From: Microvirga brassicacearum | GTDB lineage: Bacteria; Pseudomonadota; Alphaproteobacteria; Rhizobiales; Beijerinckiaceae | Direction: 5' to 3' | Assembly: GCF_008757455.1 (NCBI RefSeq) | Contig: NZ_VCMV01000013.1 | Span: 323,237 to 387,236 of the forward strand | Length of the DNA: 64,000 bases | Part shown: positions 1 through 64,000 of the stretch, piece after piece | How the letters are laid out: each line of letters opens with the position of its first letter | How positions within the stretch are numbered: the stretch's first letter is position 1 | Notes under the pieces: generated by a model | Database searches by the model: none | Told to the model about the DNA's origin: nothing | What the model saw: the letters and a program-made list of their open reading frames with translations, nothing else | Program-made: the position numbers and the translations under genes

Positions 1-2
1 TG

Positions 3-926
3 ATCGACGCGAAGCTGATCAAGGAGGCGCGCCGTTTCGTCACCGTCGGTTCGAAAGGGGCGATGGATCGGCTGAACCCGCTGAACAACCTGCGCATCCC
101 CGCAACCGTGTTCGCCGCGTTGATCTTTGTTTTCAGCGTCGCGGTGCCTTTGTCGGTTCTGTTTCTCTCAACGGTGATGAAGATTCCGGCCCGGTTCGAC
201 GCCGACAACTTCACCCTGGATTATTGGATCGGAACGGATCTGAACACGGTCGCGCTGCAAACCGGAATCCTGCTCAGCCCGGACCTGTGGAATGCGGCCT
301 GGAACAGCCTGCGGATCGTTGGTGTGGCTTCCATCGTGTCCGGCTTGCTGGGATTGCTGGTGGGCTATGTGGTGGCGCGTACCCCGGTTCAGCCGCTGGC
401 GACATTCCTGCGGCAGGTGACATTCCTGCCTTATCTCGTACCGGGCATCGCGTTCGCCACCGCCTACCTCTCGCTGTTCGCAGTTCCGCGAGGACCTGTT
501 CCCGCGCTTTACGGCACGACGCTAATCTTGATGCTGGCGCTGATCGCGGACCAGATGCCCTACGCGTCGCGGGCCGGGATCGCCGCCATGATGCAGCTCG
601 GGAAAGAGCCGGAGGAAGCGGCCCAGATTGCCGGTGCAGGTTGGTCTCGCCGGATGATCTCGATCATCATACCCATTCAGAAGGGCTCACTGGTGACGGG
701 GATTCTGCTTCCCTTCATTTCGGGCATCAAGGGCCTGAGTCTTTTCGTGGTGCTTGCAGTCCCGAGTACTGACGTGCTGACCACCTTCTCGTTGAGGCTT
801 GTGGATTATCACTACACGCAGGCGGCAAACGCCGTCGTGCTCATCATCGCGGCGATTGCGTATCTCGGTACGCTGCTAGGCCAGAAGCTCACAAGGACCA
901 ATCTCGCGCAAGGACTGGGAAACTGA
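3..926 (+). CDS. Fbp/Afu-type ABC transporter permease, C-terminal part (5' truncated)
   Basis: Inner-membrane permease of an ABC importer. The reading frame is open from base 3 with no stop, and the first visible residues (KEARRFVTVGSKG) look like the cytoplasmic linker between the two halves of FbpB/ThiP-type double permeases, so this is probably the second half of a roughly 550-residue protein that begins outside the window. An in-frame ATG lies at 63 but is probably internal. About six hydrophobic segments are visible. The EAA loop that contacts the ATPase is at about 613-675 (EEAAQIAGAGWSRR). The gene ends 1 bp before the ATPase gene. Family: iron(III), phosphonate or sugar-phosphate importers; substrate unknown. 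Confidence 0.85.
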   Translation: MDAKLIKEARRFVTVGSKGAMDRLNPLNNLRIPATVFAALIFVFSVAVPLSVLFLSTVMKIPARFDADNFTLDYWIGTDLNTVALQTGILLSPDLWNAAWNSLRIVGVASIVSGLLGLLVGYVVARTPVQPLATFLRQVTFLPYLVPGIAFATAYLSLFAVPRGPVPALYGTTLILMLALIADQMPYASRAGIAAMMQLGKEPEEAAQIAGAGWSRRMISIIIPIQKGSLVTGILLPFISGIKGLSLFVVLAVPSTDVLTTFSLRLVDYHYTQAANAVVLIIAAIAYLGTLLGQKLTRTNLAQGLGN

Positions 927-927
927 C

Positions 928-2064
928 ATGCCAAAGATCAACCTTCGCGGCGTCGAGAAGAACTACGGTGCCAATGCGGCGAATGCCGTCGCGAATCTCG
1001 ATCTCGAGATCGGCGACGGGGAATTCATGTGCCTGCTTGGACCTTCCGGTTGCGGAAAGACCACCACGCTCCGAATGATTGCCGGCCTTGAACATCTCAC
1101 GGACGGGGAGATTCAGGTCGGCTCGCGTGTGGTCGACTCGGTCACAGCGGGTGTGTTCGTCCCGCCGGAGAAACGAGAGATGGGCCTGGTCTTCCAGAGC
1201 TACGCGCTCTGGCCGCATCTGACCATCGAGCGCAATACCGATTTCGGCCTGAGGCTCCGCAACCTGCCCAAGGCCGAACGGGAAGAGCGGGTCGGCAAGG
1301 TAATGAAGACGCTCGGAATCGAAGAGTACCGGCATCGCTATCCGTCGCAGCTTTCCGGCGGTCAGCAGCAGCGGGTTGCACTTGCCCGTATGCTCGCGGT
1401 CAATCCAGAGGTGCTTCTCCTCGATGAGCCGCTGTCCAATCTCGACGCCGCATTGCGCCTCGAAATGCGCGCTGAGCTGAAGCGGCTGCACCGTGAATTC
1501 AAGACGACAATCGTCTTCGTCACACACGATCAGTGGGAGGCGATGACCCTGGCAACGACGATTGCGGTGATGAGCGCCGGCATGCTTCAGCAGGTGGGAA
1601 CACCGAACGACATCTACGATCGGCCTGCCAACCGGTTCGTGGCGCAGTTCGTCGGCAACCCCCCGATCAATATCCTTGAGCTCGCTGCCGGGTCGCCAGC
1701 GGATCTCGTCGTTCGCGCGAGGAGCTATTTCCAACAGCGCTACGCACAGATCGAGGATATTGGCTCGGTCGGCATTCGTCCGGAAGCGATCCGCATCGTT
1801 GGCCCGAAAACGCCAGTGCCCGAGGACGCGTTCGCGGGCTCGGCCGAGGTGAGCGGCATCCTGCCAACAGGCGGAAGCTGGATCATCGAACTGTCGACGG
1901 CTGGAGAAAAGTTGTTTCTGACGACCCATCAGGCGCCCGAGATCGAGGTTGGCGCCATGGTCGAGTTCTTCGTCAAGCCGAAAACGCTGCATGTCTTCGA
2001 TGGGGCTGGCCGACGATCAAAAACTGCCGATCGGCTCTTGAACCCGGCGGTACTGCACTCGTGA
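928..2064 (+). CDS. ABC transporter ATP-binding protein (Fbp/PotA type)
   Basis: Energy-coupling ATPase for the adjoining permease, 378 aa, a normal length for the CUT1/Fbp class. Visible motifs are Walker A GPSGCGKTT (residues about 38-46), signature LSGGQQQRVALAR (about 140), Walker B LLLDEP (about 160) and the switch histidine in FVTHDQ. After residue 240 there is a TOBE-like C-terminal domain (IRPEAIRIV). The gene sits 1 bp after the permease and 27 bp before the first binding protein, so it is in the same operon. The sequence alone does not show the substrate. The many phosphatases downstream suggest a phosphorylated solute rather than iron. Confidence 0.93.
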   Translation: MPKINLRGVEKNYGANAANAVANLDLEIGDGEFMCLLGPSGCGKTTTLRMIAGLEHLTDGEIQVGSRVVDSVTAGVFVPPEKREMGLVFQSYALWPHLTIERNTDFGLRLRNLPKAEREERVGKVMKTLGIEEYRHRYPSQLSGGQQQRVALARMLAVNPEVLLLDEPLSNLDAALRLEMRAELKRLHREFKTTIVFVTHDQWEAMTLATTIAVMSAGMLQQVGTPNDIYDRPANRFVAQFVGNPPINILELAAGSPADLVVRARSYFQQRYAQIEDIGSVGIRPEAIRIVGPKTPVPEDAFAGSAEVSGILPTGGSWIIELSTAGEKLFLTTHQAPEIEVGAMVEFFVKPKTLHVFDGAGRRSKTADRLLNPAVLHS

Positions 2065-2091
2065 CATGAGAGATTTACCGGGAGGACGACA

Positions 2092-3222
2092 ATGGCGAGT
2101 AACATGACAAGAAACCTGAGCCGACTTGCTTTTTGCACATTGATGGTTGGATTGTCCGCTTCGGGTGCGGCAAAGGCGCAGGATGCGTTCAACCTCAATG
2201 CGCTGATCGAGGCGGCGAAAAAGGAACCTCCGATCAGCGTATCGTCGACGACGGGCAAGATCGTGCAGCAGGCCCAGGCGTTCACGAAGAAATACGGCGT
2301 CCAGGCTACCGGCACCAAGGCGAACGCGGCGACGCAGCTCGAAATCGTGATCCGCGAGGCGCAGGCCAAGAATGTCCAGGTAGACGTGCTTCAGATCAGT
2401 GACGTGCCTGCCGGAGTCGCGCAGCTTTTGCCGAAGGGCTTTGTCGAAAGCTGGCTGCCTCCCGATCTCGCCGCGAATGTTGCGGCGATCTACCAAAACC
2501 CTCTCGTGATCTCCAACGAGGCGAATGTTTGGGCCTACAACACGCAGATCTACAGCAGCTGCCCGGTCAAGAACATCTGGGAGCTGACGGAGGCGAAGTG
2601 GAAGGGCAAGGTCGCGCTGCAGGATCCGCTCGACAAGGCTTCCTATGTGGACTGGTTCAATCAGTTGGCCGAGCATGCGGACGACAAGGTCAGAGCGGCC
2701 TACAAGGAATTCTACGGCAAGGATCTCAAGTCGGACGAATCGACCGCCACCGCCGCCTGGGTAAAGGCCTTCGCCGCCAACGGCCCGCTTTTGACGGACG
2801 CGGACGAGGGAGCAGCGCAGGCCGTCGGGGCTCCCGGGCAGAAGGAACCCTTCATGGGCCTAGTGAGTTCGGCAAAGTTTCGAAACAATACGGATTCCGG
2901 CGCAAAACTCGGTCTCTGCACCGGACTGAAGCCCTTCGCTGGCTGGATGTATCCGAGCCTCGGTCTGATCGCCAAGGGGACAGACAGTCCTAACGCCGCG
3001 AAGCTCTTTATTCACTATCTCCTGACGGAGGAGGGCATCGCCCCGCAGGCGGTCGACGGCAAGATCTCGACCAACAAGGACGCCAAGCTGCCGGTGGACG
3101 AACCCTCCGGAATCGGCAAGGCGCTCGAGCAGATTTTCCCCTACAGCGCGACGACGGCGACGAAGGACTGGGATTTCCGTCAGGACTGGCAGGATTTGTG
3201 GCGGGTGAACTATCGGAAATAG
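2092..3222 (+). CDS. Periplasmic substrate-binding protein (Fbp/AfuA-like), paralog 1
   Basis: Extracytoplasmic solute receptor of the ABC importer, 376 aa. A Sec signal peptide is visible, with probable cleavage after residue 29 (AKA before QDAF). A clear Shine-Dalgarno (gggaggacgac) precedes the ATG. The body fits the type-2 periplasmic binding fold of the iron/AfuA/phosphonate family. Two cysteines, in SSCPVKN and GLCTGLK, are conserved in the next gene and could form a disulfide. It is closely related along its length to the gene at 3311, so the importer has two receptors. AfuA relatives bind hexose phosphates, which would suit the phosphatase genes downstream; that is inference. Confidence 0.9.
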   Translation: MASNMTRNLSRLAFCTLMVGLSASGAAKAQDAFNLNALIEAAKKEPPISVSSTTGKIVQQAQAFTKKYGVQATGTKANAATQLEIVIREAQAKNVQVDVLQISDVPAGVAQLLPKGFVESWLPPDLAANVAAIYQNPLVISNEANVWAYNTQIYSSCPVKNIWELTEAKWKGKVALQDPLDKASYVDWFNQLAEHADDKVRAAYKEFYGKDLKSDESTATAAWVKAFAANGPLLTDADEGAAQAVGAPGQKEPFMGLVSSAKFRNNTDSGAKLGLCTGLKPFAGWMYPSLGLIAKGTDSPNAAKLFIHYLLTEEGIAPQAVDGKISTNKDAKLPVDEPSGIGKALEQIFPYSATTATKDWDFRQDWQDLWRVNYRK

Positions 3223-3310
3223 CAACGCAATCTCCCGTCGGCACTGATCGGTCCGCGGTGGGGAGGATGATATGGACAAGACATTCGTTAAAATCGCCGG
3301 AGGCGTCAGG

Positions 3311-4426
3311 ATGAATCGGCTCGTAAACGTCTTTGCCGGCCTGCTTGGAGCCTGCTTTTTCCTGGCTCTTCCGGCATCTGCCGAAGAACCATTCCACCTC
3401 GATGCACTGGTGAGGGCCGCCAAGGCAGAGCCACCGATCAATATCTATGACAGCACCGGCAAGATCGTCGAGATGGCCGAAAACTTCTCGAAGAAGTACG
3501 GGCTCAAGGCAACAGGCATCAAGGTTTCGGCCTCTGGCCAGCTCGAGATGATCATCCGCGAGGCACAGGCCAAGAACGTGAGGGGCGACGTCGTGCTGAT
3601 TACCGATGCGCCCGCAGGATTGGCCCAGCTCCTGCCGCAGAAGTTCGTCCAGAGCTGGCTACCTCCCGACATGACGGAGAAAATTGCGAAGCAATTCCAG
3701 GATCCGTTGGCGATCACCACCAACGCCAATGTATGGGCCTATAACACCGAGGTCTACAAATCCTGCCCCGTCAAAAATCTTTGGGAACTGACTGAACCGA
3801 AATGGAAAGGCAAAGTCGCCTTCTACGATCCGCTCTCGAAAGGCACATACTCGGACTGGTTCAACCAGATGGAGACGCACGGCGATGAGAAGATGGCTGC
3901 AGCCTACACGGCGCAGTTCGGCAAGGATCTGGAGAAGGGTAAGGAAAGTGCGACAGCCGCGTGGATCAAAGCCTTTGCGGCCAATGGCCCCCTCGTATCC
4001 GACAGCGACGACGCGATTTCGGAGGCGATCGGAGCACCCGGACAGAAGGAACCGTTCTTCGGCCTCCTGAGCTCGGCAAAGTTTCGAGACAACACCGACA
4101 AAGGTTACAAGCTCGGACTCTGCACGGAACTCGGCCCGTGGCCGGGCTGGACCTACGTCAAGCTCGGACTGATCGCCACCGGCACGAAGAGCCCCAACCT
4201 GGCGAAGCTCTTCATCCACTACATCCTCACGGAAGAGGGGATCGCGCCACAGGTCGTCGACGGCAAGCTGCCCACCAATTCCTCGATCGGCCTGCCGGCA
4301 GGCGAGCCATCGGGAATCGGCAGAATTCTCGACCGGCTCCAGCAATACGACGCTTCAACGGCGCTCGCCGACTGGGATGCGCGCCAGGACTGGCAGGATT
4401 TATGGCGGGTCAATTACAAAAAATAG
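3311..4426 (+). CDS. Periplasmic substrate-binding protein (Fbp/AfuA-like), paralog 2
   Basis: Second receptor for the same importer, 371 aa from the ATG at 3311. An in-frame ATG at 3272 would add 13 charged residues in front of the signal peptide. The 3311 start gives a normal Sec signal (MNRLVNVF... ASA, cleavage near residue 24). It shares blocks with paralog 1 throughout: STGKIV, IIREAQAKNV, NANVWAYNT, SCPVKNLWELTE, ATAAWIKAFAANGPL, GAPGQKEPF and a QDWQDLWRVNY C-terminus. This looks like a tandem duplication followed by divergence, so the two receptors may differ in ligand range. Confidence 0.9.
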   Translation: MNRLVNVFAGLLGACFFLALPASAEEPFHLDALVRAAKAEPPINIYDSTGKIVEMAENFSKKYGLKATGIKVSASGQLEMIIREAQAKNVRGDVVLITDAPAGLAQLLPQKFVQSWLPPDMTEKIAKQFQDPLAITTNANVWAYNTEVYKSCPVKNLWELTEPKWKGKVAFYDPLSKGTYSDWFNQMETHGDEKMAAAYTAQFGKDLEKGKESATAAWIKAFAANGPLVSDSDDAISEAIGAPGQKEPFFGLLSSAKFRDNTDKGYKLGLCTELGPWPGWTYVKLGLIATGTKSPNLAKLFIHYILTEEGIAPQVVDGKLPTNSSIGLPAGEPSGIGRILDRLQQYDASTALADWDARQDWQDLWRVNYKK

Positions 4427-4496
4427 GATGATCGAAGATGAGGGCGGGGGACGCTTCGGCTTCTCCGCCCTGCTTGTCGGTTCTGTACGGGTGATC

Positions 4497-5345
4497 ATGT
4501 CTACCTTCATCGAATCTTCTCAGCTCCTCGACATCGCCCGAAAGGCGGCCCTGACCGTGGGAGAACCGCTTCGGATGGCGTTTCGCACGCCGATGGACTA
4601 CGAGTACAAGCGCGACCTGCATGATATTGTGACCATTCACGACCGTGCGTCCGAAGAGCGGATCCGTTCCATCATCTTCTCCGAGATTCCAGATTCAACA
4701 TTTGTTGGCGAGGAGGGCGGCAAGGAGGGCGACGGTGCCGTCGTCTGGTACGTCGATCCGATCGATGGGACGTCGAACTTCGCCAGTGGCATTGCGCATT
4801 GGTGCGTATCGATTGCGGCCGCCGTAGAAGGCGAACTCGTGGCCGGCGTCATTTTCGATCCGATTGCGGGAAACCTGTTTTCGGCAGATCTAGGCGGCGC
4901 CAGGCTGAATGATGTTCCGATCATGTGTCGAGCACGGGTGGATGAGGGGAAAGCGGTTCTCCTCACAGGCTTTCCGAACGCTCGGCATGTCAGGGACGTG
5001 GGGGACAGAGCCTTTGGTGCCCAGGCAGAGCTGCTCGATTCCTGCCATGCCGTTCGCAACCTCGGCAGCGGCGCGCTGCATCTTGCCCATCTTGCAGCAG
5101 GCTGGGCCGACGCCACGATGGGCCTGTCGACCAATCCCTGGGACGTGGCCGCGGGCATCTTGATCTTGCGGCAGGCGGGAGGGCGCTTTGTCGGACTTGA
5201 CAATGGCAGGATGCTCGAACCGGCATTTCTGGCGCCCGACTATTTTGCCCACGGGGGTGAAGCCGCGTATCCGACTCTTGAACGTGTGACCTATGCATTA
5301 TCGGCGCGCGAAGCCGCACCGAAACAACGGGAGATAGCCGGATGA
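4497..5345 (+). CDS. Inositol-monophosphatase family protein 1
   Basis: Predicted Mg2+-dependent phosphomonoesterase, 282 aa. The metal-binding motifs of the IMPase fold are present: GEEGG (about residue 70), DPIDGTSNFASG (about 88-99) and NPWDVAAG near the C-terminus. Start: an ATG at 4428 is also in frame, but the IMPase fold begins at STFIESS, so 4497 was chosen; neither start has a strong ribosome site. It overlaps the next gene by 4 bp (ATGA) and lies 70 bp after the second binding protein, in the same operon. It is closely similar to the gene at 6154. The substrate could be an inositol, sugar or nucleotide phosphate. Confidence 0.9.
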   Translation: MSTFIESSQLLDIARKAALTVGEPLRMAFRTPMDYEYKRDLHDIVTIHDRASEERIRSIIFSEIPDSTFVGEEGGKEGDGAVVWYVDPIDGTSNFASGIAHWCVSIAAAVEGELVAGVIFDPIAGNLFSADLGGARLNDVPIMCRARVDEGKAVLLTGFPNARHVRDVGDRAFGAQAELLDSCHAVRNLGSGALHLAHLAAGWADATMGLSTNPWDVAAGILILRQAGGRFVGLDNGRMLEPAFLAPDYFAHGGEAAYPTLERVTYALSAREAAPKQREIAG

Positions 5346-6157
5346 TGAAGACAAAAGTTGTGTCCGGGAAAAAGCTCACCGTGCCGAGGGCGTTGTTGCT
5401 TGATTTCGGCGGGGTCATCGTCGAAACATCGCGAGTTCCTGGTTGGGAAGCACGGCTGGCGAGACACATTCATGAGCTGCTGGCCGATCTGAAACCAGCT
5501 GTGGATTCGCACGACGTGGAACAGATCGCGAGCGACATCAAGGCAGGGTGCACGGCCGATTCCCATTGGAAGAATGCGATGTCGCGGCCGTTTGCGCCAC
5601 GCGAGCTCCGGCAAGAGGAGTTCTGGGGCGATTTTGTTGCCGCCGACTGGCCGCAAAAGTCTCGGGACGCGGTCGTCCAACAAGCATCCGATCTCTGCCG
5701 CCGAATGGGCAACATGCGCAGCACGCGTGCCTTGCGGGATGGCATCCTCGACCTTCTGGATATCGCCGAGGCCGCGGGCGTCCAGCTCGGCATCGTCAGT
5801 AATGCTCTTTCCGGACAGGTTCACCTCGATTTCCTCCAGGAGCGTGGGTTGACCTCCCGCTTCGCCGTCGAGATCCATAGCGATGCCGCCGGTGTACGAA
5901 AGCCCAATCCCGAGATGATTCTGCTCGCCGTCCGCAGACTCGGTCTCGTGCCGTCGGAGGCGTGGTATGTGGGAGACAATTTCGACCGTGACGTGTTGTG
6001 CGGCAAAAGGGCAGGCATCGGTGGCAATATCTTGATGGAGGCGGAGGGAACTTATCACATGCCATACGATCTCAAGGTCGCGCCCGACGCCATCATCGCT
6101 GGCCCGCGCGAGCTGATACAGCTGTTTCAGAATGCGCAGCGCGGGAAAGCCGCATGA
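5342..6157 (+). CDS. HAD-superfamily hydrolase
   Basis: Haloacid-dehalogenase-type phosphatase, 271 aa. Motif I is LLDFGGVIVETS (about residues 20-31), with glycine in place of the second aspartate, as in some HAD-IA phosphatases. Motif II is the serine of IVSNA, motif III the lysine of VRKPNPEM and motif IV VGDNFDRDV. A cap insertion of about 100 residues follows motif I. It is translationally coupled on both sides through 4-bp overlaps with two IMPase-like genes, so the three are probably made together. Reaction: hydrolysis of a small phosphate monoester, substrate unknown. Confidence 0.88.
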   Translation: MMKTKVVSGKKLTVPRALLLDFGGVIVETSRVPGWEARLARHIHELLADLKPAVDSHDVEQIASDIKAGCTADSHWKNAMSRPFAPRELRQEEFWGDFVAADWPQKSRDAVVQQASDLCRRMGNMRSTRALRDGILDLLDIAEAAGVQLGIVSNALSGQVHLDFLQERGLTSRFAVEIHSDAAGVRKPNPEMILLAVRRLGLVPSEAWYVGDNFDRDVLCGKRAGIGGNILMEAEGTYHMPYDLKVAPDAIIAGPRELIQLFQNAQRGKAA

Positions 6158-7002
6158 GCGGCGTGCTGGAATCGATTCGGCTAAAGGATATTGCGATCCG
6201 CGCGGCGCTTTCGGTGCGCGAGCCGCTTCTGGCGGGCTTCCGCTCGACGATGACCGTCGACTACAAGGCCGATCACCATGACGTGGTGACCCGGCATGAC
6301 AAGGAATCCGAGGCGACGATCCGGGCGTTCATCCTGGGTGAGGCTCCCGATTCGATCATCGTCGGAGAGGAAGCCGGATCGAGCGGAGACGGTCGCCTCC
6401 AATGGTATGTCGATCCAATCGACGGAACATCCAATTTCGCGAGCGGCATTGCGTTCTGGTGCGTGTCGATCGGCGCCGCGATTGATGACCATATCGTGGC
6501 TGGTGTCATCTACGACCCTGTTGCCGACAACTTGTTTTCAGCCGACCTCACCGGCGCATGGCTCAACGGCGAGCCGCTCCGCTCACGCGCGGTCGCGGAT
6601 GAGTCCCGTGCGACGCTGATCACGGGATATCCAGTCGCGCGGGACTTTCGCATTGACGGCCGAAGCCGTGCTCTGGAGCATTTCGCAACGCTGGCGGAGA
6701 AATTCTCCACCCTGCGGCGGCCGGGAAGCGCAGCACTCAGCATTGCCCACGTCGCCGCAGGCTGGGCGGACGCGGCGGCGGGTTTCGGTGTCAATGCCTG
6801 GGACGTCACTGCGGCCATCCTGATCCTGCGGCAGGCGGGCGGGATCTATCGTCCTTTCCCACTTGGAAAAGTCGATATCGCAGCGCCCGCGCAATTCTGC
6901 CCTGGATACATCGCGACCGGGACGGGCGCGAATTACCCGACGCTGGCCGAAGTTGCCGAGAACATTTCAAACGGGCGCACTGCACAGATGCGGAACTCGT
7001 GA
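6154..7002 (+). CDS. Inositol-monophosphatase family protein 2
   Basis: Second IMPase-like phosphatase, 282 aa, with the same length and motif spacing as the one at 4497: GEEAG, DPIDGTSNFASGIAFWCVSIGAA and NAWDVTAAILILRQAGG. The start is the ATG at 6154, which overlaps the HAD stop by 4 bp and aligns with the start of paralog 1; the frame is open further upstream but only inside the HAD gene. The pair around the HAD gene probably arose by duplication. It differs from paralog 1 mainly in the substrate-facing middle and C-terminal part. Confidence 0.9.
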   Translation: MSGVLESIRLKDIAIRAALSVREPLLAGFRSTMTVDYKADHHDVVTRHDKESEATIRAFILGEAPDSIIVGEEAGSSGDGRLQWYVDPIDGTSNFASGIAFWCVSIGAAIDDHIVAGVIYDPVADNLFSADLTGAWLNGEPLRSRAVADESRATLITGYPVARDFRIDGRSRALEHFATLAEKFSTLRRPGSAALSIAHVAAGWADAAAGFGVNAWDVTAAILILRQAGGIYRPFPLGKVDIAAPAQFCPGYIATGTGANYPTLAEVAENISNGRTAQMRNS

Positions 7003-7093
7003 TGATGACCCGTGGCCCCTCCAGAGATTGACGTTGACCTGCTTGCACACCTGTGCAATTTGGGCCTTGCGCAACCAACCCGGAACAGAATTG

Positions 7094-7909
7094 ATGAACA
7101 TTCGCTCGTCCGCCAGACTGGAAGACGCGGTTGCAGATCTTGACAGGCGCGAAGCTCTCTGTCGCGACATGATACGATCGGCAGGGGAGATCGCTCTTGC
7201 GGGTTTTGCGACAGGCGACGCAGTCGGCGCGGCCATGAAGGGCCCACAGGATTTCCTCACCGAGTCCGACGGGGCCGTCGAGCGTCATCTGAAGCAGCGG
7301 ATCAGCGCGGAATTCCCCCAGGATGGATTTCTGGGCGAGGAATCCGGCGGCGGGATCGAACCCAGCCTGTGGGTGGTGGATCCGATTGACGGAACGGCGA
7401 ACTTCGCGCGCGGGATCCCTCATTTCTGCATTTCGGTGGCTTATGTTGCCAACGGGCTTGTCGAACTGGGTGCCATCTACAATCCTGGTCTCGACGAGCT
7501 CCATTTCGCGCGCCGCGGGCGCGGAGCGACCAGAAACGGCCAGCCGATCAAAGTGGCCGCCACGGCCGATTATGACCGCGCCTGCGTCGAACTCGGCTGG
7601 TCGCCCAGGGTGCCGAACGGACGATACCTCGCGGTCCTCGACGATATCCTGACCCGTGGCGCCAATGTACGCCGCGGTGCATCCGGAGCTCTGGCGCTCG
7701 CCTTCGTCGCCGACGGTCGGTCAGATGCCTATGCGGAACTCCATATGCATCCCTGGGATTGCCTTGGGGGATTGCTTCTGGTCGAGGAAGCCGGCGGAGT
7801 AACGGCGCCCTTTCTCGAACGCAACGGCCTGAGTGACGGCGGAGCCGTTCTCGCTTCCTGCCCGGGCATCGCACAGGGCATGAGCGAGGCGACAGGCATC
7901 CGCTTGTAA
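7094..7909 (+). CDS. Inositol-monophosphatase family protein 3
   Basis: Third IMPase-fold phosphatase, 271 aa, more distant from the first two and closer to ordinary SuhB-like proteins. Metal-site motifs are GEESGG, VDPIDGTANFARGIPHFCIS and HPWDCLGGLLLVEEAGG. The start is the ATG at 7094 (MNIRSSARLEDAV); the frame is open upstream but that stretch reads as out-of-frame sequence of the preceding gene. The 91-bp gap before it may hold a secondary promoter, though I see no clear one. The gene lies 15 bp before the tyrosine-phosphatase-like gene. Confidence 0.9.
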   Translation: MNIRSSARLEDAVADLDRREALCRDMIRSAGEIALAGFATGDAVGAAMKGPQDFLTESDGAVERHLKQRISAEFPQDGFLGEESGGGIEPSLWVVDPIDGTANFARGIPHFCISVAYVANGLVELGAIYNPGLDELHFARRGRGATRNGQPIKVAATADYDRACVELGWSPRVPNGRYLAVLDDILTRGANVRRGASGALALAFVADGRSDAYAELHMHPWDCLGGLLLVEEAGGVTAPFLERNGLSDGGAVLASCPGIAQGMSEATGIRL

Positions 7910-7924
7910 GGACTGGGGAGCACC

Positions 7925-8584
7925 ATGAGAATGCGGGAAGACAGTCCGAGATACGAACGCCCGGCACTGAGCCTGATCGAAGAACACGTACAGCCATACG
8001 GGGCCGGCCTTTATATCGGAGGCATGGAGGGAGCCGGCGATCTCGCCGCGCTCAAGGCCAGGAACATCACGACGGTCGTCAATTGCGCGGTGAATCTCGA
8101 CTTGAACTACGCGACCGAGCGTTTCCCCGGGGCTGCTGATCCCGAGGCGATCTATGGAATCGGGGCCGTGCGTTATTACAAACTGGGCCTCGTCGACGGC
8201 CACGGAAATCCCGAAACCATGATGCTCGCGGGATTCTACCTGTTACGGGGCGCATTCTCCCAGAAGCTTCCGGAGCGAGCGACATATCCGCGCCGAGAGC
8301 AAGGGAATGTGCTCGTCAATTGCCGCGCAGGCCGCAGCCGCTCCGTGGCGCTGGCGGCCTTGTTCCTGCATGTGGAGATGCCACAAATGTACCCGGAATT
8401 AGAGGCCGCGCTCGACCATGTGCGCCGGAGGCGGGAGCTGCGTGCCGACGAATGGTTCGAAACTCCTAAGCCGATGCTTGTCGGCGCGGCCCTGCGGGCG
8501 CGCGACTGGATCGCCAGGATCGACGCCGAGGCTGTTTCTGCCGGCGGCGCCGCGGACGACTATGCCCGCGCCGCGAATGGTTGA
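7925..8584 (+). CDS. Dual-specificity / tyrosine phosphatase-like protein
   Basis: Predicted cysteine-dependent phosphatase, 219 aa. The P-loop is VNCRAGRSRSVAL (about residues 128-140), which satisfies the CX5R signature, with the usual preceding histidine replaced by asparagine. A possible general-acid aspartate lies in VDGHGNP (about 91). This is a Cys-based phosphatase fold, unrelated to its neighbours. A ribosome site (ggggagcacc) precedes the ATG. It could act on protein phosphotyrosine, but the company of small-molecule phosphatases favours a metabolite such as an inositol phosphate; that is inference. Confidence 0.82.
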   Translation: MRMREDSPRYERPALSLIEEHVQPYGAGLYIGGMEGAGDLAALKARNITTVVNCAVNLDLNYATERFPGAADPEAIYGIGAVRYYKLGLVDGHGNPETMMLAGFYLLRGAFSQKLPERATYPRREQGNVLVNCRAGRSRSVALAALFLHVEMPQMYPELEAALDHVRRRRELRADEWFETPKPMLVGAALRARDWIARIDAEAVSAGGAADDYARAANG

Positions 8585-8592
8585 GCCCCGGC

Positions 8593-10314
8593 ATGGTCAA
8601 GATCGCCGTCATCGCAGATCCGCATTTTCACGACATCACCTATCGTCCGGGGACGGACGTGGCATCCGCCATCCGGACGCTGGCCGACACGTGCGGGTCC
8701 ACCCGCATCTTCAACGAAAGCTATCACGCGCTCAAGGCCCTGCTCGATGACATCGTGCGGCGGCAGATCTCGATTGTCATCGTCAACGGTGATCTGTCGG
8801 ACGACGGACAGGCCGCGACGATGTCATCCGCTGCGGCGCTCCTGCGCCAATACGCGGCCACTCACGGACTGCGCTTTTTCGCGACACCCGGCAATCACGA
8901 CCTCTATGCGATCCATGGCCGGCATCAGAGCAAACGATTCATCGATGCGGATGGCGGCAATACGCTGGTCACCAGCGATCCCGCCGCCGCCATCGGACGC
9001 TCGACCGCGCGGGTTGTTACCGCGGAAATGTATTGCGGCGGTTATGAGCGTGCCTTGCGCGACATGGCGGAGTTCGGATTTTTCCGCGGTGATGAAGTGC
9101 GTCATTGGGAAACGCCCTTCGGCGACAGCGACGATCTGGAGGCTCGCACATTCGAGATCCGTTCCGCGGACGGGGAGACGGTGAGGCGGATGATCGATGC
9201 CTCCTATCTCGTCGAACCCGTGGAAGGATTGTGGCTGCTTTCCATCGACTCCAATGTGTTCGAACCGAAGCCCGGCGATCGCGATCCGACTGCGGAGAAG
9301 AGCTACATCGACAGCACGGATGCAGGCTGGAACTCGATGCTGCGCAACAAGCCGTTCATCTTCGACTGGATGCGGGACGTCGCCCGCCGCGCCGCCGAGG
9401 GGGGGAAGCGGCTCCTGACCTTTTCCCATTACCCGATCATCGATCCGCTGAACGGCTCGACGGAGCTCGAGGCCCAGCTTCTCGGCAACACCAGCTTCGT
9501 CCGCCGTTCTCCGGCCGCGGATGTGGCGCTCGCCGCCGCTGCGACGGGAATCAAGATTCACTTCAGCGGCCATCTGCATATCAACGATACCGCGCTCGTC
9601 CGCGATGGGGATGACTTCCTGGTGAATGTTGCCGTCCCGTCGATGGTCGGCTTTCCGCCCGCCTACAAGATCGCATCGTTCGAGGGAGACAGGCTGGAAG
9701 TCGAGACGGTGACGATTGCCTCGGTTGCCGGGTATGACGCTGCCTTCGACCTGTATCGCGTCGAGGCGGCCGCCACGGGCGAGGATTTTCGCGACCTGCT
9801 CGACGCAAGCGACCATGCGGATTTTCTCAGCCGCCATCTCGCCGAAATGGTGCGTCGCCGGTATCTGCCGAAGGAATGGCCGGCCGATCTTGCAAGGCTC
9901 GTGCCCGAACTCACCCTCGCAGATCTGTGGCGAATCGCCGGAGTGTCCGAGTCACTGAACGCGGAGGATGTTCGGCCCGGGCCGAAGGACGAGGTCCATG
10001 CGTGGGGAGCGGTCCCCTTCATGGACCTGATGGTGGACTGGTATCGGCTTCGCAAAGGACGCGAGATCGCTTTCGATTTCATCCCTGCGGACCGGCTGGA
10101 GGCCTACCGCGTATTGGCGAGGCGCTATGCGGCAGGGTCATGGACCGCCTCGAGCGCACAGGCACGCCTGGCGAGCTTCTTGTCGATTCTCGAATCCTAC
10201 CTCGACTCCAACCCGTCGCGGAACTTCGCCGTTGATTTGAGAACCGGCCGGATCGAAGCGCGCCCCGCCACCTATTTGGGGCGGACAGACTTGCGCCAGA
10301 TGGGGGTCGCCTGA
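8593..10314 (+). CDS. Calcineurin-like metallophosphoesterase
   Basis: Predicted binuclear-metal phosphoesterase, 573 aa. Motifs in order from the ATG at 8593 are ADPHFHD (about residue 8), NGDLSDDG (about 60), PGNHD (about 99), SHYP (about 277) and SGHLHIND (about 321), which form a full calcineurin site. The C-terminal 200 residues are an uncharacterised, mostly helical extension, making the protein about twice the core domain length. A TTG at 8581 is an alternative start. No signal peptide is seen, so the enzyme is probably cytoplasmic. The 3' end overlaps the convergent LacI-type gene by 43 bp. It could be a phosphodiesterase feeding the monoesterases upstream. Confidence 0.88.
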   Translation: MVKIAVIADPHFHDITYRPGTDVASAIRTLADTCGSTRIFNESYHALKALLDDIVRRQISIVIVNGDLSDDGQAATMSSAAALLRQYAATHGLRFFATPGNHDLYAIHGRHQSKRFIDADGGNTLVTSDPAAAIGRSTARVVTAEMYCGGYERALRDMAEFGFFRGDEVRHWETPFGDSDDLEARTFEIRSADGETVRRMIDASYLVEPVEGLWLLSIDSNVFEPKPGDRDPTAEKSYIDSTDAGWNSMLRNKPFIFDWMRDVARRAAEGGKRLLTFSHYPIIDPLNGSTELEAQLLGNTSFVRRSPAADVALAAAATGIKIHFSGHLHINDTALVRDGDDFLVNVAVPSMVGFPPAYKIASFEGDRLEVETVTIASVAGYDAAFDLYRVEAAATGEDFRDLLDASDHADFLSRHLAEMVRRRYLPKEWPADLARLVPELTLADLWRIAGVSESLNAEDVRPGPKDEVHAWGAVPFMDLMVDWYRLRKGREIAFDFIPADRLEAYRVLARRYAAGSWTASSAQARLASFLSILESYLDSNPSRNFAVDLRTGRIEARPATYLGRTDLRQMGVA

Positions 10315-11303
10315 AAAGAGACCGCCGCCTCGCTGACCGTTCCCTCCGCGGGTTCCTCGAGTAGCGCCGCAATCTTGTCGGCCATCTGGTCGATCGGCTG
10401 GCGGAATGTGGTCAGCGCATAGGAAGCCCAGCCGGCCTGTTCGATGTCGTCGAAGCCGACGATGCAAATGTCAGCGGGAACAGCCATCCCGAACTCGAAC
10501 CGCGCGGCATCCATGAAGCCGCAGGCTAGGAGATCCGTGACGCAGAAAGCCGCATCCGGCCGGTCGGACTGGGGCAGCAGCAACCGCGCCGCGTCGTAAC
10601 CGGAGGCATAGGTCGTCGGCCCGGCGCGTGTCACCGACACCTCGATGCCGGCGTCGCTCGCCGTTGCGAGAAACGCCCGCTCCCGGGACAGCAGACTGGG
10701 CGTGCCCGCCATCGAGGAGACGATCGCGATCTTCCGGCATCCGGCGCGCAGCAGCATATGGAATGCCTCGCGGGATGCGGTGACATTGTCGACGGCGAGA
10801 TTCTCCGGTCCCTCAAGCCGGTCGTCGCGGTTGATCAGGAACACGTGCTGCCCGCTCTTCAGGCAGGTGTCGATCAGCGAAGCCGGCGGGGCGCCGGACA
10901 ATACAACAGTCGCGTCGGCGCGGTAGTGTAAGGTTTGACGTAGCGCCACTTCGACTCTGGCGCTTTCGCCCGAGGTGTTGATCACCATCGCGACCCGGCC
11001 GATGGCTTGCAGGCGCCGGGTCATCGCATCGAGGATCCGGGCCTGATAGGGCGTGCTCAAATCGGCGCCGATGATGCAGACGATGCCGCTGTTGTCGTTG
11101 ATCAGGCTGCGCGCCAGTTGATTGACGTGATAGCCGAGCACGTCGGCTGCCTGAAGGACCTTTTGCCGGGTCGCCTTCGAAACGCTCGCGCCTTCGGTGA
11201 AGGTCCGCGAAACGGCCGAACGCGAAACGCCGGCCAGGTCCGCTACCTGCTGCGCGCTGACGAACGATCGGCCGATGCGGGATTCAGGCATCTGGAAACT
11301 CAT
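10272..11303 (-). CDS. LacI-family transcriptional regulator
   Basis: DNA-binding repressor or activator, 343 aa from the ATG at 11303 (MSFQMPESRIGRS). The helix-turn-helix is at residues about 15-40 (SAQQVADLAGVSRSAVSRTFTEG), followed by the hinge helix region (NQLARSL) and a periplasmic-binding-protein-like effector domain. A longer frame reaches 11387 but has no family resemblance. The gene converges on the phosphatase operon, so it is a natural candidate regulator of it; LacI proteins usually sense sugars or polyols, which would suit a sugar- or inositol-phosphate locus. An imperfect inverted repeat lies upstream at 11351-11377. Confidence 0.92.
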   Translation of the reverse strand: MSFQMPESRIGRSFVSAQQVADLAGVSRSAVSRTFTEGASVSKATRQKVLQAADVLGYHVNQLARSLINDNSGIVCIIGADLSTPYQARILDAMTRRLQAIGRVAMVINTSGESARVEVALRQTLHYRADATVVLSGAPPASLIDTCLKSGQHVFLINRDDRLEGPENLAVDNVTASREAFHMLLRAGCRKIAIVSSMAGTPSLLSRERAFLATASDAGIEVSVTRAGPTTYASGYDAARLLLPQSDRPDAAFCVTDLLACGFMDAARFEFGMAVPADICIVGFDDIEQAGWASYALTTFRQPIDQMADKIAALLEEPAEGTVSEAAVSFQATPIWRKSVRPK

Positions 11304-11350
11304 GTTCTCGCCTGAACTGCAGAGCTTGAACCCTGCGAAGCGATCGGTTC

Positions 11351-11377
11351 GAGGGATCGACGAGAGTGTCGTCCCTC
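11351..11377. promoter_or_regulatory. Imperfect inverted repeat upstream of the LacI-type gene
   Basis: Left arm GAGGGATCGAC and right arm GTCGTCCCTC pair with one extra base across a 6-nt centre. It lies 48 bp upstream of the LacI-type start codon, where an autoregulatory operator is common. It could also be a transcribed hairpin. The rest of 11304-11650 shows no gene. Confidence 0.35.
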
Positions 11378-11650
11378 GATTCCTCAATAGTAGGAGCGTC
11401 CGCGCTCTTCAAGGTGGCTTAACTGACACCCGGCGCCTTGACATGAATGCAGTCGCCTGACTGACTCACCCCGCGACGTTGACCACGGCTCCCATGGCAT
11501 TGAGGCGATACAGACGGGTGCCAGGGCGGAGCGGCGGCAATGGGCGGGAGAAAAACTCCTGCAATACGGGACAGGGCGATGCCGGATCGTCTAACCTCGA
11601 TGGGCGGCCAGGACAGCACGGGAGGCTTGTCGCCCCACTTTGCTGTCAAG

Positions 11651-11962
11651 GTTGAGCAAGCCTCTGCAAATTGCGCACCGCCATCGAGGCGCTCGGTGCA
11701 AAGCCGGGTCAGGTTGCCAAGCTCACGGTCTTCGTGGTCGATCACTATATGTCCAAGCTTGAGGTGCTGACCAAGAACGTTAAGGCAATGTTCGGCGAGG
11801 CTGCCGGCGCAAACCCTGATTCCCGTCCCCAAGCTTGCAATTGACCCGATGCTCTTCGAGGTCGAAGCCGTCGTTATTCTGGAATATGCGGTGTCAGATC
11901 AGGGCTGTTCGGGTTGCCGAATCCTTGCGACGGCGTGTAAGTACCTGCCCTGGCAAAGATGA
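11651..11962 (+). pseudogene. RidA/YjgF-family remnant with two frameshifts
   Basis: Read with two frame changes, this stretch gives a RidA-family C-terminal half: VEQASAN, then (frame change near 11670) LRTAIEALGAKPGQVAKLTV and FVVDHYMSKLEVLTKNVKAMF, then (frame change near 11795) LPAQTLIPVPKLAIDPMLFE and VEAVVILE. The phrase LPAQTLIPVPKLA is typical of the family end. The N-terminal part is not recognisable. RidA proteins are imine/enamine deaminases. The reading continues to a TGA at 11960-11962, 9 bp before the efflux gene. Either true decay or sequencing indels would explain the breaks; two in 130 bp favour decay. Confidence 0.75.
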
Positions 11963-11971
11963 GAGTCAGTC

Positions 11972-13519
11972 ATGCAAGAACGGGTAACTGTTGAAAACCA
12001 GCCACTCGCGGGACGCCGTGAGTGGATCGGGCTCTGCGTTCTGTCGACCGCTTGCCTTATCTACTCGATGGATCTGTCGGTCCTCTTTCTCGCGATGCCT
12101 GCAATCGTTGCAGATCTCGATCCATCAGCCTCCGAACTTCTCTGGATCAACGATATCTACGGTTTCATGGTCGCGGGCTTCCTCGTGACAATGGGTACGC
12201 TTGGGGATCGGATCGGTCGCAGGCGTGTGCTGCTCATCGGTGCCTTCGCTTTCGGTTTGGCGTCCGCACTTGCCGCATATTCAAGCACGGCCCAGCAACT
12301 CATCATTGCTCGGGCGTTGCTTGGAATCGCCGGTGCGACCATCGCTCCGTCGACTCTGTCTCTAGTGGTCAATCTCTTTCAGAACGAAGCCGAGCGGAAC
12401 CGGGCGATCGGCATTTGGGGCACTGCCTTCGCCTTAGGTGGGCTGGTAGGACCTCTGATCGGCGGGGTGCTGCTGCAATACTTTCATTGGGGATCGGTGT
12501 TTCTGATCAACATACCGGTCATGCTAGCGCTGCTGATCGCTGCGCCCTTCCTCTTGCCAGAATACAAGAATGAGGGCGGCGAAAAGCTCGATCTGCTCAG
12601 TGTGGCGCTGTCGCTTGGGTCCGTCCTGCCCATCATCTACGGCTTCAAACATATGGCAGCGGATGGCTTCGCGCCGCGCCAACTGCTTGCCATCGCGGCC
12701 GGTGTGCTGGTCGGTGTGCTGTTCGTGCGCCGCCAGAAAAGCCTCGCGCATCCGCTGATAGACCTGCGCCTGTTCCGCATCCCCGCATTCACCGCCTCGC
12801 TGATCGTCAATCTGGCTGGCGTGTTTTTCGTGTTTGGCGTGTTCTTGTTTCAGAACCTGTTTCTGCAACTGGTTCTTGACCTATCGCCGCTTGAAGCAGC
12901 CTTGTGGTCCGTGCCATCCGCGCTTGTCTTCACGATCATGTCGTTTCAGGCACATCGCTTCACGAACCGGCTTGGGCCGATCAAGACCGTCCTCCTTGGC
13001 CTGCTTGTCAATGCCGTCGCCGTATCCGTGATGGCAGCCGCCGCCTACGCCGAGAGCCTGGTCGGCGTCCTTGGAGCAAGCATGCTGATTGGCTTTGGCT
13101 TCGTGCCGGTCATCCTCACCACGACGGGCCTGATCGTGGGGACTGCACCACCGGAGCAGGCAGGTTCGGCCTCCGCAATCTCCGAGACAAGCGCAGAGTT
13201 CGGCGGAGCGCTCGGCGTCGCAATTCTTGGAAGCCTTGGAACGCTGGTCTACCGCATGACGATGGACGGCGTCGACCTGAGCGGGCTGAACGCCGCTCAG
13301 CAGTTAGCCGTCTCCACCACGCTCGCTGGCGCGGTCGAGACAGCCAAGGCGATGGGCGAAACCGCACCTGCATGGCTGGAAGTGGCACGGAGCGGCTTCT
13401 CGCTGGGCTTCGCGGCTTGCTGCGCTCTCGCTTCGGTCACGCTGCTCGGTCTGGCAGCTCTTGCCCAGAAGATCTATTCCAGCGCTCATCTCGATGAGGA
13501 TGCGGCGATCTCTCACTAG
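11972..13519 (+). CDS. MFS efflux transporter, DHA2 (QacA/SmvA-like) family
   Basis: Proton-driven multidrug exporter of the inner membrane, 515 aa with about 14 hydrophobic segments, the DHA2 length. Visible landmarks are an acidic residue in TM1 (YSMDLSVLFLAMPAI, about residue 33), motif A GTLGDRIGRRRVL (about 76) and motif C in GGLVGPLIGGVLL (about 155). SmvA/QacA proteins export quaternary ammonium compounds, dyes and some antibiotics. The gene stands alone between two decayed genes, so it may have arrived by transfer. No regulator gene adjoins it, unlike many smvA loci. Confidence 0.9.
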   Translation: MQERVTVENQPLAGRREWIGLCVLSTACLIYSMDLSVLFLAMPAIVADLDPSASELLWINDIYGFMVAGFLVTMGTLGDRIGRRRVLLIGAFAFGLASALAAYSSTAQQLIIARALLGIAGATIAPSTLSLVVNLFQNEAERNRAIGIWGTAFALGGLVGPLIGGVLLQYFHWGSVFLINIPVMLALLIAAPFLLPEYKNEGGEKLDLLSVALSLGSVLPIIYGFKHMAADGFAPRQLLAIAAGVLVGVLFVRRQKSLAHPLIDLRLFRIPAFTASLIVNLAGVFFVFGVFLFQNLFLQLVLDLSPLEAALWSVPSALVFTIMSFQAHRFTNRLGPIKTVLLGLLVNAVAVSVMAAAAYAESLVGVLGASMLIGFGFVPVILTTTGLIVGTAPPEQAGSASAISETSAEFGGALGVAILGSLGTLVYRMTMDGVDLSGLNAAQQLAVSTTLAGAVETAKAMGETAPAWLEVARSGFSLGFAACCALASVTLLGLAALAQKIYSSAHLDEDAAISH

Positions 13520-13551
13520 GCGCCGCTTGGAGCACTCCAAAGCTGACCCTC

Positions 13552-14004
13552 TTGGCACAGGGCGCCGTGACCATCGCCGGCCGTCCCCGCCCCTCGCTTC
13601 GCTTTCGCGGCAAGTCGTTCTTGGCGCTGGTTCTCGCACCCGTCGTACCGATGCGCGACTGGCGAGCTGACGCAGAACTCGCCCGGGTTCTTCTCCGGTC
13701 GGCCTGTTGTTCTCGACGTATCTGCGCTCAGGCCGCGGGAGGTTCTATTCATATCTACGGCTCGCTCCGTGGACGAGCCGTCGCCGGTTACACGGGGAAT
13801 TCGACGGCTCGAATTTTCTGCCGCAAATTCGAGGCCGAACTCGTTGCTGTCAATGGCCTCTACAAGACCACCGACGACCTTGGTTCCAAGTTCCGCAATC
13901 TGCCGATTCAGGTTCGCCTCGACGGCGATTCCCTGATCCTCACACTGTTGGATCCCGGCGCTGCCGGTGCGGGCAGTGCAAAGAACAGGGCGGCCGTTCG
14001 TTAG
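13552..14004 (+). pseudogene. minC: minC remnant (internal deletion and frameshifts)
   Basis: Pieces of the septum-site inhibitor MinC are recognisable in order. Frame 1 gives the N-domain start SLRFRGKSFLALVLAP (about 13594-13641). Frame 2 gives SPGFFSGRPVVLDVSAL (about 13679-13729). Frame 1 again gives the C-domain AAGGSIHIYGSLRGRAVAG, ARIFCRKFEAELVAVNGLYK and the remainder to a stop at 14004. About 100 residues, including the linker and the RSGQ block of the C-domain, are missing between the last two pieces (junction near 13730). The product cannot be a working MinC. No minD follows. A functional copy presumably exists elsewhere in the genome. Confidence 0.82.
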
Positions 14005-14487
14005 CGTCATGGCGATTATGCGGGTGCGGCGGTCTTTTGTCGTGTGTCTGGACCACGCCGCTTGGAACGTCCGCTGCCAATTTGTTTCTCAAAAGCGGAC
14101 CGACTGGAATCGGCCCAATCCGGTCATGCCCACGCTGGTGCGCTGATAGAGGTGGAGGGCGCTGGCGGGTTCGGCTGTTATTCCGGCAGAGGCAATCGTG
14201 CCCGGCCGTGGACGGAGTCAGCTGCGAACCTGTCGCTACCCGAGTTTTCCCCTGATACTTAGGAGATACAGGGATTTTTGCTCGATCTGAGCTCTCCCAC
14301 GTGGACGGGCGCGTGGAATACAGCATCCATTCTTTTACTGTTCACGACCACGGCGATTATGGCGCTTTCGGGTATTTCGATTGCAAACGTTTCTTGAGTC
14401 ATCCTTTTAACTGAGCCGTCGAGGGTAGAGCTTTCCCCCAACTGGCCGAAATTGAGGAAGCCGCGGCGATCTGCGCCTCGCAGCCAA
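14005..14487. other. Gene-free stretch downstream of the minC remnant
   Basis: I find no convincing gene in either strand. Short open frames have no recognisable sequence or ribosome site. The stretch joins the decayed minC to the regulatory box at 14488 and is probably relic DNA. Confidence 0.5.
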
Positions 14488-14506
14488 TTAGTCCCTTCGG
14501 ACGATT
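14488..14506 (+). promoter_or_regulatory. Catabolic regulon box 1 (TTAGTCCCTTCGGACGATT)
   Basis: Perfect GTCC-N4-GGAC dyad inside the 19-bp box shared by most operons of the catabolic region (consensus TTAGTCYNTTCGGACGATG). It lies 61 bp upstream of the ATG at 14568. A TGCAC-N5-GTGCA inverted repeat follows directly in the presumed leader. Confidence 0.7.
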
Positions 14507-14567
14507 GCACGAGGGGTGCACGGGCCTAGCGTGCCTCGCCCAGTAGAACCACTTGGGAAGGGCAGTC

Positions 14568-15464
14568 ATGCGCGATCTTGTCGAACCGCGCCGAGCGGAC
14601 ATTACCTATGAAACGGCCGAGCCGGTCCGCTATGAGCAGGAAGGCCCCGTCGTCTGGATCACGATGAACAGGCCGCAGTTCAACAATGCCCAGAACTCCC
14701 AGATGACCTATGCGCTGGACGATGCGTTCCGCCGCGCCGTCGATGACGATTCCGTCAAGGCCATCATCCTGCGGGGTGAGGGCAAACATTTCTCGGCAGG
14801 GCACGATATCGGCACGCCGGGCCGGGATGTGCACAAGACGTTCGAGCGCCGCCTTCCTTTCGCCGATCACACCAACAAGCCTGCGGCCGAAATGCTCTAC
14901 ACGCGCGAGCATGAGGTCTACCTTGGCATGTGCCGGCGCTGGCGCGATCTTCCCAAGCCGACCATCGCCCTTGTTCAGGGAGCCTGCATCGCCGGCGGAT
15001 TGATGCTGGCATGGGTCTGCGATCTGATCGTCGCGAGCGAGGATGCATTCTTCCAGGATCCGGTCCTGCGCATGGGGATCCCCGGTGTCGAATACTTCGC
15101 CCACGCTTTCGAGCTTCCCCCTCGCGTGGCCAAGGAATTCATCCTGCTGGGCGAACGGCTTCCTGCCGCGCGTGCGGAACAGTTCGGCATGGTCAACAAG
15201 GTGGTGCCCCGCGCCGAGCTGGAAGCCGCGGGGCGGACCATGGCGCAGCGCCTCGCGGAGCAGCCTCGTCTCGGTCTCTGGTTGACCAAGCAGGCTGTCA
15301 ATCACGTGGAGGATCTGCGCGGCAAGCGAACCGCCATGGATGCCCATTACCACATGCACCATTTCGCGCATGCGCAGAACGATCTGACGACCGGCAACAT
15401 GCTCGGCGGCCATGACGCCAAGAGCATGGCCGCGGCCAACAAGAAGCAGGCGGAGAACGGCTGA
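14568..15464 (+). CDS. Enoyl-CoA hydratase/crotonase-family protein with atypical active site
   Basis: Crotonase-fold protein, 298 aa. The CoA-binding and oxyanion-hole blocks are present (GKHFSAGHD, about residue 73, and GACIAGGLMLA, about 140). Both catalytic glutamates of ordinary hydratases are replaced: the GGGxE position reads AGGLM and the QPE position reads FFQDPVLRMGIPG. It is therefore probably not a plain 2-enoyl-CoA hydratase; crotonase relatives also hydrolyse, isomerise or cleave C-C bonds. Start: ATG at 14568 after gggaaggg, preferred over a TTG at 14553. It is first gene of an operon with two acyl-CoA dehydrogenases, under box 1. Confidence 0.85.
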   Translation: MRDLVEPRRADITYETAEPVRYEQEGPVVWITMNRPQFNNAQNSQMTYALDDAFRRAVDDDSVKAIILRGEGKHFSAGHDIGTPGRDVHKTFERRLPFADHTNKPAAEMLYTREHEVYLGMCRRWRDLPKPTIALVQGACIAGGLMLAWVCDLIVASEDAFFQDPVLRMGIPGVEYFAHAFELPPRVAKEFILLGERLPAARAEQFGMVNKVVPRAELEAAGRTMAQRLAEQPRLGLWLTKQAVNHVEDLRGKRTAMDAHYHMHHFAHAQNDLTTGNMLGGHDAKSMAAANKKQAENG

Positions 15465-15504
15465 TGGAAACGTCGCCGCGCGCCATCCGCTGACAAGGAC
15501 ATTC

Positions 15505-16668
15505 ATGAACCTGATTTATACTGAAGAGCAGAAAGCCTTCCGCCGGGAAGTAAGGTCTTGGCTCGAGGCGCATGTGCCGCGCCAGCCCTTGCCGTCCTTC
15601 GACGCGAGCCGCGAGGGTTTCGAGGCGCACCGTGAATGGGAGCGCATTCTCGACGAAGGGCGCTGGGGCATGGTGACGTGGCCGGAGCGCTATGGCGGGC
15701 GCGGCCTCGATCTCATTCAATGGCTGATCTTCGAGGAGGAATATTATCGTGCCGGCGCACCCCTGCGCGTCAACCAGAACGGCATCTTCCTGCTTGGCCC
15801 CACGCTGATGGAATATGGAACCCCCGAGCAGAAGAGCCGCTTCCTCCCGAAGATGGCCTCTGGTGACGAGATCTGGGCCCAGGCCTGGTCCGAACCGCAG
15901 GCGGGAAGCGATCTTGCGGCCGTGCGCGCCAGCGCCACCCGCGCGGGCGACGAGTACGTTCTGCGCGGCCATAAGATCTGGTCGTCGCGCGCCGTCTTCG
16001 CCGATTGGGCCTTCGGCCTCTTTCGCTCGGATCCTGGGTCGGAGCGCCACAAGGGCCTCTCCCTGATCTTTTTTCCGCTCGATGCGCCGGGCGTTCGGAT
16101 TCAAGCCATTCCGCAGATCGACGGCGAGACGGGCTTCGCAGAAATCTTCCTGGACGACGTGCGGGTGCCGGCTTTCAATCGCCTGGGGGCAGAGGGTGAG
16201 GGCTGGGCCATCTGCATGGCAACAGCCGGTTTCGAACGCGGCCTCATGCTCCGCAGCCCTGCGCGGTTTCAGGTGACGGCCCGCCGGCTCGTCGAGCTGT
16301 TCAAGACCTGCGAGAGGGATGCCGACCCGGCCATACGGGCCGCGGTCCTGAAGGCCTGGATGGATACGGACGCTTACGCGTTGTCGATCTATCACACGGC
16401 GTCCCGTCTGAACGCGGGCGGCCAGATCGGTGCTGAAGCGAGCACGAACAAGATCTTCTGGTCGGAGATGGACATCGCCATGCACAAGACCGCGCTTTCG
16501 CTCCTCGGAGCGCGGGCGGAGTTGTCCCGGCATGCCTCCGAAGCCGTCGAAGCCGGACGGTGGCTCGACGGGTACTTCTTCTCTCTCGCGGGCCCCATCT
16601 ATGCAGGCTCCAATGAGATTCAGCGCAACATCATCGCCGAGCGGATGCTCGGCCTGCCACGGGTGTGA
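15505..16668 (+). CDS. Acyl-CoA dehydrogenase, catalytic partner of a pair
   Basis: FAD-dependent alpha,beta-dehydrogenation of an acyl-CoA, 387 aa. Visible blocks are WPERYGGRGLD (about residue 54), AQAWSEPQAGSDLA (FAD/substrate contact, about 126) and the C-terminal YAGSNEIQRNIIAERMLGLP, whose glutamate is the usual catalytic base. The start is the ATG at 15505; the frame is open upstream only within the preceding gene. It overlaps the next dehydrogenase by 4 bp (GTGA). Steroid-degrading bacteria typically encode such enzymes in pairs that form alpha2beta2 heterotetramers (FadE26/27, FadE28/29 type). Confidence 0.92.
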   Translation: MNLIYTEEQKAFRREVRSWLEAHVPRQPLPSFDASREGFEAHREWERILDEGRWGMVTWPERYGGRGLDLIQWLIFEEEYYRAGAPLRVNQNGIFLLGPTLMEYGTPEQKSRFLPKMASGDEIWAQAWSEPQAGSDLAAVRASATRAGDEYVLRGHKIWSSRAVFADWAFGLFRSDPGSERHKGLSLIFFPLDAPGVRIQAIPQIDGETGFAEIFLDDVRVPAFNRLGAEGEGWAICMATAGFERGLMLRSPARFQVTARRLVELFKTCERDADPAIRAAVLKAWMDTDAYALSIYHTASRLNAGGQIGAEASTNKIFWSEMDIAMHKTALSLLGARAELSRHASEAVEAGRWLDGYFFSLAGPIYAGSNEIQRNIIAERMLGLPRV

Positions 16669-17741
16669 GCGGTCCAATGGATTTCCGTTTCTACGACGAA
16701 CAGGTCATGACCGCAGATGTGGTCCGCGCTCTCTTGGCGGAGGTCTGCAGCTCGCAGGATCTACGCCGGCTGCTGACGACCGGTGGCGCCCAGGACGAGA
16801 CGCGCTGGAAAAAACTCTGCGAACTCGGTCTCGCCGGAATCCTCGTTCCGGAAGGCGACGGCGGGCTCGGACTCGCGCCCGTCGATTTTGTGCAGATTGC
16901 CGAAGCCTGCGGATACCGCTGCCTTCCCGAACCGCTCGTAGACAATGTCGGCATCGCCCTGCCGCTCCTGGCGGCCTTCGCGGACCGGCCCGGGGTCGCC
17001 CCCTATCTGGAACGGGCTCTCGCCGGTGAGATCACGGTCGCGGTCTCCCATCCGATCAACTCTTACGTTCCTCATGCGGACAGGGACGCGGCCGCCCTCA
17101 TCGCCCGGGACGACGGTCTTCACCTCGTGGCGATTTCGCCAAAAATGCTGACGATGCAGCCGAGCGCCGACCCGTTTCGGCGTCTCCACACCATCGCATG
17201 TGATCCAGGCGACGCTACGCGCATCGCAGGCCACGAGGAAGCGGCGATCCCTCTTCGGCAGACATTGGACCGGGGAGCGCTCTTCACGGCCGCTCAGCTC
17301 TTGGGCATGGCACAGCGTTGCGTCGATCTTGCGGTCGGATACTCCAAGGAGCGTCAGCAATTCGGCCGCCCGATCGGATCGTACCAGGCCATCAAGCATC
17401 ATCTCGCCACCGTGCAGGTGAAAATCGAATTCGCACGGCCTGTCGTCTATGCGGCGGCGGCGGACCTTCCGCACGACGATCTCCATTCTCGCGCCCGCAT
17501 ATCCCAAGCCAAGCTCACCGCATCCGAGGCGGCGGATCTTGCGGCCCACACGGCGATCCAGACTCATGGGGCCATGGGCTATTCCTGGGAGGTGGACGTT
17601 CATCTCTACCTGAAGCGCATCATCGCGCTGACCCAGGTCTGGGGCGGTCCGTCTTTCCACCGGGAGCGCGTGGCGGCGCGCGTCTTCAGCGCGCCGCTCG
17701 GACCTGAGACCACCTTTGCTAGGGAGACCGACCGTGCCTGA
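16665..17741 (+). CDS. Acyl-CoA dehydrogenase, partner subunit
   Basis: Second subunit of the pair, 358 aa. It keeps the acyl-CoA dehydrogenase body (YSKERQQFGRPIGSYQAIKHHL, about residues 225-245; HTAIQTHGAMGYSWE, about 302) but at the place of the C-terminal base it reads QVWGGPSFHRERVAARV, with no YxGxNEI motif. It therefore probably supplies structure or half of the FAD site rather than full catalysis. Start GTG at 16665 overlaps the upstream stop; an ATG at 16677 is also possible. Such an unequal pair suggests a bulky, polycyclic acyl-CoA substrate. Confidence 0.88.
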   Translation: MSGPMDFRFYDEQVMTADVVRALLAEVCSSQDLRRLLTTGGAQDETRWKKLCELGLAGILVPEGDGGLGLAPVDFVQIAEACGYRCLPEPLVDNVGIALPLLAAFADRPGVAPYLERALAGEITVAVSHPINSYVPHADRDAAALIARDDGLHLVAISPKMLTMQPSADPFRRLHTIACDPGDATRIAGHEEAAIPLRQTLDRGALFTAAQLLGMAQRCVDLAVGYSKERQQFGRPIGSYQAIKHHLATVQVKIEFARPVVYAAAADLPHDDLHSRARISQAKLTASEAADLAAHTAIQTHGAMGYSWEVDVHLYLKRIIALTQVWGGPSFHRERVAARVFSAPLGPETTFARETDRA

Positions 17742-17821
17742 GCTGCGTCATCCTGTGCGGCAGGATGCAAAGATCAGGAAGCGCAGCCCAGGTCGCTATC
17801 GCTATCGTTGAAAGGCCGATC

Positions 17822-18427
17822 ATGCCCGTCTATGCCTTTGAGGGAATCGTTCCCGTCGTTCATCCAACAAGCTACCTCCACCCCACAGCGACCCTCATCG
17901 GCGACGTGATCATCGGACCGCGCTGCTACATCGGTCCGGCCGCATCCCTGCGCGGCGACTTCGGACGGATCATCATCGAGGGCGATTCGAGCGTTCAGGA
18001 CAGCTGCGTCCTTCATACCTCGGCAAGCTCGGACTGCATCGTCCGGCGCGGCGCCACCATTGGCCACGGAGCGATCCTGCACGGCTGCGTCGTCGGCGAG
18101 AACGCCCTCATCGGCATGAACGCCGTGGTTCTGGACAATGCCGAGATCGGCGACGAGTCTCTCGTCGCCGCCCTCAGCCTCGTGAAGTCCGATATGCGCG
18201 CGCCGCAGCGCAGCCTCATCGCCGGCAATCCGGCGGCAGTCGTGAAAACCATGGCGGAAGACGCCATCCGCTGGCGCAACAACGGGAATGGGGAATATCA
18301 GAGACTTGCGGACCGCTCTCGCACGGGACTCATCGCATGCGAGCCGTTGACCGAGTCCGAGCCGGACCGCCCGCGCATCGGCGGCGCCACACGGCCCATC
18401 CGCTTGAACATGGCCGCTCGGACGTGA
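17822..18427 (+). CDS. CaiE/PaaY-like left-handed beta-helix protein
   Basis: Hexapeptide-repeat protein of the gamma-class carbonic anhydrase superfamily, 201 aa, the length of PaaY and CaiE. The sequence begins MPVYAFEGIVPVVHPTSYLHP, which is characteristic of that subgroup. Repeats of the (I/V)GxxxxI type run from about residue 15 to 150, with likely zinc-ligand histidines in VLHTSAS, TIGHGAILHG. PaaY acts as a CoA thioesterase that rescues stalled phenylacetate intermediates, so a housekeeping thioesterase role in this acyl-CoA operon is plausible. The start is the ATG at 17822. Confidence 0.85.
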   Translation: MPVYAFEGIVPVVHPTSYLHPTATLIGDVIIGPRCYIGPAASLRGDFGRIIIEGDSSVQDSCVLHTSASSDCIVRRGATIGHGAILHGCVVGENALIGMNAVVLDNAEIGDESLVAALSLVKSDMRAPQRSLIAGNPAAVVKTMAEDAIRWRNNGNGEYQRLADRSRTGLIACEPLTESEPDRPRIGGATRPIRLNMAART

Positions 18428-18561
18428 GCCGGGCTGGCCAGGTGCATGCGGAGTCTCTTTCCACGGTTGATGCGCTGGATGATCGGTGTAGCGCATCCTT
18501 CCTGCCGTGGAAGGCGCGGCTTGAGCCGAATCCGACCGCGAGAAGATGGCGAGGGGATTGA

Positions 18562-19476
18562 ATGACGCAGCTCGAGCCCGATAGGGGCGATGAAGCCTGT
18601 TCCGTCTACGACCGAGCGGTCCCCGTCGGTCCGGATGTCCTCCGGGTAACGGCGAACAATCCGAGTCCCTTCACCTCCTGGGGAACCAATACGTATATCG
18701 TCGGGACCGGCACACTTGCCGTCATCGATCCCGGCCCGGACGATGCCGAGCATCTCAAGCTTCTGCTTTCGATCATCGGAGACCGGTCGGTCAGCCACAT
18801 CTTCGTGACCCATACGCATCGCGATCATTCGGCGCTTGCAGCGGGCCTGAAGGCGACCACCGGCGCGAGAACCGCGGCGCATGGTCCCCAGCGGCGTTTG
18901 AAGCCGACCGGCGGGCAAGGCGAAATGCTGATAGAGGCCGGCATCGATTTCACCTTCATGCCTGATCTCGTCCTCCATGACGGGGACGTCGTCGGCGGCG
19001 ATGGGTGGTCGATCGAGGCGATCCACACACCGGGTCACGCCGCCAATCACTTGGCCTTCGGCTTGGTTGGGACCGGCACCCTGTTCTCCGGCGATCACGT
19101 GATGGGATGGTCGACGACCATCGTCGCGCCACCGGACGGCTCGATGGCGGCCTACATCGCCTCGCTCGACAAGCTGCTCGATCGGAACCATACCCTCTAC
19201 CTTCCCGGGCATGGCGCGCCGATGACGCAACCGCTCGATCGTGTCCGCACGCTTCGCGCCCATCGCGAGATGCGCGAAGCGATGGTATTGACCCGCGTCA
19301 GGGACGGAGACCGGACCGTTCCGGATATCGTACGCGCCCTCTATAGCCGGACTGATCCGGCTCTGCACGGTGCCGCGGGTCTGACCGTCTTCGCTCATCT
19401 CGAACGTTTGATCGAACGCGGCCTCGTGAGGGCAACGGGGCAGGCGACGATGGACGGCCTCTACGAGCTCGTATGA
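18562..19476 (+). CDS. MBL-fold metallohydrolase (LACTB2-like)
   Basis: Metallo-beta-lactamase-fold hydrolase, 304 aa. The metal motif THTHRDHSAL (about residues 79-88) carries the HxHxDH signature; later ligands appear in HTPGHAANH (about 156), SGDHV (about 176) and LPGHGAP (about 215). A C-terminal winged-helix-like tail (about 240-304) matches LACTB2-type proteins. It is the last gene of the operon that starts at 14568 and is separated by 134 bp from the CaiE-like gene. A thioester or lactone hydrolase acting on pathway intermediates is possible; substrate unknown. Confidence 0.85.
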   Translation: MTQLEPDRGDEACSVYDRAVPVGPDVLRVTANNPSPFTSWGTNTYIVGTGTLAVIDPGPDDAEHLKLLLSIIGDRSVSHIFVTHTHRDHSALAAGLKATTGARTAAHGPQRRLKPTGGQGEMLIEAGIDFTFMPDLVLHDGDVVGGDGWSIEAIHTPGHAANHLAFGLVGTGTLFSGDHVMGWSTTIVAPPDGSMAAYIASLDKLLDRNHTLYLPGHGAPMTQPLDRVRTLRAHREMREAMVLTRVRDGDRTVPDIVRALYSRTDPALHGAAGLTVFAHLERLIERGLVRATGQATMDGLYELV

Positions 19477-19751
19477 GGGCGGGCGCTCGTAGGGGGACCT
19501 GCGATGCCAAGCCGCTCGAGCCCGCGGACCTTCGCCTTCCTGTCCGTGCGCTCGAACCGGCAAGTTTCACGGAAGGAGCCTCAACGCTATCGCGGCCCAA
19601 TAGTCCTCCTGCTGTGGGATGATGCCTGCTCTGTGACGGGTCACGCAGAAACCGCCGATGACGCCCGGATAATCGGCTGGGTCCAAACCGCCGGCCATCT
19701 ACCGGCGCCGCGCGCTTCCGCGGCAACACTCCTCGCCTGAGGGACGAGGCA

Positions 19752-19770
19752 CTAGTCTGTTAGGACGATG
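19752..19770 (+). promoter_or_regulatory. Catabolic regulon box 2 (CTAGTCTGTTAGGACGATG)
   Basis: Second copy of the 19-bp box, 103 bp upstream of the ATG at 19874. It is the only recognisable element in the 397-bp gap 19477-19873 apart from the hairpin at 19816-19835. Short open frames in the gap have no family resemblance. Confidence 0.7.
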
Positions 19771-19815
19771 CTTTCCCGCGCAGCCATTTCCATTCTTCCG
19801 CAGTCGGTCGCGGGG

Positions 19816-19835
19816 TGCCTCCAATGACGGAGGCA
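19816..19835 (+). other. Leader hairpin before the Liv-type binding protein
   Basis: Perfect inverted repeat TGCCTCC-AATGAC-GGAGGCA, 38 bp before the start codon and downstream of box 2, so probably in the mRNA leader. It may affect stability or translation of the abundant binding-protein message. Confidence 0.45.
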
Positions 19836-19873
19836 AGTCGATGTTAGAGCGGCCATGGGCTTCGGAGGAAACA

Positions 19874-21061
19874 ATGAAGAAATTGCTGCTGGCGACGACT
19901 ATCCTGACGGCCACCACGCTCGCGGCCTTTGCGCAGGACAACACGGTCACGATCGGTGTCCTGAACGATCAGAGCACGTCGTTTTCCGCTCTTGGCGGGG
20001 CGGAGGTCGTACGCGCGGCCGAACTGGCGGTCAAGGATTTCGGCGGCCAGGCTCTCGGCAAACCGATCAAGATCGTGTCTGCGGACCACCAGAACAAGCC
20101 CGACGTAGCTCTCGCCATCGCACGCGAATGGCTCGAGAAGGACAATGTCGATGCAATTGCCGATGTGGCGAACTCGGCCGTGTCCTTGGGCGTGAACACG
20201 CTCATTGGTGGGAAGAAGAAGATCGGCCTTTTCGTTTCGCCGCTCACCGATCGCCCGACCGAAGCCGATTGCAACGGCCATATCGTGGCATGGGCCTATG
20301 ATGTCTATTCGACTGTGGGCACCACGGTTCAGGGCCTCCTCGATCAGGGCAACAAGTCGTTCTTCATCATGTCGAACGATTATGAGGCTGGTAAGGCACA
20401 GGAAGCTTGGGTCGAAACCGCAGTGAAAGCTGCTGGTGGTGAGGTCAAGGGTAAGGTTCGCGTGCCGCTGAACTCCACCGACTTTTCCTCCTACATCCTG
20501 CAGGCGCAGGCGTCGGGCGCGGAGGCGATCGTGATGAATGTCGGCGGCGCCGATCTCGTCAACGCGATGAAGCAGGCGCAGGAGTTCGGTATCATCGGCG
20601 GCGGACAGAAGATCGCCATCACCTTCCTGCACCAGTCCGACGCGCGGGCGATCGGCGTTGATGCCCTCAAGGGCGCTCGTTTTTCCGCACCCTGGTTCTG
20701 GAAAAAGGATGCTGAATCGGAGAAGTTCGGGCGCCGCATGATGGCGATCACCGGCAACGCGCCTGGCTGGATCGCCGCCGGCACCTATTCGGCCGTGACC
20801 GCTTATCTGAAGGCAGTCGAGAAGGCTGGCACGGACGAATCCACCGCCGTCCTCAAGGCGCTTCGCGAGATCAAGGTCGACGACTTCTTCGTCAGCAACG
20901 GCAAACTTTTCCCGAACGGCCGCCTCATCCACGACATGTACCTGCTTGAGGTCAACACGCCGGGTAAGGTCTCCGAGAAGGACGACTTCTTCAAGCTGGT
21001 CACCACCGTGCCCGCAGAGAGGGCCTTCAAGCCCTATTCCGAGAGCGCCTGCAAGCTGTAA
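19874..21061 (+). CDS. Liv-type ABC transporter substrate-binding protein
   Basis: Periplasmic receptor of the branched-chain-amino-acid (HAAT) family, 395 aa. The Sec signal MKKLLLATTILTATTLAAFA is cleaved near residue 20. The mature protein begins QDNTVTIGVLNDQS, the usual first beta strand of type-1 binding proteins. A strong ribosome site (ggaggaaac) sits in front of the ATG at 19874; an ATG at 19841 is less likely. In aromatic, steroid and hydroxy-acid degraders this family often imports carboxylates rather than amino acids, and the enzymes around it support that here. First gene of an operon running to 26355. Confidence 0.93.
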   Translation: MKKLLLATTILTATTLAAFAQDNTVTIGVLNDQSTSFSALGGAEVVRAAELAVKDFGGQALGKPIKIVSADHQNKPDVALAIAREWLEKDNVDAIADVANSAVSLGVNTLIGGKKKIGLFVSPLTDRPTEADCNGHIVAWAYDVYSTVGTTVQGLLDQGNKSFFIMSNDYEAGKAQEAWVETAVKAAGGEVKGKVRVPLNSTDFSSYILQAQASGAEAIVMNVGGADLVNAMKQAQEFGIIGGGQKIAITFLHQSDARAIGVDALKGARFSAPWFWKKDAESEKFGRRMMAITGNAPGWIAAGTYSAVTAYLKAVEKAGTDESTAVLKALREIKVDDFFVSNGKLFPNGRLIHDMYLLEVNTPGKVSEKDDFFKLVTTVPAERAFKPYSESACKL

Positions 21062-21102
21062 CAGGCTATCCGATTTCCGGATCAGGTTTGGAGGACCGTA
21101 CG

Positions 21103-21408
21103 TTGCGCGGCTACATGATATTCGAACTGGAGATCACCGACCCCGTCGCCTGGGACGAATACCGAAGCATGGCGGGGCCGCTGATGGACGCCGCTGGTGC
21201 AAAATTCATCGTGCGCAGCGAGAAGATCGAGCCGCTTGAAGGCGGCTGGAACCCGGTCAGCATATCCGTCGTGGAGTTTCCAAGCTTCGAAGCTGCGCAC
21301 GCCTATTACCATTCCGACGCATATAAGTCGACGCTGCCGCTTCGCGAGAAGGCTTCACGCGGGCGTGGAATCCTTGTCGGGAGCACGCCTCCTGCAGGTG
21401 AAGCATGA
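21103..21408 (+). CDS. DUF1330-family small protein
   Basis: Dimeric alpha-beta-barrel (ferredoxin-like) protein, 101 aa, beginning LRGYMIFELEITDPVAWDEY. It ends with the family's FPSFEAAHAYYHSDAY and ILVGS blocks. No function is known for the family. Start: TTG at 21103, 8 nt after GGAGG; an ATG at 21115 would leave the ribosome site too far away. The gene sits between the Liv binding protein and its ATPase, and the other Liv importer of the window also has a DUF1330 gene beside its binding protein, so the association seems real. The 4-bp overlap with the ATPase gene indicates coupling. Confidence 0.82.
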   Translation: MRGYMIFELEITDPVAWDEYRSMAGPLMDAAGAKFIVRSEKIEPLEGGWNPVSISVVEFPSFEAAHAYYHSDAYKSTLPLREKASRGRGILVGSTPPAGEA

Positions 21409-22163
21409 CCATCGCCGCCGACAACATCATTGAGGTACGCGGGCTGACCAAGCGCTTCCACGGCTTCGCCGCTATTTCCAACGTCGATCTCGACGTGCGC
21501 CGCCAATCGATTCATGCGCTCATCGGCCCGAATGGTGCCGGCAAGACCACCTTCTTCAATCTCATCACCAAGGTCCATCAGCCCAGCGGAGGCTCGATCC
21601 GCTTCAACGGCGAGGACATCACGAACGAGGACCCTGCGCGCGTTGCCCGCCGCGGCATCGTGCGATCGTTCCAGATTTCGGCAATCTTTCCGCGCATGAC
21701 CGTAGCGGAGAACGTTCGCATCGCGCTGCAGCGGCCGAAGGGCACCTCTTTTCACTTCTGGCGTAGCGAGTCCTCCCTTTCCGTGCTCGAGGATCGTGTC
21801 GACGAACTGCTCGCCGCCGTCGGCTTGGAGCACATGCGCGACCAGACGGCAGCGGGGCTGCCCTACGGCCGCAAGCGCGCTCTGGAATTCGCCACCACGT
21901 TGGCGGTGGAGCCGGAATTGCTGCTCCTCGACGAGCCGACCTCAGGCCTCGGCACGGAGGACGTGGAGCGGATCGCGGCGCTTATCCGCAGCGTCTCGGC
22001 GAATCGCACGATTCTCATGGTCGAGCATAATCTCTCCATCGTCGCACGGCTCGCGGACAAGATCACCGTTCTGGCCCGCGGCAAAATCTTGGCGGAAGGC
22101 ACCTATGCCGAGGTCTCGACCGACCCGCGAGTGATAGAAGCCTACATCGGAGGTGAGGAGTGA
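21405..22163 (+). CDS. LivG-type ABC transporter ATP-binding protein
   Basis: ATPase of the Liv importer, 252 aa. Walker A is GPNGAGKTTF (about residues 38-47). The signature is degenerate, LPYGRKRALEFATTLA (about 148-163) instead of LSGGQ, followed by LLLLDEPTSGL. The unusual signature is common in LivG proteins. It overlaps both neighbours by 4 bp. Together with the LivF-type protein it would form a heterodimer under the fused permease. Confidence 0.93.
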   Translation: MTIAADNIIEVRGLTKRFHGFAAISNVDLDVRRQSIHALIGPNGAGKTTFFNLITKVHQPSGGSIRFNGEDITNEDPARVARRGIVRSFQISAIFPRMTVAENVRIALQRPKGTSFHFWRSESSLSVLEDRVDELLAAVGLEHMRDQTAAGLPYGRKRALEFATTLAVEPELLLLDEPTSGLGTEDVERIAALIRSVSANRTILMVEHNLSIVARLADKITVLARGKILAEGTYAEVSTDPRVIEAYIGGEE

Positions 22164-22867
22164 ACGCTCGGGTCTCATTGTCGGTCAGTGATCTTCAGGG
22201 CTGGTATGGGGAGAGCAAGGCGCTACACGGCATGACCTTCGAGGTCGGTGCCGGCGAGGTGGTCACCTTGCTTGGGCGCAACGGCGCAGGCAAGACGACG
22301 ACGCTGCGGGCCATCATGGGCTTGCTGCGCAAGAAAACCGGAGAGATCCGCTTCGACGGCGAGGATGTTGCGGGCCGAATGCCCGAATATATCGCGCGAC
22401 GCGGAATCGCCTATTGTCCCGAAGAGCGCGGTATCTTCGCTAGCCTCACGGTCGAGGAGAACCTGTTCCTGCCGCCCGTGATAGCGGAAGGCGGAATGGC
22501 CGTCGACGATATCTACGCGCTGTTCCCGAACATCGCGGAACGCCGCAACAGCCAGGGTACCAAACTTTCAGGCGGCGAACAGCAGATGCTTGCGATCGCA
22601 CGCATCCTGCGGACGGGCGCTAATCTCCTATTGCTGGACGAGCCGACCGAAGGACTGGCCCCGGTGATCGTGCAGCAGATCGGAGCGGTGATTCGCAAGC
22701 TCAAGGAGCGCGGATTCACGGTCGTTCTCGTGGAGCAGAATTTCCGCTTCGCCTCCAAGCTGGCGGACCGCCACTACGTGGTCGAGCATGGCCGAGTCAT
22801 CGACACGCTCGCGGCTGCCGATGTGGCCGGCAATCGCGACCGCATCCAGAACTACCTGAAGGTATGA
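22160..22867 (+). CDS. LivF-type ABC transporter ATP-binding protein
   Basis: Second ATPase of the Liv importer, 235 aa. Walker A GRNGAGKTTTLRAIMG (about residues 40-55), signature KLSGGEQQMLAIARIL (about 140) and Walker B NLLLLDEPTEGLAP are all intact, with GIAYCPEERGIF typical of LivF. Start GTG at 22160, overlapping the LivG stop by 4 bp. The gene ends 7 bp before the permease. Confidence 0.93.
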   Translation: MNARVSLSVSDLQGWYGESKALHGMTFEVGAGEVVTLLGRNGAGKTTTLRAIMGLLRKKTGEIRFDGEDVAGRMPEYIARRGIAYCPEERGIFASLTVEENLFLPPVIAEGGMAVDDIYALFPNIAERRNSQGTKLSGGEQQMLAIARILRTGANLLLLDEPTEGLAPVIVQQIGAVIRKLKERGFTVVLVEQNFRFASKLADRHYVVEHGRVIDTLAAADVAGNRDRIQNYLKV

Positions 22868-22874
22868 ACCCGTC

Positions 22875-24812
22875 ATGATGACGCTTCTCGGAATTTCCCC
22901 GCAGCTGCTCTTTGGCCAGCTGCTGATCGGTCTCATCAACGGCGTGTTCTATGCGATGATGAGCTTGGGTGTGGCGATCATCTTTGGCATGCTGCGCATC
23001 GGAAATTTCGTGCACGGCGCCCAGTATATGCTAGGCGCGTTCGGCGCGTGGTACCTGCTGCATCTGCCGGATCTCTTTCCCGGCTTTGGACTGCCCTCGC
23101 TTGGCTATTGGTGGGCGCTCGCGCTCGTCCCGGTTGCTGTCGGCCTCATCGGCGCTCTCATGGAGCGCGTCTTCATCAGGCGCGTCTACGAGCTCGAGCA
23201 CGCCTATGGCCTGCTGCTGACCGTCGGTCTCGCCATGGTGATCGAAGGATTGTTCAACGTCGGCTACGGCGCTGCCGGACAGCGCTACGATATCCCTGCC
23301 GCGCTCAGGGGCGGCGTCAACTTAGGTTTCATGTTCCTGCCATATTACCGACTCTGGGTGATCGTCGCCGGCCTCTTCGTATGCGTGGCGACCTGGTACA
23401 TCGTTGAGCGCACGAAGCTTGGAGCCTATCTCCGGGCGGCCACGGAGAATCCGAACCTCGTCCGCGCCTTCGGCATCAACGTCCCGCGCATGCTCATGCT
23501 GACCTATGCATTCGGCGTCGGTCTGGCCGGCCTTGCCGGTGTGATGGCCGCCCCGATCTATCAGGTCAGCCCCCAGATGGGACAGTCGATCATCATCACC
23601 ATCTTCGCGGTGGTGGTCATCGGCGGCATGGGCTCGATCTCCGGCGCGATTTTCACCGGTCTCATGCTCGGCATGATCGAAGGCCTGACCAAAGTGTTCT
23701 GGCCGCAGGCCTCCACGACCGTCATTTTCGTCATCATGGTGCTGGTTCTCGTCTTCCGCCCTGCCGGCCTTTTCGGGAAGGAAACGGCTTCAGCCCATGC
23801 GGCCGACATGTCGACGGCGCGGCCGAACAGCTTTCTGGAGAACGGTCGGCTCTGGCTGCCGATCCTCTCCGTGGTCGGCATGGTCCTACCTTTCCTGATC
23901 TACCCAGTCTTCGGGATGAAGATCCTGTGTTTCGCGCTATTCGCATGCGCCTACAACCTGATCTTCGGCTATGTAGGTTTGCTTGCCTTCGGCCATGCCG
24001 CCTTCTTTGGCTCGTCCGCCTATGTCGCCGCCTTCACTGCTGCTTCGTGGGGCTTTCCGACTGAACTCGCGATTCTCTCCGGTATGGTGGTGGCGACATT
24101 GATCGGCGCAGTCTTCGGGTGGCTCGCGATCCGCCGGCAGGGTCTCTACTTCGCCATGATCACCCTGGCGCTCGCGCAGCTCGTCTACTTCTACGCGATC
24201 CAGGCACCCTGGACGCACGGTGAAGATGGCATCCAGTCCGTGCCGCGCGGCTATCTGTTCGGCTTCATCGATCTCGACGACACGATGAACATGTACTACT
24301 TCGTGCTGGCGATCTTCCTGATCGGCTTTGCGGCGATCTACAGGATCGGGCGCTCGCCCTTCGGGCAAATCCTGAAATCGATCCGCGAGAACGAACCGCG
24401 AGCCATCTCGCTCGGCTATTCCACCGATCGCTTCAAGCTGCTCGCCTTTACGCTGTCGGCGATGTTCGCCGGCCTTGCCGGCGCGACCAAGGCGATCGTC
24501 TTCCAGATAGCGTCGCTGGCCGACCTCTATTTCACGACCTCGGCCGACGCACTGCTGATGACGCTAATCGGAGGCGTCGGTACGCTGCTCGGTCCCATCG
24601 TCGGAGCGATCGTCGTCGTCACCATGCAGAAGGAGTTCGCAACGCTCGGGGCCTGGGTTGTCGTCGTTCAGGGAGCGGCATTCGTGCTGTGCGTGCTGTT
24701 CCTGCGCAAAGGCGTGATCGGAACGCTCGAGGACTGGATGGCGACGCGCTCCGAAAGCAAGCGCATCGCTGCAGGATACGCAACCGGTCTGGCCGCAAAG
24801 GCAGTTGAGTGA
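22875..24812 (+). CDS. Fused LivH-LivM ABC permease
   Basis: One polypeptide of 645 aa carries both permease halves of a Liv importer. Residues about 1-300 read as LivH (NGVFYAMMSLGVAIIFGMLR at the start, VVVIGGMGSISGAIFTGLML in the core). A short polar linker (about 305-325) follows, and residues about 330-645 read as LivM (CAYNLIFGYVGLLAFGHAAF). In most bacteria these are two genes. About 18 hydrophobic segments are visible. The stop overlaps the next start (TGATG). Fused LivHM proteins are known but uncommon, and this window has two. Confidence 0.92.
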   Translation: MMTLLGISPQLLFGQLLIGLINGVFYAMMSLGVAIIFGMLRIGNFVHGAQYMLGAFGAWYLLHLPDLFPGFGLPSLGYWWALALVPVAVGLIGALMERVFIRRVYELEHAYGLLLTVGLAMVIEGLFNVGYGAAGQRYDIPAALRGGVNLGFMFLPYYRLWVIVAGLFVCVATWYIVERTKLGAYLRAATENPNLVRAFGINVPRMLMLTYAFGVGLAGLAGVMAAPIYQVSPQMGQSIIITIFAVVVIGGMGSISGAIFTGLMLGMIEGLTKVFWPQASTTVIFVIMVLVLVFRPAGLFGKETASAHAADMSTARPNSFLENGRLWLPILSVVGMVLPFLIYPVFGMKILCFALFACAYNLIFGYVGLLAFGHAAFFGSSAYVAAFTAASWGFPTELAILSGMVVATLIGAVFGWLAIRRQGLYFAMITLALAQLVYFYAIQAPWTHGEDGIQSVPRGYLFGFIDLDDTMNMYYFVLAIFLIGFAAIYRIGRSPFGQILKSIRENEPRAISLGYSTDRFKLLAFTLSAMFAGLAGATKAIVFQIASLADLYFTTSADALLMTLIGGVGTLLGPIVGAIVVVTMQKEFATLGAWVVVVQGAAFVLCVLFLRKGVIGTLEDWMATRSESKRIAAGYATGLAAKAVE

Positions 24813-25567
24813 TGGCACGGCCGCTGGCGATCGTCATCGGCGTCGGGCCGGGACTTGGGCTCGCTCTCGTGCGCCGCTTTGCCCGAGGCGGCATGTCCGT
24901 GGGCTTCATGGCCCGGCGGGTGGAGGCCGTCGCCCGATATCAGGCCGCGCTCGATGCCGAAGGTTTCGAGACGAGGGGCCTCGTCGCCGATGCCGGCAAT
25001 CCCGCCTCGATCACGCGCGCCATCGATGAACTGCGGAATACATATGGCGATGCGCACGCCCTCATCTACAACGCCGCCATTATCGAGCCTTCCCGCTTCG
25101 TCACTCGTTCCGGCATCGCGGAGGCACAGTATGCGTCTGCCCCCGGCTGGAAGGCGCATGGCGAGCCAATCAGCTTCGACTACCTGATGGACACGTTCCG
25201 CACCAACGTTGCGGGTGCCCACCACGCCGCCCAACTCGTCGCGCCGGCCATGATCGCACGCGGCACCGGCTCCATCCTGTTCACCGGCGGCGTGCTTGCT
25301 TTCGGACCATGGATCGAGTGGGGCGTGACCTCGCTGGGAAAGGCCGCTTTGCGCAGCCTTGGTCATTCGCTGTACAAGGAACTGACGCCGCTCGGCGTAC
25401 AGGTCTCCACCATTGCAATCCATGGCACCATGGCCAAGGGCACCTCGTACGACCATAACCGTGTGGCGGATGCATATTGGCACGCGCATACGCGCCCCAG
25501 TGCAGAATGGGAGCCCGATTATCACTTCAGGCCGCATGAAGATGACGGCAAGGATCCTGACGCATGA
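24812..25567 (+). CDS. Short-chain dehydrogenase-like protein lacking the catalytic Tyr
   Basis: SDR Rossmann fold, 251 aa. The cofactor loop is GVGPGLGLALVRRF (about residues 10-23) and the YNAA block takes the place of NNAG. At the catalytic YxxxK position it reads WGVTSLGKAALR, with the lysine kept and the tyrosine replaced by threonine. Reductase activity by the usual mechanism is therefore doubtful; such proteins form a recognisable SDR subgroup of unknown role. The start is the ATG at 24812 that overlaps the permease stop; a GTG at 24809 is also in frame. It overlaps the next SDR gene by 4 bp. Confidence 0.85.
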   Translation: MARPLAIVIGVGPGLGLALVRRFARGGMSVGFMARRVEAVARYQAALDAEGFETRGLVADAGNPASITRAIDELRNTYGDAHALIYNAAIIEPSRFVTRSGIAEAQYASAPGWKAHGEPISFDYLMDTFRTNVAGAHHAAQLVAPAMIARGTGSILFTGGVLAFGPWIEWGVTSLGKAALRSLGHSLYKELTPLGVQVSTIAIHGTMAKGTSYDHNRVADAYWHAHTRPSAEWEPDYHFRPHEDDGKDPDA

Positions 25568-26355
25568 CACCTCCGATTGACTTTACCGGACGGCGCGCTC
25601 TGGTTACCGGCGGCGCCAGTGGCATTGGCGAGATCACCGCGAAGCTGCTGGTCGACCTCGGAGCCAAGGTGGTGCTCGCCGATCTCAATGCGGACGCCCT
25701 CCCCGGAGCGTGCAAACGCACTGGCGCGAATGCGTTCACGGTTGGTGACGTGGCCGTCGAGGATGCCGCTGAACGAATTGTAGCGGATGCAGCGACTGCG
25801 ATTGGCGGCATCGATCTTGTATTCAATTCGGCAGGCATCGGCGATGATCTCGTGCCGCTACACGAGCAGTCGATCGAGCGCTGGCGGCGCGTGTTCGACG
25901 TCAGCCTCTTGGGCACGCTGCTTATCTCGCGGGCGGCGGGCAAGCTGATGATCGAGCAGGGACGCGGAGCGATCGTGAACGTATCGTCCATCGTGGGGCT
26001 CGACGCTTTCCCGGGCCGGTCCGCCTACGGCGTCGCCAAGGCCGGCATTGCGCACCTGACCAAGACGCTCGCCTGCGAATGGGGAGAGCATGGCATCCGG
26101 GTGAATGCGATCGCCCCTGCCTACACGAAGACCCCAATGGTCAAGGATCTTGTCGATCGGAAGGTGTTCGATCCCACTCTGATCGAGCGACGCACGCCCT
26201 TGGGGCGAATGGCCGAAACCGAAGAGATGGCTCGGGCGGCGGCGTTCCTGCTCTCGGACTGGGCATCCTACATCACTGGCGTCGTGCTGCCGGTGGATGG
26301 CGGCTGGAGCTCCTATGGAGCAGCCGGCGATGTAGCGAAGATCAGACACAAGTAG
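25564..26355 (+). CDS. Short-chain dehydrogenase/reductase (canonical)
   Basis: NAD(P)-dependent oxidoreductase, 263 aa. Cofactor motif TGGASGIGE (about residues 14-22), NSAG (about 87), the catalytic serine in VNVSSIVG and YGVAKAG with the Tyr and Lys (about 155-161) are all present. Aspartate in LADLNAD after the second strand suggests NAD(H) preference. It is the last gene of the operon that begins at 19874 and converges on the CoA ligase gene with a 30-bp gap. The probable substrate is a hydroxy- or oxoacyl-CoA or a steroid alcohol; not determined. Confidence 0.92.
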   Translation: MTPPIDFTGRRALVTGGASGIGEITAKLLVDLGAKVVLADLNADALPGACKRTGANAFTVGDVAVEDAAERIVADAATAIGGIDLVFNSAGIGDDLVPLHEQSIERWRRVFDVSLLGTLLISRAAGKLMIEQGRGAIVNVSSIVGLDAFPGRSAYGVAKAGIAHLTKTLACEWGEHGIRVNAIAPAYTKTPMVKDLVDRKVFDPTLIERRTPLGRMAETEEMARAAAFLLSDWASYITGVVLPVDGGWSSYGAAGDVAKIRHK

Positions 26356-26385
26356 ATTCGGCGAAGTCCCGTCTGAGAATCGCTC

Positions 26386-27924
26386 TCATTGCCGGCGGTA
26401 CTTGTCCAGACCCTCGCGCTTGAGAGCCTCGACGAGGTCCCGTTTGCGGATCTTCGCGGCCTCGACCGGCATATGATGAATGATCTCGACGCGGCGCGGC
26501 ACCTTGTAGGCGGCCAATTCCCTGCGGCACCATTCCCGCAGCTCCTGCGCGGTCACGACGGCGTTCTCGTCCAGCACAACGATGGCAACGGGGATTTCGC
26601 CCTTTTCGGCGTCCGGAGCTCCGACCACGGCGCACATCGCGACGGCCGGATGACAGTAGAGGACGCTCTCCACTTCGAGCGGGTAGATGTTATGTCCGCC
26701 TGCGATGATAAGGTCCTTCTTGCGGTCGACGATGAACAGGAAGCCGTCCTCGTCCACATAGCCGAGGTCGCCCGACCGCCATCCGAGCGGGCCGAATGCG
26801 GCGGCGGTCGCGTCTGGGTCGTCCCAATAGCCTTGTGCGATGCAGTCGCCGCCGATGATCACCTCGCCGATCGCGCCGCGCGGGAGTTCGTTGTCGTCAT
26901 CGTCCAGGATCGCGATCCGCGACGATCCCACGGGCAGGCCGGCCGACCCGGCTTTGCGGACGCCGAGGGTCGGCTCGATCACATTCTGTCCGCAAGTTTC
27001 CGTCGCGCCGTAGACCTGCGCGACCTTCACGCCCGAGAGCTCCTCGAAACGCTTGATCACCGGCTGCGGAACCGGCGACCCGCCGGTTGTGCAGATGCGC
27101 AGTGACGACAGGTCGTGCCGCGCGGGCTCATGGCTGTTGACCATGTAGACATACATGGTGGGCGTGCCGCCGAAATAGGTCGCCCGGTAGCGCCCGATAT
27201 CCGTCATTACGCGCTCGGTGTCCCAGCGGTCGTGGAGCACGATCGTGCCCCCGGTATAGAGGCAAAGGTTGAGCGTGACCGTCAGGCCGAAATTGGTGAA
27301 GAGCGGTACGGCGCAGAGATAGACCTCTTCGCCGAAGCGCGTGCGGTGGGAAACCATCATATCGCGCAACGTCGAGAGCACGCTGAAATGCGTCTGCGCG
27401 ATGCCCTTCGGCGTCCCCGTCGTGCCGGAGGTGAAGAACAGGCATGCGACATCGCGGTGGTCGCAGGAGATATCCGCAAAACTCGGCTCAGCGGCATCCA
27501 TGAGCGCTTCGAGGGTCTCGGCGCCTTGCCCTCCACCCTGCACGAAGCAGGCGCCGAGTTCGGGAAACTCGCCCCTGATCTCGGAAAAATACGCCCAGGT
27601 CTCCGTGTCCGCGACGATGGCGTTCATCTTCGTTCGCGCCACGATCCTCCTGAGTTCGCTGTGGCGGAACATCGCGCTCAATGGCGCCGGGATCGCGCCC
27701 AGCCGCTGGCAGGCCCAGAACGCCACCGCCATCAGCGGCGTGGACGGGAGATAGAGGCCGACCCTGTCGCCCTTCCGGATCCCGCGCCGCGCGAAAACGT
27801 TGGCCAGCCTCGCGGTGCGCTCGTCGAATTCCCGATAGGTCAACGTTTCCGCGTCGCTGACGATGAAGTCGCGGTCGGGCGCCAACTGGACGTTCCGGGC
27901 GAGGAGATGGCTCAGGATGTGCAT
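26386..27924 (-). CDS. Class I adenylate-forming enzyme (acyl-CoA ligase)
   Basis: ATP-dependent activation of a carboxylic acid to its CoA thioester, 512 aa. The P-loop-like motif FFTSGTTGTPKGIAQTH is at about residues 168-184, the A5 motif QVYGATETCGQN at about 300, YVDEDGFLFIVDRKKDLIIAGGHNIYP at about 403-430, and the A10 lysine in AAKIRKRDL near the end. It is the last gene of a minus-strand operon with two SDR genes and a flavoprotein (30972 to 26386). It could be the ligase that activates the ring-C/D propionate (FadD3 role), but generic sequence features do not prove the substrate. Confidence 0.9.
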   Translation of the reverse strand: MHILSHLLARNVQLAPDRDFIVSDAETLTYREFDERTARLANVFARRGIRKGDRVGLYLPSTPLMAVAFWACQRLGAIPAPLSAMFRHSELRRIVARTKMNAIVADTETWAYFSEIRGEFPELGACFVQGGGQGAETLEALMDAAEPSFADISCDHRDVACLFFTSGTTGTPKGIAQTHFSVLSTLRDMMVSHRTRFGEEVYLCAVPLFTNFGLTVTLNLCLYTGGTIVLHDRWDTERVMTDIGRYRATYFGGTPTMYVYMVNSHEPARHDLSSLRICTTGGSPVPQPVIKRFEELSGVKVAQVYGATETCGQNVIEPTLGVRKAGSAGLPVGSSRIAILDDDDNELPRGAIGEVIIGGDCIAQGYWDDPDATAAAFGPLGWRSGDLGYVDEDGFLFIVDRKKDLIIAGGHNIYPLEVESVLYCHPAVAMCAVVGAPDAEKGEIPVAIVVLDENAVVTAQELREWCRRELAAYKVPRRVEIIHHMPVEAAKIRKRDLVEALKREGLDKYRRQ

Positions 27925-27932
27925 GATGCTGC

Positions 27933-28688
27933 TCAGGAAATGAGGATGCCGCTGTCGACTGGAAGCTTCTGTCCGGTGGTCCGACGGGATTCGTCGGAAG
28001 CGAGGAACAAGACGGCGTTGGCGACATCAATCGGCTCGGTGACTCCAAGCAGGTAGGAATCCCATTGCTTCTTGAGGTGCGGTTCCTTTTCGAAAAAGGC
28101 CAGCACGCGATCCGTGGCGACCGCGCCGGGGATCACCACATTCACGCGGATCTTGTCCTTGGCAAACTCGACCGCCATCGATCGGGTCAGTGAAATGATG
28201 CCGCCCTTCGAGGCGGTATAAGCATCCCTGTTGGGTATGCCCATTTCGGCCACGATGGAGGCGCTGTTCACGATGGAACCGCCGCCCGACTTCTGCATCT
28301 GCGGGATCGCTGCGCGGCTGCACAGCCAAGTCCCGTAGAGGTCCAACTTGATCGCGCGCCAGAACTCGTCGAGGGGCGCCACCGTCAAAGGGCCGTCGCG
28401 GGAGGTTGAACCGCCGGCGTTGTTGAACAGCACGTCCAGGCGGCCATACGCGTTATGGGCAGCGGCAAAGGCCGCGTCGACGCTTGCGGGTTCTGTCACG
28501 TCGCACTCGACGAACGTCGCGGCGAAGCCATCGGCCCTGATCTCGGCCGCGACCGCCTCGCCTACCGCGCGGCGCCGCGCCGCGAGAACGACCTTGGCTC
28601 CTTCCTTGGCGAACAGACGCGCGGTGACCTCGCCAATACCCTGGCTCGCACCGGTGATGAACGCGACCTTGCCGTCGAGACGACCCAT
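27933..28688 (-). CDS. Short-chain dehydrogenase/reductase
   Basis: SDR of 251 aa beginning MGRLDGKVAFITGASQGIGEVTARLF. Visible residues are the NNAGG block (about 88), serine in IVNSASIVAEMG and YTASKGG for the YxxxK pair (about 154-158). The C-terminal block is FLASDESRRTTGQKLPVDSG. It lies 8 bp upstream of the ligase gene and 22 bp downstream of another SDR of exactly the same predicted length, a likely tandem duplicate. Confidence 0.92.
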   Translation of the reverse strand: MGRLDGKVAFITGASQGIGEVTARLFAKEGAKVVLAARRRAVGEAVAAEIRADGFAATFVECDVTEPASVDAAFAAAHNAYGRLDVLFNNAGGSTSRDGPLTVAPLDEFWRAIKLDLYGTWLCSRAAIPQMQKSGGGSIVNSASIVAEMGIPNRDAYTASKGGIISLTRSMAVEFAKDKIRVNVVIPGAVATDRVLAFFEKEPHLKKQWDSYLLGVTEPIDVANAVLFLASDESRRTTGQKLPVDSGILIS

Positions 28689-28710
28689 CAGACTACCTCC
28701 TCTTGCCGCA

Positions 28711-29466
28711 TCACCACGCCGATGCGCCGCCGTCGACGGGCAAAACCACGCCGGTGATCATCGCGGCCTCGTCAGAGGCCAGGAACAGCGCCGCCGCAGC
28801 GACCTCGCGCGGCTTTGCCGGCCCGAGCACCTGTTTGAACGCCAGCGGACAACGCGACACGTCGCCGCCGGAAATCGCAAGGACCCTTTCCGTCATGGTA
28901 ACGCCCGGAGCCAGCGCATTCACGCGGATGCGCGATGGTGCGTGTTGCACCGCCAGCGTTCGGGTGAGGGCCGAGATGCCTCCTTTGACTGCCGTGTAGA
29001 AATCGATGCCCGGCACCGTCGCCATGGTCACCGTGGACGACATGTTGACGATCGACCCGCCGCCGGCCGCCTTCATCGCAGGGATCGCGGCGCGGCAGGT
29101 CAATATCGTCCCCAGGAGATCGAGCTGCATCACGCGCCAGAGTTCCTCGATTGGCGCGTCCACGATGCTGCCATCCTTGCCCGACGATCCTCCCGCGCAG
29201 TTGAGCAGGACGCCGACGTCGCCGAGCGCCGCCAGGCCTCGGTCGAAAGAGGATGTGACGGATTGCTCGGACGTGATGTCGGTTTCGAGAAAGAGTGCCT
29301 CGCCGCCCCCTGCCGCGATCTCCTCTGCGAGCGCGTTCCCGGCCTCTGCCGCAACATCGAGCAGGCAGAGCCTGGCGCCTTCCTCGGCGAACAGGAGCGC
29401 CGCGGCCTTGCCGATCCCGGATGCCGCGCCCGTTATGAAAGCCGATTTTCCCGTGAGCCTGCCCAA
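28711..29466 (-). CDS. Short-chain dehydrogenase/reductase
   Basis: SDR of 251 aa from a TTG start at 29466 (LGRLTGKSAFITGAASGIGKA). The TTG follows GGGAG at 6-nt spacing and aligns exactly with the start of the neighbouring SDR; an ATG at 29508 would add 14 charged residues. Motifs: TGAASGIG (about 11-18), NCAGG (about 88), serine in VNMSSTVTMA and YTAVKGG for the Tyr/Lys pair. Part of the minus-strand operon led by the flavoprotein. Confidence 0.9.
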   Translation of the reverse strand: MGRLTGKSAFITGAASGIGKAAALLFAEEGARLCLLDVAAEAGNALAEEIAAGGGEALFLETDITSEQSVTSSFDRGLAALGDVGVLLNCAGGSSGKDGSIVDAPIEELWRVMQLDLLGTILTCRAAIPAMKAAGGGSIVNMSSTVTMATVPGIDFYTAVKGGISALTRTLAVQHAPSRIRVNALAPGVTMTERVLAISGGDVSRCPLAFKQVLGPAKPREVAAAALFLASDEAAMITGVVLPVDGGASAW

Positions 29467-29601
29467 GCGTTTCTCCCGTCCGTTCTCTCGTTTCGCATCA
29501 TCATGCATTGGCCTGTCGGCGGATTTGCGCCTCGTCCGGATGGATTAATGGGCGACCCCGCCGCCCATTCTCGCCATCGCTGCCGAAATCGCCGATCCGC
29601 G

Positions 29602-30972
29602 TCAGCCGCGGGAGGCATAGCGCCCGGCCACCCGACCGAAGATCAGCGCCATGCCGACAAAGGTTCCGGACATGTAGCCGGCGCCGTGGAAGCCGCCGGT
29701 CACCTCGCCCGCGGCGTAGAGGCCTTGTATCTGCTCGCCGAACACGGTGCGCACGTTCATGCTGGTATCGACCGTCAGTCCGCCATTGAAGTGCGTAGTG
29801 CCCGCTTGGCAGATGACGGCGTGAAACGGAGGCTCGGCGATCGGCAGCAGCGCGCCCGCATCTCCCACGAGGTGAGTCCGGTCGAAATCCACGTCTCCGG
29901 CGCCGGCGAGTTGCGCATTGTATCGTTCGATGCTGGCGCGAACCCCTTCGGCGTCGAATCCTTCCGCCGCCAGCGCCTGCGCCAGCCCCTCGATCGTCGC
30001 CGCCTCCAATTCGCGAAAGCCTGTCAGAACCTTGCCCATCATGGTCGCGGAGTAATCGGCTTTCATCCGGCTGTCGTACACCTGCGCGCACACAGCCCCG
30101 GGCTGCGACAGCAGCGCCCAGCATGTGTCGATGTAGAGGTCGCTCTCGCGGCAGAAGCGCTGGCCGCTGCGGTTCAGCGCGATTGCGCCGGCATAGAGAA
30201 CCATCGCTCCCTTGCCCGTCTCCGGATGGGAGGGGGCGGTCGGCGCGACGCCCAAGGTCATGTACGAGATGCCCGCGCCAAGCCCCATGCCCATGAGCAG
30301 CCCATCGCCGCGCGAACCCTGGCCGGTGAGCGGAAGAATGCCTTCTGCCCCCGGACGACCGAAGTTTCGGATCAGTTCGGGGCTCCGGGTGAAGCCACCT
30401 GTGGCGATCACGACGCCGTTGGCCGCGCGAATGCGCCTTGTGCCGGAAGCGCACTCGTACTCGACCGCGCCGATGCGCGATCCATCCATGAGGATCCGGC
30501 GCGCGCGCGCACCGGTTTGGATGCGAACGCCCCGCTCGCGTGCGGCGGCCTCAAGTCTGGTGACGATCTCCGCCCCTCCCGCCATCTCTTCTCCGGAAAG
30601 CTCGTGCGCCCAAGGCCTGCTCATATGTGCGAAGCGGAAGGTCCGGACGAAGCCAATGCCGAGTTGTTCGAGGCGCAGGAACGTCCCGGGCGCCTCGTCG
30701 ACATAGAGACGCGTCAGGTCTTCCTGGCAGTCGTCATGATGTGAGTGGATCAGGTCCTCGTAGAGCTCCTCGCGGCTGCCGGCCTCGAGGGGCGTCTCGC
30801 AAAGGGCCACGTAGGCGCCGGACAACCTGGTGCTACCGCCCGTCTGCTCCTCCGATTCCAGCACCAGCACCGAGGAGCCGGCATCGGCGGCTTCGACCGC
30901 CGCCATCATCCCGGCGGCTCCCGAACCGATGATCACGACATCGGCCACCTCGTCATGTGAGTTGTCCATCAT
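29602..30972 (-). CDS. FAD-dependent oxidoreductase of the fumarate reductase / 3-ketosteroid dehydrogenase superfamily
   Basis: Flavoprotein of 456 aa. The FAD dinucleotide fold is ADVVIIGSGAAGMMAAVEAA (about residues 9-28) with the ribose-binding glutamate in LVLESEEQTGGSTRLSGA. The C-terminal FAD block is GLYAAGEVTGGFHGAGYMSG (about 420-440). The start is one of two adjacent ATGs at 30972/30969 after GGAGGG. Relatives include fumarate reductases, tricarballylate dehydrogenases and 3-ketosteroid-delta1-dehydrogenases; this protein is shorter than typical KstD (about 510-560 aa), so I do not call it KstD. Box 3m at 31016-31034 lies 43 bp upstream. Confidence 0.87.
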   Translation of the reverse strand: MMDNSHDEVADVVIIGSGAAGMMAAVEAADAGSSVLVLESEEQTGGSTRLSGAYVALCETPLEAGSREELYEDLIHSHHDDCQEDLTRLYVDEAPGTFLRLEQLGIGFVRTFRFAHMSRPWAHELSGEEMAGGAEIVTRLEAAARERGVRIQTGARARRILMDGSRIGAVEYECASGTRRIRAANGVVIATGGFTRSPELIRNFGRPGAEGILPLTGQGSRGDGLLMGMGLGAGISYMTLGVAPTAPSHPETGKGAMVLYAGAIALNRSGQRFCRESDLYIDTCWALLSQPGAVCAQVYDSRMKADYSATMMGKVLTGFRELEAATIEGLAQALAAEGFDAEGVRASIERYNAQLAGAGDVDFDRTHLVGDAGALLPIAEPPFHAVICQAGTTHFNGGLTVDTSMNVRTVFGEQIQGLYAAGEVTGGFHGAGYMSGTFVGMALIFGRVAGRYASRG

Positions 30973-31015
30973 CTGCCCTCCAGAGGAGCACCGTGCAACC
31001 CGCCGCGGGCCGTGA

Positions 31016-31034
31016 CATCGTCCGTATGAAGGGT
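31016..31034 (-). promoter_or_regulatory. Catabolic regulon box 3m (ACCCTTCATACGGACGATG)
   Basis: Minus-strand copy of the box, 43 bp upstream of the flavoprotein start. The right half GGACGATG is intact; the left half is weak but nearly identical to the box at 41872. It pairs with the plus-strand box at 31173 in the divergent region 30973-31272. Confidence 0.6.
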
Positions 31035-31172
31035 GCGGACGCATTGACCTTGGCGGTTTCGTGGGAGCGGGCATCCGAAGAGCCGGCAGAGCCCCACATG
31101 AACAATCCCGTATGGAGCCGCTGGTCAATTTCCGAGGGGACCAGACAGGATGATATTCAGGCGTTCGCTTCG

Positions 31173-31191
31173 TTAGTCTCATTGGACGATG
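31173..31191 (+). promoter_or_regulatory. Catabolic regulon box 4 (TTAGTCTCATTGGACGATG)
   Basis: Plus-strand copy of the box, 81 bp upstream of the ATG at 31273 (48 bp from the alternative ATG at 31240). It faces the operon that runs to 38427. Confidence 0.7.
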
Positions 31192-31272
31192 TTGGCGGCG
31201 GCCATATGGGGCAACTCCTAAGACCATCAGCGCCGGTTCATGGCGGATGAGAAGAGGGAGCGGCCTTTCACG

Positions 31273-32283
31273 ATGAGAGCGGTTCTTTGCAGGGATTTCG
31301 GGCCACGCGCCGAACTGCGGATCGAGGATGTCGCGGCACCAATTCCGCGTGAAGACGAGGTCCTGATCGCGGTCGAGGCCTGCGGCGTGAACTTCTTCGA
31401 CGGGCTGGTCGTCGAAGGCAAATATCAGACCCGGCCCGATCGCCCCTTCTCTCCCGGTAGCGAAGTGGCCGGTGTGGTGACGGCGGTCGGCGAGCGCGTG
31501 ACGGCGATCGCCCCGGGCATGCGCGTTCTCGGCTTTGCCGGATTCGGCGGCTATGCGGAGCAGGCCATCGTTCCCGCGCCTCATGTCTTTCCCATTCCGG
31601 ATGAAATGAGTTTCGTGGAGGCTGCCGGCTTCCTGATCACATACGGGACGTCACATCACGCTCTGAAGGACCGGGCGCAGATCACGCCCGGTGAAACCCT
31701 TCTCATTCTTGGTGCCGCAGGCGGCGTCGGACTGACGGCGGTCGAACTCGGAAAGTGCATGGGAGCACGCGTGATCGCTGCTGCTTCCAGTGTCGAGAAA
31801 CTTGCCCTCTGCCGGACCTACGGGGCCGACGAAACGATCAATTATTCAAGCGAGGATCTGCGCCAGCGGGTCAAGGACATCACCGGCGGTCGCGGCGTGG
31901 ACGTAATCTACGACCCGGTCGGCGGATCCATGACTGAAACCGCCTTGCGCAGCCTCGCCCTGTTCGGACGGCACCTCGTCATTGGATTCGCAGCGGGCGA
32001 TATCCCGAAAATTCCACTGAACCTTCTCCTGCTCAAGCAGAGTTCTCTCATCGGCGTGTTCTGGGGAGCGCACGCCCGCGCGGCCCCCGCCAAGAATGCC
32101 GGCAACATCGCGGAGCTTCTCCGGTGGTTCGCGGAGGGAAAGCTCAAGCCGCACATTTTTGCATCCTATCCGATCGACAGGTTCAGCGAGGCCCTCGATC
32201 TCGTGATGGAAAGGGGTGTGCAGGGCAAGGTCGTTCTCACGACTGCCGACAGTCGTACTCATAAGGGCAATGCTTCGTCATGA
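31273..32283 (+). CDS. NADPH:quinone oxidoreductase family (zinc-free MDR)
   Basis: Medium-chain reductase of the QOR type, 336 aa. The N-terminal GroES-like domain begins MRAVLCRDFGP and the nucleotide site is LGAAGGVGLTAVELGK (about residues 146-161). No structural-zinc cysteine cluster is seen. The chosen ATG at 31273 matches the family start; an ATG at 31240 would add 11 mostly charged residues. It overlaps the next gene by 4 bp. It may reduce an enoyl-CoA or a quinone-like intermediate; the QOR family also contains enoyl-CoA reductases. Confidence 0.88.
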   Translation: MRAVLCRDFGPRAELRIEDVAAPIPREDEVLIAVEACGVNFFDGLVVEGKYQTRPDRPFSPGSEVAGVVTAVGERVTAIAPGMRVLGFAGFGGYAEQAIVPAPHVFPIPDEMSFVEAAGFLITYGTSHHALKDRAQITPGETLLILGAAGGVGLTAVELGKCMGARVIAAASSVEKLALCRTYGADETINYSSEDLRQRVKDITGGRGVDVIYDPVGGSMTETALRSLALFGRHLVIGFAAGDIPKIPLNLLLLKQSSLIGVFWGAHARAAPAKNAGNIAELLRWFAEGKLKPHIFASYPIDRFSEALDLVMERGVQGKVVLTTADSRTHKGNASS

Positions 32284-34373
32284 CCGAGCTTCTCACCCAA
32301 GCGGTATCGCTTGTCGCGCTTGGCGACATCATGGTGGCGACGGCCGACAACCCGCCCGTCAACGCTCTGTCGCACTCCGTGCGCGCAGGGCTGAGCGACG
32401 CGATCTCCGCCTTCGAGAAGAACGATGCCGCGCGAGCGATGATCCTTGTCTGCGCCGGCAGAACGTTCTTCGCGGGAGCCGATATTCGCGAGTTCGCAAA
32501 GCCGATGCGCGAGCCTCTCCTCGGCGAGGTGATCGCCCGCCTCGACGGCTGCACGAAGCCGGTTATTGCGGCGATCCATGGAACGGCGCTTGGAGGCGGC
32601 CTCGAAGTGGCTCTTGCCTGCAGTTATCGCGTCGCCGTGGCGTCGGCCCGGTTTGGTCTGCCCGAGGTCAAGCTCGGGATCCTGCCTGGTGCTGGTGGAA
32701 GTCTCCGGCTGCCCCGTCTGATCGGCGTGGAAGCCGCCCTCGCCATGATCAGCGAGGGACGTCAGATCGATGCCGCGGAGGCCGCCCGCAACGGTCTGAT
32801 CGATGCGATCGTCGGAAGCGATCTCGCGGATGGCGCACTCGGTTTCGCGCGGCGGATCATCGATGCGGGGGGCGACATCCGCCGCGCAAGCGAGTTGCCG
32901 ATCCCTTCGTTCCATTCGGCTCTGTTCGAGACCGCTCGAGCGTCCATGCGAAAGAGGTTTCGCGGCTATGTCGCGCCGCAGAAAGCCGTCGATCTCGTCG
33001 AGACGGCTGTGACCATGCCTTTCGCCGATGCCGGTGAGCGCGAATACGCAACCTGCAAGGAGCTGCTCGGCTCGCCTCAATCGAAGGCCCTGCGTCACCT
33101 GTTTGCGGCGGAGCGCGAAGCGCTGAAAATCGAGGGAGTGCCCGCCGACGCATCGCTACGCGACATTCGCAAGGTTGCGGTCGTGGGGCCGGGAACCATG
33201 GGCCGGGGAATTGCCGCGTGCCTTCTCGATGCCGGGCTTTCCGTGGTGCTGATCGGGCTCTCGGACGAAAGCCTCGGCAAGGCGAGAAGCGGGATTGCAA
33301 GGATCTATGAAAGCGCCCTTAAGCGCGGGTCGCTGTCGGCGGAGGAGATCGAGCGCCGCCTGAGTCGGCTGACGCTGACGCAATCCTATGACGGCCTAGC
33401 GGATGTGGATCTCGCGGTCGAGGCGGTCACGGAACAGCGCGACGTCAAGGCGGAGGTGTTCGGCAAGCTGGACGCGGCCCTTCGCGACGACGCCATCATC
33501 GTCACCAACACCTCTTTCCTCGATATCGAGGAACTCGCGAGTGCGAGCCGCAGGCCCTCGAACGTGGCCGGCATGCACTTCTTCAATCCGGCTCATGTGA
33601 TGAAGCTCGTGGAGAACGTGCGCGCCTCCCGTTCCGCTCCCGACGTTCTCGCGACGATCACTGCCCTCGCGCGCAGGCTCGGCAAGACTCCCGTCATGGT
33701 GGGGCGATCGGAAGGTTTCGTTGCCAATCGCATGCTCTCCAAGCGCACGCGCGAGGCGCAGTTCCTTCTCGAGGAGGGTGCGACGCCGGCTCAGATCGAC
33801 CGGGTCTTGAGCGGTTTCGGGTTTCCCATCGGTCCGTTCGCACTCGCCGATCTCGCCGGCATGGACATCATGGCGGCCGCACGCGCAGCCCGTCTTCCCC
33901 GGATGAGTGATCGCGAAAAGAGCTGCAACATCGTCGACAGGCTCGTCGCCGCCGGCCGGCTCGGGCAGAAGACGGGAGCAGGCTACTACCGCTACGACGA
34001 GAAGCGCACGGCATCGCCCGATCCGGAAGCGGACACGATCCTCGACACTCATCGTCGGGACAGAGGCATCGTCCCGCGCGAGATCTCCGACGATGAGATC
34101 CTAGAGCGTTGCCTCTACGCGATGGTCAACGAGGCGGCGAAGATCCTCGAAGAAGGCGCGGCCGCGAGGCCCGGCGATATCGACGTGATCTGGACCAGTG
34201 GGTTCGGATTCCCGTCCTATCTCGGCGGACCGATGTTCCATGCGGACCGGATCGGGATTCAGACGATCAAGGCAGCGCTCGATCGCTACAGCGCTTTGGT
34301 CGGGCGAGAATACTTCCAGCCTGCGCCGCTCATCGAACGGCTCGCAGCGGAAGGGAAGGGTTTCTACGGCTGA
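32280..34373 (+). CDS. Bifunctional enoyl-CoA hydratase / 3-hydroxyacyl-CoA dehydrogenase
   Basis: Multifunctional beta-oxidation protein of 697 aa, the peroxisomal-MFE-like order with hydratase first. The crotonase part (about 1-270) keeps both catalytic glutamates (ALGGGLEVALA and FGLPEVKLGILPGAGG). The dehydrogenase part starts with the NAD loop VAVVGPGTMGRGIA (about 300-313) and has the MHFFNPAHVMKLVE catalytic block (about 437-450). The C-terminus (FPSYLGGPMFHADRIG) is typical. It would carry out two consecutive steps on the propionate side chain of a ring compound. Translationally coupled to the QOR gene. Confidence 0.93.
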   Translation: MTELLTQAVSLVALGDIMVATADNPPVNALSHSVRAGLSDAISAFEKNDAARAMILVCAGRTFFAGADIREFAKPMREPLLGEVIARLDGCTKPVIAAIHGTALGGGLEVALACSYRVAVASARFGLPEVKLGILPGAGGSLRLPRLIGVEAALAMISEGRQIDAAEAARNGLIDAIVGSDLADGALGFARRIIDAGGDIRRASELPIPSFHSALFETARASMRKRFRGYVAPQKAVDLVETAVTMPFADAGEREYATCKELLGSPQSKALRHLFAAEREALKIEGVPADASLRDIRKVAVVGPGTMGRGIAACLLDAGLSVVLIGLSDESLGKARSGIARIYESALKRGSLSAEEIERRLSRLTLTQSYDGLADVDLAVEAVTEQRDVKAEVFGKLDAALRDDAIIVTNTSFLDIEELASASRRPSNVAGMHFFNPAHVMKLVENVRASRSAPDVLATITALARRLGKTPVMVGRSEGFVANRMLSKRTREAQFLLEEGATPAQIDRVLSGFGFPIGPFALADLAGMDIMAAARAARLPRMSDREKSCNIVDRLVAAGRLGQKTGAGYYRYDEKRTASPDPEADTILDTHRRDRGIVPREISDDEILERCLYAMVNEAAKILEEGAAARPGDIDVIWTSGFGFPSYLGGPMFHADRIGIQTIKAALDRYSALVGREYFQPAPLIERLAAEGKGFYG

Positions 34374-34424
34374 AGAGCCACGACGATCACGATTTCTACG
34401 AACAGGAAGACGGATTTTAAGCCA

Positions 34425-35303
34425 ATGAACAAGGAAATGGACACCAGGTCGGTTGTCGCGCAGTTGCGGGACGGGATGACGATTGGAGTGGGCGGGTGGG
34501 GACCACGCCGCAAGCCGATGGCTCTCATCCGGGAGATCCTGCGATCCGATCTGAAGGACCTCACCGTCGTCGCCTATGGCGGCCCCGAGATCGGGATGCT
34601 GTGTGCGTCCGGGAAGGCTCGCAAGCTCGTCTATGGCTTCGTTTCTCTCGATGCGATCCCGATCGAGCCCTATTTCCGGAAGGCCCGCGAGGCGGGTGCT
34701 GTCGACGTGGATGAACTCGATGAAGGCCTGCTTCTTCTGGGCCTCCAGGCGGCCGGCCAGCAGCTGCCGTTCCTGCCGACCCGCGTCGGACTCGGCTCCG
34801 ACGTGATGACCTACAATCCGTATCTGAAAACGGTTCGCTCGCCCTATGAGGATGGCGAGGAGCTGCTGGCGATGAAGGCGATCCGCCTCGACGCCGCGCT
34901 GATCCATGTCAGCCGCTCCGACCGGCTCGGCAACACCCAGACCGATGGTCCCGATCCGTATTTCGATACGCTCTTCGCCAGGGCCGCGGATCGGGTCTTC
35001 GTAACAGCCGAGGAGGTTGTCGATCGGATCGATATCTCCCATCCGCATCTTGCCAAGAACAACCTCTTCGAGCGCTCCCTGGTCACCGGCGTGGTGTCGG
35101 CTCCGCTCGGCGCGCATCCTACGACATCGCACGACAGCTACGGATGGGACATGGCCCATCTGAGAGCCTACGGCACGTCAGCTTCCGAAGAAGGAGGATG
35201 GAAGCGCTACTTCGACGAATTCATCGCCGGGGGCGAGGAGAGCTACTTCGATCGCGTAGGCGGCCGTGCTCACGTAAGCGCCCTTCCCATTCCCGCTTTC
35301 TGA
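34425..35303 (+). CDS. ipdA: IpdA-like CoA-transferase-family subunit A (COCHEA-CoA hydrolase)
   Basis: Large subunit of the IpdAB ring hydrolase, 292 aa. The N-terminus VVAQLRDGMTIGVGGWGPRR and the block VVAYGGPEIGMLCASGKARK, plus GFVSLDAIPIEPYF and DEGLLLLGLQAAGQQLPFLP, agree with mycobacterial IpdA as I recall it. IpdAB resembles class I CoA transferases but hydrolyses the six-membered ring of COCHEA-CoA during steroid C/D-ring breakdown. The gene is followed 12 bp later by ipdB. The ATG at 34425 is preceded by only a weak ribosome site. An ordinary 3-oxoacid CoA transferase is less likely because the characteristic blocks are different. Confidence 0.88.
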   Translation: MNKEMDTRSVVAQLRDGMTIGVGGWGPRRKPMALIREILRSDLKDLTVVAYGGPEIGMLCASGKARKLVYGFVSLDAIPIEPYFRKAREAGAVDVDELDEGLLLLGLQAAGQQLPFLPTRVGLGSDVMTYNPYLKTVRSPYEDGEELLAMKAIRLDAALIHVSRSDRLGNTQTDGPDPYFDTLFARAADRVFVTAEEVVDRIDISHPHLAKNNLFERSLVTGVVSAPLGAHPTTSHDSYGWDMAHLRAYGTSASEEGGWKRYFDEFIAGGEESYFDRVGGRAHVSALPIPAF

Positions 35304-35315
35304 TCAGGACACGAT

Positions 35316-36113
35316 ATGACTAACGCCAACGATTTTTCACTCGCGGAACTGGTGATCGTCGCTGCAGCGGAAGCCTGGCGGGGCGACGGCGAAATGCTGG
35401 CAACCGGCATCGGCCCCCTGCCGCGCATCGCGGCCGGCCTCGCGAAATTGACCTTCGCTCCCGGTCTCATGCTCACGGACGGCGAAGCCTATACGGTCGA
35501 GGAACCGATCCCGCTCGGTCCGCGCGGCGATCGCCCGTTGAGGCCTTCCGGCTGGATGCCCTATAGCCGGATCTTCGACAGCGTGTGGAGCGGCAAGCGA
35601 CATGCCATGGTGACGCCGGTGCAGGTCGACCGGTTCGCGCAGGCGAACATTTCCGCGCTCGGCGATTTCCGGAAGCCGAAGGTGCAGATGCTTGGCGTAC
35701 GAGGATTTCCTGGGAACAGCGTCTGTCACAAGAATTCCATGTTCCTGCCGAGCCACAGCAAGCGGACGTTCACGGAAGCCGAGGTCGATGTCGTCGCCAG
35801 CGTCGGCCACAACCCCTCGCGCTGGCCTCTGAACGCCAACCGCAAGCCGGTCGATATCGGTATCATCGTCACAAACCTCTGCGTCTTCGACTACAATGGT
35901 CCCGACCATGCGGCGCAGGTTCTTTCGCTCCATCCGGGCGTGAGCTTCGAGGAGGTCCAGGCGCAAACGGGCTTTACGCTTCTCCGGGGGCCGAACATGC
36001 ATGTGAGTGCGGCGCCAACCGAGGAGCAGCTTGCGATCATTCGCCACCTCGATCCCGGTGAAATTCGCACCTCCGTCATCAAGGGCAATCCGCCGGGCCA
36101 GAAGGCAGCATAG
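35316..36113 (+). CDS. ipdB: IpdB-like CoA-transferase-family subunit B (COCHEA-CoA hydrolase)
   Basis: Small subunit of IpdAB, 265 aa. The IpdB-type blocks are LTFAPGLMLTDGEA (about residues 45-58), GWMPYSRIFDSVWSGKRHAM (about 78), QVDRFAQANISALGDF and MLGVRGFPGNSVCHKNS. The family's GVRGxPGN stretch is intact. Working with IpdA it would open the last six-membered ring and, with a thiolase, deliver MOODA-CoA. It is placed between ipdA and an acyl-CoA dehydrogenase, all in one operon. Confidence 0.88.
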   Translation: MTNANDFSLAELVIVAAAEAWRGDGEMLATGIGPLPRIAAGLAKLTFAPGLMLTDGEAYTVEEPIPLGPRGDRPLRPSGWMPYSRIFDSVWSGKRHAMVTPVQVDRFAQANISALGDFRKPKVQMLGVRGFPGNSVCHKNSMFLPSHSKRTFTEAEVDVVASVGHNPSRWPLNANRKPVDIGIIVTNLCVFDYNGPDHAAQVLSLHPGVSFEEVQAQTGFTLLRGPNMHVSAAPTEEQLAIIRHLDPGEIRTSVIKGNPPGQKAA

Positions 36114-36134
36114 GAACAGAGGCGGATTGCGGAG

Positions 36135-37343
<1,209 letters not shown>

Positions 37344-37356
37344 GCGGTAGACGGAC

Positions 37357-38427
37357 ATGGACGCGAACCGCTTCATTGGAACCGAACCGCTGCCGCCGCA
37401 GAGCCGGATCGATCCGGAGCGTCTGCGACGCTATCTGCAGGCGCATCTGTCTCAATGCTCGGGCGACGTGACGATCGAGCGCTTTCGAGGCGGGCAATCG
37501 AACCCGACGCTTCTCCTGACTTTCTCGGGCGGCACGCGGCTCGTTTTGCGCAAGAAGCCGGATGGCAAGCTCCTGGCCTCGGCCCATGCGGTGGACCGGG
37601 AGCACCGTGTCGTCAGCGCGCTCGCCGGAAGCGGCGTTCCCGTCGCGCGCACGCATCACCTTTGCGAGGACGAGAGCATCGTGGGGGCGATGTTCTACGT
37701 GATGGACTACGTGGAAGGGCGCTCCTTCTGGGACCCGGCGCTTCCGGAGCTTTCTTCGGAGGAGAGGAGGGCGATCTATCGCGAGATGAACCGCGTCGTC
37801 GCCCGCCTCCACACGGTGGATTACGCGGCAAGGGGCCTCGAGACCTTCGGCAGGCCGATGAACTACATCGGGCGTCAGGTTGCGCGCTGGACGACGCAGT
37901 ATCGTGCCTCCGAGACGATATCCATCCCGGCGATGGACCGGCTTATCGAATGGCTCCCCGACAATATTCCCGCCGAGTCCCGGCACGCGCTCCTGCACGG
38001 CGATTTCCGGATCGACAATCTCATCTTCGATGCCCGTGAGGCGAAGATTATCGCCGTGGTCGATTGGGAATTGTCGACGCTGGGCGATCCCATGGCCGAT
38101 TTCGCGTATCACATGCTGACGTGGCATTTCTCGCCCACGCCCTTCCGGGGATTGTCTGGGCTCGATCTCGCGTCGCTCGGAATTCCAGACGAGCGCACCT
38201 ACCGTGATCTCTATCTCGAGGCGACGAGGCAGGCGAACGTCTCGGATCGCCAGTGGTATTCCTATCTTGCGTTCAGCCTTTTCCGCGTCGCGGCCATCCG
38301 CCAGGGCATCATGAAGCGCGTTGTCAATGGCACTGCGTCGAACGTCCATGCGCGTGAGGCGGGCGCGCTCGCAGGGGCCGTTGCGGAGCAGGGATGGCGA
38401 TATGCCGAAAGGGCGATGTGTGCATGA
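37357..38427 (+). CDS. APH-type phosphotransferase (ACAD10/11 kinase, LvaA-like)
   Basis: Kinase of the aminoglycoside-phosphotransferase fold, 356 aa. Catalytic loop HGDFRIDNLIF (about residues 213-223) holds the HxDxxxxN residues, and the metal-binding aspartate is in VVDWELSTLGDPMADFAYH (about 232-250). The N-terminal lobe has RGGQSNPTLLL and LVLRKKP with the ATP-contacting lysine. The gene follows the dehydrogenase by 13 bp and is last in the operon. A drug-resistance role is unlikely; phosphorylation of a hydroxyacyl-CoA is the best reading. Confidence 0.87.
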   Translation: MDANRFIGTEPLPPQSRIDPERLRRYLQAHLSQCSGDVTIERFRGGQSNPTLLLTFSGGTRLVLRKKPDGKLLASAHAVDREHRVVSALAGSGVPVARTHHLCEDESIVGAMFYVMDYVEGRSFWDPALPELSSEERRAIYREMNRVVARLHTVDYAARGLETFGRPMNYIGRQVARWTTQYRASETISIPAMDRLIEWLPDNIPAESRHALLHGDFRIDNLIFDAREAKIIAVVDWELSTLGDPMADFAYHMLTWHFSPTPFRGLSGLDLASLGIPDERTYRDLYLEATRQANVSDRQWYSYLAFSLFRVAAIRQGIMKRVVNGTASNVHAREAGALAGAVAEQGWRYAERAMCA

Positions 38428-38533
38428 TCAAGGCCCGGCCGATGCCGCGGCGACGCCCTGCACGACGAAAGACCGGGGGCGGTTTCGCATGCGGCACTGG
38501 AAGTGGGGCGCCTCCGCCGCATCGGACCGGCCG

Positions 38534-38552
38534 TTAGTCCCTTCAGACGATG
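38534..38552 (+). promoter_or_regulatory. Catabolic regulon box 5 (TTAGTCCCTTCAGACGATG)
   Basis: Box copy with AGAC for GGAC in the right half, 75 bp upstream of the thiolase TTG start at 38628. The spacing equals that seen for several other operons. Confidence 0.68.
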
Positions 38553-38627
38553 CCGCCGCGCCGTCCGAATCCTACGCAAGGAATGCATGGCAAGCCGACA
38601 GGCCGCAGCCCTTTCAGGAGAACTCTC

Positions 38628-39833
38628 TTGCGCGAAGCAGTCATCGTTTCCGTCGCTCGCACCCCCATTGGAAAGGCCTTCCGAGGAGCTTTCAACGACA
38701 CGGAGGCTCCGGCTCTGTCCGGCCATGTGGTGCGCCAAGCCGTCGCCCGCGCCCGGATCGCGCCGGATGAGATCGAGGATGTGGTGATGGGATGTTCCGC
38801 TCAGCAGGGAACGCAGGGCTACAACATCGGCCGACTGACGGCGGCCGCCGCCGGCCTGCCGGATTCCGTTCCCGGCATGTCAATCGACCGCATGTGCTCC
38901 TCGGGTCTCATGGCCGTCGCCATCGCGGCGAAGCAGATCATGGTCGACGGGATGAATACGATCGTCGCAGGCGGCGTCGAATCCATCAGCCTCACGCAGA
39001 ACAAACACAAGAACACCCATCGCGCCCGGTCCGAAACGGTGGTTGCCCATTGGCCCCACATGTACATGTCAATGATCGAGACGGCGGAGATCGTCGCACG
39101 CAAATACGGCATCAGCCGCGATGTGCAGGACGAGTTCTCCCTCGCGAGTCAGTTGCGTACAGCAGCGGGCTACAAGGCGGGCCGTTTCAACGACGAGATC
39201 ACGCCGATGCCCTCGCGCAGGATGATCGTCGACAAAGCCACCGGCGAGACCCGCTACGAGAACGTGACGCTGACTGAGGACGAGGGCTATCGTGCGGACG
39301 CGAGCCTCGAGGGACTTGCAAAGCTGAACCCTGTTTTTGCCGATGGCGAGACGATCAAGAAGGGTGAGTTCGTGACGGCGGGCAACGCATCCCAGCTGTC
39401 CGACGGCGCAGCCGCCCTCTTACTCATGGAGGCCCGACACGCCGCGTCCCGAGGGCTCGAGCCGCTCGGCATCTATCGCGGCATGGCCGTCGCTGGATGT
39501 CCTCCCGAGGAAATGGGAATCGGACCTGTCCAGGTCGTGCCGAAGCTCCTGAAGCAGCATGGCCTGACGGTTGACGATATTGGCCTGTGGGAGCTGAACG
39601 AAGCCTTTGCCAGTCAGGCGGTGTATTGCCGCGATCGCCTCGGCATCGATCCCGAGAAGGTCAATGTGAACGGTGGCGCCATCGCGATCGGCCATCCCTT
39701 CGGCATGACGGGGGCTCGCATGACGGGCCATCTTCTCATCGAAGGCCGTCGCCGCGGCGTCAAGTACGGTGTCGTGACGATGTGCGTCGGTGGCGGAATG
39801 GGGGCTGCGGGCCTGTTCGAAATCCTGCCATAG
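38628..39833 (+). CDS. Acetyl-CoA acyltransferase (thiolase), FadA6-like role
   Basis: Thiolase of 401 aa. The nucleophilic cysteine is in [15 protein letters not shown] (about residues 83-97). Histidine blocks [20 protein letters not shown] (about 345-364) and the second cysteine in [15 protein letters not shown] complete the active site. Start: TTG at 38628, 7 nt after AGGAG; an upstream in-frame ATG overlaps box 5. In the IpdAB pathway a thiolase (FadA6) is needed to complete formation of MOODA-CoA. In mycobacteria fadA6 lies next to kstR2, and here the thiolase lies next to a TetR gene, which supports the assignment. Confidence 0.9.
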
Positions 39834-39883
39834 GAGCCGGGCTCTCCGCGACTGCGAAACCCCGGGGCAGCGGCTTGGGGACG

Positions 39884-40684
39884 CTATTTCAGCAGGTTCT
39901 CCAGCGCGTCGATCTGCTGCCTGAGACCGTCGATCGTGCGTCGGACTCCTTCGGAATCGCAGGGCTGGTTGCTCGATGCCTTCAATCCTTGGAGCGCGAG
40001 ATCGGCGATCACGTCCGCAATCTCCGCCGGCGTCTTCAGGCCGTTCGGCGAGTACCAGCGCGACGTCCAGTTGGCCATGCCGATGACGGCGAAGGCGGCA
40101 ATCTTGGGATCGACCTCCCGGAACTCGCCATTGGCGATGCCTTCCGAGATGCAGCGGACATAGAAGTCGTAAATATGGCGACGCCCGAGATTGTAGAGCG
40201 GGCCGAGTTCCTCCGGAATCTGCGTCTCCAGCCGGGAGAGAAGAATGAAGCGGGCCCCGGAGGAGAGCCGTCGGACGATCCCGTCGACGACGGCGCGGCG
40301 CAGCCTTTCCGTTGCCGAAAGGCCGGTTTCCTCGATCAGCTCCTGCAGCAGGTGGGACGGCGTCAGCGCCTCCGCCTCCACGAGGGCAGCAAGAATCTCT
40401 TCCTTGTTGCGGAAGTAGTGGTAGACCGCGGAACGTCCCAGGCCGAGGGCCTTCGCGATATCGTTGATGCTGGTCTGTACGTAACCCTTCTTGTCGAAGA
40501 GTTCGGCCGCGATGTCGATGAGCTGTTCGCGCACCAGCTCCTTGCGGGGATTGGTCGCGAGCTTCGTCTCCCTGGCCCGCAGAGCGGCGGACCATTCCGA
40601 GGTCTTCTCCTGGAGCCCGATCGCTGCCGGCTCTCCCGGGTTTCTCGCCCCATGCGTCGTATTGCTCAAGGTAGGTTCCTTCAT
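39884..40684 (-). CDS. TetR-family transcriptional regulator (KstR2-like position)
   Basis: Regulator of about 266 aa. The TetR helix-turn-helix lies in the region VREQLIDIAAELFDKKGYVQ through TSINDIAKALGLGRSAVYHYF (about residues 50-90), after an unusually long 45-residue N-terminal tail. The frame is open to 40738, but a near-perfect promoter (TATAAT, plus-strand 40715-40720) lies inside that extension, so the ATG at 40684 is the likely start. A predicted coiled-coil tail ends the protein (IDGLRQQIDALENLL). Converges on the thiolase. It may sense an acyl-CoA intermediate as KstR2 does. Confidence 0.88.
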   Translation of the reverse strand: MKEPTLSNTTHGARNPGEPAAIGLQEKTSEWSAALRARETKLATNPRKELVREQLIDIAAELFDKKGYVQTSINDIAKALGLGRSAVYHYFRNKEEILAALVEAEALTPSHLLQELIEETGLSATERLRRAVVDGIVRRLSSGARFILLSRLETQIPEELGPLYNLGRRHIYDFYVRCISEGIANGEFREVDPKIAAFAVIGMANWTSRWYSPNGLKTPAEIADVIADLALQGLKASSNQPCDSEGVRRTIDGLRQQIDALENLLK

Positions 40685-40714
40685 CAGGTCTCGGGGACGC
40701 CCGGCCGAGTGTCT

Positions 40715-40742
40715 CATTATAGCATCATGCTCGGCCATGTAA
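40715..40742 (-). promoter_or_regulatory. Promoter of the TetR-type gene
   Basis: Minus-strand -35 CTTACA and -10 TATAAT separated by 16 bp. Transcription would start near 40707, downstream of the ATGs at 40738 and 40717, leaving 40684 as first usable ATG. It overlaps the 3' end of the upstream SDR gene. Confidence 0.5.
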
Positions 40743-41663
40743 GCGGCGGGTGCCGGTTCCGGAGCGCCCCCGTCCGGATCGCTCTGGCCCTGAAGGCCAG
40801 GCGTAGGAAAGGCCGAGTTTGTGCTGTCTGTGGCGCAAATGTTTCTCGAACGCGTCGATGACCGCCTCGAACGTCCATGCTCCCTCCAGGATGGGATCCG
40901 CGATCATGGGATGGCTGACGAAGGACAGCTGCCGACCTGCAATGCGCACGACCTGACCGTGAATGTCGCGGGCCCCGTCGGACAGCAGGTAGCTGATCAC
41001 CGGCGCGCTGACCTCCGGATCCGGCAGGATGTCGGATTGGATCTCGCGGTTGGCCTGCCGGACTGCGGGATGGGCCTTGTGTTGGGCCGCCATCGCCGTC
41101 TCCGCGAGGGGAGAGATGGCATTGATGCGCACCGCTGTACCGGACAATTCCATAGCCCAACTGTAGGTCAGCGCCGCGACGGCCGCTTTCGTGGCGCCAT
41201 ATCCGCCCAGCGCGATGTCCCCGGCTTGCGATCCCGAGGTCACGGTCACGATGGAACCGCCGGTACCCTGCGCGAGCATGGCCTTCGCGGCCGCGCTGGC
41301 GCAGGCTGCCGTCCCCAGGAGGTTGATCTCGAACATCCGCCGGAGATCCCGCTCAATCGAGTCCATGATCCGTCCGTGGTGCAGAACCCCCGCATTGGTG
41401 ACAAAGCCGGACAGCGTTCCGAACTCGGACACGCAAAGGTCGATGAGAATTTGCGCGGTCTCCCAGCGTGCGACATCGCCCGCATGAGCCAATGCCGATC
41501 CGCCCGCGTCCCGGATCGCCGCGGCCGTTTGCTCCGCTTTCCCGACGTCGATGTCGTTGACGACGACGTTCGCACCGAGGGATGCGGCATGGCGCGCATA
41601 GGCGGCGCCGAGGCCGGAGCCCGATCCGGTGACGACAACCGCTTTTCCAGACAGCGCGCTCAT
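40725..41663 (-). CDS. Short-chain dehydrogenase/reductase with C-terminal extension
   Basis: SDR of 312 aa. Start ATG at 41663 after a strong AAGGAGG; the frame beyond that is open but unlike any SDR. Cofactor loop TGSGSGLGAAYARHA (about residues 12-26), NDID after strand 2 (NAD preference), NAG, serine in VTVTSGSQAG and YGATKAA for the Tyr/Lys pair (about 152-158). About 50 residues beyond the SDR core end with basic, low-complexity sequence. Similar extended SDRs occur in the KstR2 regulon of mycobacteria (Rv3548c group, from memory). Runs into the TetR promoter. Confidence 0.88.
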   Translation of the reverse strand: MSALSGKAVVVTGSGSGLGAAYARHAASLGANVVVNDIDVGKAEQTAAAIRDAGGSALAHAGDVARWETAQILIDLCVSEFGTLSGFVTNAGVLHHGRIMDSIERDLRRMFEINLLGTAACASAAAKAMLAQGTGGSIVTVTSGSQAGDIALGGYGATKAAVAALTYSWAMELSGTAVRINAISPLAETAMAAQHKAHPAVRQANREIQSDILPDPEVSAPVISYLLSDGARDIHGQVVRIAGRQLSFVSHPMIADPILEGAWTFEAVIDAFEKHLRHRQHKLGLSYAWPSGPERSGRGRSGTGTRRLHGRA

Positions 41664-41871
41664 GAAGCCTCCTTCCGTGTTCTGTGCCGGGGCCATGTCG
41701 CCCCACCACCGGGGCCTCCGTCTTTCGCCGCGGGCCGCAGCGGCGTTGCCCCCCTCTCCAAGGCTGCCCTTGCGACGAGACCCGCGTTTCCATCGCACCG
41801 TCGAAGAGGCATGAGGATCGGCGCCTGCTGTTGAACCCGATCCGATTGGACCCCTCCCCAAGGGGACCTTC

Positions 41872-41890
41872 ATCCTTCATTCGGACGATA
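41872..41890 (+). promoter_or_regulatory. Catabolic regulon box 6a (ATCCTTCATTCGGACGATA)
   Basis: Weak-left, strong-right copy of the box, 142 bp upstream of ipdC. Its near twin is the minus-strand box at 31016. Confidence 0.5.
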
Positions 41891-41930
41891 TGGCCGAATT
41901 TCCGGCGCCGATCCGCCGCAAGTCCGGATG

Positions 41931-41949
41931 GTAGTTCATTCAGACGATG
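41931..41949 (+). promoter_or_regulatory. Catabolic regulon box 6b (GTAGTTCATTCAGACGATG)
   Basis: Second box in the divergent region 41664-42032, 83 bp upstream of ipdC. The two boxes are 59 bp apart, start to start. Apart from them the 369-bp region holds no gene. Confidence 0.65.
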
Positions 41950-42032
41950 CCCGGTCAGGCCGGGCATCGCATTCAGATCGGGGTATCATGGCCGTCGCTC
42001 GGTGGCCTCCAAGCCTCGGGAAAGGTTCGTGA

Positions 42033-43109
42033 ATGTCCGGCGCTCTGCATACCGTCCTGTGTGACCGTCTCGGCTGCCGCTACCCGATCGTCCAGCCCGC
42101 CATGGGGTGGGTCGCGGATGCCAGACTGACGGCGGCGACCTGCAACGCGGGCGGATTCGGTTTCTTCGCGGGAGCCACGGCCGAGCCGGGAACCGTCGAG
42201 CAGCATATCCTGCACATCAAGGCGAAGACGGATCGTCCGTTCGGCGTGAACTTCCATATGTTCCAGCCGAATGCGGAAGAGCTGATCGCCGCCGTGATCA
42301 AGCAGAAGGTTCGTGCCGTCAGCTATGGTCGCGGGCCGGATGCGAAGACGATCCGCCGCCTGAAGGATGCGGGCATCATCTGCATGCCCACCGTCGGCGC
42401 GGTCAAGCACGCGGTCAAGGCGGTGGAACTCGGCGCCGATATCGTGACGGTGCAGGGCGGTGAGGGCGGTGGGCACACGGGAGCCGTGCCTACGTCGATT
42501 CTGCTGCCGCAGGTGCTCGATGCTGTTTCCGTGCCGGTCGTGGCTTCCGGCGGCATTTTCGACGGACGCGGCCTTGCCGCGGCCCTGGCCTACGGCGCCG
42601 TGGGCATTGCCATGGGCACCCGTTTCCTCATGACGACGGACTCGCCTGTTCCTGCGACGACTCTCGGTCGCTATCTGGCTGCCGACGACCCCGCGAAAAT
42701 CCGCGTCTCGACGGCGGTCGACGGCCTGCCGCAGCGCTTCATCGAGAACGAGGAACTCCGCCATCTGGAGGAGATGAACATCCTCGCGCGTTTAGCGATG
42801 AGCGCCAATTACATGCGGCGCTTCAGCCGGCAGGCGGGCCTCGGGGCGCTCGCGATGGCACGCCTCGGCCTCAAGGTTCTCTCGCGCAACGACAGCACCT
42901 TCGCGCAGACTGTGATGGCGGTGAACCTGCCGACTCTCGTGCAGCGGAGTATGGTGCACGGGAACGCCAAGGAAGGGCTGCTGCCAAGCGGGCAGGCGGC
43001 GGCGATGATCGATCGGCTCGAAAGCTGCGACGACCTGATCCGAAGGATCATGGACGAGGCGGAAGCCCGATTGAACAGCTTGCGCGCATTGACCCCTGCA
43101 GCTCACTGA
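42033..43109 (+). CDS. ipdC: IpdC-like flavin-dependent acyl-CoA oxidoreductase
   Basis: FMN enzyme of the nitronate-monooxygenase/TIM-barrel family, 358 aa. Its sequence follows mycobacterial IpdC rather than nitronate monooxygenases: CRYPIVQPAMGWVADARL (about residues 11-28), DRPFGVNFHMF, IKQKVRAVSYG, TVQGGEGGGHTG (about 138-149), VPVVASGGIFDGRGLAAAL and GTRFLMTTDSPVP. IpdC works with IpdF and EchA20 on 5-OH-HIC-CoA in steroid C/D-ring catabolism. First gene of a three-gene operon with exactly those partners, which makes the assignment strong. Generic annotation would call it nitronate monooxygenase. Confidence 0.9.
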   Translation: MSGALHTVLCDRLGCRYPIVQPAMGWVADARLTAATCNAGGFGFFAGATAEPGTVEQHILHIKAKTDRPFGVNFHMFQPNAEELIAAVIKQKVRAVSYGRGPDAKTIRRLKDAGIICMPTVGAVKHAVKAVELGADIVTVQGGEGGGHTGAVPTSILLPQVLDAVSVPVVASGGIFDGRGLAAALAYGAVGIAMGTRFLMTTDSPVPATTLGRYLAADDPAKIRVSTAVDGLPQRFIENEELRHLEEMNILARLAMSANYMRRFSRQAGLGALAMARLGLKVLSRNDSTFAQTVMAVNLPTLVQRSMVHGNAKEGLLPSGQAAAMIDRLESCDDLIRRIMDEAEARLNSLRALTPAAH

Positions 43110-43120
43110 CGGAGACGGCG

Positions 43121-43900
43121 ATGGCCGAACCATTCTGGACGAAGATCGAAGCCGGCATTGCCGAGGTGGTGATCGAAAGTCCGCCCGTGAATGCCCTCGA
43201 CAGCTTCGGGTGGTTATCGCTGGCGCGAACCGTCGACGCGCTGAACGCCGATCCCGAGGTCAGAGTCCTCGTCATACGCGCGGAGGGCCGGGGCTTCTGC
43301 GCCGGAGTGGATATCAAGGAGCTGCAGAAGCATCCCGAGCGGATTCCTCAGGTGAATGCAGGAAACTGGGAGACGTTCCGCGCGATCCATCGCGGCAAGA
43401 AGCCCGTCATCGCCGCCGCCCACGGCTATATCATCGGCGGCGGGATTGGAATATGCGGCTCCGCCGACATCATCCTCTGCTCGCCCTGCGCGACGTTCTC
43501 GGTTCCAGAGGTCGACCGCGGTGCTCTCGGCGCGGGCGCTCACCTGCAGCGCCTCTTTCCGGTGCAGAAAGTCCGGCAGATGTATTTCACCGGCGAGGCC
43601 ATCGATGCGGCCGAAGCCTATCGCCTGGGCGCCGTCGAGAAGATCGTACCGAGGGAAGAGTTGCGTGCCGAAGCTCTTGTTCTCGCCGCGACGATCGCGG
43701 CGAAAAGCCATGTCATGATCCGCCTCGCCAAAGAGGCGTTGAACGGGATCGAGGATGGCGATCTCGAACAGAAGTATCGCTGGGAGCAGGGCTTCACCGC
43801 TCAGGCCTATCTCACGGCGGATTCACAGGAGGCGCGGGATGCCTTCACAGACAAGCGCGACGCCAGGTTCGGCGCCGCGCCGCATACTTCGTCGCAATAA
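43121..43900 (+). CDS. EchA20-like crotonase (ring-opening hydrolase)
   Basis: Crotonase-fold enzyme of 259 aa. It shares with mycobacterial EchA20 the blocks VIRAEGRGFCAGVDIKELQ (about residues 51-69), YIIGGGIGICGSADII (about 105-120) and FSVPEVDRGALGAGAHLQRLFP (about 126-147). The first catalytic glutamate of hydratases is glycine (GGGIG), the second is kept (PEVDRG), as in EchA20, which hydrolyses the five-membered ring rather than hydrating a double bond. It lies 11 bp after ipdC and 15 bp before the IpdF-like gene. Confidence 0.88.
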   Translation: MAEPFWTKIEAGIAEVVIESPPVNALDSFGWLSLARTVDALNADPEVRVLVIRAEGRGFCAGVDIKELQKHPERIPQVNAGNWETFRAIHRGKKPVIAAAHGYIIGGGIGICGSADIILCSPCATFSVPEVDRGALGAGAHLQRLFPVQKVRQMYFTGEAIDAAEAYRLGAVEKIVPREELRAEALVLAATIAAKSHVMIRLAKEALNGIEDGDLEQKYRWEQGFTAQAYLTADSQEARDAFTDKRDARFGAAPHTSSQ

Positions 43901-43915
43901 GGGGATCGCCTGTCC

Positions 43916-44716
43916 ATGAACTCTTCCAGCTCCGCTGCCTCTCCGGCCTATGTGGAAGGTCACGGCCTTCTCGCGGGCCGCTCCGTTCTCATCACCGCGG
44001 CCGCAGGTGCCGGAATCGGGTTTGCGGCGGCGCGCCGGGCGGTCGAGGAGGGCTGCCGCGCGATCATGGTCTCCGACATCCACGAACGCCGTCTCGCGGA
44101 GGCCGTGGACCGCTTGAGGGGCCTCGGCTCCACTGCGGCGGTGCATGGCCGTCTCTGCAACGTGACGGACGAGGGCCAAGTCCAGGGCCTCGTCGACGCT
44201 GCCGACGATGCGCTCGAGGGGATCGATGTTCTCATCAACAATGCCGGTCTCGGCGGATCGAAGCCGTTGGTCGAGATGACGGATCAGGAGTGGAACCTCG
44301 TTCTCGACGTGACCCTCACGGGCACCATGCGCATGACGCGCGCGACACTCAGGAAGATGATGCCCCGCCGCAAGGGCGTCATCGTGAACAATGCATCGGT
44401 TCTCGGTTGGCGCGCGCAGAAGGAGCAATCCCACTACGCAGCGGCGAAGGCCGGCGTGATGGCGCTCACCCGCTGCAGCGGTCTGGAAGCGGCGGAATAC
44501 GGCATCCGCATCAACGCTGTTTCTCCCTCCATCGCCATGCACGACTTCCTGAGGCGGGCCGCGCCGCAGGAGGCTCTCGACAAGCTGGCGAGCGCGGAGG
44601 CCTTCGGTCGCACGGCGGAAGTCTGGGAGATCGCCAACGTGATGATGTTCCTCGCCAGCGATTATGCCGGGTACATGGTCGGCGAGGTTGTTTCCGTTTC
44701 CAGCCAGCGGGGCTGA
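43916..44716 (+). CDS. IpdF-like short-chain dehydrogenase
   Basis: SDR of 266 aa. The cofactor loop TAAAGAGIGFAAARRAVEEG (about residues 29-48) has alanine for the first glycine, as in the IpdF group. NNAGLGG (about 113-119), serine in NNASVLGWRAQKEQSHYAAAKAGVMALTRC and its YxxxK pair are present. IpdF oxidises the 5-hydroxyl of 5-OH-HIC-CoA. The operon ipdC, echA20-like, ipdF-like therefore encodes three consecutive activities of the published route to COCHEA-CoA. The start codon is a probable ATG at 43916 within agggg-atcgcctgtcc spacing. Operon ends at the terminator 44748-44784. Confidence 0.82.
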   Translation: MNSSSSAASPAYVEGHGLLAGRSVLITAAAGAGIGFAAARRAVEEGCRAIMVSDIHERRLAEAVDRLRGLGSTAAVHGRLCNVTDEGQVQGLVDAADDALEGIDVLINNAGLGGSKPLVEMTDQEWNLVLDVTLTGTMRMTRATLRKMMPRRKGVIVNNASVLGWRAQKEQSHYAAAKAGVMALTRCSGLEAAEYGIRINAVSPSIAMHDFLRRAAPQEALDKLASAEAFGRTAEVWEIANVMMFLASDYAGYMVGEVVSVSSQRG

Positions 44717-44747
44717 GACAGCATCCGTCCGGTTGCGGCGGGCGACA

Positions 44748-44784
44748 CGAGAAAAGCCGGGCCCCAGGTGCCCGGCTTTTCTCG
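44748..44784. terminator. Bidirectional intrinsic terminator
   Basis: Perfect 15-bp stem (CGAGAAAAGCCGGGC with GCCCGGCTTTTCTCG) around a 7-nt loop, with A and T runs on both sides. It lies between the convergent IpdF-like and LuxR-type genes and would stop transcription from both. Confidence 0.9.
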
Positions 44785-44804
44785 CGGTGTCTCCACCCGC
44801 GCGA

Positions 44805-45896
44805 TCAAACCGCTTGGCGCGGACGCTCCCCCAGGAGAACGACGCTGTTGAGAACCAGCCGCACCAGCTCGGTCTGGCGGGTGATGCCGCTCTTCGAGAA
44901 GATCGAGCGCAGATGGGCGCGGGCGGTGTTCCGGCTGATCTCGAGCGAGTTCGCCGCTTCGTCGAGCGACAGGCCGACGGTCAAGCGCCGGGCGACGGCG
45001 GCCTCTGCCGGCGTGAGATCGAAGAGCTGCCGCACAAGGTCGCCCTCGATCGCCGGAACCGCCTCCGAGTCGCGCAGGAAGACGACCACGGCGGACTGGG
45101 CCGAAAGACCTTTGTGGGAACTGGCGCTGATCGGGCGCACGATGAGGCCGAGATTCTTCGATCCGGACTGTTTCGTCAGAGATAGCCCGCGCACGTCGGA
45201 CGCTCCGGGATTTCCGCCGTCCTGCAGAGCCGCCTTAATCGCGGACTGGAGTGCCCGGTCTTCGTTCGAGCATCGGGCGTACAGGCGTCCTCCCTTCACG
45301 CGCAAGCTGGATCCTTCGGTCAGAATATCATCCGCCGTCGCGGAGGTGCGGACGACCTTGCCGGCGCGATCCAGGATGACGACGCCCACGCAGAGACGGT
45401 CGACGACGTCCGAATAGAGCGTCCGCTCGATTTCCGTCGCGCCCATGCGCGACGCCATTTCGAGCCCGCGGGCAAGATGCGACACGAGAATTTCGCAGAC
45501 GGATTTCTCCTCCTGATCGAACGGCGCATGCGCGAGAGGACGGACAATCGCGAGCTTGTAGCAGGTGCTTCCTTCGACGCCGAAATCCGTGGCGCTCGTG
45601 CGGTGGCAGTTCTCGAGAAGCTCCGACACTTCGCGGCTGCGGGTCGAGCCTGCCATCAGGATGAATCCCGTCTCGGCCATGCCGTCGGAGCCGGCGCTGT
45701 TGCGGGCCATGGCGGTGTAGGAATTTCCGTCGCTAGGTTTGTCCCGGTTCTCCACGGTAAGGACGACCGCACTGGCGCCGAACTGCTCGCGGATCAGCTC
45801 AAGCGACATTCCCATCGGCGCCCCGCTGAGCACGTTATCGAAGACCTTGTTGCAGAACTGCCCGAACGCGATGATCGATCTTGAATAAAAGGTCAC
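44805..45896 (-). CDS. LuxR-family transcriptional regulator (TeiR-like candidate)
   Basis: DNA-binding regulator of 363 aa. The C-terminal LuxR/GerE helix-turn-helix is LTPAEAAVARRLTVGLSLDE through NSLEISRNTARAHLRSIF (about residues 294-338). The N-terminal 280 residues form a sensor with a PAS-like middle (VILDRAGKVVRTSATADDIL, about 205). Start: GTG at 45896, 8 nt after AAGGAGG; an upstream GTG at 46106 would give a long disordered extension. LuxR-type activators such as TeiR of Comamonas control steroid catabolism, so this is a good candidate for the local activator. Convergent with ipdF, sharing the terminator. Confidence 0.87.
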   Translation of the reverse strand: MTFYSRSIIAFGQFCNKVFDNVLSGAPMGMSLELIREQFGASAVVLTVENRDKPSDGNSYTAMARNSAGSDGMAETGFILMAGSTRSREVSELLENCHRTSATDFGVEGSTCYKLAIVRPLAHAPFDQEEKSVCEILVSHLARGLEMASRMGATEIERTLYSDVVDRLCVGVVILDRAGKVVRTSATADDILTEGSSLRVKGGRLYARCSNEDRALQSAIKAALQDGGNPGASDVRGLSLTKQSGSKNLGLIVRPISASSHKGLSAQSAVVVFLRDSEAVPAIEGDLVRQLFDLTPAEAAVARRLTVGLSLDEAANSLEISRNTARAHLRSIFSKSGITRQTELVRLVLNSVVLLGERPRQAV

Positions 45897-46142
45897 TTCG
45901 GCTTCCTCCTTGATTGTTTTTTGTTGGCGTCGGTCCTGCTGCCTCTTGTCAGGGCGGCTTGTGATCTCGGGATCCGAGGTGCTGCTCATGCGACGGCGAT
46001 CGACATGCGGGCAGGCCGGATTCCTCGTCCCTCGCAGCATGCGAAATGGCATCGGCGGGACGGGGCGGGAAAGATCCTTGGACGGCCATGGACATTGCTT
46101 CCTCACCGTAAGGTGCCGGAGAATTTGACGATGCTGTTACAA
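45897..46142. other. Upstream region of the LuxR-type gene
   Basis: No convincing gene. A frame continuous with the LuxR-type gene reads through 45897-46106, but it is rich in Arg and Pro and lies beyond the good ribosome site. Probably the 5' leader and promoter zone. Confidence 0.5.
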
Positions 46143-46170
46143 TTTTGACATGCCGTCAATAGAATTGACG
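46143..46170. promoter_or_regulatory. Clustered TTGAC palindromes upstream of the LuxR-type gene
   Basis: Overlapping inverted repeats: TTGACATGCCGTCAA and a perfect CGTCAAT-AGA-ATTGACG dyad (46154-46170), with a further TTTGACG at about 46124. It lies 247 bp upstream of the GTG start. It could be an operator for the LuxR-type protein or for another factor; on the minus strand one TTGACG could also serve as a -35 element. Confidence 0.5.
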
Positions 46171-46447
46171 CAGAAGTCGAAAATTCCACGGGTTGCAGAA
46201 ACCTGTCCCGGATGGAGCTGTGGGAGGAGCAGTGTGCGTGACGACGGCCTTGCAGAATGCGCGCGGCTTCATCGACACAGTCGGTTCTCAGGGAGGGCGA
46301 AGATGTGTCTCGTCGCTTCCGAGCATTCGGGGCGACAGACCGCATCATCCGGGTGCCCGCTTGCGCGACGTCAAGAGCCGCGTTGGCGGGGGCCAAAGCA
46401 GGGATTGGAGGGAGAGGAATAACGCGAGTCCCGACGTCGTCATCCCC

Positions 46448-46469
46448 ATCCCGGACCGTGACCCGGGAT
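46448..46469 (-). terminator. Probable hairpin after the PaaK-like gene
   Basis: Inverted repeat ATCCCGG-N8-CCGGGAT just downstream of the minus-strand stop at 46495. It has no clear T-tract. The sequence resembles dispersed palindromic elements common in Hyphomicrobiales genomes. The rest of 46171-46494 shows no gene. Confidence 0.4.
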
Positions 46470-46494
46470 CAGCCGTGGAATCCGGGTCGCGTCG

Positions 46495-47964
46495 TTATCG
46501 CGAGAGCGGACGAATGTCCGGCTTCGTGCCGCTTTGGCGCAGATCGAGAAGGCGGCGCACCTTGCCCTCCCGTCCCATCCGCGTGTGTTCCGCCAGCTCG
46601 CCGCTCTCCGCGATCGCGACAAGCACGCGAACGCCCAGGTCCTTGTGAAGGGCGCGTTCTAGATCGGCCGTGAGGCTGCCGGCGTCCACATCGGGCGAGC
46701 GACGCTCGACGCGTACGATCATCTCCTCGTGCCGGCCCAGGCCTTCACCCTCGTAATAAGCCACGCAGAGGAAATCGCCCGTCGTCCTGGGATCCTTCGT
46801 GATCGCATTTTGGCAAGCCAGGGGGAACACGTTCGTTCCGCGCAGCTTCACCATCTCGTCCGCGCGGCCGAGAAAGGTCGACATTTTGCGCGTGCACAGA
46901 CCGCATCGGCATTGCGACCGTTCGGAGATGACGAGCACATCCCTCAGATCGTAGCGGATGAAAGGCGGCACGGAGCGGTGGAGGCTCGTCGCGACGAAGC
47001 TGCCGCGGCTTCCGAGCGGAAGCGAGGCGCCGCTGTCCACATCGACCGTTTCCACGAAGATCGTGTCCTCGCTGATGTGCTTGCCGTCCTGGGCCTGACA
47101 CTCGAAGGCGATCAGTCCGATCTCGTGCGTGCCGTAATTGTCGTAGACCGGCGCGCCCCAGGCCTCCTGCAGGGCCTTGCGCAGGTGTCCATCGATATCG
47201 GGACCGAGATAGGAGTGAAGGTACTTGGTCTTGAGAGAATGCAGATCGAAATTGGTGGCTGCGGCGACTTCCGCGATGCGGCCGAGATATTCGCCGCGCG
47301 TGAACCACCCGTTGACGCCCCAGGCCTTGGCGTATTCCAGCTGGCGTTCGGTCGAGGTGACGACGCCCGACCCGCAGGTCACGGGCACGCAGCCGAGCCA
47401 ATGGTGAAGCGCGGTGGATGCGTTCCAGGCGGCGTTGGCCAGAGAGTTCGTGTAGGTGATCTGCACGATGTCGCCGGGCCGGGCGCCCTGCTGGTAAAAG
47501 GCCCTCGCCATCTGAACCGCTTGCACCTCCCATGCGATCGGATCGAACAGCGTCGTCCGCGGCAGGCCCGTCGTTCCGCTGCTCGTCTGGAGCTTCAGCG
47601 GCATCTGCCCGAAGCTTTCCCGGCCGAACGGGTGATGGTTTCCGAAAGGTGGCGCCTCGGCGATGGCCGTGCGCAGATCGTCGCTGTTGAAGGTCGGGAT
47701 GCGCTCGATATGATCGAGGGACGTGACGTCGCCCGGCTCGAGGCCGCTGGCCGTCCAGTGCTTCCGGTAAAACGGGATAGCCCAGGCGTCCTTGACCCGT
47801 TCCAGGAACCGACGTTCCTGCAGCGCGCGCAAGGCGTCGGAGGAGAGGATCCCGTGGCTCGCGCCATAATGGGGCGGCGGCGGATAATCCGCCATGAATG
47901 CGTTCCAGTCGACGGATTGCCAGTAATAGGGAATGCTGCCGGAGATCATCTTGTTATCCACCAA
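46495..47964 (-). CDS. PaaK-like (phenylacetate-CoA ligase family) adenylating enzyme
   Basis: Aryl- or acyl-CoA ligase of the PaaK family, 489 aa. The adenylate loop is LQTSSGTTGLPRTTLFD (about residues 128-144), where the usual lysine of the TGxPK motif is arginine. The A5 region reads VYDNYGTHEIGLIAFEC (about 274-290), and a cluster of cysteines SQCRCGLCTRK (about 354) may bind zinc. The C-terminal domain (MSTFLGRADEMVKLRGTNVFP) is intact. It is last in the minus-strand operon with the Fbp-type importer, so the importer may bring in the acid that this enzyme activates. Confidence 0.87.
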   Translation of the reverse strand: MVDNKMISGSIPYYWQSVDWNAFMADYPPPPHYGASHGILSSDALRALQERRFLERVKDAWAIPFYRKHWTASGLEPGDVTSLDHIERIPTFNSDDLRTAIAEAPPFGNHHPFGRESFGQMPLKLQTSSGTTGLPRTTLFDPIAWEVQAVQMARAFYQQGARPGDIVQITYTNSLANAAWNASTALHHWLGCVPVTCGSGVVTSTERQLEYAKAWGVNGWFTRGEYLGRIAEVAAATNFDLHSLKTKYLHSYLGPDIDGHLRKALQEAWGAPVYDNYGTHEIGLIAFECQAQDGKHISEDTIFVETVDVDSGASLPLGSRGSFVATSLHRSVPPFIRYDLRDVLVISERSQCRCGLCTRKMSTFLGRADEMVKLRGTNVFPLACQNAITKDPRTTGDFLCVAYYEGEGLGRHEEMIVRVERRSPDVDAGSLTADLERALHKDLGVRVLVAIAESGELAEHTRMGREGKVRRLLDLRQSGTKPDIRPLSR

Positions 47965-47991
47965 AGGCCTTTCTTCGTATGATTGAAGGGG

Positions 47992-49724
47992 TCAGGCACC
48001 CCTTCGTCCGCGGTTCGCCAGGATCTGCACCGGCAGAACGACCGTCAGGAGTCCGAGGACGAGAAGGACGGCCATGGCCGACGCACCCGGAAGATCGGGG
48101 AAGTCCCACATCATCCAGATCGCGGAAGCGAGAACCACGTTGCTGCTCGTCATCAGAACGAGCGGAATCGTCAGGTCGCGGGAGGTATGCGCAGCCACGA
48201 AGAGCCATCCGCTCAGGAACTGCACACGCAGGAGCGGCAGCGTGATGCGCCTGAACGACGTCCACCAGCCGGCGCCGCAGACGGTGGCGGCGTCGCCGAG
48301 TTCCTTGTGAAGCTGAGTCAGGGCGCTCGTCATGGTGCGCGTGGCAAAAGCGAGCTGGACCGTGACACTGGAGAGAACGAGGATCCAGATCGTGCCGTAG
48401 ACCGGTGTGCGGATGTACACGAGCAGGATCGCGATCACCATCACGACCGGAGGGATCGCCGTCGGCGCGAATGCGAGGATATCGAGGATCCGGACGGCCG
48501 GCCCGCGATCCCGCACCGAGAACCAGGCGATGAGCGATCCGAGGAGCATGACGATCGTTGCGCTGGCCAACACGAGGATCAGCGTGTTGAAGATGGCCTG
48601 CTGCGCGAAGGGAGATGCGAGGGCGCGGCTGTAATTGTCGAGGGAGAGGTTCGCGAAACCCGCGAGGCTCGGCACCTGATAGGAGGCCGTGAAGCTGGTC
48701 CAGAGGATCATCAGCACGGGCAGGACCATGATTCCGAAGAGCGCGAAGACGAGGCATGTCACGGGAATGCGCCAGGCACCCAACTTCTGCCGCCGCGGGC
48801 GGAACGCCTTTCCGGTGACGACGCGATACTTCTCTCCCGTCCCGACGCAGCGGAAATAGACCCACATGAGAAGGCACGCGAGTCCGAGCAGGCACACACC
48901 GAAAGCCGAGGAGAGGCCGTAATTCGGAATGCCGGTGGTGGGCGAGGCGAGAAGATAGACGCGCGTGCTGAGCACGCGGATCTGCGCCGACAGACCGACG
49001 ACGAATGGAATCTCGAAGGCCTGAACGACGATCATCACCATGAAGATGCCAACCGACAGGATGCCGGGGATCAGCAGCGGCAGCGTGATCCGCCGCATCA
49101 CGGTGAAGGACCGACCGCCATGGACGTGCCCGGCACTTTCGAGTTGAGGATCCATGTTGGAGAAAAGGCCGCCGAGCATGACATACGCGGTGGGTAGGAC
49201 GCTGAACGCCGTGATGATGATGAGCGACCAGAACGAATAGATCGTGAAGGGCGCGCTGGTGAGGCCGAAGGCCGAGCGCGCGAACACGTTGAGGGCTCCG
49301 TTGCCGGGATTGATCAGGAGGACCCATCCAAAACCGATCACGAGCGGCGGAACGGCCATCCACGAGAACAGGAAGATGCGGATGACGGTTGCGCCCGGCA
49401 TGTCCGTGCGCTCGGTCAGCCAGGCGACGACGGCGGCGGCCCCGACCCCGAGCAGCACGCTTCCGGCGGCATAGACAATCGTCGTCGTCAGAAGCTTGAC
49501 CGTATCGTCGCCTGCGAAGATCTGCCGAAAATTGTCGAAGGTGAAGACGGAGGTTTCGAAGGGAAGCACGTCCTGCGGCGCCAGGCTCGCGCGAAGCAGG
49601 ACGATCACGGGGCCGAGAACAAGGGTCGCAACGACGACGAGCAGGACGACCTTGATCAGGCGAGGGCTGCCAAGGAACGTCCAACGGGCCGTTCCGGAGG
49701 GCTGTTCGGCCGAAACGTCCGCCA

Positions 49725-49728
<4 letters not shown>
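47992..49728 (-). CDS. Fbp-type double permease (ABC importer)
   Basis: Inner-membrane permease with two fused MetI-like halves, 578 aa and about 12 hydrophobic segments. EAA-like loops occur in MDPQLESAGHVHGGRSFTVMRRITLP (about residues 200-225) and KELGDAATVCGAGWWTSFRRITLP (about 470). Two adjacent ATGs at 49728/49725; the first overlaps the ATPase stop by 4 bp (ATGA). It has the same architecture as the truncated permease at the window start, but a different sequence. Confidence 0.93.
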
Positions 49729-50885
<1,157 letters not shown>

Positions 50886-50948
50886 AGTCCTCTTTCTCGG
50901 GTAACGCTCTTCGGCCGATACGACAGATCAGGATCGAGCGGGAAACGC

Positions 50949-52037
50949 TCAGTTGGCGATCTGGCCTGAGATCATCTTCGAGATCGTCTGCCGGAGCACT
51001 TCAGTGGACTTGATCTGCTCCAGGGAGGTTGGTGTCGCCATCTTGGCCTGCGTGCGAGCGACGTGAGCCGCAATCAGTTTGGCGATGTCGGATTCGGGGT
51101 TGCTGATAAGCGGAAGCGCCTCATGCTGGTTGGCGACCGCAATGCCCTCCGTCGTGAGCCATGCCAGGAACAGCCGCGCGGTGTTCTTGTTCGGTGCATT
51201 TTCGGGCACGTAGGCATAGCCTTCGAACACGAAGACGTAATCGTCGAGCAGGCGGAATTTCTGCGGCTCGCCGTTCTGCATGGTTCGCTGCGCAGCATGA
51301 TAGGTCGTCACGCCGAAGGGAACCTGGCCGACCGAGATGGCGCGGCTCACGGCCGGCGTTCCCTGTTCGAGAACCGGTTTGTTGCGCAGCAGCTTCGATG
51401 CGTAGTCCTGCATCGCCTGCGGACCAATCACATAGGCCATGGAGGGCAGCGGATTCAGGAAGGCCGAGTTAATCGCCATTTTGCCCTGCCATTTCGGATC
51501 GACAAGATCCGCGGTCGTCTTCGGCAGGCTGGCCTCGTCGATGAGCGCCGGATTCCAGGCGAGGCCATAGACCGCATCGAGCACCGGGAGCGCCTGTCCC
51601 CTCAGCTCGGGAAGGACGGCATCGGCGGCGCGCTGGATGGCGGGAAGCTGCTTCCCGAAGACCTCCGCCCAGGGATAGGCGATGACGAGATTGCGCGAGA
51701 CCATGCTCGACACGTCCTCGGCGCTGCCCAGGCCGATGATGTCGATCGAGCCGCGGCCGCTTCCCGCCTCGGTGATCACGCGGGTGTTGGTGACCGGCGC
51801 ATTGGCGGGAGCCCAATCGGGCTTCACCGACAGGCCGAATCGTTTGTTGAAAGCTTCCGTGAGCGCCGCAATCGCCTGGGGGCGGCCCGGGCTGCTAAGG
51901 CGGACGACGAGGCCGTTTTCCTTCTTCGCCGCCTCGAGAACGGCTTCGAATGTCGCCGGTGCCGGTTGTGCCGAGACCGGCCCGACCAGGCATGCCGTAA
52001 ATACAGTTGCAAATAGCGCGCGAAGTCGTCGAGCCAT
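50949..52037 (-). CDS. Periplasmic substrate-binding protein (Fbp-like)
   Basis: Extracytoplasmic receptor, 362 aa. The Sec signal MARRLRALFATVFTACLVGPVSA is cleaved near residue 23. The ribosome site GGGAGG precedes the ATG at 52037, so the longer frame to 52118 is rejected. The body (FEAVLEAAKKENGLVV, GRGSIDIIGLGSAEDVSSMV) resembles iron-family and organic-ligand receptors of the same class. The operon also contains a CoA ligase and no iron-handling gene, so an organic carboxylate ligand is plausible. Confidence 0.9.
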   Translation of the reverse strand: MARRLRALFATVFTACLVGPVSAQPAPATFEAVLEAAKKENGLVVRLSSPGRPQAIAALTEAFNKRFGLSVKPDWAPANAPVTNTRVITEAGSGRGSIDIIGLGSAEDVSSMVSRNLVIAYPWAEVFGKQLPAIQRAADAVLPELRGQALPVLDAVYGLAWNPALIDEASLPKTTADLVDPKWQGKMAINSAFLNPLPSMAYVIGPQAMQDYASKLLRNKPVLEQGTPAVSRAISVGQVPFGVTTYHAAQRTMQNGEPQKFRLLDDYVFVFEGYAYVPENAPNKNTARLFLAWLTTEGIAVANQHEALPLISNPESDIAKLIAAHVARTQAKMATPTSLEQIKSTEVLRQTISKMISGQIAN

Positions 52038-52174
52038 GAATTCCTCCCAGTGCGGACCGATTGTGAGATGGGAGCAGTGTGGCAAGCTGTCCCCTCGGCT
52101 TTTTCGTGGTCTGTGCATCCGGCTCTTGCGGCCAGTTTGCGATGGATCTTAACAGTGGCGCAGAGGCTAAGGTC

Positions 52175-52193
52175 CATCGTTCAATCGAGCATA
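52175..52193 (-). promoter_or_regulatory. Weak candidate regulon box (minus strand)
   Basis: Minus strand reads TATGCTCGATTGAACGATG, with one mismatch in the right half and a poor left half. It is 137 bp upstream of the minus-strand binding protein. It is listed only because it completes a divergent pair with the box at 52290. Confidence 0.25.
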
Positions 52194-52289
52194 CCTCATA
52201 TGGACGAGACCGCTTGCCCGATGATCCGCCATCGTCCTGGGACAATCGACGACCAGGGCCGGATGATCGGATCCCGATCCCCCATCCGC

Positions 52290-52308
52290 CTACTCGATCC
52301 GGACGATG
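52290..52308 (+). promoter_or_regulatory. Catabolic regulon box 7 (CTACTCGATCCGGACGATG)
   Basis: Box copy with intact right half, 57 bp upstream of the ATG at 52366, in the divergent region 52038-52365, which otherwise shows no gene. Confidence 0.58.
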
Positions 52309-52365
52309 CGCGCGCCCGCGCCACGTCCCGTAATGGTGGTGAAACATGCTTCCGGGAGATCGCGC

Positions 52366-53274
52366 ATGAAGATCCTGATCGTCGGTGGAACGGGCATGAT
52401 CGGCGGCCACGCGGCGGATTTTCTCGCCGCGCAGGGCAATTCGATCACGATCGCCGCCCGCAGGCCACCGCCGTCCACCGTACCGATGGCGGCCTATCCC
52501 ATTCTGCTCGGCGACTACACGCAGGGCAACTTCACCGAGGCCGACCTCGCCTCCTTCGACGCCGTTCTCTTCGCGGCTGGCAACGACATCAGGCATTTGC
52601 CGAAGGACATGGACGAGCAGGAATTCTGGGACCGAACCCAGATCGAAGGCGTTCCGCGATTCGTGGCCCTGGCTAAGCGCGCGGGCGTCCGGCGCGTCGT
52701 GCAGCTCGGCAGCTATTATCATCAGGTGATGCCGCACCTGATCGCGGAGAACGCTTATGTCCGCGCACGGTACGGTGCCGACGAGGGCGCGCGTGCGCTG
52801 GCGACACCGGACTTCAACATCTCGACGCTCAATCCGCCCTCGATCGTCGGAGTCATTCCCGGCGTCCCCGCCAGGCGCTACGAGACCCTGACGGCATGGG
52901 CGAAGGGACAGCGTCCCGAGATTCCCGATTACGCTCCCGCCGGCGGCACGAACTACATGTCCGTGCGCTCCCTCTGCGAGGCGATCTGGGGTGCCCTGCA
53001 GCATGCGGAACCGGGCAGGGCCTACCTGATCGGCGACGCCAATCTTTCTTTCCGCGACTTCTTCCAGATGATCTTCGACGCGGCCGGCAGCTCCCGCCGC
53101 CTGGAGGAGCGTGACCAGGAGCATCCCTTGCTGCCGGATGCATTCATCGTTCCGGGCCGCGGCAAGGTTCTCGCCTATGAGCCTGATCCGGTCGAGACCG
53201 CTCTCCTCGGCTACACGCGCGGGGATGTGCGGCGGGCCGTGAACGAGGTCGTCGCCATGGTCGATGCGGCATGA
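52366..53274 (+). CDS. NAD(P)-dependent epimerase/dehydratase family protein
   Basis: Extended-SDR Rossmann protein, 302 aa. The N-terminus MKILIVGGTGMIGGHAADFL carries the GxxGxxG cofactor motif, followed by an ARR motif after strand 2 that suggests NADP(H). The SYYHQ block (about residue 118) is where YxxxK would be, but the lysine is not obvious. Start ATG at 52366 after gggagatc; the frame is open upstream over box 7. It overlaps the next gene by 4 bp. Role: reduction or dehydrogenation of a ring carbonyl is possible; not proven. Confidence 0.85.
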   Translation: MKILIVGGTGMIGGHAADFLAAQGNSITIAARRPPPSTVPMAAYPILLGDYTQGNFTEADLASFDAVLFAAGNDIRHLPKDMDEQEFWDRTQIEGVPRFVALAKRAGVRRVVQLGSYYHQVMPHLIAENAYVRARYGADEGARALATPDFNISTLNPPSIVGVIPGVPARRYETLTAWAKGQRPEIPDYAPAGGTNYMSVRSLCEAIWGALQHAEPGRAYLIGDANLSFRDFFQMIFDAAGSSRRLEERDQEHPLLPDAFIVPGRGKVLAYEPDPVETALLGYTRGDVRRAVNEVVAMVDAA

Positions 53275-53729
53275 GCGGGCAGACGGAAGACCTCCTCCTC
53301 GGGGTCGCACTGCGCCGCGTCGCTGAACGCTATGCCTATGCTGCGGATTTGGGAGACGGCGATCTGTTCGCGGCCCAGTTCGTCGATGACGGCGTGCTGG
53401 AATCCCCGCGGGGCCTGTTCGAAGGACGTGCCGCCCTGGTCGCCGTGCCGGCTCTGCTCCGGGCGCGCTATGCCGAAACCTTCCATGCCGTTCACAACCA
53501 GGTCGTCCATCCCGCCGGGGAGGGCGCAGAGGCTGTCACCTACTGCATCGCGCGGCATTTCTGGCATGGCGAGGCCGGTGATCTTCTCTGCTACGAGATG
53601 ACCATCCGCTATCTGGATCTTTTCGCCCGCGAGACGGGGCAATGGCGCCTGTCGCGGCGCAGGCTCGTCGTTCTCGGCACCCGTACATTTCCCATGGAAG
53701 CCGCGGCGCCGTTTGCGCAGCGGGATTGA
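53271..53729 (+). CDS. SnoaL/NTF2-like protein
   Basis: Small alpha+beta cone-fold protein, 152 aa. The pattern LRRVAERYAYAADLGDGDLFAAQFVDDGVLE at the start and LARRR-type closing strand (RLSRRRLVVLGTRTF) match the SnoaL-like domain. Such proteins include ketosteroid isomerases, limonene hydrolases and dehydratases. A cofactor-free isomerase or dehydratase of a ring intermediate is a sensible guess in this operon. It is coupled to the epimerase by a 4-bp overlap. Confidence 0.82.
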   Translation: MSGQTEDLLLGVALRRVAERYAYAADLGDGDLFAAQFVDDGVLESPRGLFEGRAALVAVPALLRARYAETFHAVHNQVVHPAGEGAEAVTYCIARHFWHGEAGDLLCYEMTIRYLDLFARETGQWRLSRRRLVVLGTRTFPMEAAAPFAQRD

Positions 53730-53739
53730 GAGGTTCGCG

Positions 53740-54639
53740 ATGAAGACATCGGAGGATGCGTCGCTTCTGGGGCTGTTCGGCAAGGTCGCGCTGATCACCG
53801 GAGGCGGAGCGGGGATCGGACGGGCGACGGCCGAACTCTTCGCGCAGGCCGGCATGGCGGTCGCGGCGGCGGAAATCGATCCTGCACGGGCATCCGCCCT
53901 TCGTGACACACTGCAGGCCTCTGGCGTCGAGAGCCTCGTCCTTGAGCTTGATGTCCGTAAGGCCGAGGATGTCGCGACTCTGCTCTCGGAGGTCGGCACG
54001 CGCTTCGGCCGGCTCGACGTCCTGGTCAACAATGTCGGCGACTACCTCGGCTACAAGGCGTCATTCGAGCATTCGACTGAAGCGGAATGGAACGCGCTTT
54101 ACGCCGTCAACCTGCTGCACGTCTTCCATGTCACGAAGGCCGCGATCCCGCTCCTGCGCCTAAGCGGCGAGGGCGGCAGCATCATCAATCTCTCGACCAT
54201 CGAGGCCTTTCGCGGCATCCCGTTGACGGTTGTCTACGCCGCGTTCAAGGCCGCGATCACCGGGTTCACGCGGAGCCTCGCCGTGGAGCTCGGGCCGGAC
54301 AACATCCGCGTCAATGCGATCGCACCCGAGACCACGAATTCCGCCCAGATTGTCGCAACGCAGCGCGTGCCGCCGGAGAACCGCTCCTATATCAGCCGCT
54401 GGTTTCCCATCGGGCGGTTCGGCGAGGGCAGCGACTCCGCGGGCGCCGCACTGTTTCTGGCATCGGACCGCCTGTCGGGCTGGGTGACCGGTTCCACGAT
54501 TCTGGTCGATGGCGGCGCATTGGCGGCCGGAGCCTGGATGCGCCTTCCCGACGGCAGGGGATGGACACATCTTCCGATCATCGTCGCCGACGGCTATACG
54601 CCCCGGGGCTCCGTCCCGCCGGACGATCGGCCGGATTGA
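53740..54639 (+). CDS. Short-chain dehydrogenase/reductase with C-terminal tail
   Basis: SDR of 299 aa. TGGGAGIGRATAELF (about residues 19-33), NNVGDYLG in place of NNAG, serine in INLSTIEAFRG and YAAFKAA for the Tyr/Lys pair (about 164-170) are visible. The core ends in ILVDGG (about 255), followed by about 40 residues rich in Gly and Pro. Start ATG at 53740 after gagagg. The 3' end overlaps the convergent gamma-carbonic-anhydrase-like gene by 46 bp. Confidence 0.9.
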   Translation: MKTSEDASLLGLFGKVALITGGGAGIGRATAELFAQAGMAVAAAEIDPARASALRDTLQASGVESLVLELDVRKAEDVATLLSEVGTRFGRLDVLVNNVGDYLGYKASFEHSTEAEWNALYAVNLLHVFHVTKAAIPLLRLSGEGGSIINLSTIEAFRGIPLTVVYAAFKAAITGFTRSLAVELGPDNIRVNAIAPETTNSAQIVATQRVPPENRSYISRWFPIGRFGEGSDSAGAALFLASDRLSGWVTGSTILVDGGALAAGAWMRLPDGRGWTHLPIIVADGYTPRGSVPPDDRPD

Positions 54640-55166
54640 GCGTCGGGCGACATGTCCCGTCCGAACATCCGCGCGAGATCGGCATAGCGCGCCGGTCCGC
54701 GCCGGATCATCGTCTGCTCCTGCTCCCCAAGGGTGCGGACGCGGCGCGCCGGCCGGCCGGCCCACAACTCTCCCGACTTGACGCGCTTGCCGGGCGTGAC
54801 GAAGCTGCCAGCCGCCACGAAGGCCCCGCTCTCGACGACGACGCCATCGAGGACCATGGCCTGCATGCCGATGAAGGATCCCGACTCGATGCGGCAGCCG
54901 TGGATCATGGCCAAATGGCCGATGAGCACGTTGTCGCCGATGAAGGTGTCAGCCGGCGGATCGCCGACATGGACGACGGAGTTGTCCTGGATGTTCGAGC
55001 CTGCACCGATATGAATCCGGTTGAAGTCTCCGCGCAGGACGACGCCGAACCAGATCGAGCTGCCGGCCCCGATCTCCACGTCCCCGACGATGGTGGCATT
55101 GGGGGCGATGAATGCATCGTCCGCAATGCGCGGCGAGAAACCCCCGAAGGGCATGATCAATCCCAT
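54594..55166 (-). CDS. Gamma-carbonic-anhydrase-family hexapeptide protein (YrdA-like)
   Basis: Left-handed beta-helix protein, 190 aa. IVGDVEIGAGSSIWFGVVLRGDFNRIHIGAGSNIQDNSVVH gives the typical repeat pattern and first zinc-ligand histidine; the further ligands are in IGHLAMIHG. It belongs to the YrdA/PaaY superfamily but is a different subgroup from the CaiE-like protein at 17822. Probable zinc protein; activity in this class ranges from carbonic anhydrase to thioesterase. ATG at 55166 or, equally possible, 55154. Confidence 0.87.
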   Translation of the reverse strand: MGLIMPFGGFSPRIADDAFIAPNATIVGDVEIGAGSSIWFGVVLRGDFNRIHIGAGSNIQDNSVVHVGDPPADTFIGDNVLIGHLAMIHGCRIESGSFIGMQAMVLDGVVVESGAFVAAGSFVTPGKRVKSGELWAGRPARRVRTLGEQEQTMIRRGPARYADLARMFGRDMSPDAQSGRSSGGTEPRGV

Positions 55167-55208
55167 CGTGACGTCCTTGGCAAGATGAATGCATGACGAC
55201 CGGTCGGT

Positions 55209-55231
55209 CCGACGGCCGTTTCAGCCGTCGG
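55209..55231 (-). terminator. Hairpin after the Tat-type binding-protein gene
   Basis: Perfect CCGACGGC-N7-GCCGTCGG stem-loop in the 128-bp gap between 55166 and 55295, downstream of the minus-strand binding protein. No T-tract follows, so termination strength is uncertain. Confidence 0.45.
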
Positions 55232-55294
55232 AATCCGGGCCGTCACGCGCGCGCCGCGAGGCCAGGATCGTGAGAGCAGGACGGCGTCCCGCAT

Positions 55295-56545
55295 CTATTC
55301 CGCAAGCCTGACGCCCGGCGTCGGTTGCGGCGCGACGGAGGAATTGTCTTCCGCCACGAATTGCGCGACGGACCAGCCCCGCCGGTCGGTGTCCGACGCC
55401 ACGAAGTTATAGAAGTTGGAATCGCCCGTGGCCTGATGATCCGAGCGGAACGATCGCTTCCCGCCGACCGTGTCGAAGGTGTTCTCCTCCAGGACTTTCG
55501 CGACGGCTTTGGTCGATGAAGCGCCCGCCTTGGCGATCGCCTGAACGTAGACGTCGATGGCCGCATGGGAAACTCCCACATAGCCGCTCGGCCTGTCGTC
55601 GCCTGTGCGGGCGACATAATCGTCATAGAGGCGCTTGGCGGCCGGGACCCGGTCCACATAAGCGCCGGAATACCAGTCCGAGGCCGTCCAGAAGTTCGGC
55701 GGCGTGCGCTTGCCGAGGGCGTTGGCGAGCACGACGTCGTTGCCCATGTCCATGAAGACCTTGATCTTCCGTTCCCACCCGAAGGGGCGGGCCTGCTGGA
55801 CCAGGGTCGCGGGATCGGGAAATGACAGCATCAGTCCCTCGACGGGACCCGCCATGATCTGCGCGATTTCGTTCTTGAAGTCGTTGGCGCCCACCTTGAC
55901 CTTGATGACGTCGGTGATCACCGGCTCCTTGCCGGCAATCTCAGGATAATAGCGCCTGATGCCCGCCGCGAAGGCGCGCCATTGGGAGGCTCCCGCCTCG
56001 TTGTCCGTGGTGATCCCGCTCCAATGCCGGATCTCGGGATATTTCTGTGCCGCGAGCCGCCCGGCTGCACGCCCGCGGATCGCCGCGTTCTCGTTGAGAC
56101 GAAAGCCCAGCGGATTGAAGTTCTCATGCGTGAGCGAGTCTCCGTTCGCATGCAGCGTCATGAAGAGGCCGTCGATCGACTGCAGAATCCCGAAGGCCGC
56201 GAGTGCGGTCGCGGTGAAAATCCCGCCCGTGAACAGCTTCACGCCGAGACCGGACAGCTCCCGCATGGCGGCGACGGTTTCGTTCGGGTTGATCTTGTCA
56301 TCGCGCACGATGAGCTCGATCGGACGGCCCATCACTCCGCCAGCCTTGTTCAATTGTTCGACGGCGATCTCCGCGCCGATCTTGACATCGCGTCCGAGGT
56401 CCGGAGCGAACCCCGTGAGGGGAGCGAGCAGGCCGATCCGGATCGGGCCGGAATCCTGCGCGAAGACGTGACGGCCAAGGGACATGGTGCCGAGCGCCGT
56501 GGCGGAGCCGATCACCAGGCCTCGCCTACTTATACCGTGTGACAT
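55295..56545 (-). CDS. Liv-type substrate-binding protein with Tat-like signal
   Basis: Receptor of the second Liv importer, 416 aa. The N-terminus MSHGISRRGLVIGSATALG has a twin-arginine-like motif, so export by Tat is likely, unlike the Sec signal of the first Liv receptor. The mature start is PIRIGLLAPLTGFAPDLGRD and the block GGVMGRPIELIVRDDK is typical of the HAAT family. Start ATG at 56545 after ctgggagga; the longer frame is rejected. It is transcribed away from its presumed permease (57149) and shares the divergent region with it. Confidence 0.9.
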   Translation of the reverse strand: MSHGISRRGLVIGSATALGTMSLGRHVFAQDSGPIRIGLLAPLTGFAPDLGRDVKIGAEIAVEQLNKAGGVMGRPIELIVRDDKINPNETVAAMRELSGLGVKLFTGGIFTATALAAFGILQSIDGLFMTLHANGDSLTHENFNPLGFRLNENAAIRGRAAGRLAAQKYPEIRHWSGITTDNEAGASQWRAFAAGIRRYYPEIAGKEPVITDVIKVKVGANDFKNEIAQIMAGPVEGLMLSFPDPATLVQQARPFGWERKIKVFMDMGNDVVLANALGKRTPPNFWTASDWYSGAYVDRVPAAKRLYDDYVARTGDDRPSGYVGVSHAAIDVYVQAIAKAGASSTKAVAKVLEENTFDTVGGKRSFRSDHQATGDSNFYNFVASDTDRRGWSVAQFVAEDNSSVAPQPTPGVRLAE

Positions 56546-56594
56546 CGTGATCCTCCCAGATCCTGCTTGTCTTTGGTTTCGTGCGAACGGCGCG

Positions 56595-56921
56595 TCATTC
56601 CGCCGGTTCGTAGGTCCACGGCATGCCATCGACGAGAATGGCCTTGCTGACGGATGAAGCGAAGCGGGCGCGGACCGACTCCTGATATTCATCGGAATAA
56701 TAGAAGGCGCGGGCCTGATCCCATGACGGGAACTCCACGACGAAGAACCGGTCCGGCGTCCAGCCGCCCTCGAGGGTCTCCAGTCGGCCCTCCTGGCCCT
56801 CGACACTGCGGATCATGAAGCGCCCGCCATGCCGGTCGAGAATGGGTCGGGCGGCGGAGCGATAGCTCTCGTATTGCTCGCGGTCGTTGATCGAGATCTC
56901 GAAGATGAGATAAGCGGCCAA
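56595..56921 (-). CDS. DUF1330-family small protein
   Basis: Second DUF1330 protein, 108 aa, starting at TTG 56921 (LAAYLIFEISINDREQYESY) behind GGGAGGG. The TTG choice is supported by the ribosome site and by exact alignment with the first DUF1330 gene at 21103, which also uses TTG. Blocks: GGWTPDRFFVVEFPSWDQARAFYYSDEY. It is the first gene of a two-gene minus operon with the Liv-type receptor, under the minus-strand box at 57010. No function is known. Confidence 0.82.
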   Translation of the reverse strand: MAAYLIFEISINDREQYESYRSAARPILDRHGGRFMIRSVEGQEGRLETLEGGWTPDRFFVVEFPSWDQARAFYYSDEYQESVRARFASSVSKAILVDGMPWTYEPAE

Positions 56922-57009
56922 TCTACCCTCCCGGGTTCCACGAAGACTCTGCCAGCTTCGCGCCAGACCTGCTTCACGCAAGTATTCAGAGAGCAACTTG
57001 TAAGGATGT

Positions 57010-57028
57010 AATCGTCCGAACAGACTAA
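57010..57028 (-). promoter_or_regulatory. Catabolic regulon box 8m (TTAGTCTGTTCGGACGATT)
   Basis: Near-consensus copy on the minus strand, 88 bp upstream of the DUF1330 TTG start. Confidence 0.7.
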
Positions 57029-57055
57029 GACGGAGATCGGCCGGCATGCGCCAAT

Positions 57056-57074
57056 TGGATCAATCGGGACGATG
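57056..57074 (+). promoter_or_regulatory. Catabolic regulon box 9 (TGGATCAATCGGGACGATG)
   Basis: Plus-strand copy with full right half and weak left half, 74 bp upstream of the GTG at 57149. Together with box 8m it gives one box per direction in the divergent region 56922-57148. Confidence 0.55.
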
Positions 57075-57148
57075 ATGCGTAGGTTGGCGTGCCTTAACCA
57101 GAAGCAACCACGCCGAAACTCAATGAAGCTTTGTTGAGGAGGGAACGC

Positions 57149-59110
57149 GTGGGAATGCAGATCGGCTTCGCGCTGTTCAACGGCCTGACGGTTGGAATGT
57201 CGATCTTCCTGGTGGCGGCGGGAATAACGCTCGTCTTCGGCATGCTGAAGATTCTGAACATCGCCCATGGCAGCTTCTTCATGATCGGGGCCTATGTCGC
57301 CTACTCGATCATCGGGTCCCATCCGGACAGCACGTTGCAGCTGGTGTTTGCGGCCATTCTCTCCGGGTTCGTGCTTGCCGGGCTCGGGCTGCTCCTCAAT
57401 GCCAGTGTTTTTCAGAGATTGCGGAACATCGGCGAGGCCTATTCGCTGATCGCGACCTTCGCTCTTCTGATGATCTGCAACGGCGCCACAAAGATCATCT
57501 GGGGTGTCAATTATCATTCCGTCAGCGCACCTGATGCTCTCGCGGGGGCGGTGATCTACGGCAGCTTTTTCGCTCCCTCCTACTCGCTGTTCATCATCGG
57601 CCTGGGCGTGCTGACCTTCCTTGCCCTGGAGATCGTGGTCCACCGGTCCTCGGTGGGAAAGATCGTGAGGGCCATCGCGCATGACTCGTGGATGGCTAAC
57701 CTTGTCGGCATCAACACGTCGCGGATCTACGCGCTCGTGGTGATGGCAGCATTCTTCTGCGTCGGCATGGCCGGCGGACTTCTTCTGCCGAACCAGAGCC
57801 TCACGCCGCTGCTGTTCGAATCCTATCTCCTGCAGTCCTTCATGGTGGTGATCATCGGCGGTCTGGGAAACATCCGAGGAGCTTTTATCGGCGCCATCAT
57901 GCTCGGACTGATCGAGGGCGCGAACTTCCTGATGCTGCCCGGCATTCCCGGCATCCTGGTTTACGTCATCCTGATCGGCTTCCTTCTGTGGCGCCCGCAG
58001 GGGCTCTTCCCTCAGCCGGGAGCGGACACGGCTGACCGTGTCGAGGGCATGGCCGAAACGGAGGGCGTTCCGGCGACGATGCCGCCGAAATCGCTATCGG
58101 GCGGCATCGTGGCGGCGGTCCTCGTCGTCGGCGTTCTCGCAAGCATGCCGTTCTGGGCCAATGCAGGATTCTTGTTCATCGTAGGCTTCGCCATGGTCGA
58201 AGCGGTGCTGGCCCTCTCATGGAATCTGTTGTTCGGCTATGCCGGCCTCACGACCTTCGGCCACGCGGCCTTCTTTGCGCTCGGAGCCTATTTCGTGGGG
58301 TTCCTTCTGCGTCAGGACACAGGCATTCCGTTTCTGGCGCTCCTCTCGGGGTCGCTGGCTCTCGGAGCGCTCGTCGCCTTTATCGTGGGTTTCGTCGCCA
58401 TCCGGCGCACGAGCGGCATCGCGCTCGGAATTCTCACCCTGTCGCTTGGCGAGATCCTCAGGCGGGCCATCAGCTATTCTCCGGCGCTCGGCAGCGACGA
58501 CGGCCTGTCCGGCATCCCGCGGCCGCAGATCGATCTGGGTCCCGTCCTCGTCGATCTCAGCTCAGAGCGCGCGTATTTCTGGTTTCTGCTGGCGGCCTGT
58601 TCGCTCGTCGCGCTCGCGTTGTGGAGCTTTACCGTCGGACCCATGGGCCGTGTCCTGATCGCGCTGCGGCAGGATCCGGTTCGCGCGGAGTTCCTCGGCA
58701 TCGATGTCAGGCGTTATCGGCTGCTCGCCTTCGTGATCTCCGGCGCCGTCGCGGCCCTGGCCGGCGCGCTGCAGGCCCCCTGGGCGCAGATCGTGACTCC
58801 CGAAGCCGCGAGCTATCTGCATTCCACGCAGCCCATGCTGAACACGCTTCTGGGCGGATCGGGTTTCTTCTGGGGGCCGATTGTCGGATCGGCGATCTTC
58901 TCGGGCATCAGCTATGCGACACGCACTCTAGCGGGCCTGTCGGAAGTCGTCAGCGGAGGCATTCTTCTGGTCGTTGTCCTCGCAGCGCCCGGAGGCGTGC
59001 TCGGTCTCGGTTCGCGCTTCAGCCGAACGTGGCGCATCGGTGCGCTGCACAAACGGCCCGCCGTCGACGAACTGGCGCGGGTCGGAAAGCAGGCGGTGGG
59101 CGGGCCATGA
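57149..59110 (+). CDS. Fused LivH-LivM ABC permease (second copy)
   Basis: Fused Liv permease of about 653 aa. The LivH half runs from about residue 3 (MQIGFALFNGLTVGMSIFLV) to 300, and the LivM half from about 320 (LLFGYAGLTTFGHAAFFALG at about 360). The linker is rich in Ala, Glu and Pro. Start: GTG at 57149 with GAGGAGGG at good spacing; an ATG at 57155 is also possible. It is only moderately similar to the fused permease at 22875, so this is a second independent transporter rather than a recent duplicate. Confidence 0.92.
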   Translation: MGMQIGFALFNGLTVGMSIFLVAAGITLVFGMLKILNIAHGSFFMIGAYVAYSIIGSHPDSTLQLVFAAILSGFVLAGLGLLLNASVFQRLRNIGEAYSLIATFALLMICNGATKIIWGVNYHSVSAPDALAGAVIYGSFFAPSYSLFIIGLGVLTFLALEIVVHRSSVGKIVRAIAHDSWMANLVGINTSRIYALVVMAAFFCVGMAGGLLLPNQSLTPLLFESYLLQSFMVVIIGGLGNIRGAFIGAIMLGLIEGANFLMLPGIPGILVYVILIGFLLWRPQGLFPQPGADTADRVEGMAETEGVPATMPPKSLSGGIVAAVLVVGVLASMPFWANAGFLFIVGFAMVEAVLALSWNLLFGYAGLTTFGHAAFFALGAYFVGFLLRQDTGIPFLALLSGSLALGALVAFIVGFVAIRRTSGIALGILTLSLGEILRRAISYSPALGSDDGLSGIPRPQIDLGPVLVDLSSERAYFWFLLAACSLVALALWSFTVGPMGRVLIALRQDPVRAEFLGIDVRRYRLLAFVISGAVAALAGALQAPWAQIVTPEAASYLHSTQPMLNTLLGGSGFFWGPIVGSAIFSGISYATRTLAGLSEVVSGGILLVVVLAAPGGVLGLGSRFSRTWRIGALHKRPAVDELARVGKQAVGGP

Positions 59111-59862
59111 TCGAGTGCTCGAATATCTACAAGAGCTACGGCGCAATCCCGGTCCTGAAGGGCATTTCCCTCACCGTCGCGGAGCGGGAGACATTCACCA
59201 TCATCGGTCCGAACGGCGCCGGGAAGACGACCCTGTTCAAGGTGCTGACGGGCGAGGTTCCCGCCAATGCCGGCGTGGTGACATTCAACGGAGAGAACAT
59301 TACGCGTCTGTCCGCCAGCGCGCGGGTGCACCGAGGGTTCGGCAGGACGTTTCAGGTCGCACGGATCCTTCCGTGCAACAGCGTCCTGGAAAACCTCATC
59401 ATTGCACTGGAGGCGAGGGCGCGGCGAACGGAACGGGGTTCACTGCTGCAGCTGCGGCCTTCGGACCGCACCTGGGACGATGCGGCCGAAATCGCGGGCA
59501 GGATCTCTCTCCTGAACAAGGTGGACATTCCCGCGCGCTTCCTGTCGCATGGCGACCGGAAGCGGCTTGAGCTCGGCGTCACCCTGGCCCTGAAGCCGAA
59601 GATCCTGATGATGGACGAGCCCACTGCGGGCATGTCGCCGGGCGACCGCAACGCGACCATCGACATGATCGTGCGCGTGAAGGACGAGGACCGTCTCACC
59701 ATCATGCTGACCGAGCACGACATGGATGTCGTGGCTCATTTGTCCGACCGGATCATGGTGATGAACTACGGCGAGGCCATCGCGGTCGGGACGCTGAGCG
59801 ACATCCGCGACAACGCTGCCGTGCGGGACATCTATCTGGGGGAGGAAATCGGCGATGCTTGA
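59107..59862 (+). CDS. LivG-type ABC ATP-binding protein
   Basis: ATPase of 251 aa, starting at the ATG 59107 that overlaps the permease stop by 4 bp. Walker A GPNGAGKTTLFKVLTG (about residues 36-51), degenerate signature LSHGDRKRLELGVTLAL (about 150-166) and MMDEPTAGMSPGD with the LivG-type switch LTEHDMDVVAHLSDRI. It overlaps the LivF-type gene by 8 bp. Confidence 0.93.
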   Translation: MIECSNIYKSYGAIPVLKGISLTVAERETFTIIGPNGAGKTTLFKVLTGEVPANAGVVTFNGENITRLSASARVHRGFGRTFQVARILPCNSVLENLIIALEARARRTERGSLLQLRPSDRTWDDAAEIAGRISLLNKVDIPARFLSHGDRKRLELGVTLALKPKILMMDEPTAGMSPGDRNATIDMIVRVKDEDRLTIMLTEHDMDVVAHLSDRIMVMNYGEAIAVGTLSDIRDNAAVRDIYLGEEIGDA

Positions 59863-60556
59863 GGTGTCGGGGCTGAACGCCTTCTATGGCGACAGCCACA
59901 TTCTTCACGGCGTCGATCTGACGGTCGGCAGCAGCGACCGGGTCTCCATTCTAGGGCGCAATGGATCCGGCAAGACGACGCTGATGAAGAGCATCCTGAA
60001 TGCGGGGCCCCGCATCCATGGCGGCATCCGTCTCGACGGGACGGATCTCGCCCGCGAGACCTCCTTCCGGCGCGCGCGCCTCGGTCTTTCGCTTGTTCCG
60101 GAGGACCGCCGGATCTTCCCGCACCTGACGGTCACGGACAACCTTCTGATCGCGCTCGCGGCGGCAGGCGACAGAGCCGGCCTCGATCTCGAGCGGGTCC
60201 TCGATACGTTCCCGATGCTCGGGCCGCTCGCGGCGCGCTACGGCAGCCAGCTGAGCGGCGGGCAGCAGCAGATGGTCGCGGTCGCCCGCGGGGTCATGCC
60301 GCGTCCGAGATGCCTTCTCCTCGACGAGCCTACGGAAGGGCTCGCGCCGGTCATCGTCAGGCAATTGGCGGCGTCGGTCGTCCGACTCTGCGACGAGTTC
60401 AAGATCGGCCTGCTTCTCAGCGAGCAGAACATCTGGTTCGCACGCTTCTGCACGCAGCATGTTCACATCATCGAGAACGGCCGCATCGTGTTCTCCGGAT
60501 CATGGGACGAATTCGAGTCCCGGCCGGACGTGAAGCACCGTTATCTCGCCGTATGA
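59855..60556 (+). CDS. LivF-type ABC ATP-binding protein
   Basis: Second ATPase, 233 aa. Walker A GRNGSGKTTLMKSI (about residues 35-48), signature QLSGGQQQMVAVARGVM (about 131-147), Walker B CLLLDEPTEGLAP. The stop overlaps the next ATG by 4 bp, so the importer and the two metabolic genes behind it are one transcript. Confidence 0.93.
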   Translation: MLEVSGLNAFYGDSHILHGVDLTVGSSDRVSILGRNGSGKTTLMKSILNAGPRIHGGIRLDGTDLARETSFRRARLGLSLVPEDRRIFPHLTVTDNLLIALAAAGDRAGLDLERVLDTFPMLGPLAARYGSQLSGGQQQMVAVARGVMPRPRCLLLDEPTEGLAPVIVRQLAASVVRLCDEFKIGLLLSEQNIWFARFCTQHVHIIENGRIVFSGSWDEFESRPDVKHRYLAV

Positions 60557-61545
60557 GAGGACAAATGACGTCTCCCAGAGAAACCGGCGCCGGAACGCCG
60601 CGGATCGCCTTCATCGGCGCAGGAAGCATCGGTCGTCCGATGGCGGAGCGGCTGATCGAATGCGGCCGGGACTTGATCGTGTGCGATCCATCGCCCGCGG
60701 TCAGGGCTCACTTCGCCGCCTTGGGCTGCCCCACGACAGACACGCCCGGAGACTGCGCCGATGCCGGGATTGTCATCTTCATGGTTGCGAACGACGCCCA
60801 GTTGAAGAGCGCGGCTACTGGGCCTTCCGGCCTCATAGCCGCCATCAATGCGTCGGCTGCCCCGATCCTCTTGATCATGAGTACGGTTCTTCCGGAGACG
60901 GTTCTCGACATTGCAGCGGAGGCCGCTTTGCGGCACGCCCGCACAATCGACGCGCCCGTCAGCGGCGGCTCCCTCAAGGCACGCGACGGCACCCTGTCGA
61001 TCATGGCTTCCGGAGATCCGGCCGATATCGACGCGGCACGCCCCGTCCTCGACCAGCTCGCCTCCGTGACGTTCGAATGCGGCGCCTTGGGAAACGGACA
61101 GAAGACCAAGATCCTCAACAATCTGGTCGGCGTCGCCAATCTCTTCCTCTTCGCCGAGACCATGCGCGTTGCGCAGCTTCTCGGCATGGATCTGCAGCGG
61201 CTGGCCGATGTCATGGAAAGGAGTTCCGGACGGAACAACGGCACCAAGGACTGGACGGCCCGTCAGGGTCTGTTCCGCTGGAACAGCGGGGATCTCGCCG
61301 CGGCCCGATCCGTCGTCGACGTGACTCGAAAGGATCTCCACCACGCCCTGATGCTCGCTGAAAGGGCAGGCGCCGCGACGCCCCTTCTCAGGGCGCTCGT
61401 TCAGGGTCACGACGAGACCCCTTACGGCGATGTCCTCGAGCGCTGGCGCGCCCTGGCATCCGAAGACGGCGGAACGGGCGGCCGCTCCAGCACCACGATC
61501 TCCAACGAGCATGAAGGATCCTCCGACCATGACCGAGTTCCGTGA
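60553..61545 (+). CDS. 3-hydroxyisobutyrate-dehydrogenase-family oxidoreductase
   Basis: NAD(P)-dependent beta-hydroxyacid dehydrogenase, 330 aa. The cofactor site is RIAFIGAGSIGRPMAERL (about residues 17-34). The substrate signature is DAPVSGGSLKARDGTLSIMASG (about 135-156) and the catalytic lysine is in NGQKTKILNNLVG (about 181). The start is the ATG at 60553 overlapping the LivF stop, with an ATG at 60565 as alternative. It overlaps the next gene by 17 bp. The importer may bring in the hydroxyacid that this enzyme oxidises. Confidence 0.9.
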   Translation: MRGQMTSPRETGAGTPRIAFIGAGSIGRPMAERLIECGRDLIVCDPSPAVRAHFAALGCPTTDTPGDCADAGIVIFMVANDAQLKSAATGPSGLIAAINASAAPILLIMSTVLPETVLDIAAEAALRHARTIDAPVSGGSLKARDGTLSIMASGDPADIDAARPVLDQLASVTFECGALGNGQKTKILNNLVGVANLFLFAETMRVAQLLGMDLQRLADVMERSSGRNNGTKDWTARQGLFRWNSGDLAAARSVVDVTRKDLHHALMLAERAGAATPLLRALVQGHDETPYGDVLERWRALASEDGGTGGRSSTTISNEHEGSSDHDRVP

Positions 61546-62464
61546 AGTGGCGACAGGATTGCGCTTTCCCGAGGGGCCGGTCGCGCTTCCCGACGGATCG
61601 TGCCTCGTCGTCGAGATGGAGGGTCAGTCGCTGACTCATGTGGCGCGGGACGGGACGGTCACGCCGGTGGCGCATCTCGGGGGCGGCCCGAACGGAGCGG
61701 CGCTCGGGCCCGACGGCCATTGCTATGTCTGCAACAATGGCGGCGTGCGCTTCCACAAGGACGAGCATGGCATCCGCCCCGCCGGTCAGGATCCCTCCTA
61801 CCGGTCTGGGCGGATCGAGCGGGTCGATCTGCGAACGGGCCTGGTCGAGGTCTTATATGACCGCACGGAGGCGGGCCCGATCCGGAGCCCGAACGACCTC
61901 GTCTTCGATCGTTTCGGCGGTTTCTGGTTCACCGATTCAGGCAAGACCCGGGAGCGCGATGCCGACCGGGGGAGCGTATATTATGCGAAGGCGGACGGAT
62001 CGGCTTGCACGGAGGTCATCTTTCCGATGCTGGTTCCCAACGGCATCGCCCTGTCACCGGACCAGACCAGACTGATCGTCGCGGAGACCCATACGGCGCG
62101 CCTCTGGTCCTTCGAGATTGCAGGCCCCGGGGCGATCGTCAGGAAGCCCTGGCCGTCACCGCATGGCGGCGAACTGATCGTAGGTCTGCCCGGCTATCAA
62201 TGGTTCGACTCGCTTGCCCTCGACAGGGCGGGCAACATCTGCGTCGCCACGCTCATCACGGGCGGGATCACCGTCGTCTCGCCGGATGGAAGCAAGGTCA
62301 AGCACATTCCTCTCCCGGATGCCTACACGACCAATCTCTGCTTCGGAGGGGACGATCTGAAGACCGCGTTCGTGACCCTTGCGATCAGCGGCCGTCTCGT
62401 TGCTATCGACTGGCCTAGATCGGGCCTGCCGCTGAATTATGGTTCACATGTGACTTACCGCTAG
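61529..62464 (+). CDS. SMP-30/gluconolactonase-like protein
   Basis: Six-bladed beta-propeller lactonase, 311 aa. The N-terminal TGLRFPEGPVALPDGSCLVVE holds the metal-ligand glutamate, and SPNDLVFDRFGGFWFTDSG (about residues 120-138) and LVPNGIALSPDQTRLIVAETHTARLW (about 170-195) hold further ligand blocks (Asn and Asp) of the family. The predicted role is hydrolysis of a sugar-like or hydroxyacid lactone, so it may work with the preceding dehydrogenase. Start ATG at 61529. Last gene of the operon. Confidence 0.9.
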   Translation: MTEFREVATGLRFPEGPVALPDGSCLVVEMEGQSLTHVARDGTVTPVAHLGGGPNGAALGPDGHCYVCNNGGVRFHKDEHGIRPAGQDPSYRSGRIERVDLRTGLVEVLYDRTEAGPIRSPNDLVFDRFGGFWFTDSGKTRERDADRGSVYYAKADGSACTEVIFPMLVPNGIALSPDQTRLIVAETHTARLWSFEIAGPGAIVRKPWPSPHGGELIVGLPGYQWFDSLALDRAGNICVATLITGGITVVSPDGSKVKHIPLPDAYTTNLCFGGDDLKTAFVTLAISGRLVAIDWPRSGLPLNYGSHVTYR

Positions 62465-62642
62465 CCGGAGCTCAGACGTAACGTTTGCGGTCCGCAGCAT
62501 TTTCACCGACCGGACTGCCGCAATGAAACTCAGAGAATGAGCGGAGAACGCGGTTCAGAATTCATCGCCTTTGCGACGCCAGGGACTGCCACAGAGAACG
62601 GGACAGTCAAAAATTATTCAGCGGTCACAAGGGTTTAGGCTG

Positions 62643-62732
62643 TGGCGGAGGGAGAGGGATTCGAACCCTCGATACGGTTTCCCGTATACACACTTTCCAG
62701 GCGTGCGCCTTCAACCACTCGGCCACCCCTCC
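62643..62732 (-). tRNA. tRNA-Ser (anticodon GGA)
   Basis: The 90-nt minus-strand sequence begins GGAGGGGTGGCCGAG and ends CCCTCC-G-CCA, with CCA encoded. The acceptor stem, T-arm (GGTTCGAATCC), a long variable arm typical of Ser and the anticodon loop CTGGAAA with GGA are visible. It reads UCC/UCU codons. Confidence 0.95.
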
Positions 62733-62944
62733 ATCGTCGAGCTTTTGGGCTCCGGCTCCAGCGGCTCCCTGAGGGCATCCGGCTGGAGTTCCGTCCGCGT
62801 GGTGTGCGGAGGAGGGTCGTGTATCGCCAAACGAGGGCTGAAGGCAAGGTCGAACTTCACCGACGCGTCAACAGCGGAGGGAATGATTTGCTTGTAGGGC
62901 AAAACAGATTAGTATTCGGCCCTCCGTTTAGGCAGGGGTCATTC

Positions 62945-63265
62945 TTGAAATTTCTGGCGCGCAGTCTGGGCCTGATCTTGGTCGCGGCCGGGTTCGTCGG
63001 TCTCGTGATCGATGGGACACGGTCGATCGTCAACAATTCCCTTTCGTTCGCCTCGGTGGCCGGCATGGTCGATGCGCTTGTGCCCGGCGGCATATCCGGC
63101 CTGCAGGAAAAGGTGACGTCGCAGGTCCATCCATTGCTATGGGATCCGGTGCTGGTCCACCTTGTGCAGCTTCCGGCCTCGGTGACAGGGTTCTTCCTGG
63201 GCGCGTTTCTGCTTTGGCTCGGACAGAAGCCTCTTGAACCGATCGGGTACTTGGCGGGCCGATAG
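62945..63265 (+). CDS. Small conserved membrane protein
   Basis: Protein of 106 aa with two hydrophobic segments (about residues 5-25 and 72-95), starting at TTG 62945 (LKFLARSLGLILVAAGFVGL) after aggcagggg. Frame further upstream runs through the tRNA and is rejected. A polar loop with MVDALVPGGISGLQEKVTSQVHP lies between the segments. Similar small proteins lie near msrA in related genomes as I recall; function unknown. 78 bp separate it from msrA. Confidence 0.72.
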   Translation: MKFLARSLGLILVAAGFVGLVIDGTRSIVNNSLSFASVAGMVDALVPGGISGLQEKVTSQVHPLLWDPVLVHLVQLPASVTGFFLGAFLLWLGQKPLEPIGYLAGR

Positions 63266-63343
63266 ACCTTCGTCCAGCAATTTCCTGCCCTCGCGATCCG
63301 CCGAAAAGTGACTACATAGGGTGGGCCAAACGAGAGAACCGCC

Positions 63344-64000
63344 ATGTTCAACGCCCGTAAGCCCATCGATCTTCCGTCCCCGGCGGACGCCCTGCCTGGC
63401 CGTGAGATGGCCATCCCGACCGCTGCCCACCATTTCGTCAACAAGCGCCCGCTTCAGCCGCCATTCCCAGCGGGCCTTGAGACGGCGTTGTTCGGGCTTG
63501 GCTGCTTCTGGGGAGCAGAGCGCAAGTTTTGGGAAATGGGCGAGGGCGTCTGGACAACCGCCGTCGGCTATGCCGGAGGCACGACGCCCAACCCGACCTA
63601 TGAGGAGGTGTGCAGCGGCCGCACGGGACACACCGAGGTCGTGCTCGTGGTGTTCGATCCGCAAAAAATCTCCTACGAGACGTTGCTGAAAGCGTTTTGG
63701 GAGAACCATAACCCGACCCAAGGCATGCGCCAGGGCAACGACATCGGCACGCAATACCGGTCTGCGATCTACGTCTTCGACGAGGACCAACGGAGGGCTG
63801 CCGAAAATTCCAAGCGGGTCTACGGCGAAGCTCTGGCTGCAAAAGGTCTTTCGGCGATCACAACTGAAATTCGCGACGCCGGGCCGTTTTTCTATGCCGA
63901 GGATTACCACCAGCAATACCTGGCCAAGAACCCCAGCGGCTATTGCGGGATCGGCGGAACGGGTGTGGCCTGCCAGATCGGCACCGGGGTTGCCGTAGCC
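63344..64000 (+). CDS. msrA: Peptide-methionine (S)-S-oxide reductase (3' end beyond the window)
   Basis: Repairs oxidised methionine in proteins. 219 codons are visible and the frame is still open at the window edge. The catalytic cysteine is in [13 protein letters not shown] (about residues 51-63), and family blocks [40 protein letters not shown] and [12 protein letters not shown] follow. Resolving cysteines are in [15 protein letters not shown] near the end. The gene is probably almost complete. Start ATG at 63344. Confidence 0.96.

Follow-up and report, generated by a model that had tools for sequence, protein, structure and literature searches.

Most of the catabolic operons in this stretch of the Microvirga brassicacearum genome are preceded by a repeated 19-bp box, which raises the question of whether it is a regulatory site and, if so, which protein binds it. 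The window, the whole stretch analysed, comprises 64,000 nt of contig NZ_VCMV01000013.1. A sequence-only reading had listed ten copies, all of which are present where it placed them, and had proposed one regulator of a steroid-like pathway and its importers. Base counts over 78 non-redundant sites define an imperfect 18-bp dyad, TNGTCY-N4-RGACNA, in which the promoter-proximal half, GGACGATG, is the best fixed. With up to three mismatches, the window contains seven consensus matches compared with 0.11 expected, and none of 100 shuffles reaches seven. These matches are 14488, 19752, 31173, 38534, 41931 and 57010, together with 29530 on the minus strand, which was missing from the original list. 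The genome-wide scan that had been suggested bears out a non-random distribution: the whole 5.2-Mb genome has 17 matches versus 4 for a reversed control, and five of the six matches with two or fewer mismatches fall within the window. The sixth, C40:81897, was rejected, being outside the cluster and within a 487-aa ORF.

We also scanned the window with a weight matrix, for which 62 distinct sites from loci L068-L145 served as the training set; the window and the two Microvirga loci were excluded from it. The six strong boxes scored 26-31 bits; above 18 bits the window has these six sites versus a mean of 0.05 across 20 simulated sequences. Scores were lower at 52290 (15.0 bits), 41872 (10.0), 31016 (6.7) and 57056 (below 6). 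Outside the span from 14488 to 57010 all sites fell short of 12 bits, 59739 scoring highest at 10.9 bits, in agreement with the earlier view that the phosphatase locus, the efflux region and the msrA end contain none. For footprinting, the sites were compared with M. subterranea and, wherever an alignment was possible, also with M. puerhi. Each of the six strong boxes retains 18-19 of its 19 bases, above a flank identity of 0.76-0.87; summed in M. subterranea, 112 of 114 bases are kept versus 95.8 expected from that identity. The weak sites 41872 and 52290 keep 19/19 in both relatives, and 31016 keeps 18/19, in M. subterranea only. The box is therefore both non-random and conserved, and nine of the ten listed sites hold up, six as strong boxes and three as degenerate but conserved ones. 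The tenth, 57056..57074 (+), TGGATCAATCGGGACGATG, was dropped, with only 11/19 and 14/19 bases kept in the relatives. Covariation between box positions 7 and 12 was ruled out, 38534 combining C7 with A12.

Each strong box stands before genes identified largely by Pfam. The box at 14488..14506 (+), TTAGTCCCTTCGGACGATT (28.3 bits; 19/19 in M. puerhi, 18/19 in M. subterranea), is followed by a -10-like TAGCGT at 14527-14532 and by enoyl-CoA hydratase/acyl-CoA dehydrogenase genes (ORFs 14553-15464, 15412-16668 and 16665-17741). That at 19752..19770 (+), CTAGTCTGTTAGGACGATG (26.2 bits; 19/19 in M. subterranea), with CATTCT at 19791-19796 as its -10-like element, precedes a periplasmic binding protein gene (19841-21061) and ABC importer genes. 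Downstream of 31173..31191 (+), TTAGTCTCATTGGACGATG (29.1 bits; 18/19 and 19/19 in the two relatives), lie the element CAACTC at 31212-31217 and the run 31240-38427, which encodes a reductase, a fadB-like protein, IpdA, IpdB, an acyl-CoA dehydrogenase and an APH-fold protein. The highest-scoring copy, 38534..38552 (+), TTAGTCCCTTCAGACGATG (31.3 bits; 19/19 and 18/19), has a -10-like TACGCA at 38573-38578 and a thiolase gene downstream; because the listed thiolase ORF start, 38550, overlaps the box, the real start is probably further downstream. At 41931..41949 (+), GTAGTTCATTCAGACGATG (26.1 bits; 19/19 and 18/19), the -10-like element is CATTCA (41970-41975), and ipdC-like (42033), enoyl-CoA hydratase (43121) and SDR (43916) genes follow. 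On the minus strand, 57010..57028, TTAGTCTGTTCGGACGATT (27.3 bits; 19/19 in both relatives), precedes a periplasmic binding protein gene (55295-56806) and has the element CTGAAT at 56984-56989, with T rather than A at position 41.

Of the three weaker sites, the degenerate box at 31016..31034 (-), ACCCTTCATACGGACGATG, where flank identity to M. subterranea is 0.69, precedes an FAD-binding oxidoreductase gene, 29602-30972 (-) (FAD_binding_2). The degenerate element at 41872..41890 (+), ATCCTTCATTCGGACGATA, lies between SDR/TetR genes on the minus strand and ipdC on the plus strand, and no -10 match was found at the usual distance from it. The intermediate box at 52290..52308 (+), CTACTCGATCCGGACGATG, precedes an NAD-dependent epimerase-type gene (Pfam; ORF 52306-53274), the real start of which probably lies past the box. 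Both CoA-transferase genes have matches to the solved chains 6co6/6con (E 8.8e-82 and 3.9e-52), entries that we take to be IpdAB. The boxed genes of the window thus include ipdA/ipdB-type CoA-transferases of steroid C/D-ring breakdown as well as importers.

The same box accompanies such genes elsewhere. With up to three mismatches it was found in all but one of 25 loci from Hyphomicrobiales or unassigned alphaproteobacteria (L066-L086, L090, L095, L128 and L138), the exception being the 7-kb locus L080; many Hyphomicrobiales loci have it before ipdC, at roughly the place equivalent to 41931. It was also present in Pandoraea, Sterolibacterium, Collimonas, Pseudoduganella and Nevskia loci, and further in Oceanospirillaceae, Azospirillum, Maritimibacter and Stappia, and it marks ipd-type clusters in alpha-, beta- and gammaproteobacteria. 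In Burkholderia and Paraburkholderia loci the matrix picks out a single box, roughly 1 kb ahead of ipdA; in both loci that were checked, it lies 62-68 bp upstream of a gene. A second candidate there (~19000-19600, also in Collimonas locus L131) lies inside an SDR gene and was therefore treated as coding and not counted. Burkholderia lata was rejected as a counterexample: it has no box at one mismatch, but one with two mismatches before the ipdA region, the score of which is not independent because the matrix training sites included Paraburkholderia copies of that box. No match reached 11 bits in L097, L121 and L141, and the best in L130, L132 and L143 were just 13-18 bits. Of the 78 sites, no more than 5 fall well within a called ORF, and 31173 is counted among them solely because its ORF is over-extended. 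Taken with the ipd matches in the window, the conserved boxes in the Microvirga relatives and before ipd genes in other genomes support the proposed single regulon for a steroid-like pathway and its importers.

The spacing of the box gave an indication of how it might work. Of the 78 sites, 57 have an A at box position 41 (other positions average 15.7; next best offset 34; z 7.9, a value that overstates independence because orthologous promoters are related). The preference is seen within single genomes (Pandoraea 8/9, Collimonas 8/8, G340 6/7, the window 5/6) and over nine genomes (53/69), with lower counts in Aminobacter (6/11), M. puerhi (4/8) and an Oceanospirillaceae MAG (4/6). Sites of the group made up of Hyphomicrobiales and Maritimibacter follow the -10 rule less closely, with A41 in 37 of 56 and NANNNT in 9 of 56. 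This fixed distance to a -10-like element would place the dyad at about -51 to -34 relative to the predicted start sites, with its centre near -42.5. A dyad of ~18-20 bp so centred has the size and position of a LuxR-type class II activator site, suggesting that an activator of this type would bind at -42.5 beside RNA polymerase.

The window encodes a candidate protein, a LuxR-type regulator of up to 433 aa at 44805..46106 (-), the true start of which is uncertain, its M. subterranea match starting at residue 50. Its fold model has a GAF fold at residues 28-178 and a C-terminal LuxR HTH, with an NT.RAHLR stretch in its recognition helix that is the same in all 30 aligned proteins. Residues 194-300 of the model returned VqmA, EL222 and FixL among their Foldseek matches, all at low TM-score, and were barely covered in a further set of fold matches; the model makes a PAS domain between the GAF domain and the HTH probable. 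GerE was the only Pfam match at E 1e-5, with no autoinducer-binding domain, so the protein does not resemble a quorum-sensing LuxR in domain content. Autoinducer-binding chains (RhlR and SdiA) among the fold matches were given no weight, with rmsd mostly ~13. At E 0.001, no solved structure was near the protein in sequence.

Relatives of this protein occur with the box. They were found in 48 of 49 ipdC genomes, the best E in each being 4e-46 or better, and the 49 LuxR-positive genomes contain 326 boxes versus 38 in the reversed control, 7 of them having fewer than three matches. As background, the sample from the window's order gave 71 matches in its 198 remaining genomes and the sample from Pandoraea's order 66, likewise in 198, a mean of ~0.35 over these 396 genomes. 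This co-occurrence is partly circular, because ipdC was the basis for picking the LuxR genomes and boxes near ipdC were used to refine the pattern. Less biased tests came from G340, the sole other LuxR carrier at E 1e-35 in the Pandoraea-order sample, with 10 boxes versus 1 in the control, and from seven plasmid loci (from 19 records) chosen by their LuxR homologue, with 20 matrix matches versus 0 reversed. Some LuxR loci gave only weak boxes: C. necator N-1 has a single one of 15.0 bits, and those of the two Sphingobium loci score 18-22 bits. Among other LuxR homologues of the order, only 1 of 29 loci (L038) had a box of at least 14 bits nearby. Autoregulation as a general rule was rejected: a 14-bit flank match occurs in 17 of 32 LuxR loci but is absent from the window, where the matrix scan gave no strong box before the 44805 gene itself.

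The earlier reading had left the choice between this protein and a TetR-family regulator at 39884..40738 (-) open. If the TetR protein were a repressor bound to the box and released by a ring-derived CoA ester, the system would parallel KstR2, which controls the C/D-ring genes of actinobacteria in the available text of PMC6678751 and PMC8399759. The protein lies in the cluster, has a TetR_C_24 domain (Pfam) and matches KstR2 chains (E 4e-9, yet ranked below many other TetRs), and of the 23 searched genomes with Hyphomicrobiales-type loci, 21 carry it. Over the wider set, however, a homologue at E 1e-20 is found in only 29 of 50 genomes, and never (0/50) without a LuxR relative. A TetR-only operator fails to predict the 111 boxes, versus 20 in the reversed control, of 20 LuxR-positive genomes that lack the TetR; at least three boxes occur in 14 of these genomes, a number that the control reaches in 3. 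Conversely, no box was found in G098, a genome from the window's order in which the TetR homologue scores E 1.6e-57 and the LuxR match just 6.2e-19. The fixed position near -42.5 also fits an activator rather than a TetR repressor, and we regard this explanation as improbable. Genome co-occurrence and the fixed -10 spacing together favour the LuxR-type activator over the TetR repressor.

Both proteins might instead act on the same promoters, as a layered switch in alphaproteobacteria in which the LuxR protein activates via strong boxes and the TetR represses via degenerate half-boxes or another element. Sites 31016, 41872 and 52290 are conserved despite a poor left half, the half-box is the most widely common 12-mer upstream of the TetR (8 of 22 loci), and an adjacent TetR/LuxR pair is described in the available part of a report on the C. 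tardaugens pdc cluster (PMC12239570). A separate TetR palindrome was not found, however (no palindrome with exact 6-bp arms was common to more than 4 of 22 loci), and the degenerate sites are few; this arrangement is conceivable, though the less expected one. It is very improbable that the box belongs to a promoter for an alternative sigma factor, as its fixed spacing to a -10-like element might suggest: it tracks the LuxR protein and forms an 18-bp dyad, of which at least one copy (Collimonas L175) shows perfect symmetry.

Overall, we infer with a probability of about 0.8 that the box is the operator of a single LuxR-type activator, the 44805 protein. A dimer of this protein would physically bind the dyad, with GGACGATG nearest the promoter, where the box would take the place of a good -35 element and adjoin RNA polymerase. 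The putative ligand, a steroid or a ring metabolite derived from one, would probably be recognised by the GAF/PAS region, and the signal-bound protein would turn on at least six operons that serve C/D-ring breakdown and ABC import. A conserved GAF-PAS-LuxR activator acting through a box at -42.5 is, in our view, a reasonably likely common steroid-ring switch in alpha-, beta- and gammaproteobacteria. If so, the box would be a marker for steroid-uptake and breakdown genes, and scanning genomes for it would predict the regulon, including importers, a porin and unknown enzymes; the defined box, candidate protein and predicted promoter geometry make the model directly testable.

The predicted switch can be compared with known systems. 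The lux box has the arrangement of class II activation, and its half-site presumably differs in sequence from that of the steroid-cluster box. In the available text of PMC7585371 the lux box, which lies 42.5 nt before the start site, is likewise a dyad of ~18-20 bp centred near -42.5; the 44805 protein, in contrast to lux-box regulators, is modelled with GAF/PAS rather than an autoinducer-binding domain. VqmA and EL222 share a sensor domain (PAS/LOV) fused to a LuxR HTH, whereas the 44805 protein has an additional N-terminal GAF, the TM-scores are low and another ligand is expected. As in the mycobacterial KstR2 regulon, C/D-ring genes would be under one regulator (PMC6678751, available part), but KstR2 is a TetR repressor and our data point to an activator, so the switch, if real, would be a proteobacterial counterpart of opposite sign. 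EdcR of Caenibius tardaugens also has a palindromic operator in a proteobacterial steroid-degradation cluster, but a different one, which overlaps the -10 box and through which estrogen genes are repressed (PMC8700777, available part).

A close parallel is TesR/TeiR of Comamonas testosteroni, a LuxR-type protein in a steroid-degradation cluster, described as a positive regulator of its genes (PMC13101464, PMC6895838, PMC6678751). The available parts of these papers mention no such box, and no report of this box at steroid genes was found in the literature searched, which covered few subscription journals. Like TesR/TeiR, the 44805 protein is a GerE-type HTH protein within a steroid-degradation cluster with ipd-type genes alongside; TeiR, however, is described as a polar membrane-located kinase (PMC6678751), in contrast to the GAF-PAS-HTH model. 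The 44805 protein is probably a TesR/TeiR-like steroid-responsive activator, and a putative member of the TesR/TeiR group and ortholog of TesR. In P. stutzeri Chol1, for which two TeiR-like genes are named, degradation of cholate was much delayed when a TeiR-like gene was deleted (unpublished data cited in PMC8399759, available part). tesR-like genes have been said to occur only in C. testosteroni (quoted in PMC6895838, available part); in contrast, we found relatives of the 44805 protein in alpha-, beta- and gammaproteobacteria.

The genes of the window, at G000:C15:323237-387236 in a 5.2-Mb genome of 82 contigs, make up a predicted cluster of the steroid C/D-ring type. The nearest solved chains to its CoA-transferase subunits are 6co6/6con, which we take to be IpdAB; the cluster also encodes an NMO-type flavoprotein (ipdC-like), enoyl-CoA hydratases, acyl-CoA dehydrogenases, a thiolase, short-chain dehydrogenases and ABC importers. 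We assign ipdC, echA20 and similar gene names by analogy, as an assumption. Judged by the ipdC-like protein, the nearest named relatives are Microvirga subterranea (94 percent identity) and M. puerhi (89 percent).

The sequence-only reading had proposed ten copies of a 19-bp box, with a GTCC-N4-GGAC dyad, as the site of one regulator. Allowing up to three mismatches to the consensus, the window holds 7 matches, compared with 0.11 expected. We trained a weight matrix on 62 distinct 19-mers from relatives outside Microvirga; six window sites (14488, 19752, 31173, 38534, 41931 and 57010) score 26-31 bits with it; simulated sequences hold on average 0.05 sites that exceed 18 bits. Two of the checks that this reading proposed were run, and they partly confirm it. 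Footprinting in Microvirga relatives showed 18-19 of 19 bases kept at the six strong sites and also retained the degenerate sites 31016, 41872 and 52290; the copy at 57056 failed and was dropped. A genome-wide scan found the box concentrated in the window: of the six matches with two mismatches or fewer, five lie there. A further box-like site (29530-29548, minus strand; 13.6 bits) lies 22 bp before an SDR ORF, with 18/19 bases kept in M. subterranea. The FAD protein behind degenerate box 31016 (29602-30972) is similar to flavocytochrome fumarate reductases and urocanate reductase, with a weaker likeness to 3-ketosteroid dehydrogenases.

We then fetched 80 loci around ipdC relatives. Of 25 Hyphomicrobiales-type loci, 24 carry the box when up to three mismatches are allowed; so do two of the three Stappia loci and loci from Maritimibacter, Azospirillum and several beta- and gammaproteobacteria. 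Literature searches returned no description of this broad distribution. Burkholderia and Paraburkholderia loci had no match to the first consensus at three mismatches; the matrix, whose training set included Paraburkholderia copies, finds one box of 23-27 bits there, about 1 kb before ipdA; in both of the loci that were checked, a gene follows it at 62-68 bp. A second candidate sits within a gene and was dropped. Among the 54 loci scored with the matrix, three (L097, L121, L141) had no match of 11 bits and three more (L130, L132, L143) reached 13-18 bits only. In Pandoraea, boxes precede genes for an SDR, a periplasmic binding protein, a thiolase, a CoA-transferase, an enoyl-CoA hydratase and a DcaP-type porin; the porin, behind the box at L236 12995, is possibly a steroid uptake channel. 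In Aminobacter, two strong boxes about 70 bp apart (L239 14663 and 14734) face away from each other as a divergent promoter pair.

How is the box placed relative to the promoter? We aligned 78 strong, non-redundant sites on the box; their base counts give the 18-bp dyad TNGTCY-N4-RGACNA. Positions 40-45 stand out as a hexamer rich in AT (0.59 versus 0.29 at positions 22-39). Position 41 is A in 57 of 78 sites, whereas the other 123 offsets average 15.7 and peak at 34. Five sites lie deep within a called ORF, 31173 merely through an over-extended one; without them the count is 54/73. Because orthologous promoters share ancestry, the counts are not independent trials. Across promoters of single genomes, A41 occurs in 8/9 in Pandoraea, 8/8 in Collimonas, 6/7 in G340 (from Pandoraea's order), 7/8 in Aquamicrobium, 5/6 in M. 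subterranea and 5/6 in the window, more weakly in Aminobacter (6/11), M. puerhi (4/8) and an Oceanospirillaceae MAG (4/6), and in 53/69 overall. The fuller NANNNT is found at 9/56 sites of the Hyphomicrobiales and Maritimibacter group and at 20/22 of the remainder, mostly beta/gamma plus one Azospirillum and one Stappia. If the hexamer is a -10 element, with A at -11 and T at -7, the dyad spans about -51 to -34, centred near -42.5. For the lux box, a passage in PMC7585371 gives a distance of 42.5 nt to the start site downstream. All results are computed from sequence; with start positions predicted in this way, the spacing is that of an activator adjoining RNA polymerase, not of a repressor.

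Two window regulators might be the partner of the box: a LuxR protein with a GerE/LuxR HTH (44805-46106, minus strand) and a TetR_C_24 regulator (39884-40738, minus strand). The latter lies inside the ipd cluster in most Hyphomicrobiales-type loci examined; a target of its own was looked for and not found. A review, in the part consulted, describes bile-acid-degrading Proteobacteria as without KstR1/KstR2 homologues, with which the TetR in these clusters contrasts. We took 50 of the 80 loci to whole-genome searches, covering 49 genomes, a set selected by ipdC. A LuxR relative is present in 48 of the 49, and in each the top match reaches E 4e-46 or better; the sole exception, a 2.5-Mb Acetobacteraceae MAG, lacks the box too. 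A TetR relative at E 1e-20 occurs in 29/50, the window genome counted. Boxes were counted genome-wide as TAGTCYNNTNRGACGATG with one mismatch allowed, against a reversed control. The 49 LuxR-positive genomes contain 326 matches versus 38 in the control, with at least three in 42/49 (control 3/49); the 20 of these without TetR contain 111 versus 20, with at least three in 14/20 (control 3/20). As background, 198 other sampled genomes of the window's order have 71 matches, and 198 of Pandoraea's order have 66. In the latter sample, with at most eight candidates per genome scored, just one further genome, G340, carries the LuxR at E 1e-35, and it has 10 matches versus 1. G098, from the window's order, carries no box; its TetR homologue scores 1.6e-57 and its LuxR match just 6.2e-19. 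In G140, also of that order, an exact match (L038 2747-2765) lies less than 1 kb from a more distant LuxR homologue, and a wider branch of the family may therefore use the same box.

By description, the obvious relative of the LuxR protein is TesR/TeiR of C. testosteroni, which the excerpts consulted (PMC13101464, PMC6895838, PMC6678751, PMC8399759, PMC8700777, PMC12239570) portray as a LuxR-type protein that regulates steroid genes positively. P. stutzeri Chol1 deleted for a TeiR-like gene shows delayed cholate degradation, cited as unpublished in a passage of PMC8399759, which also terms the regulatory mechanisms of bile-acid-degrading Proteobacteria largely unknown. Since the parts of the TesR/TeiR literature searched make no mention of such a box, and the mechanisms are so described, we class the box and the genes behind it as a new predicted operator and regulon, of a type already known: activation by a LuxR-type protein.

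The LuxR homologue also led to 19 plasmid records. The seven fetched loci contain 20 matrix matches of at least 14 bits, versus none in the reversed sequences. One, a Vibrio alfacsensis plasmid from turbot (L253 1-30000), carries an ipd-type cluster, a LuxR homologue and three boxes, upstream of annotated acyl-CoA dehydrogenase, electron-transfer flavoprotein and enoyl-CoA hydratase genes; a CoA-transferase and a nitronate monooxygenase are annotated in the same stretch.
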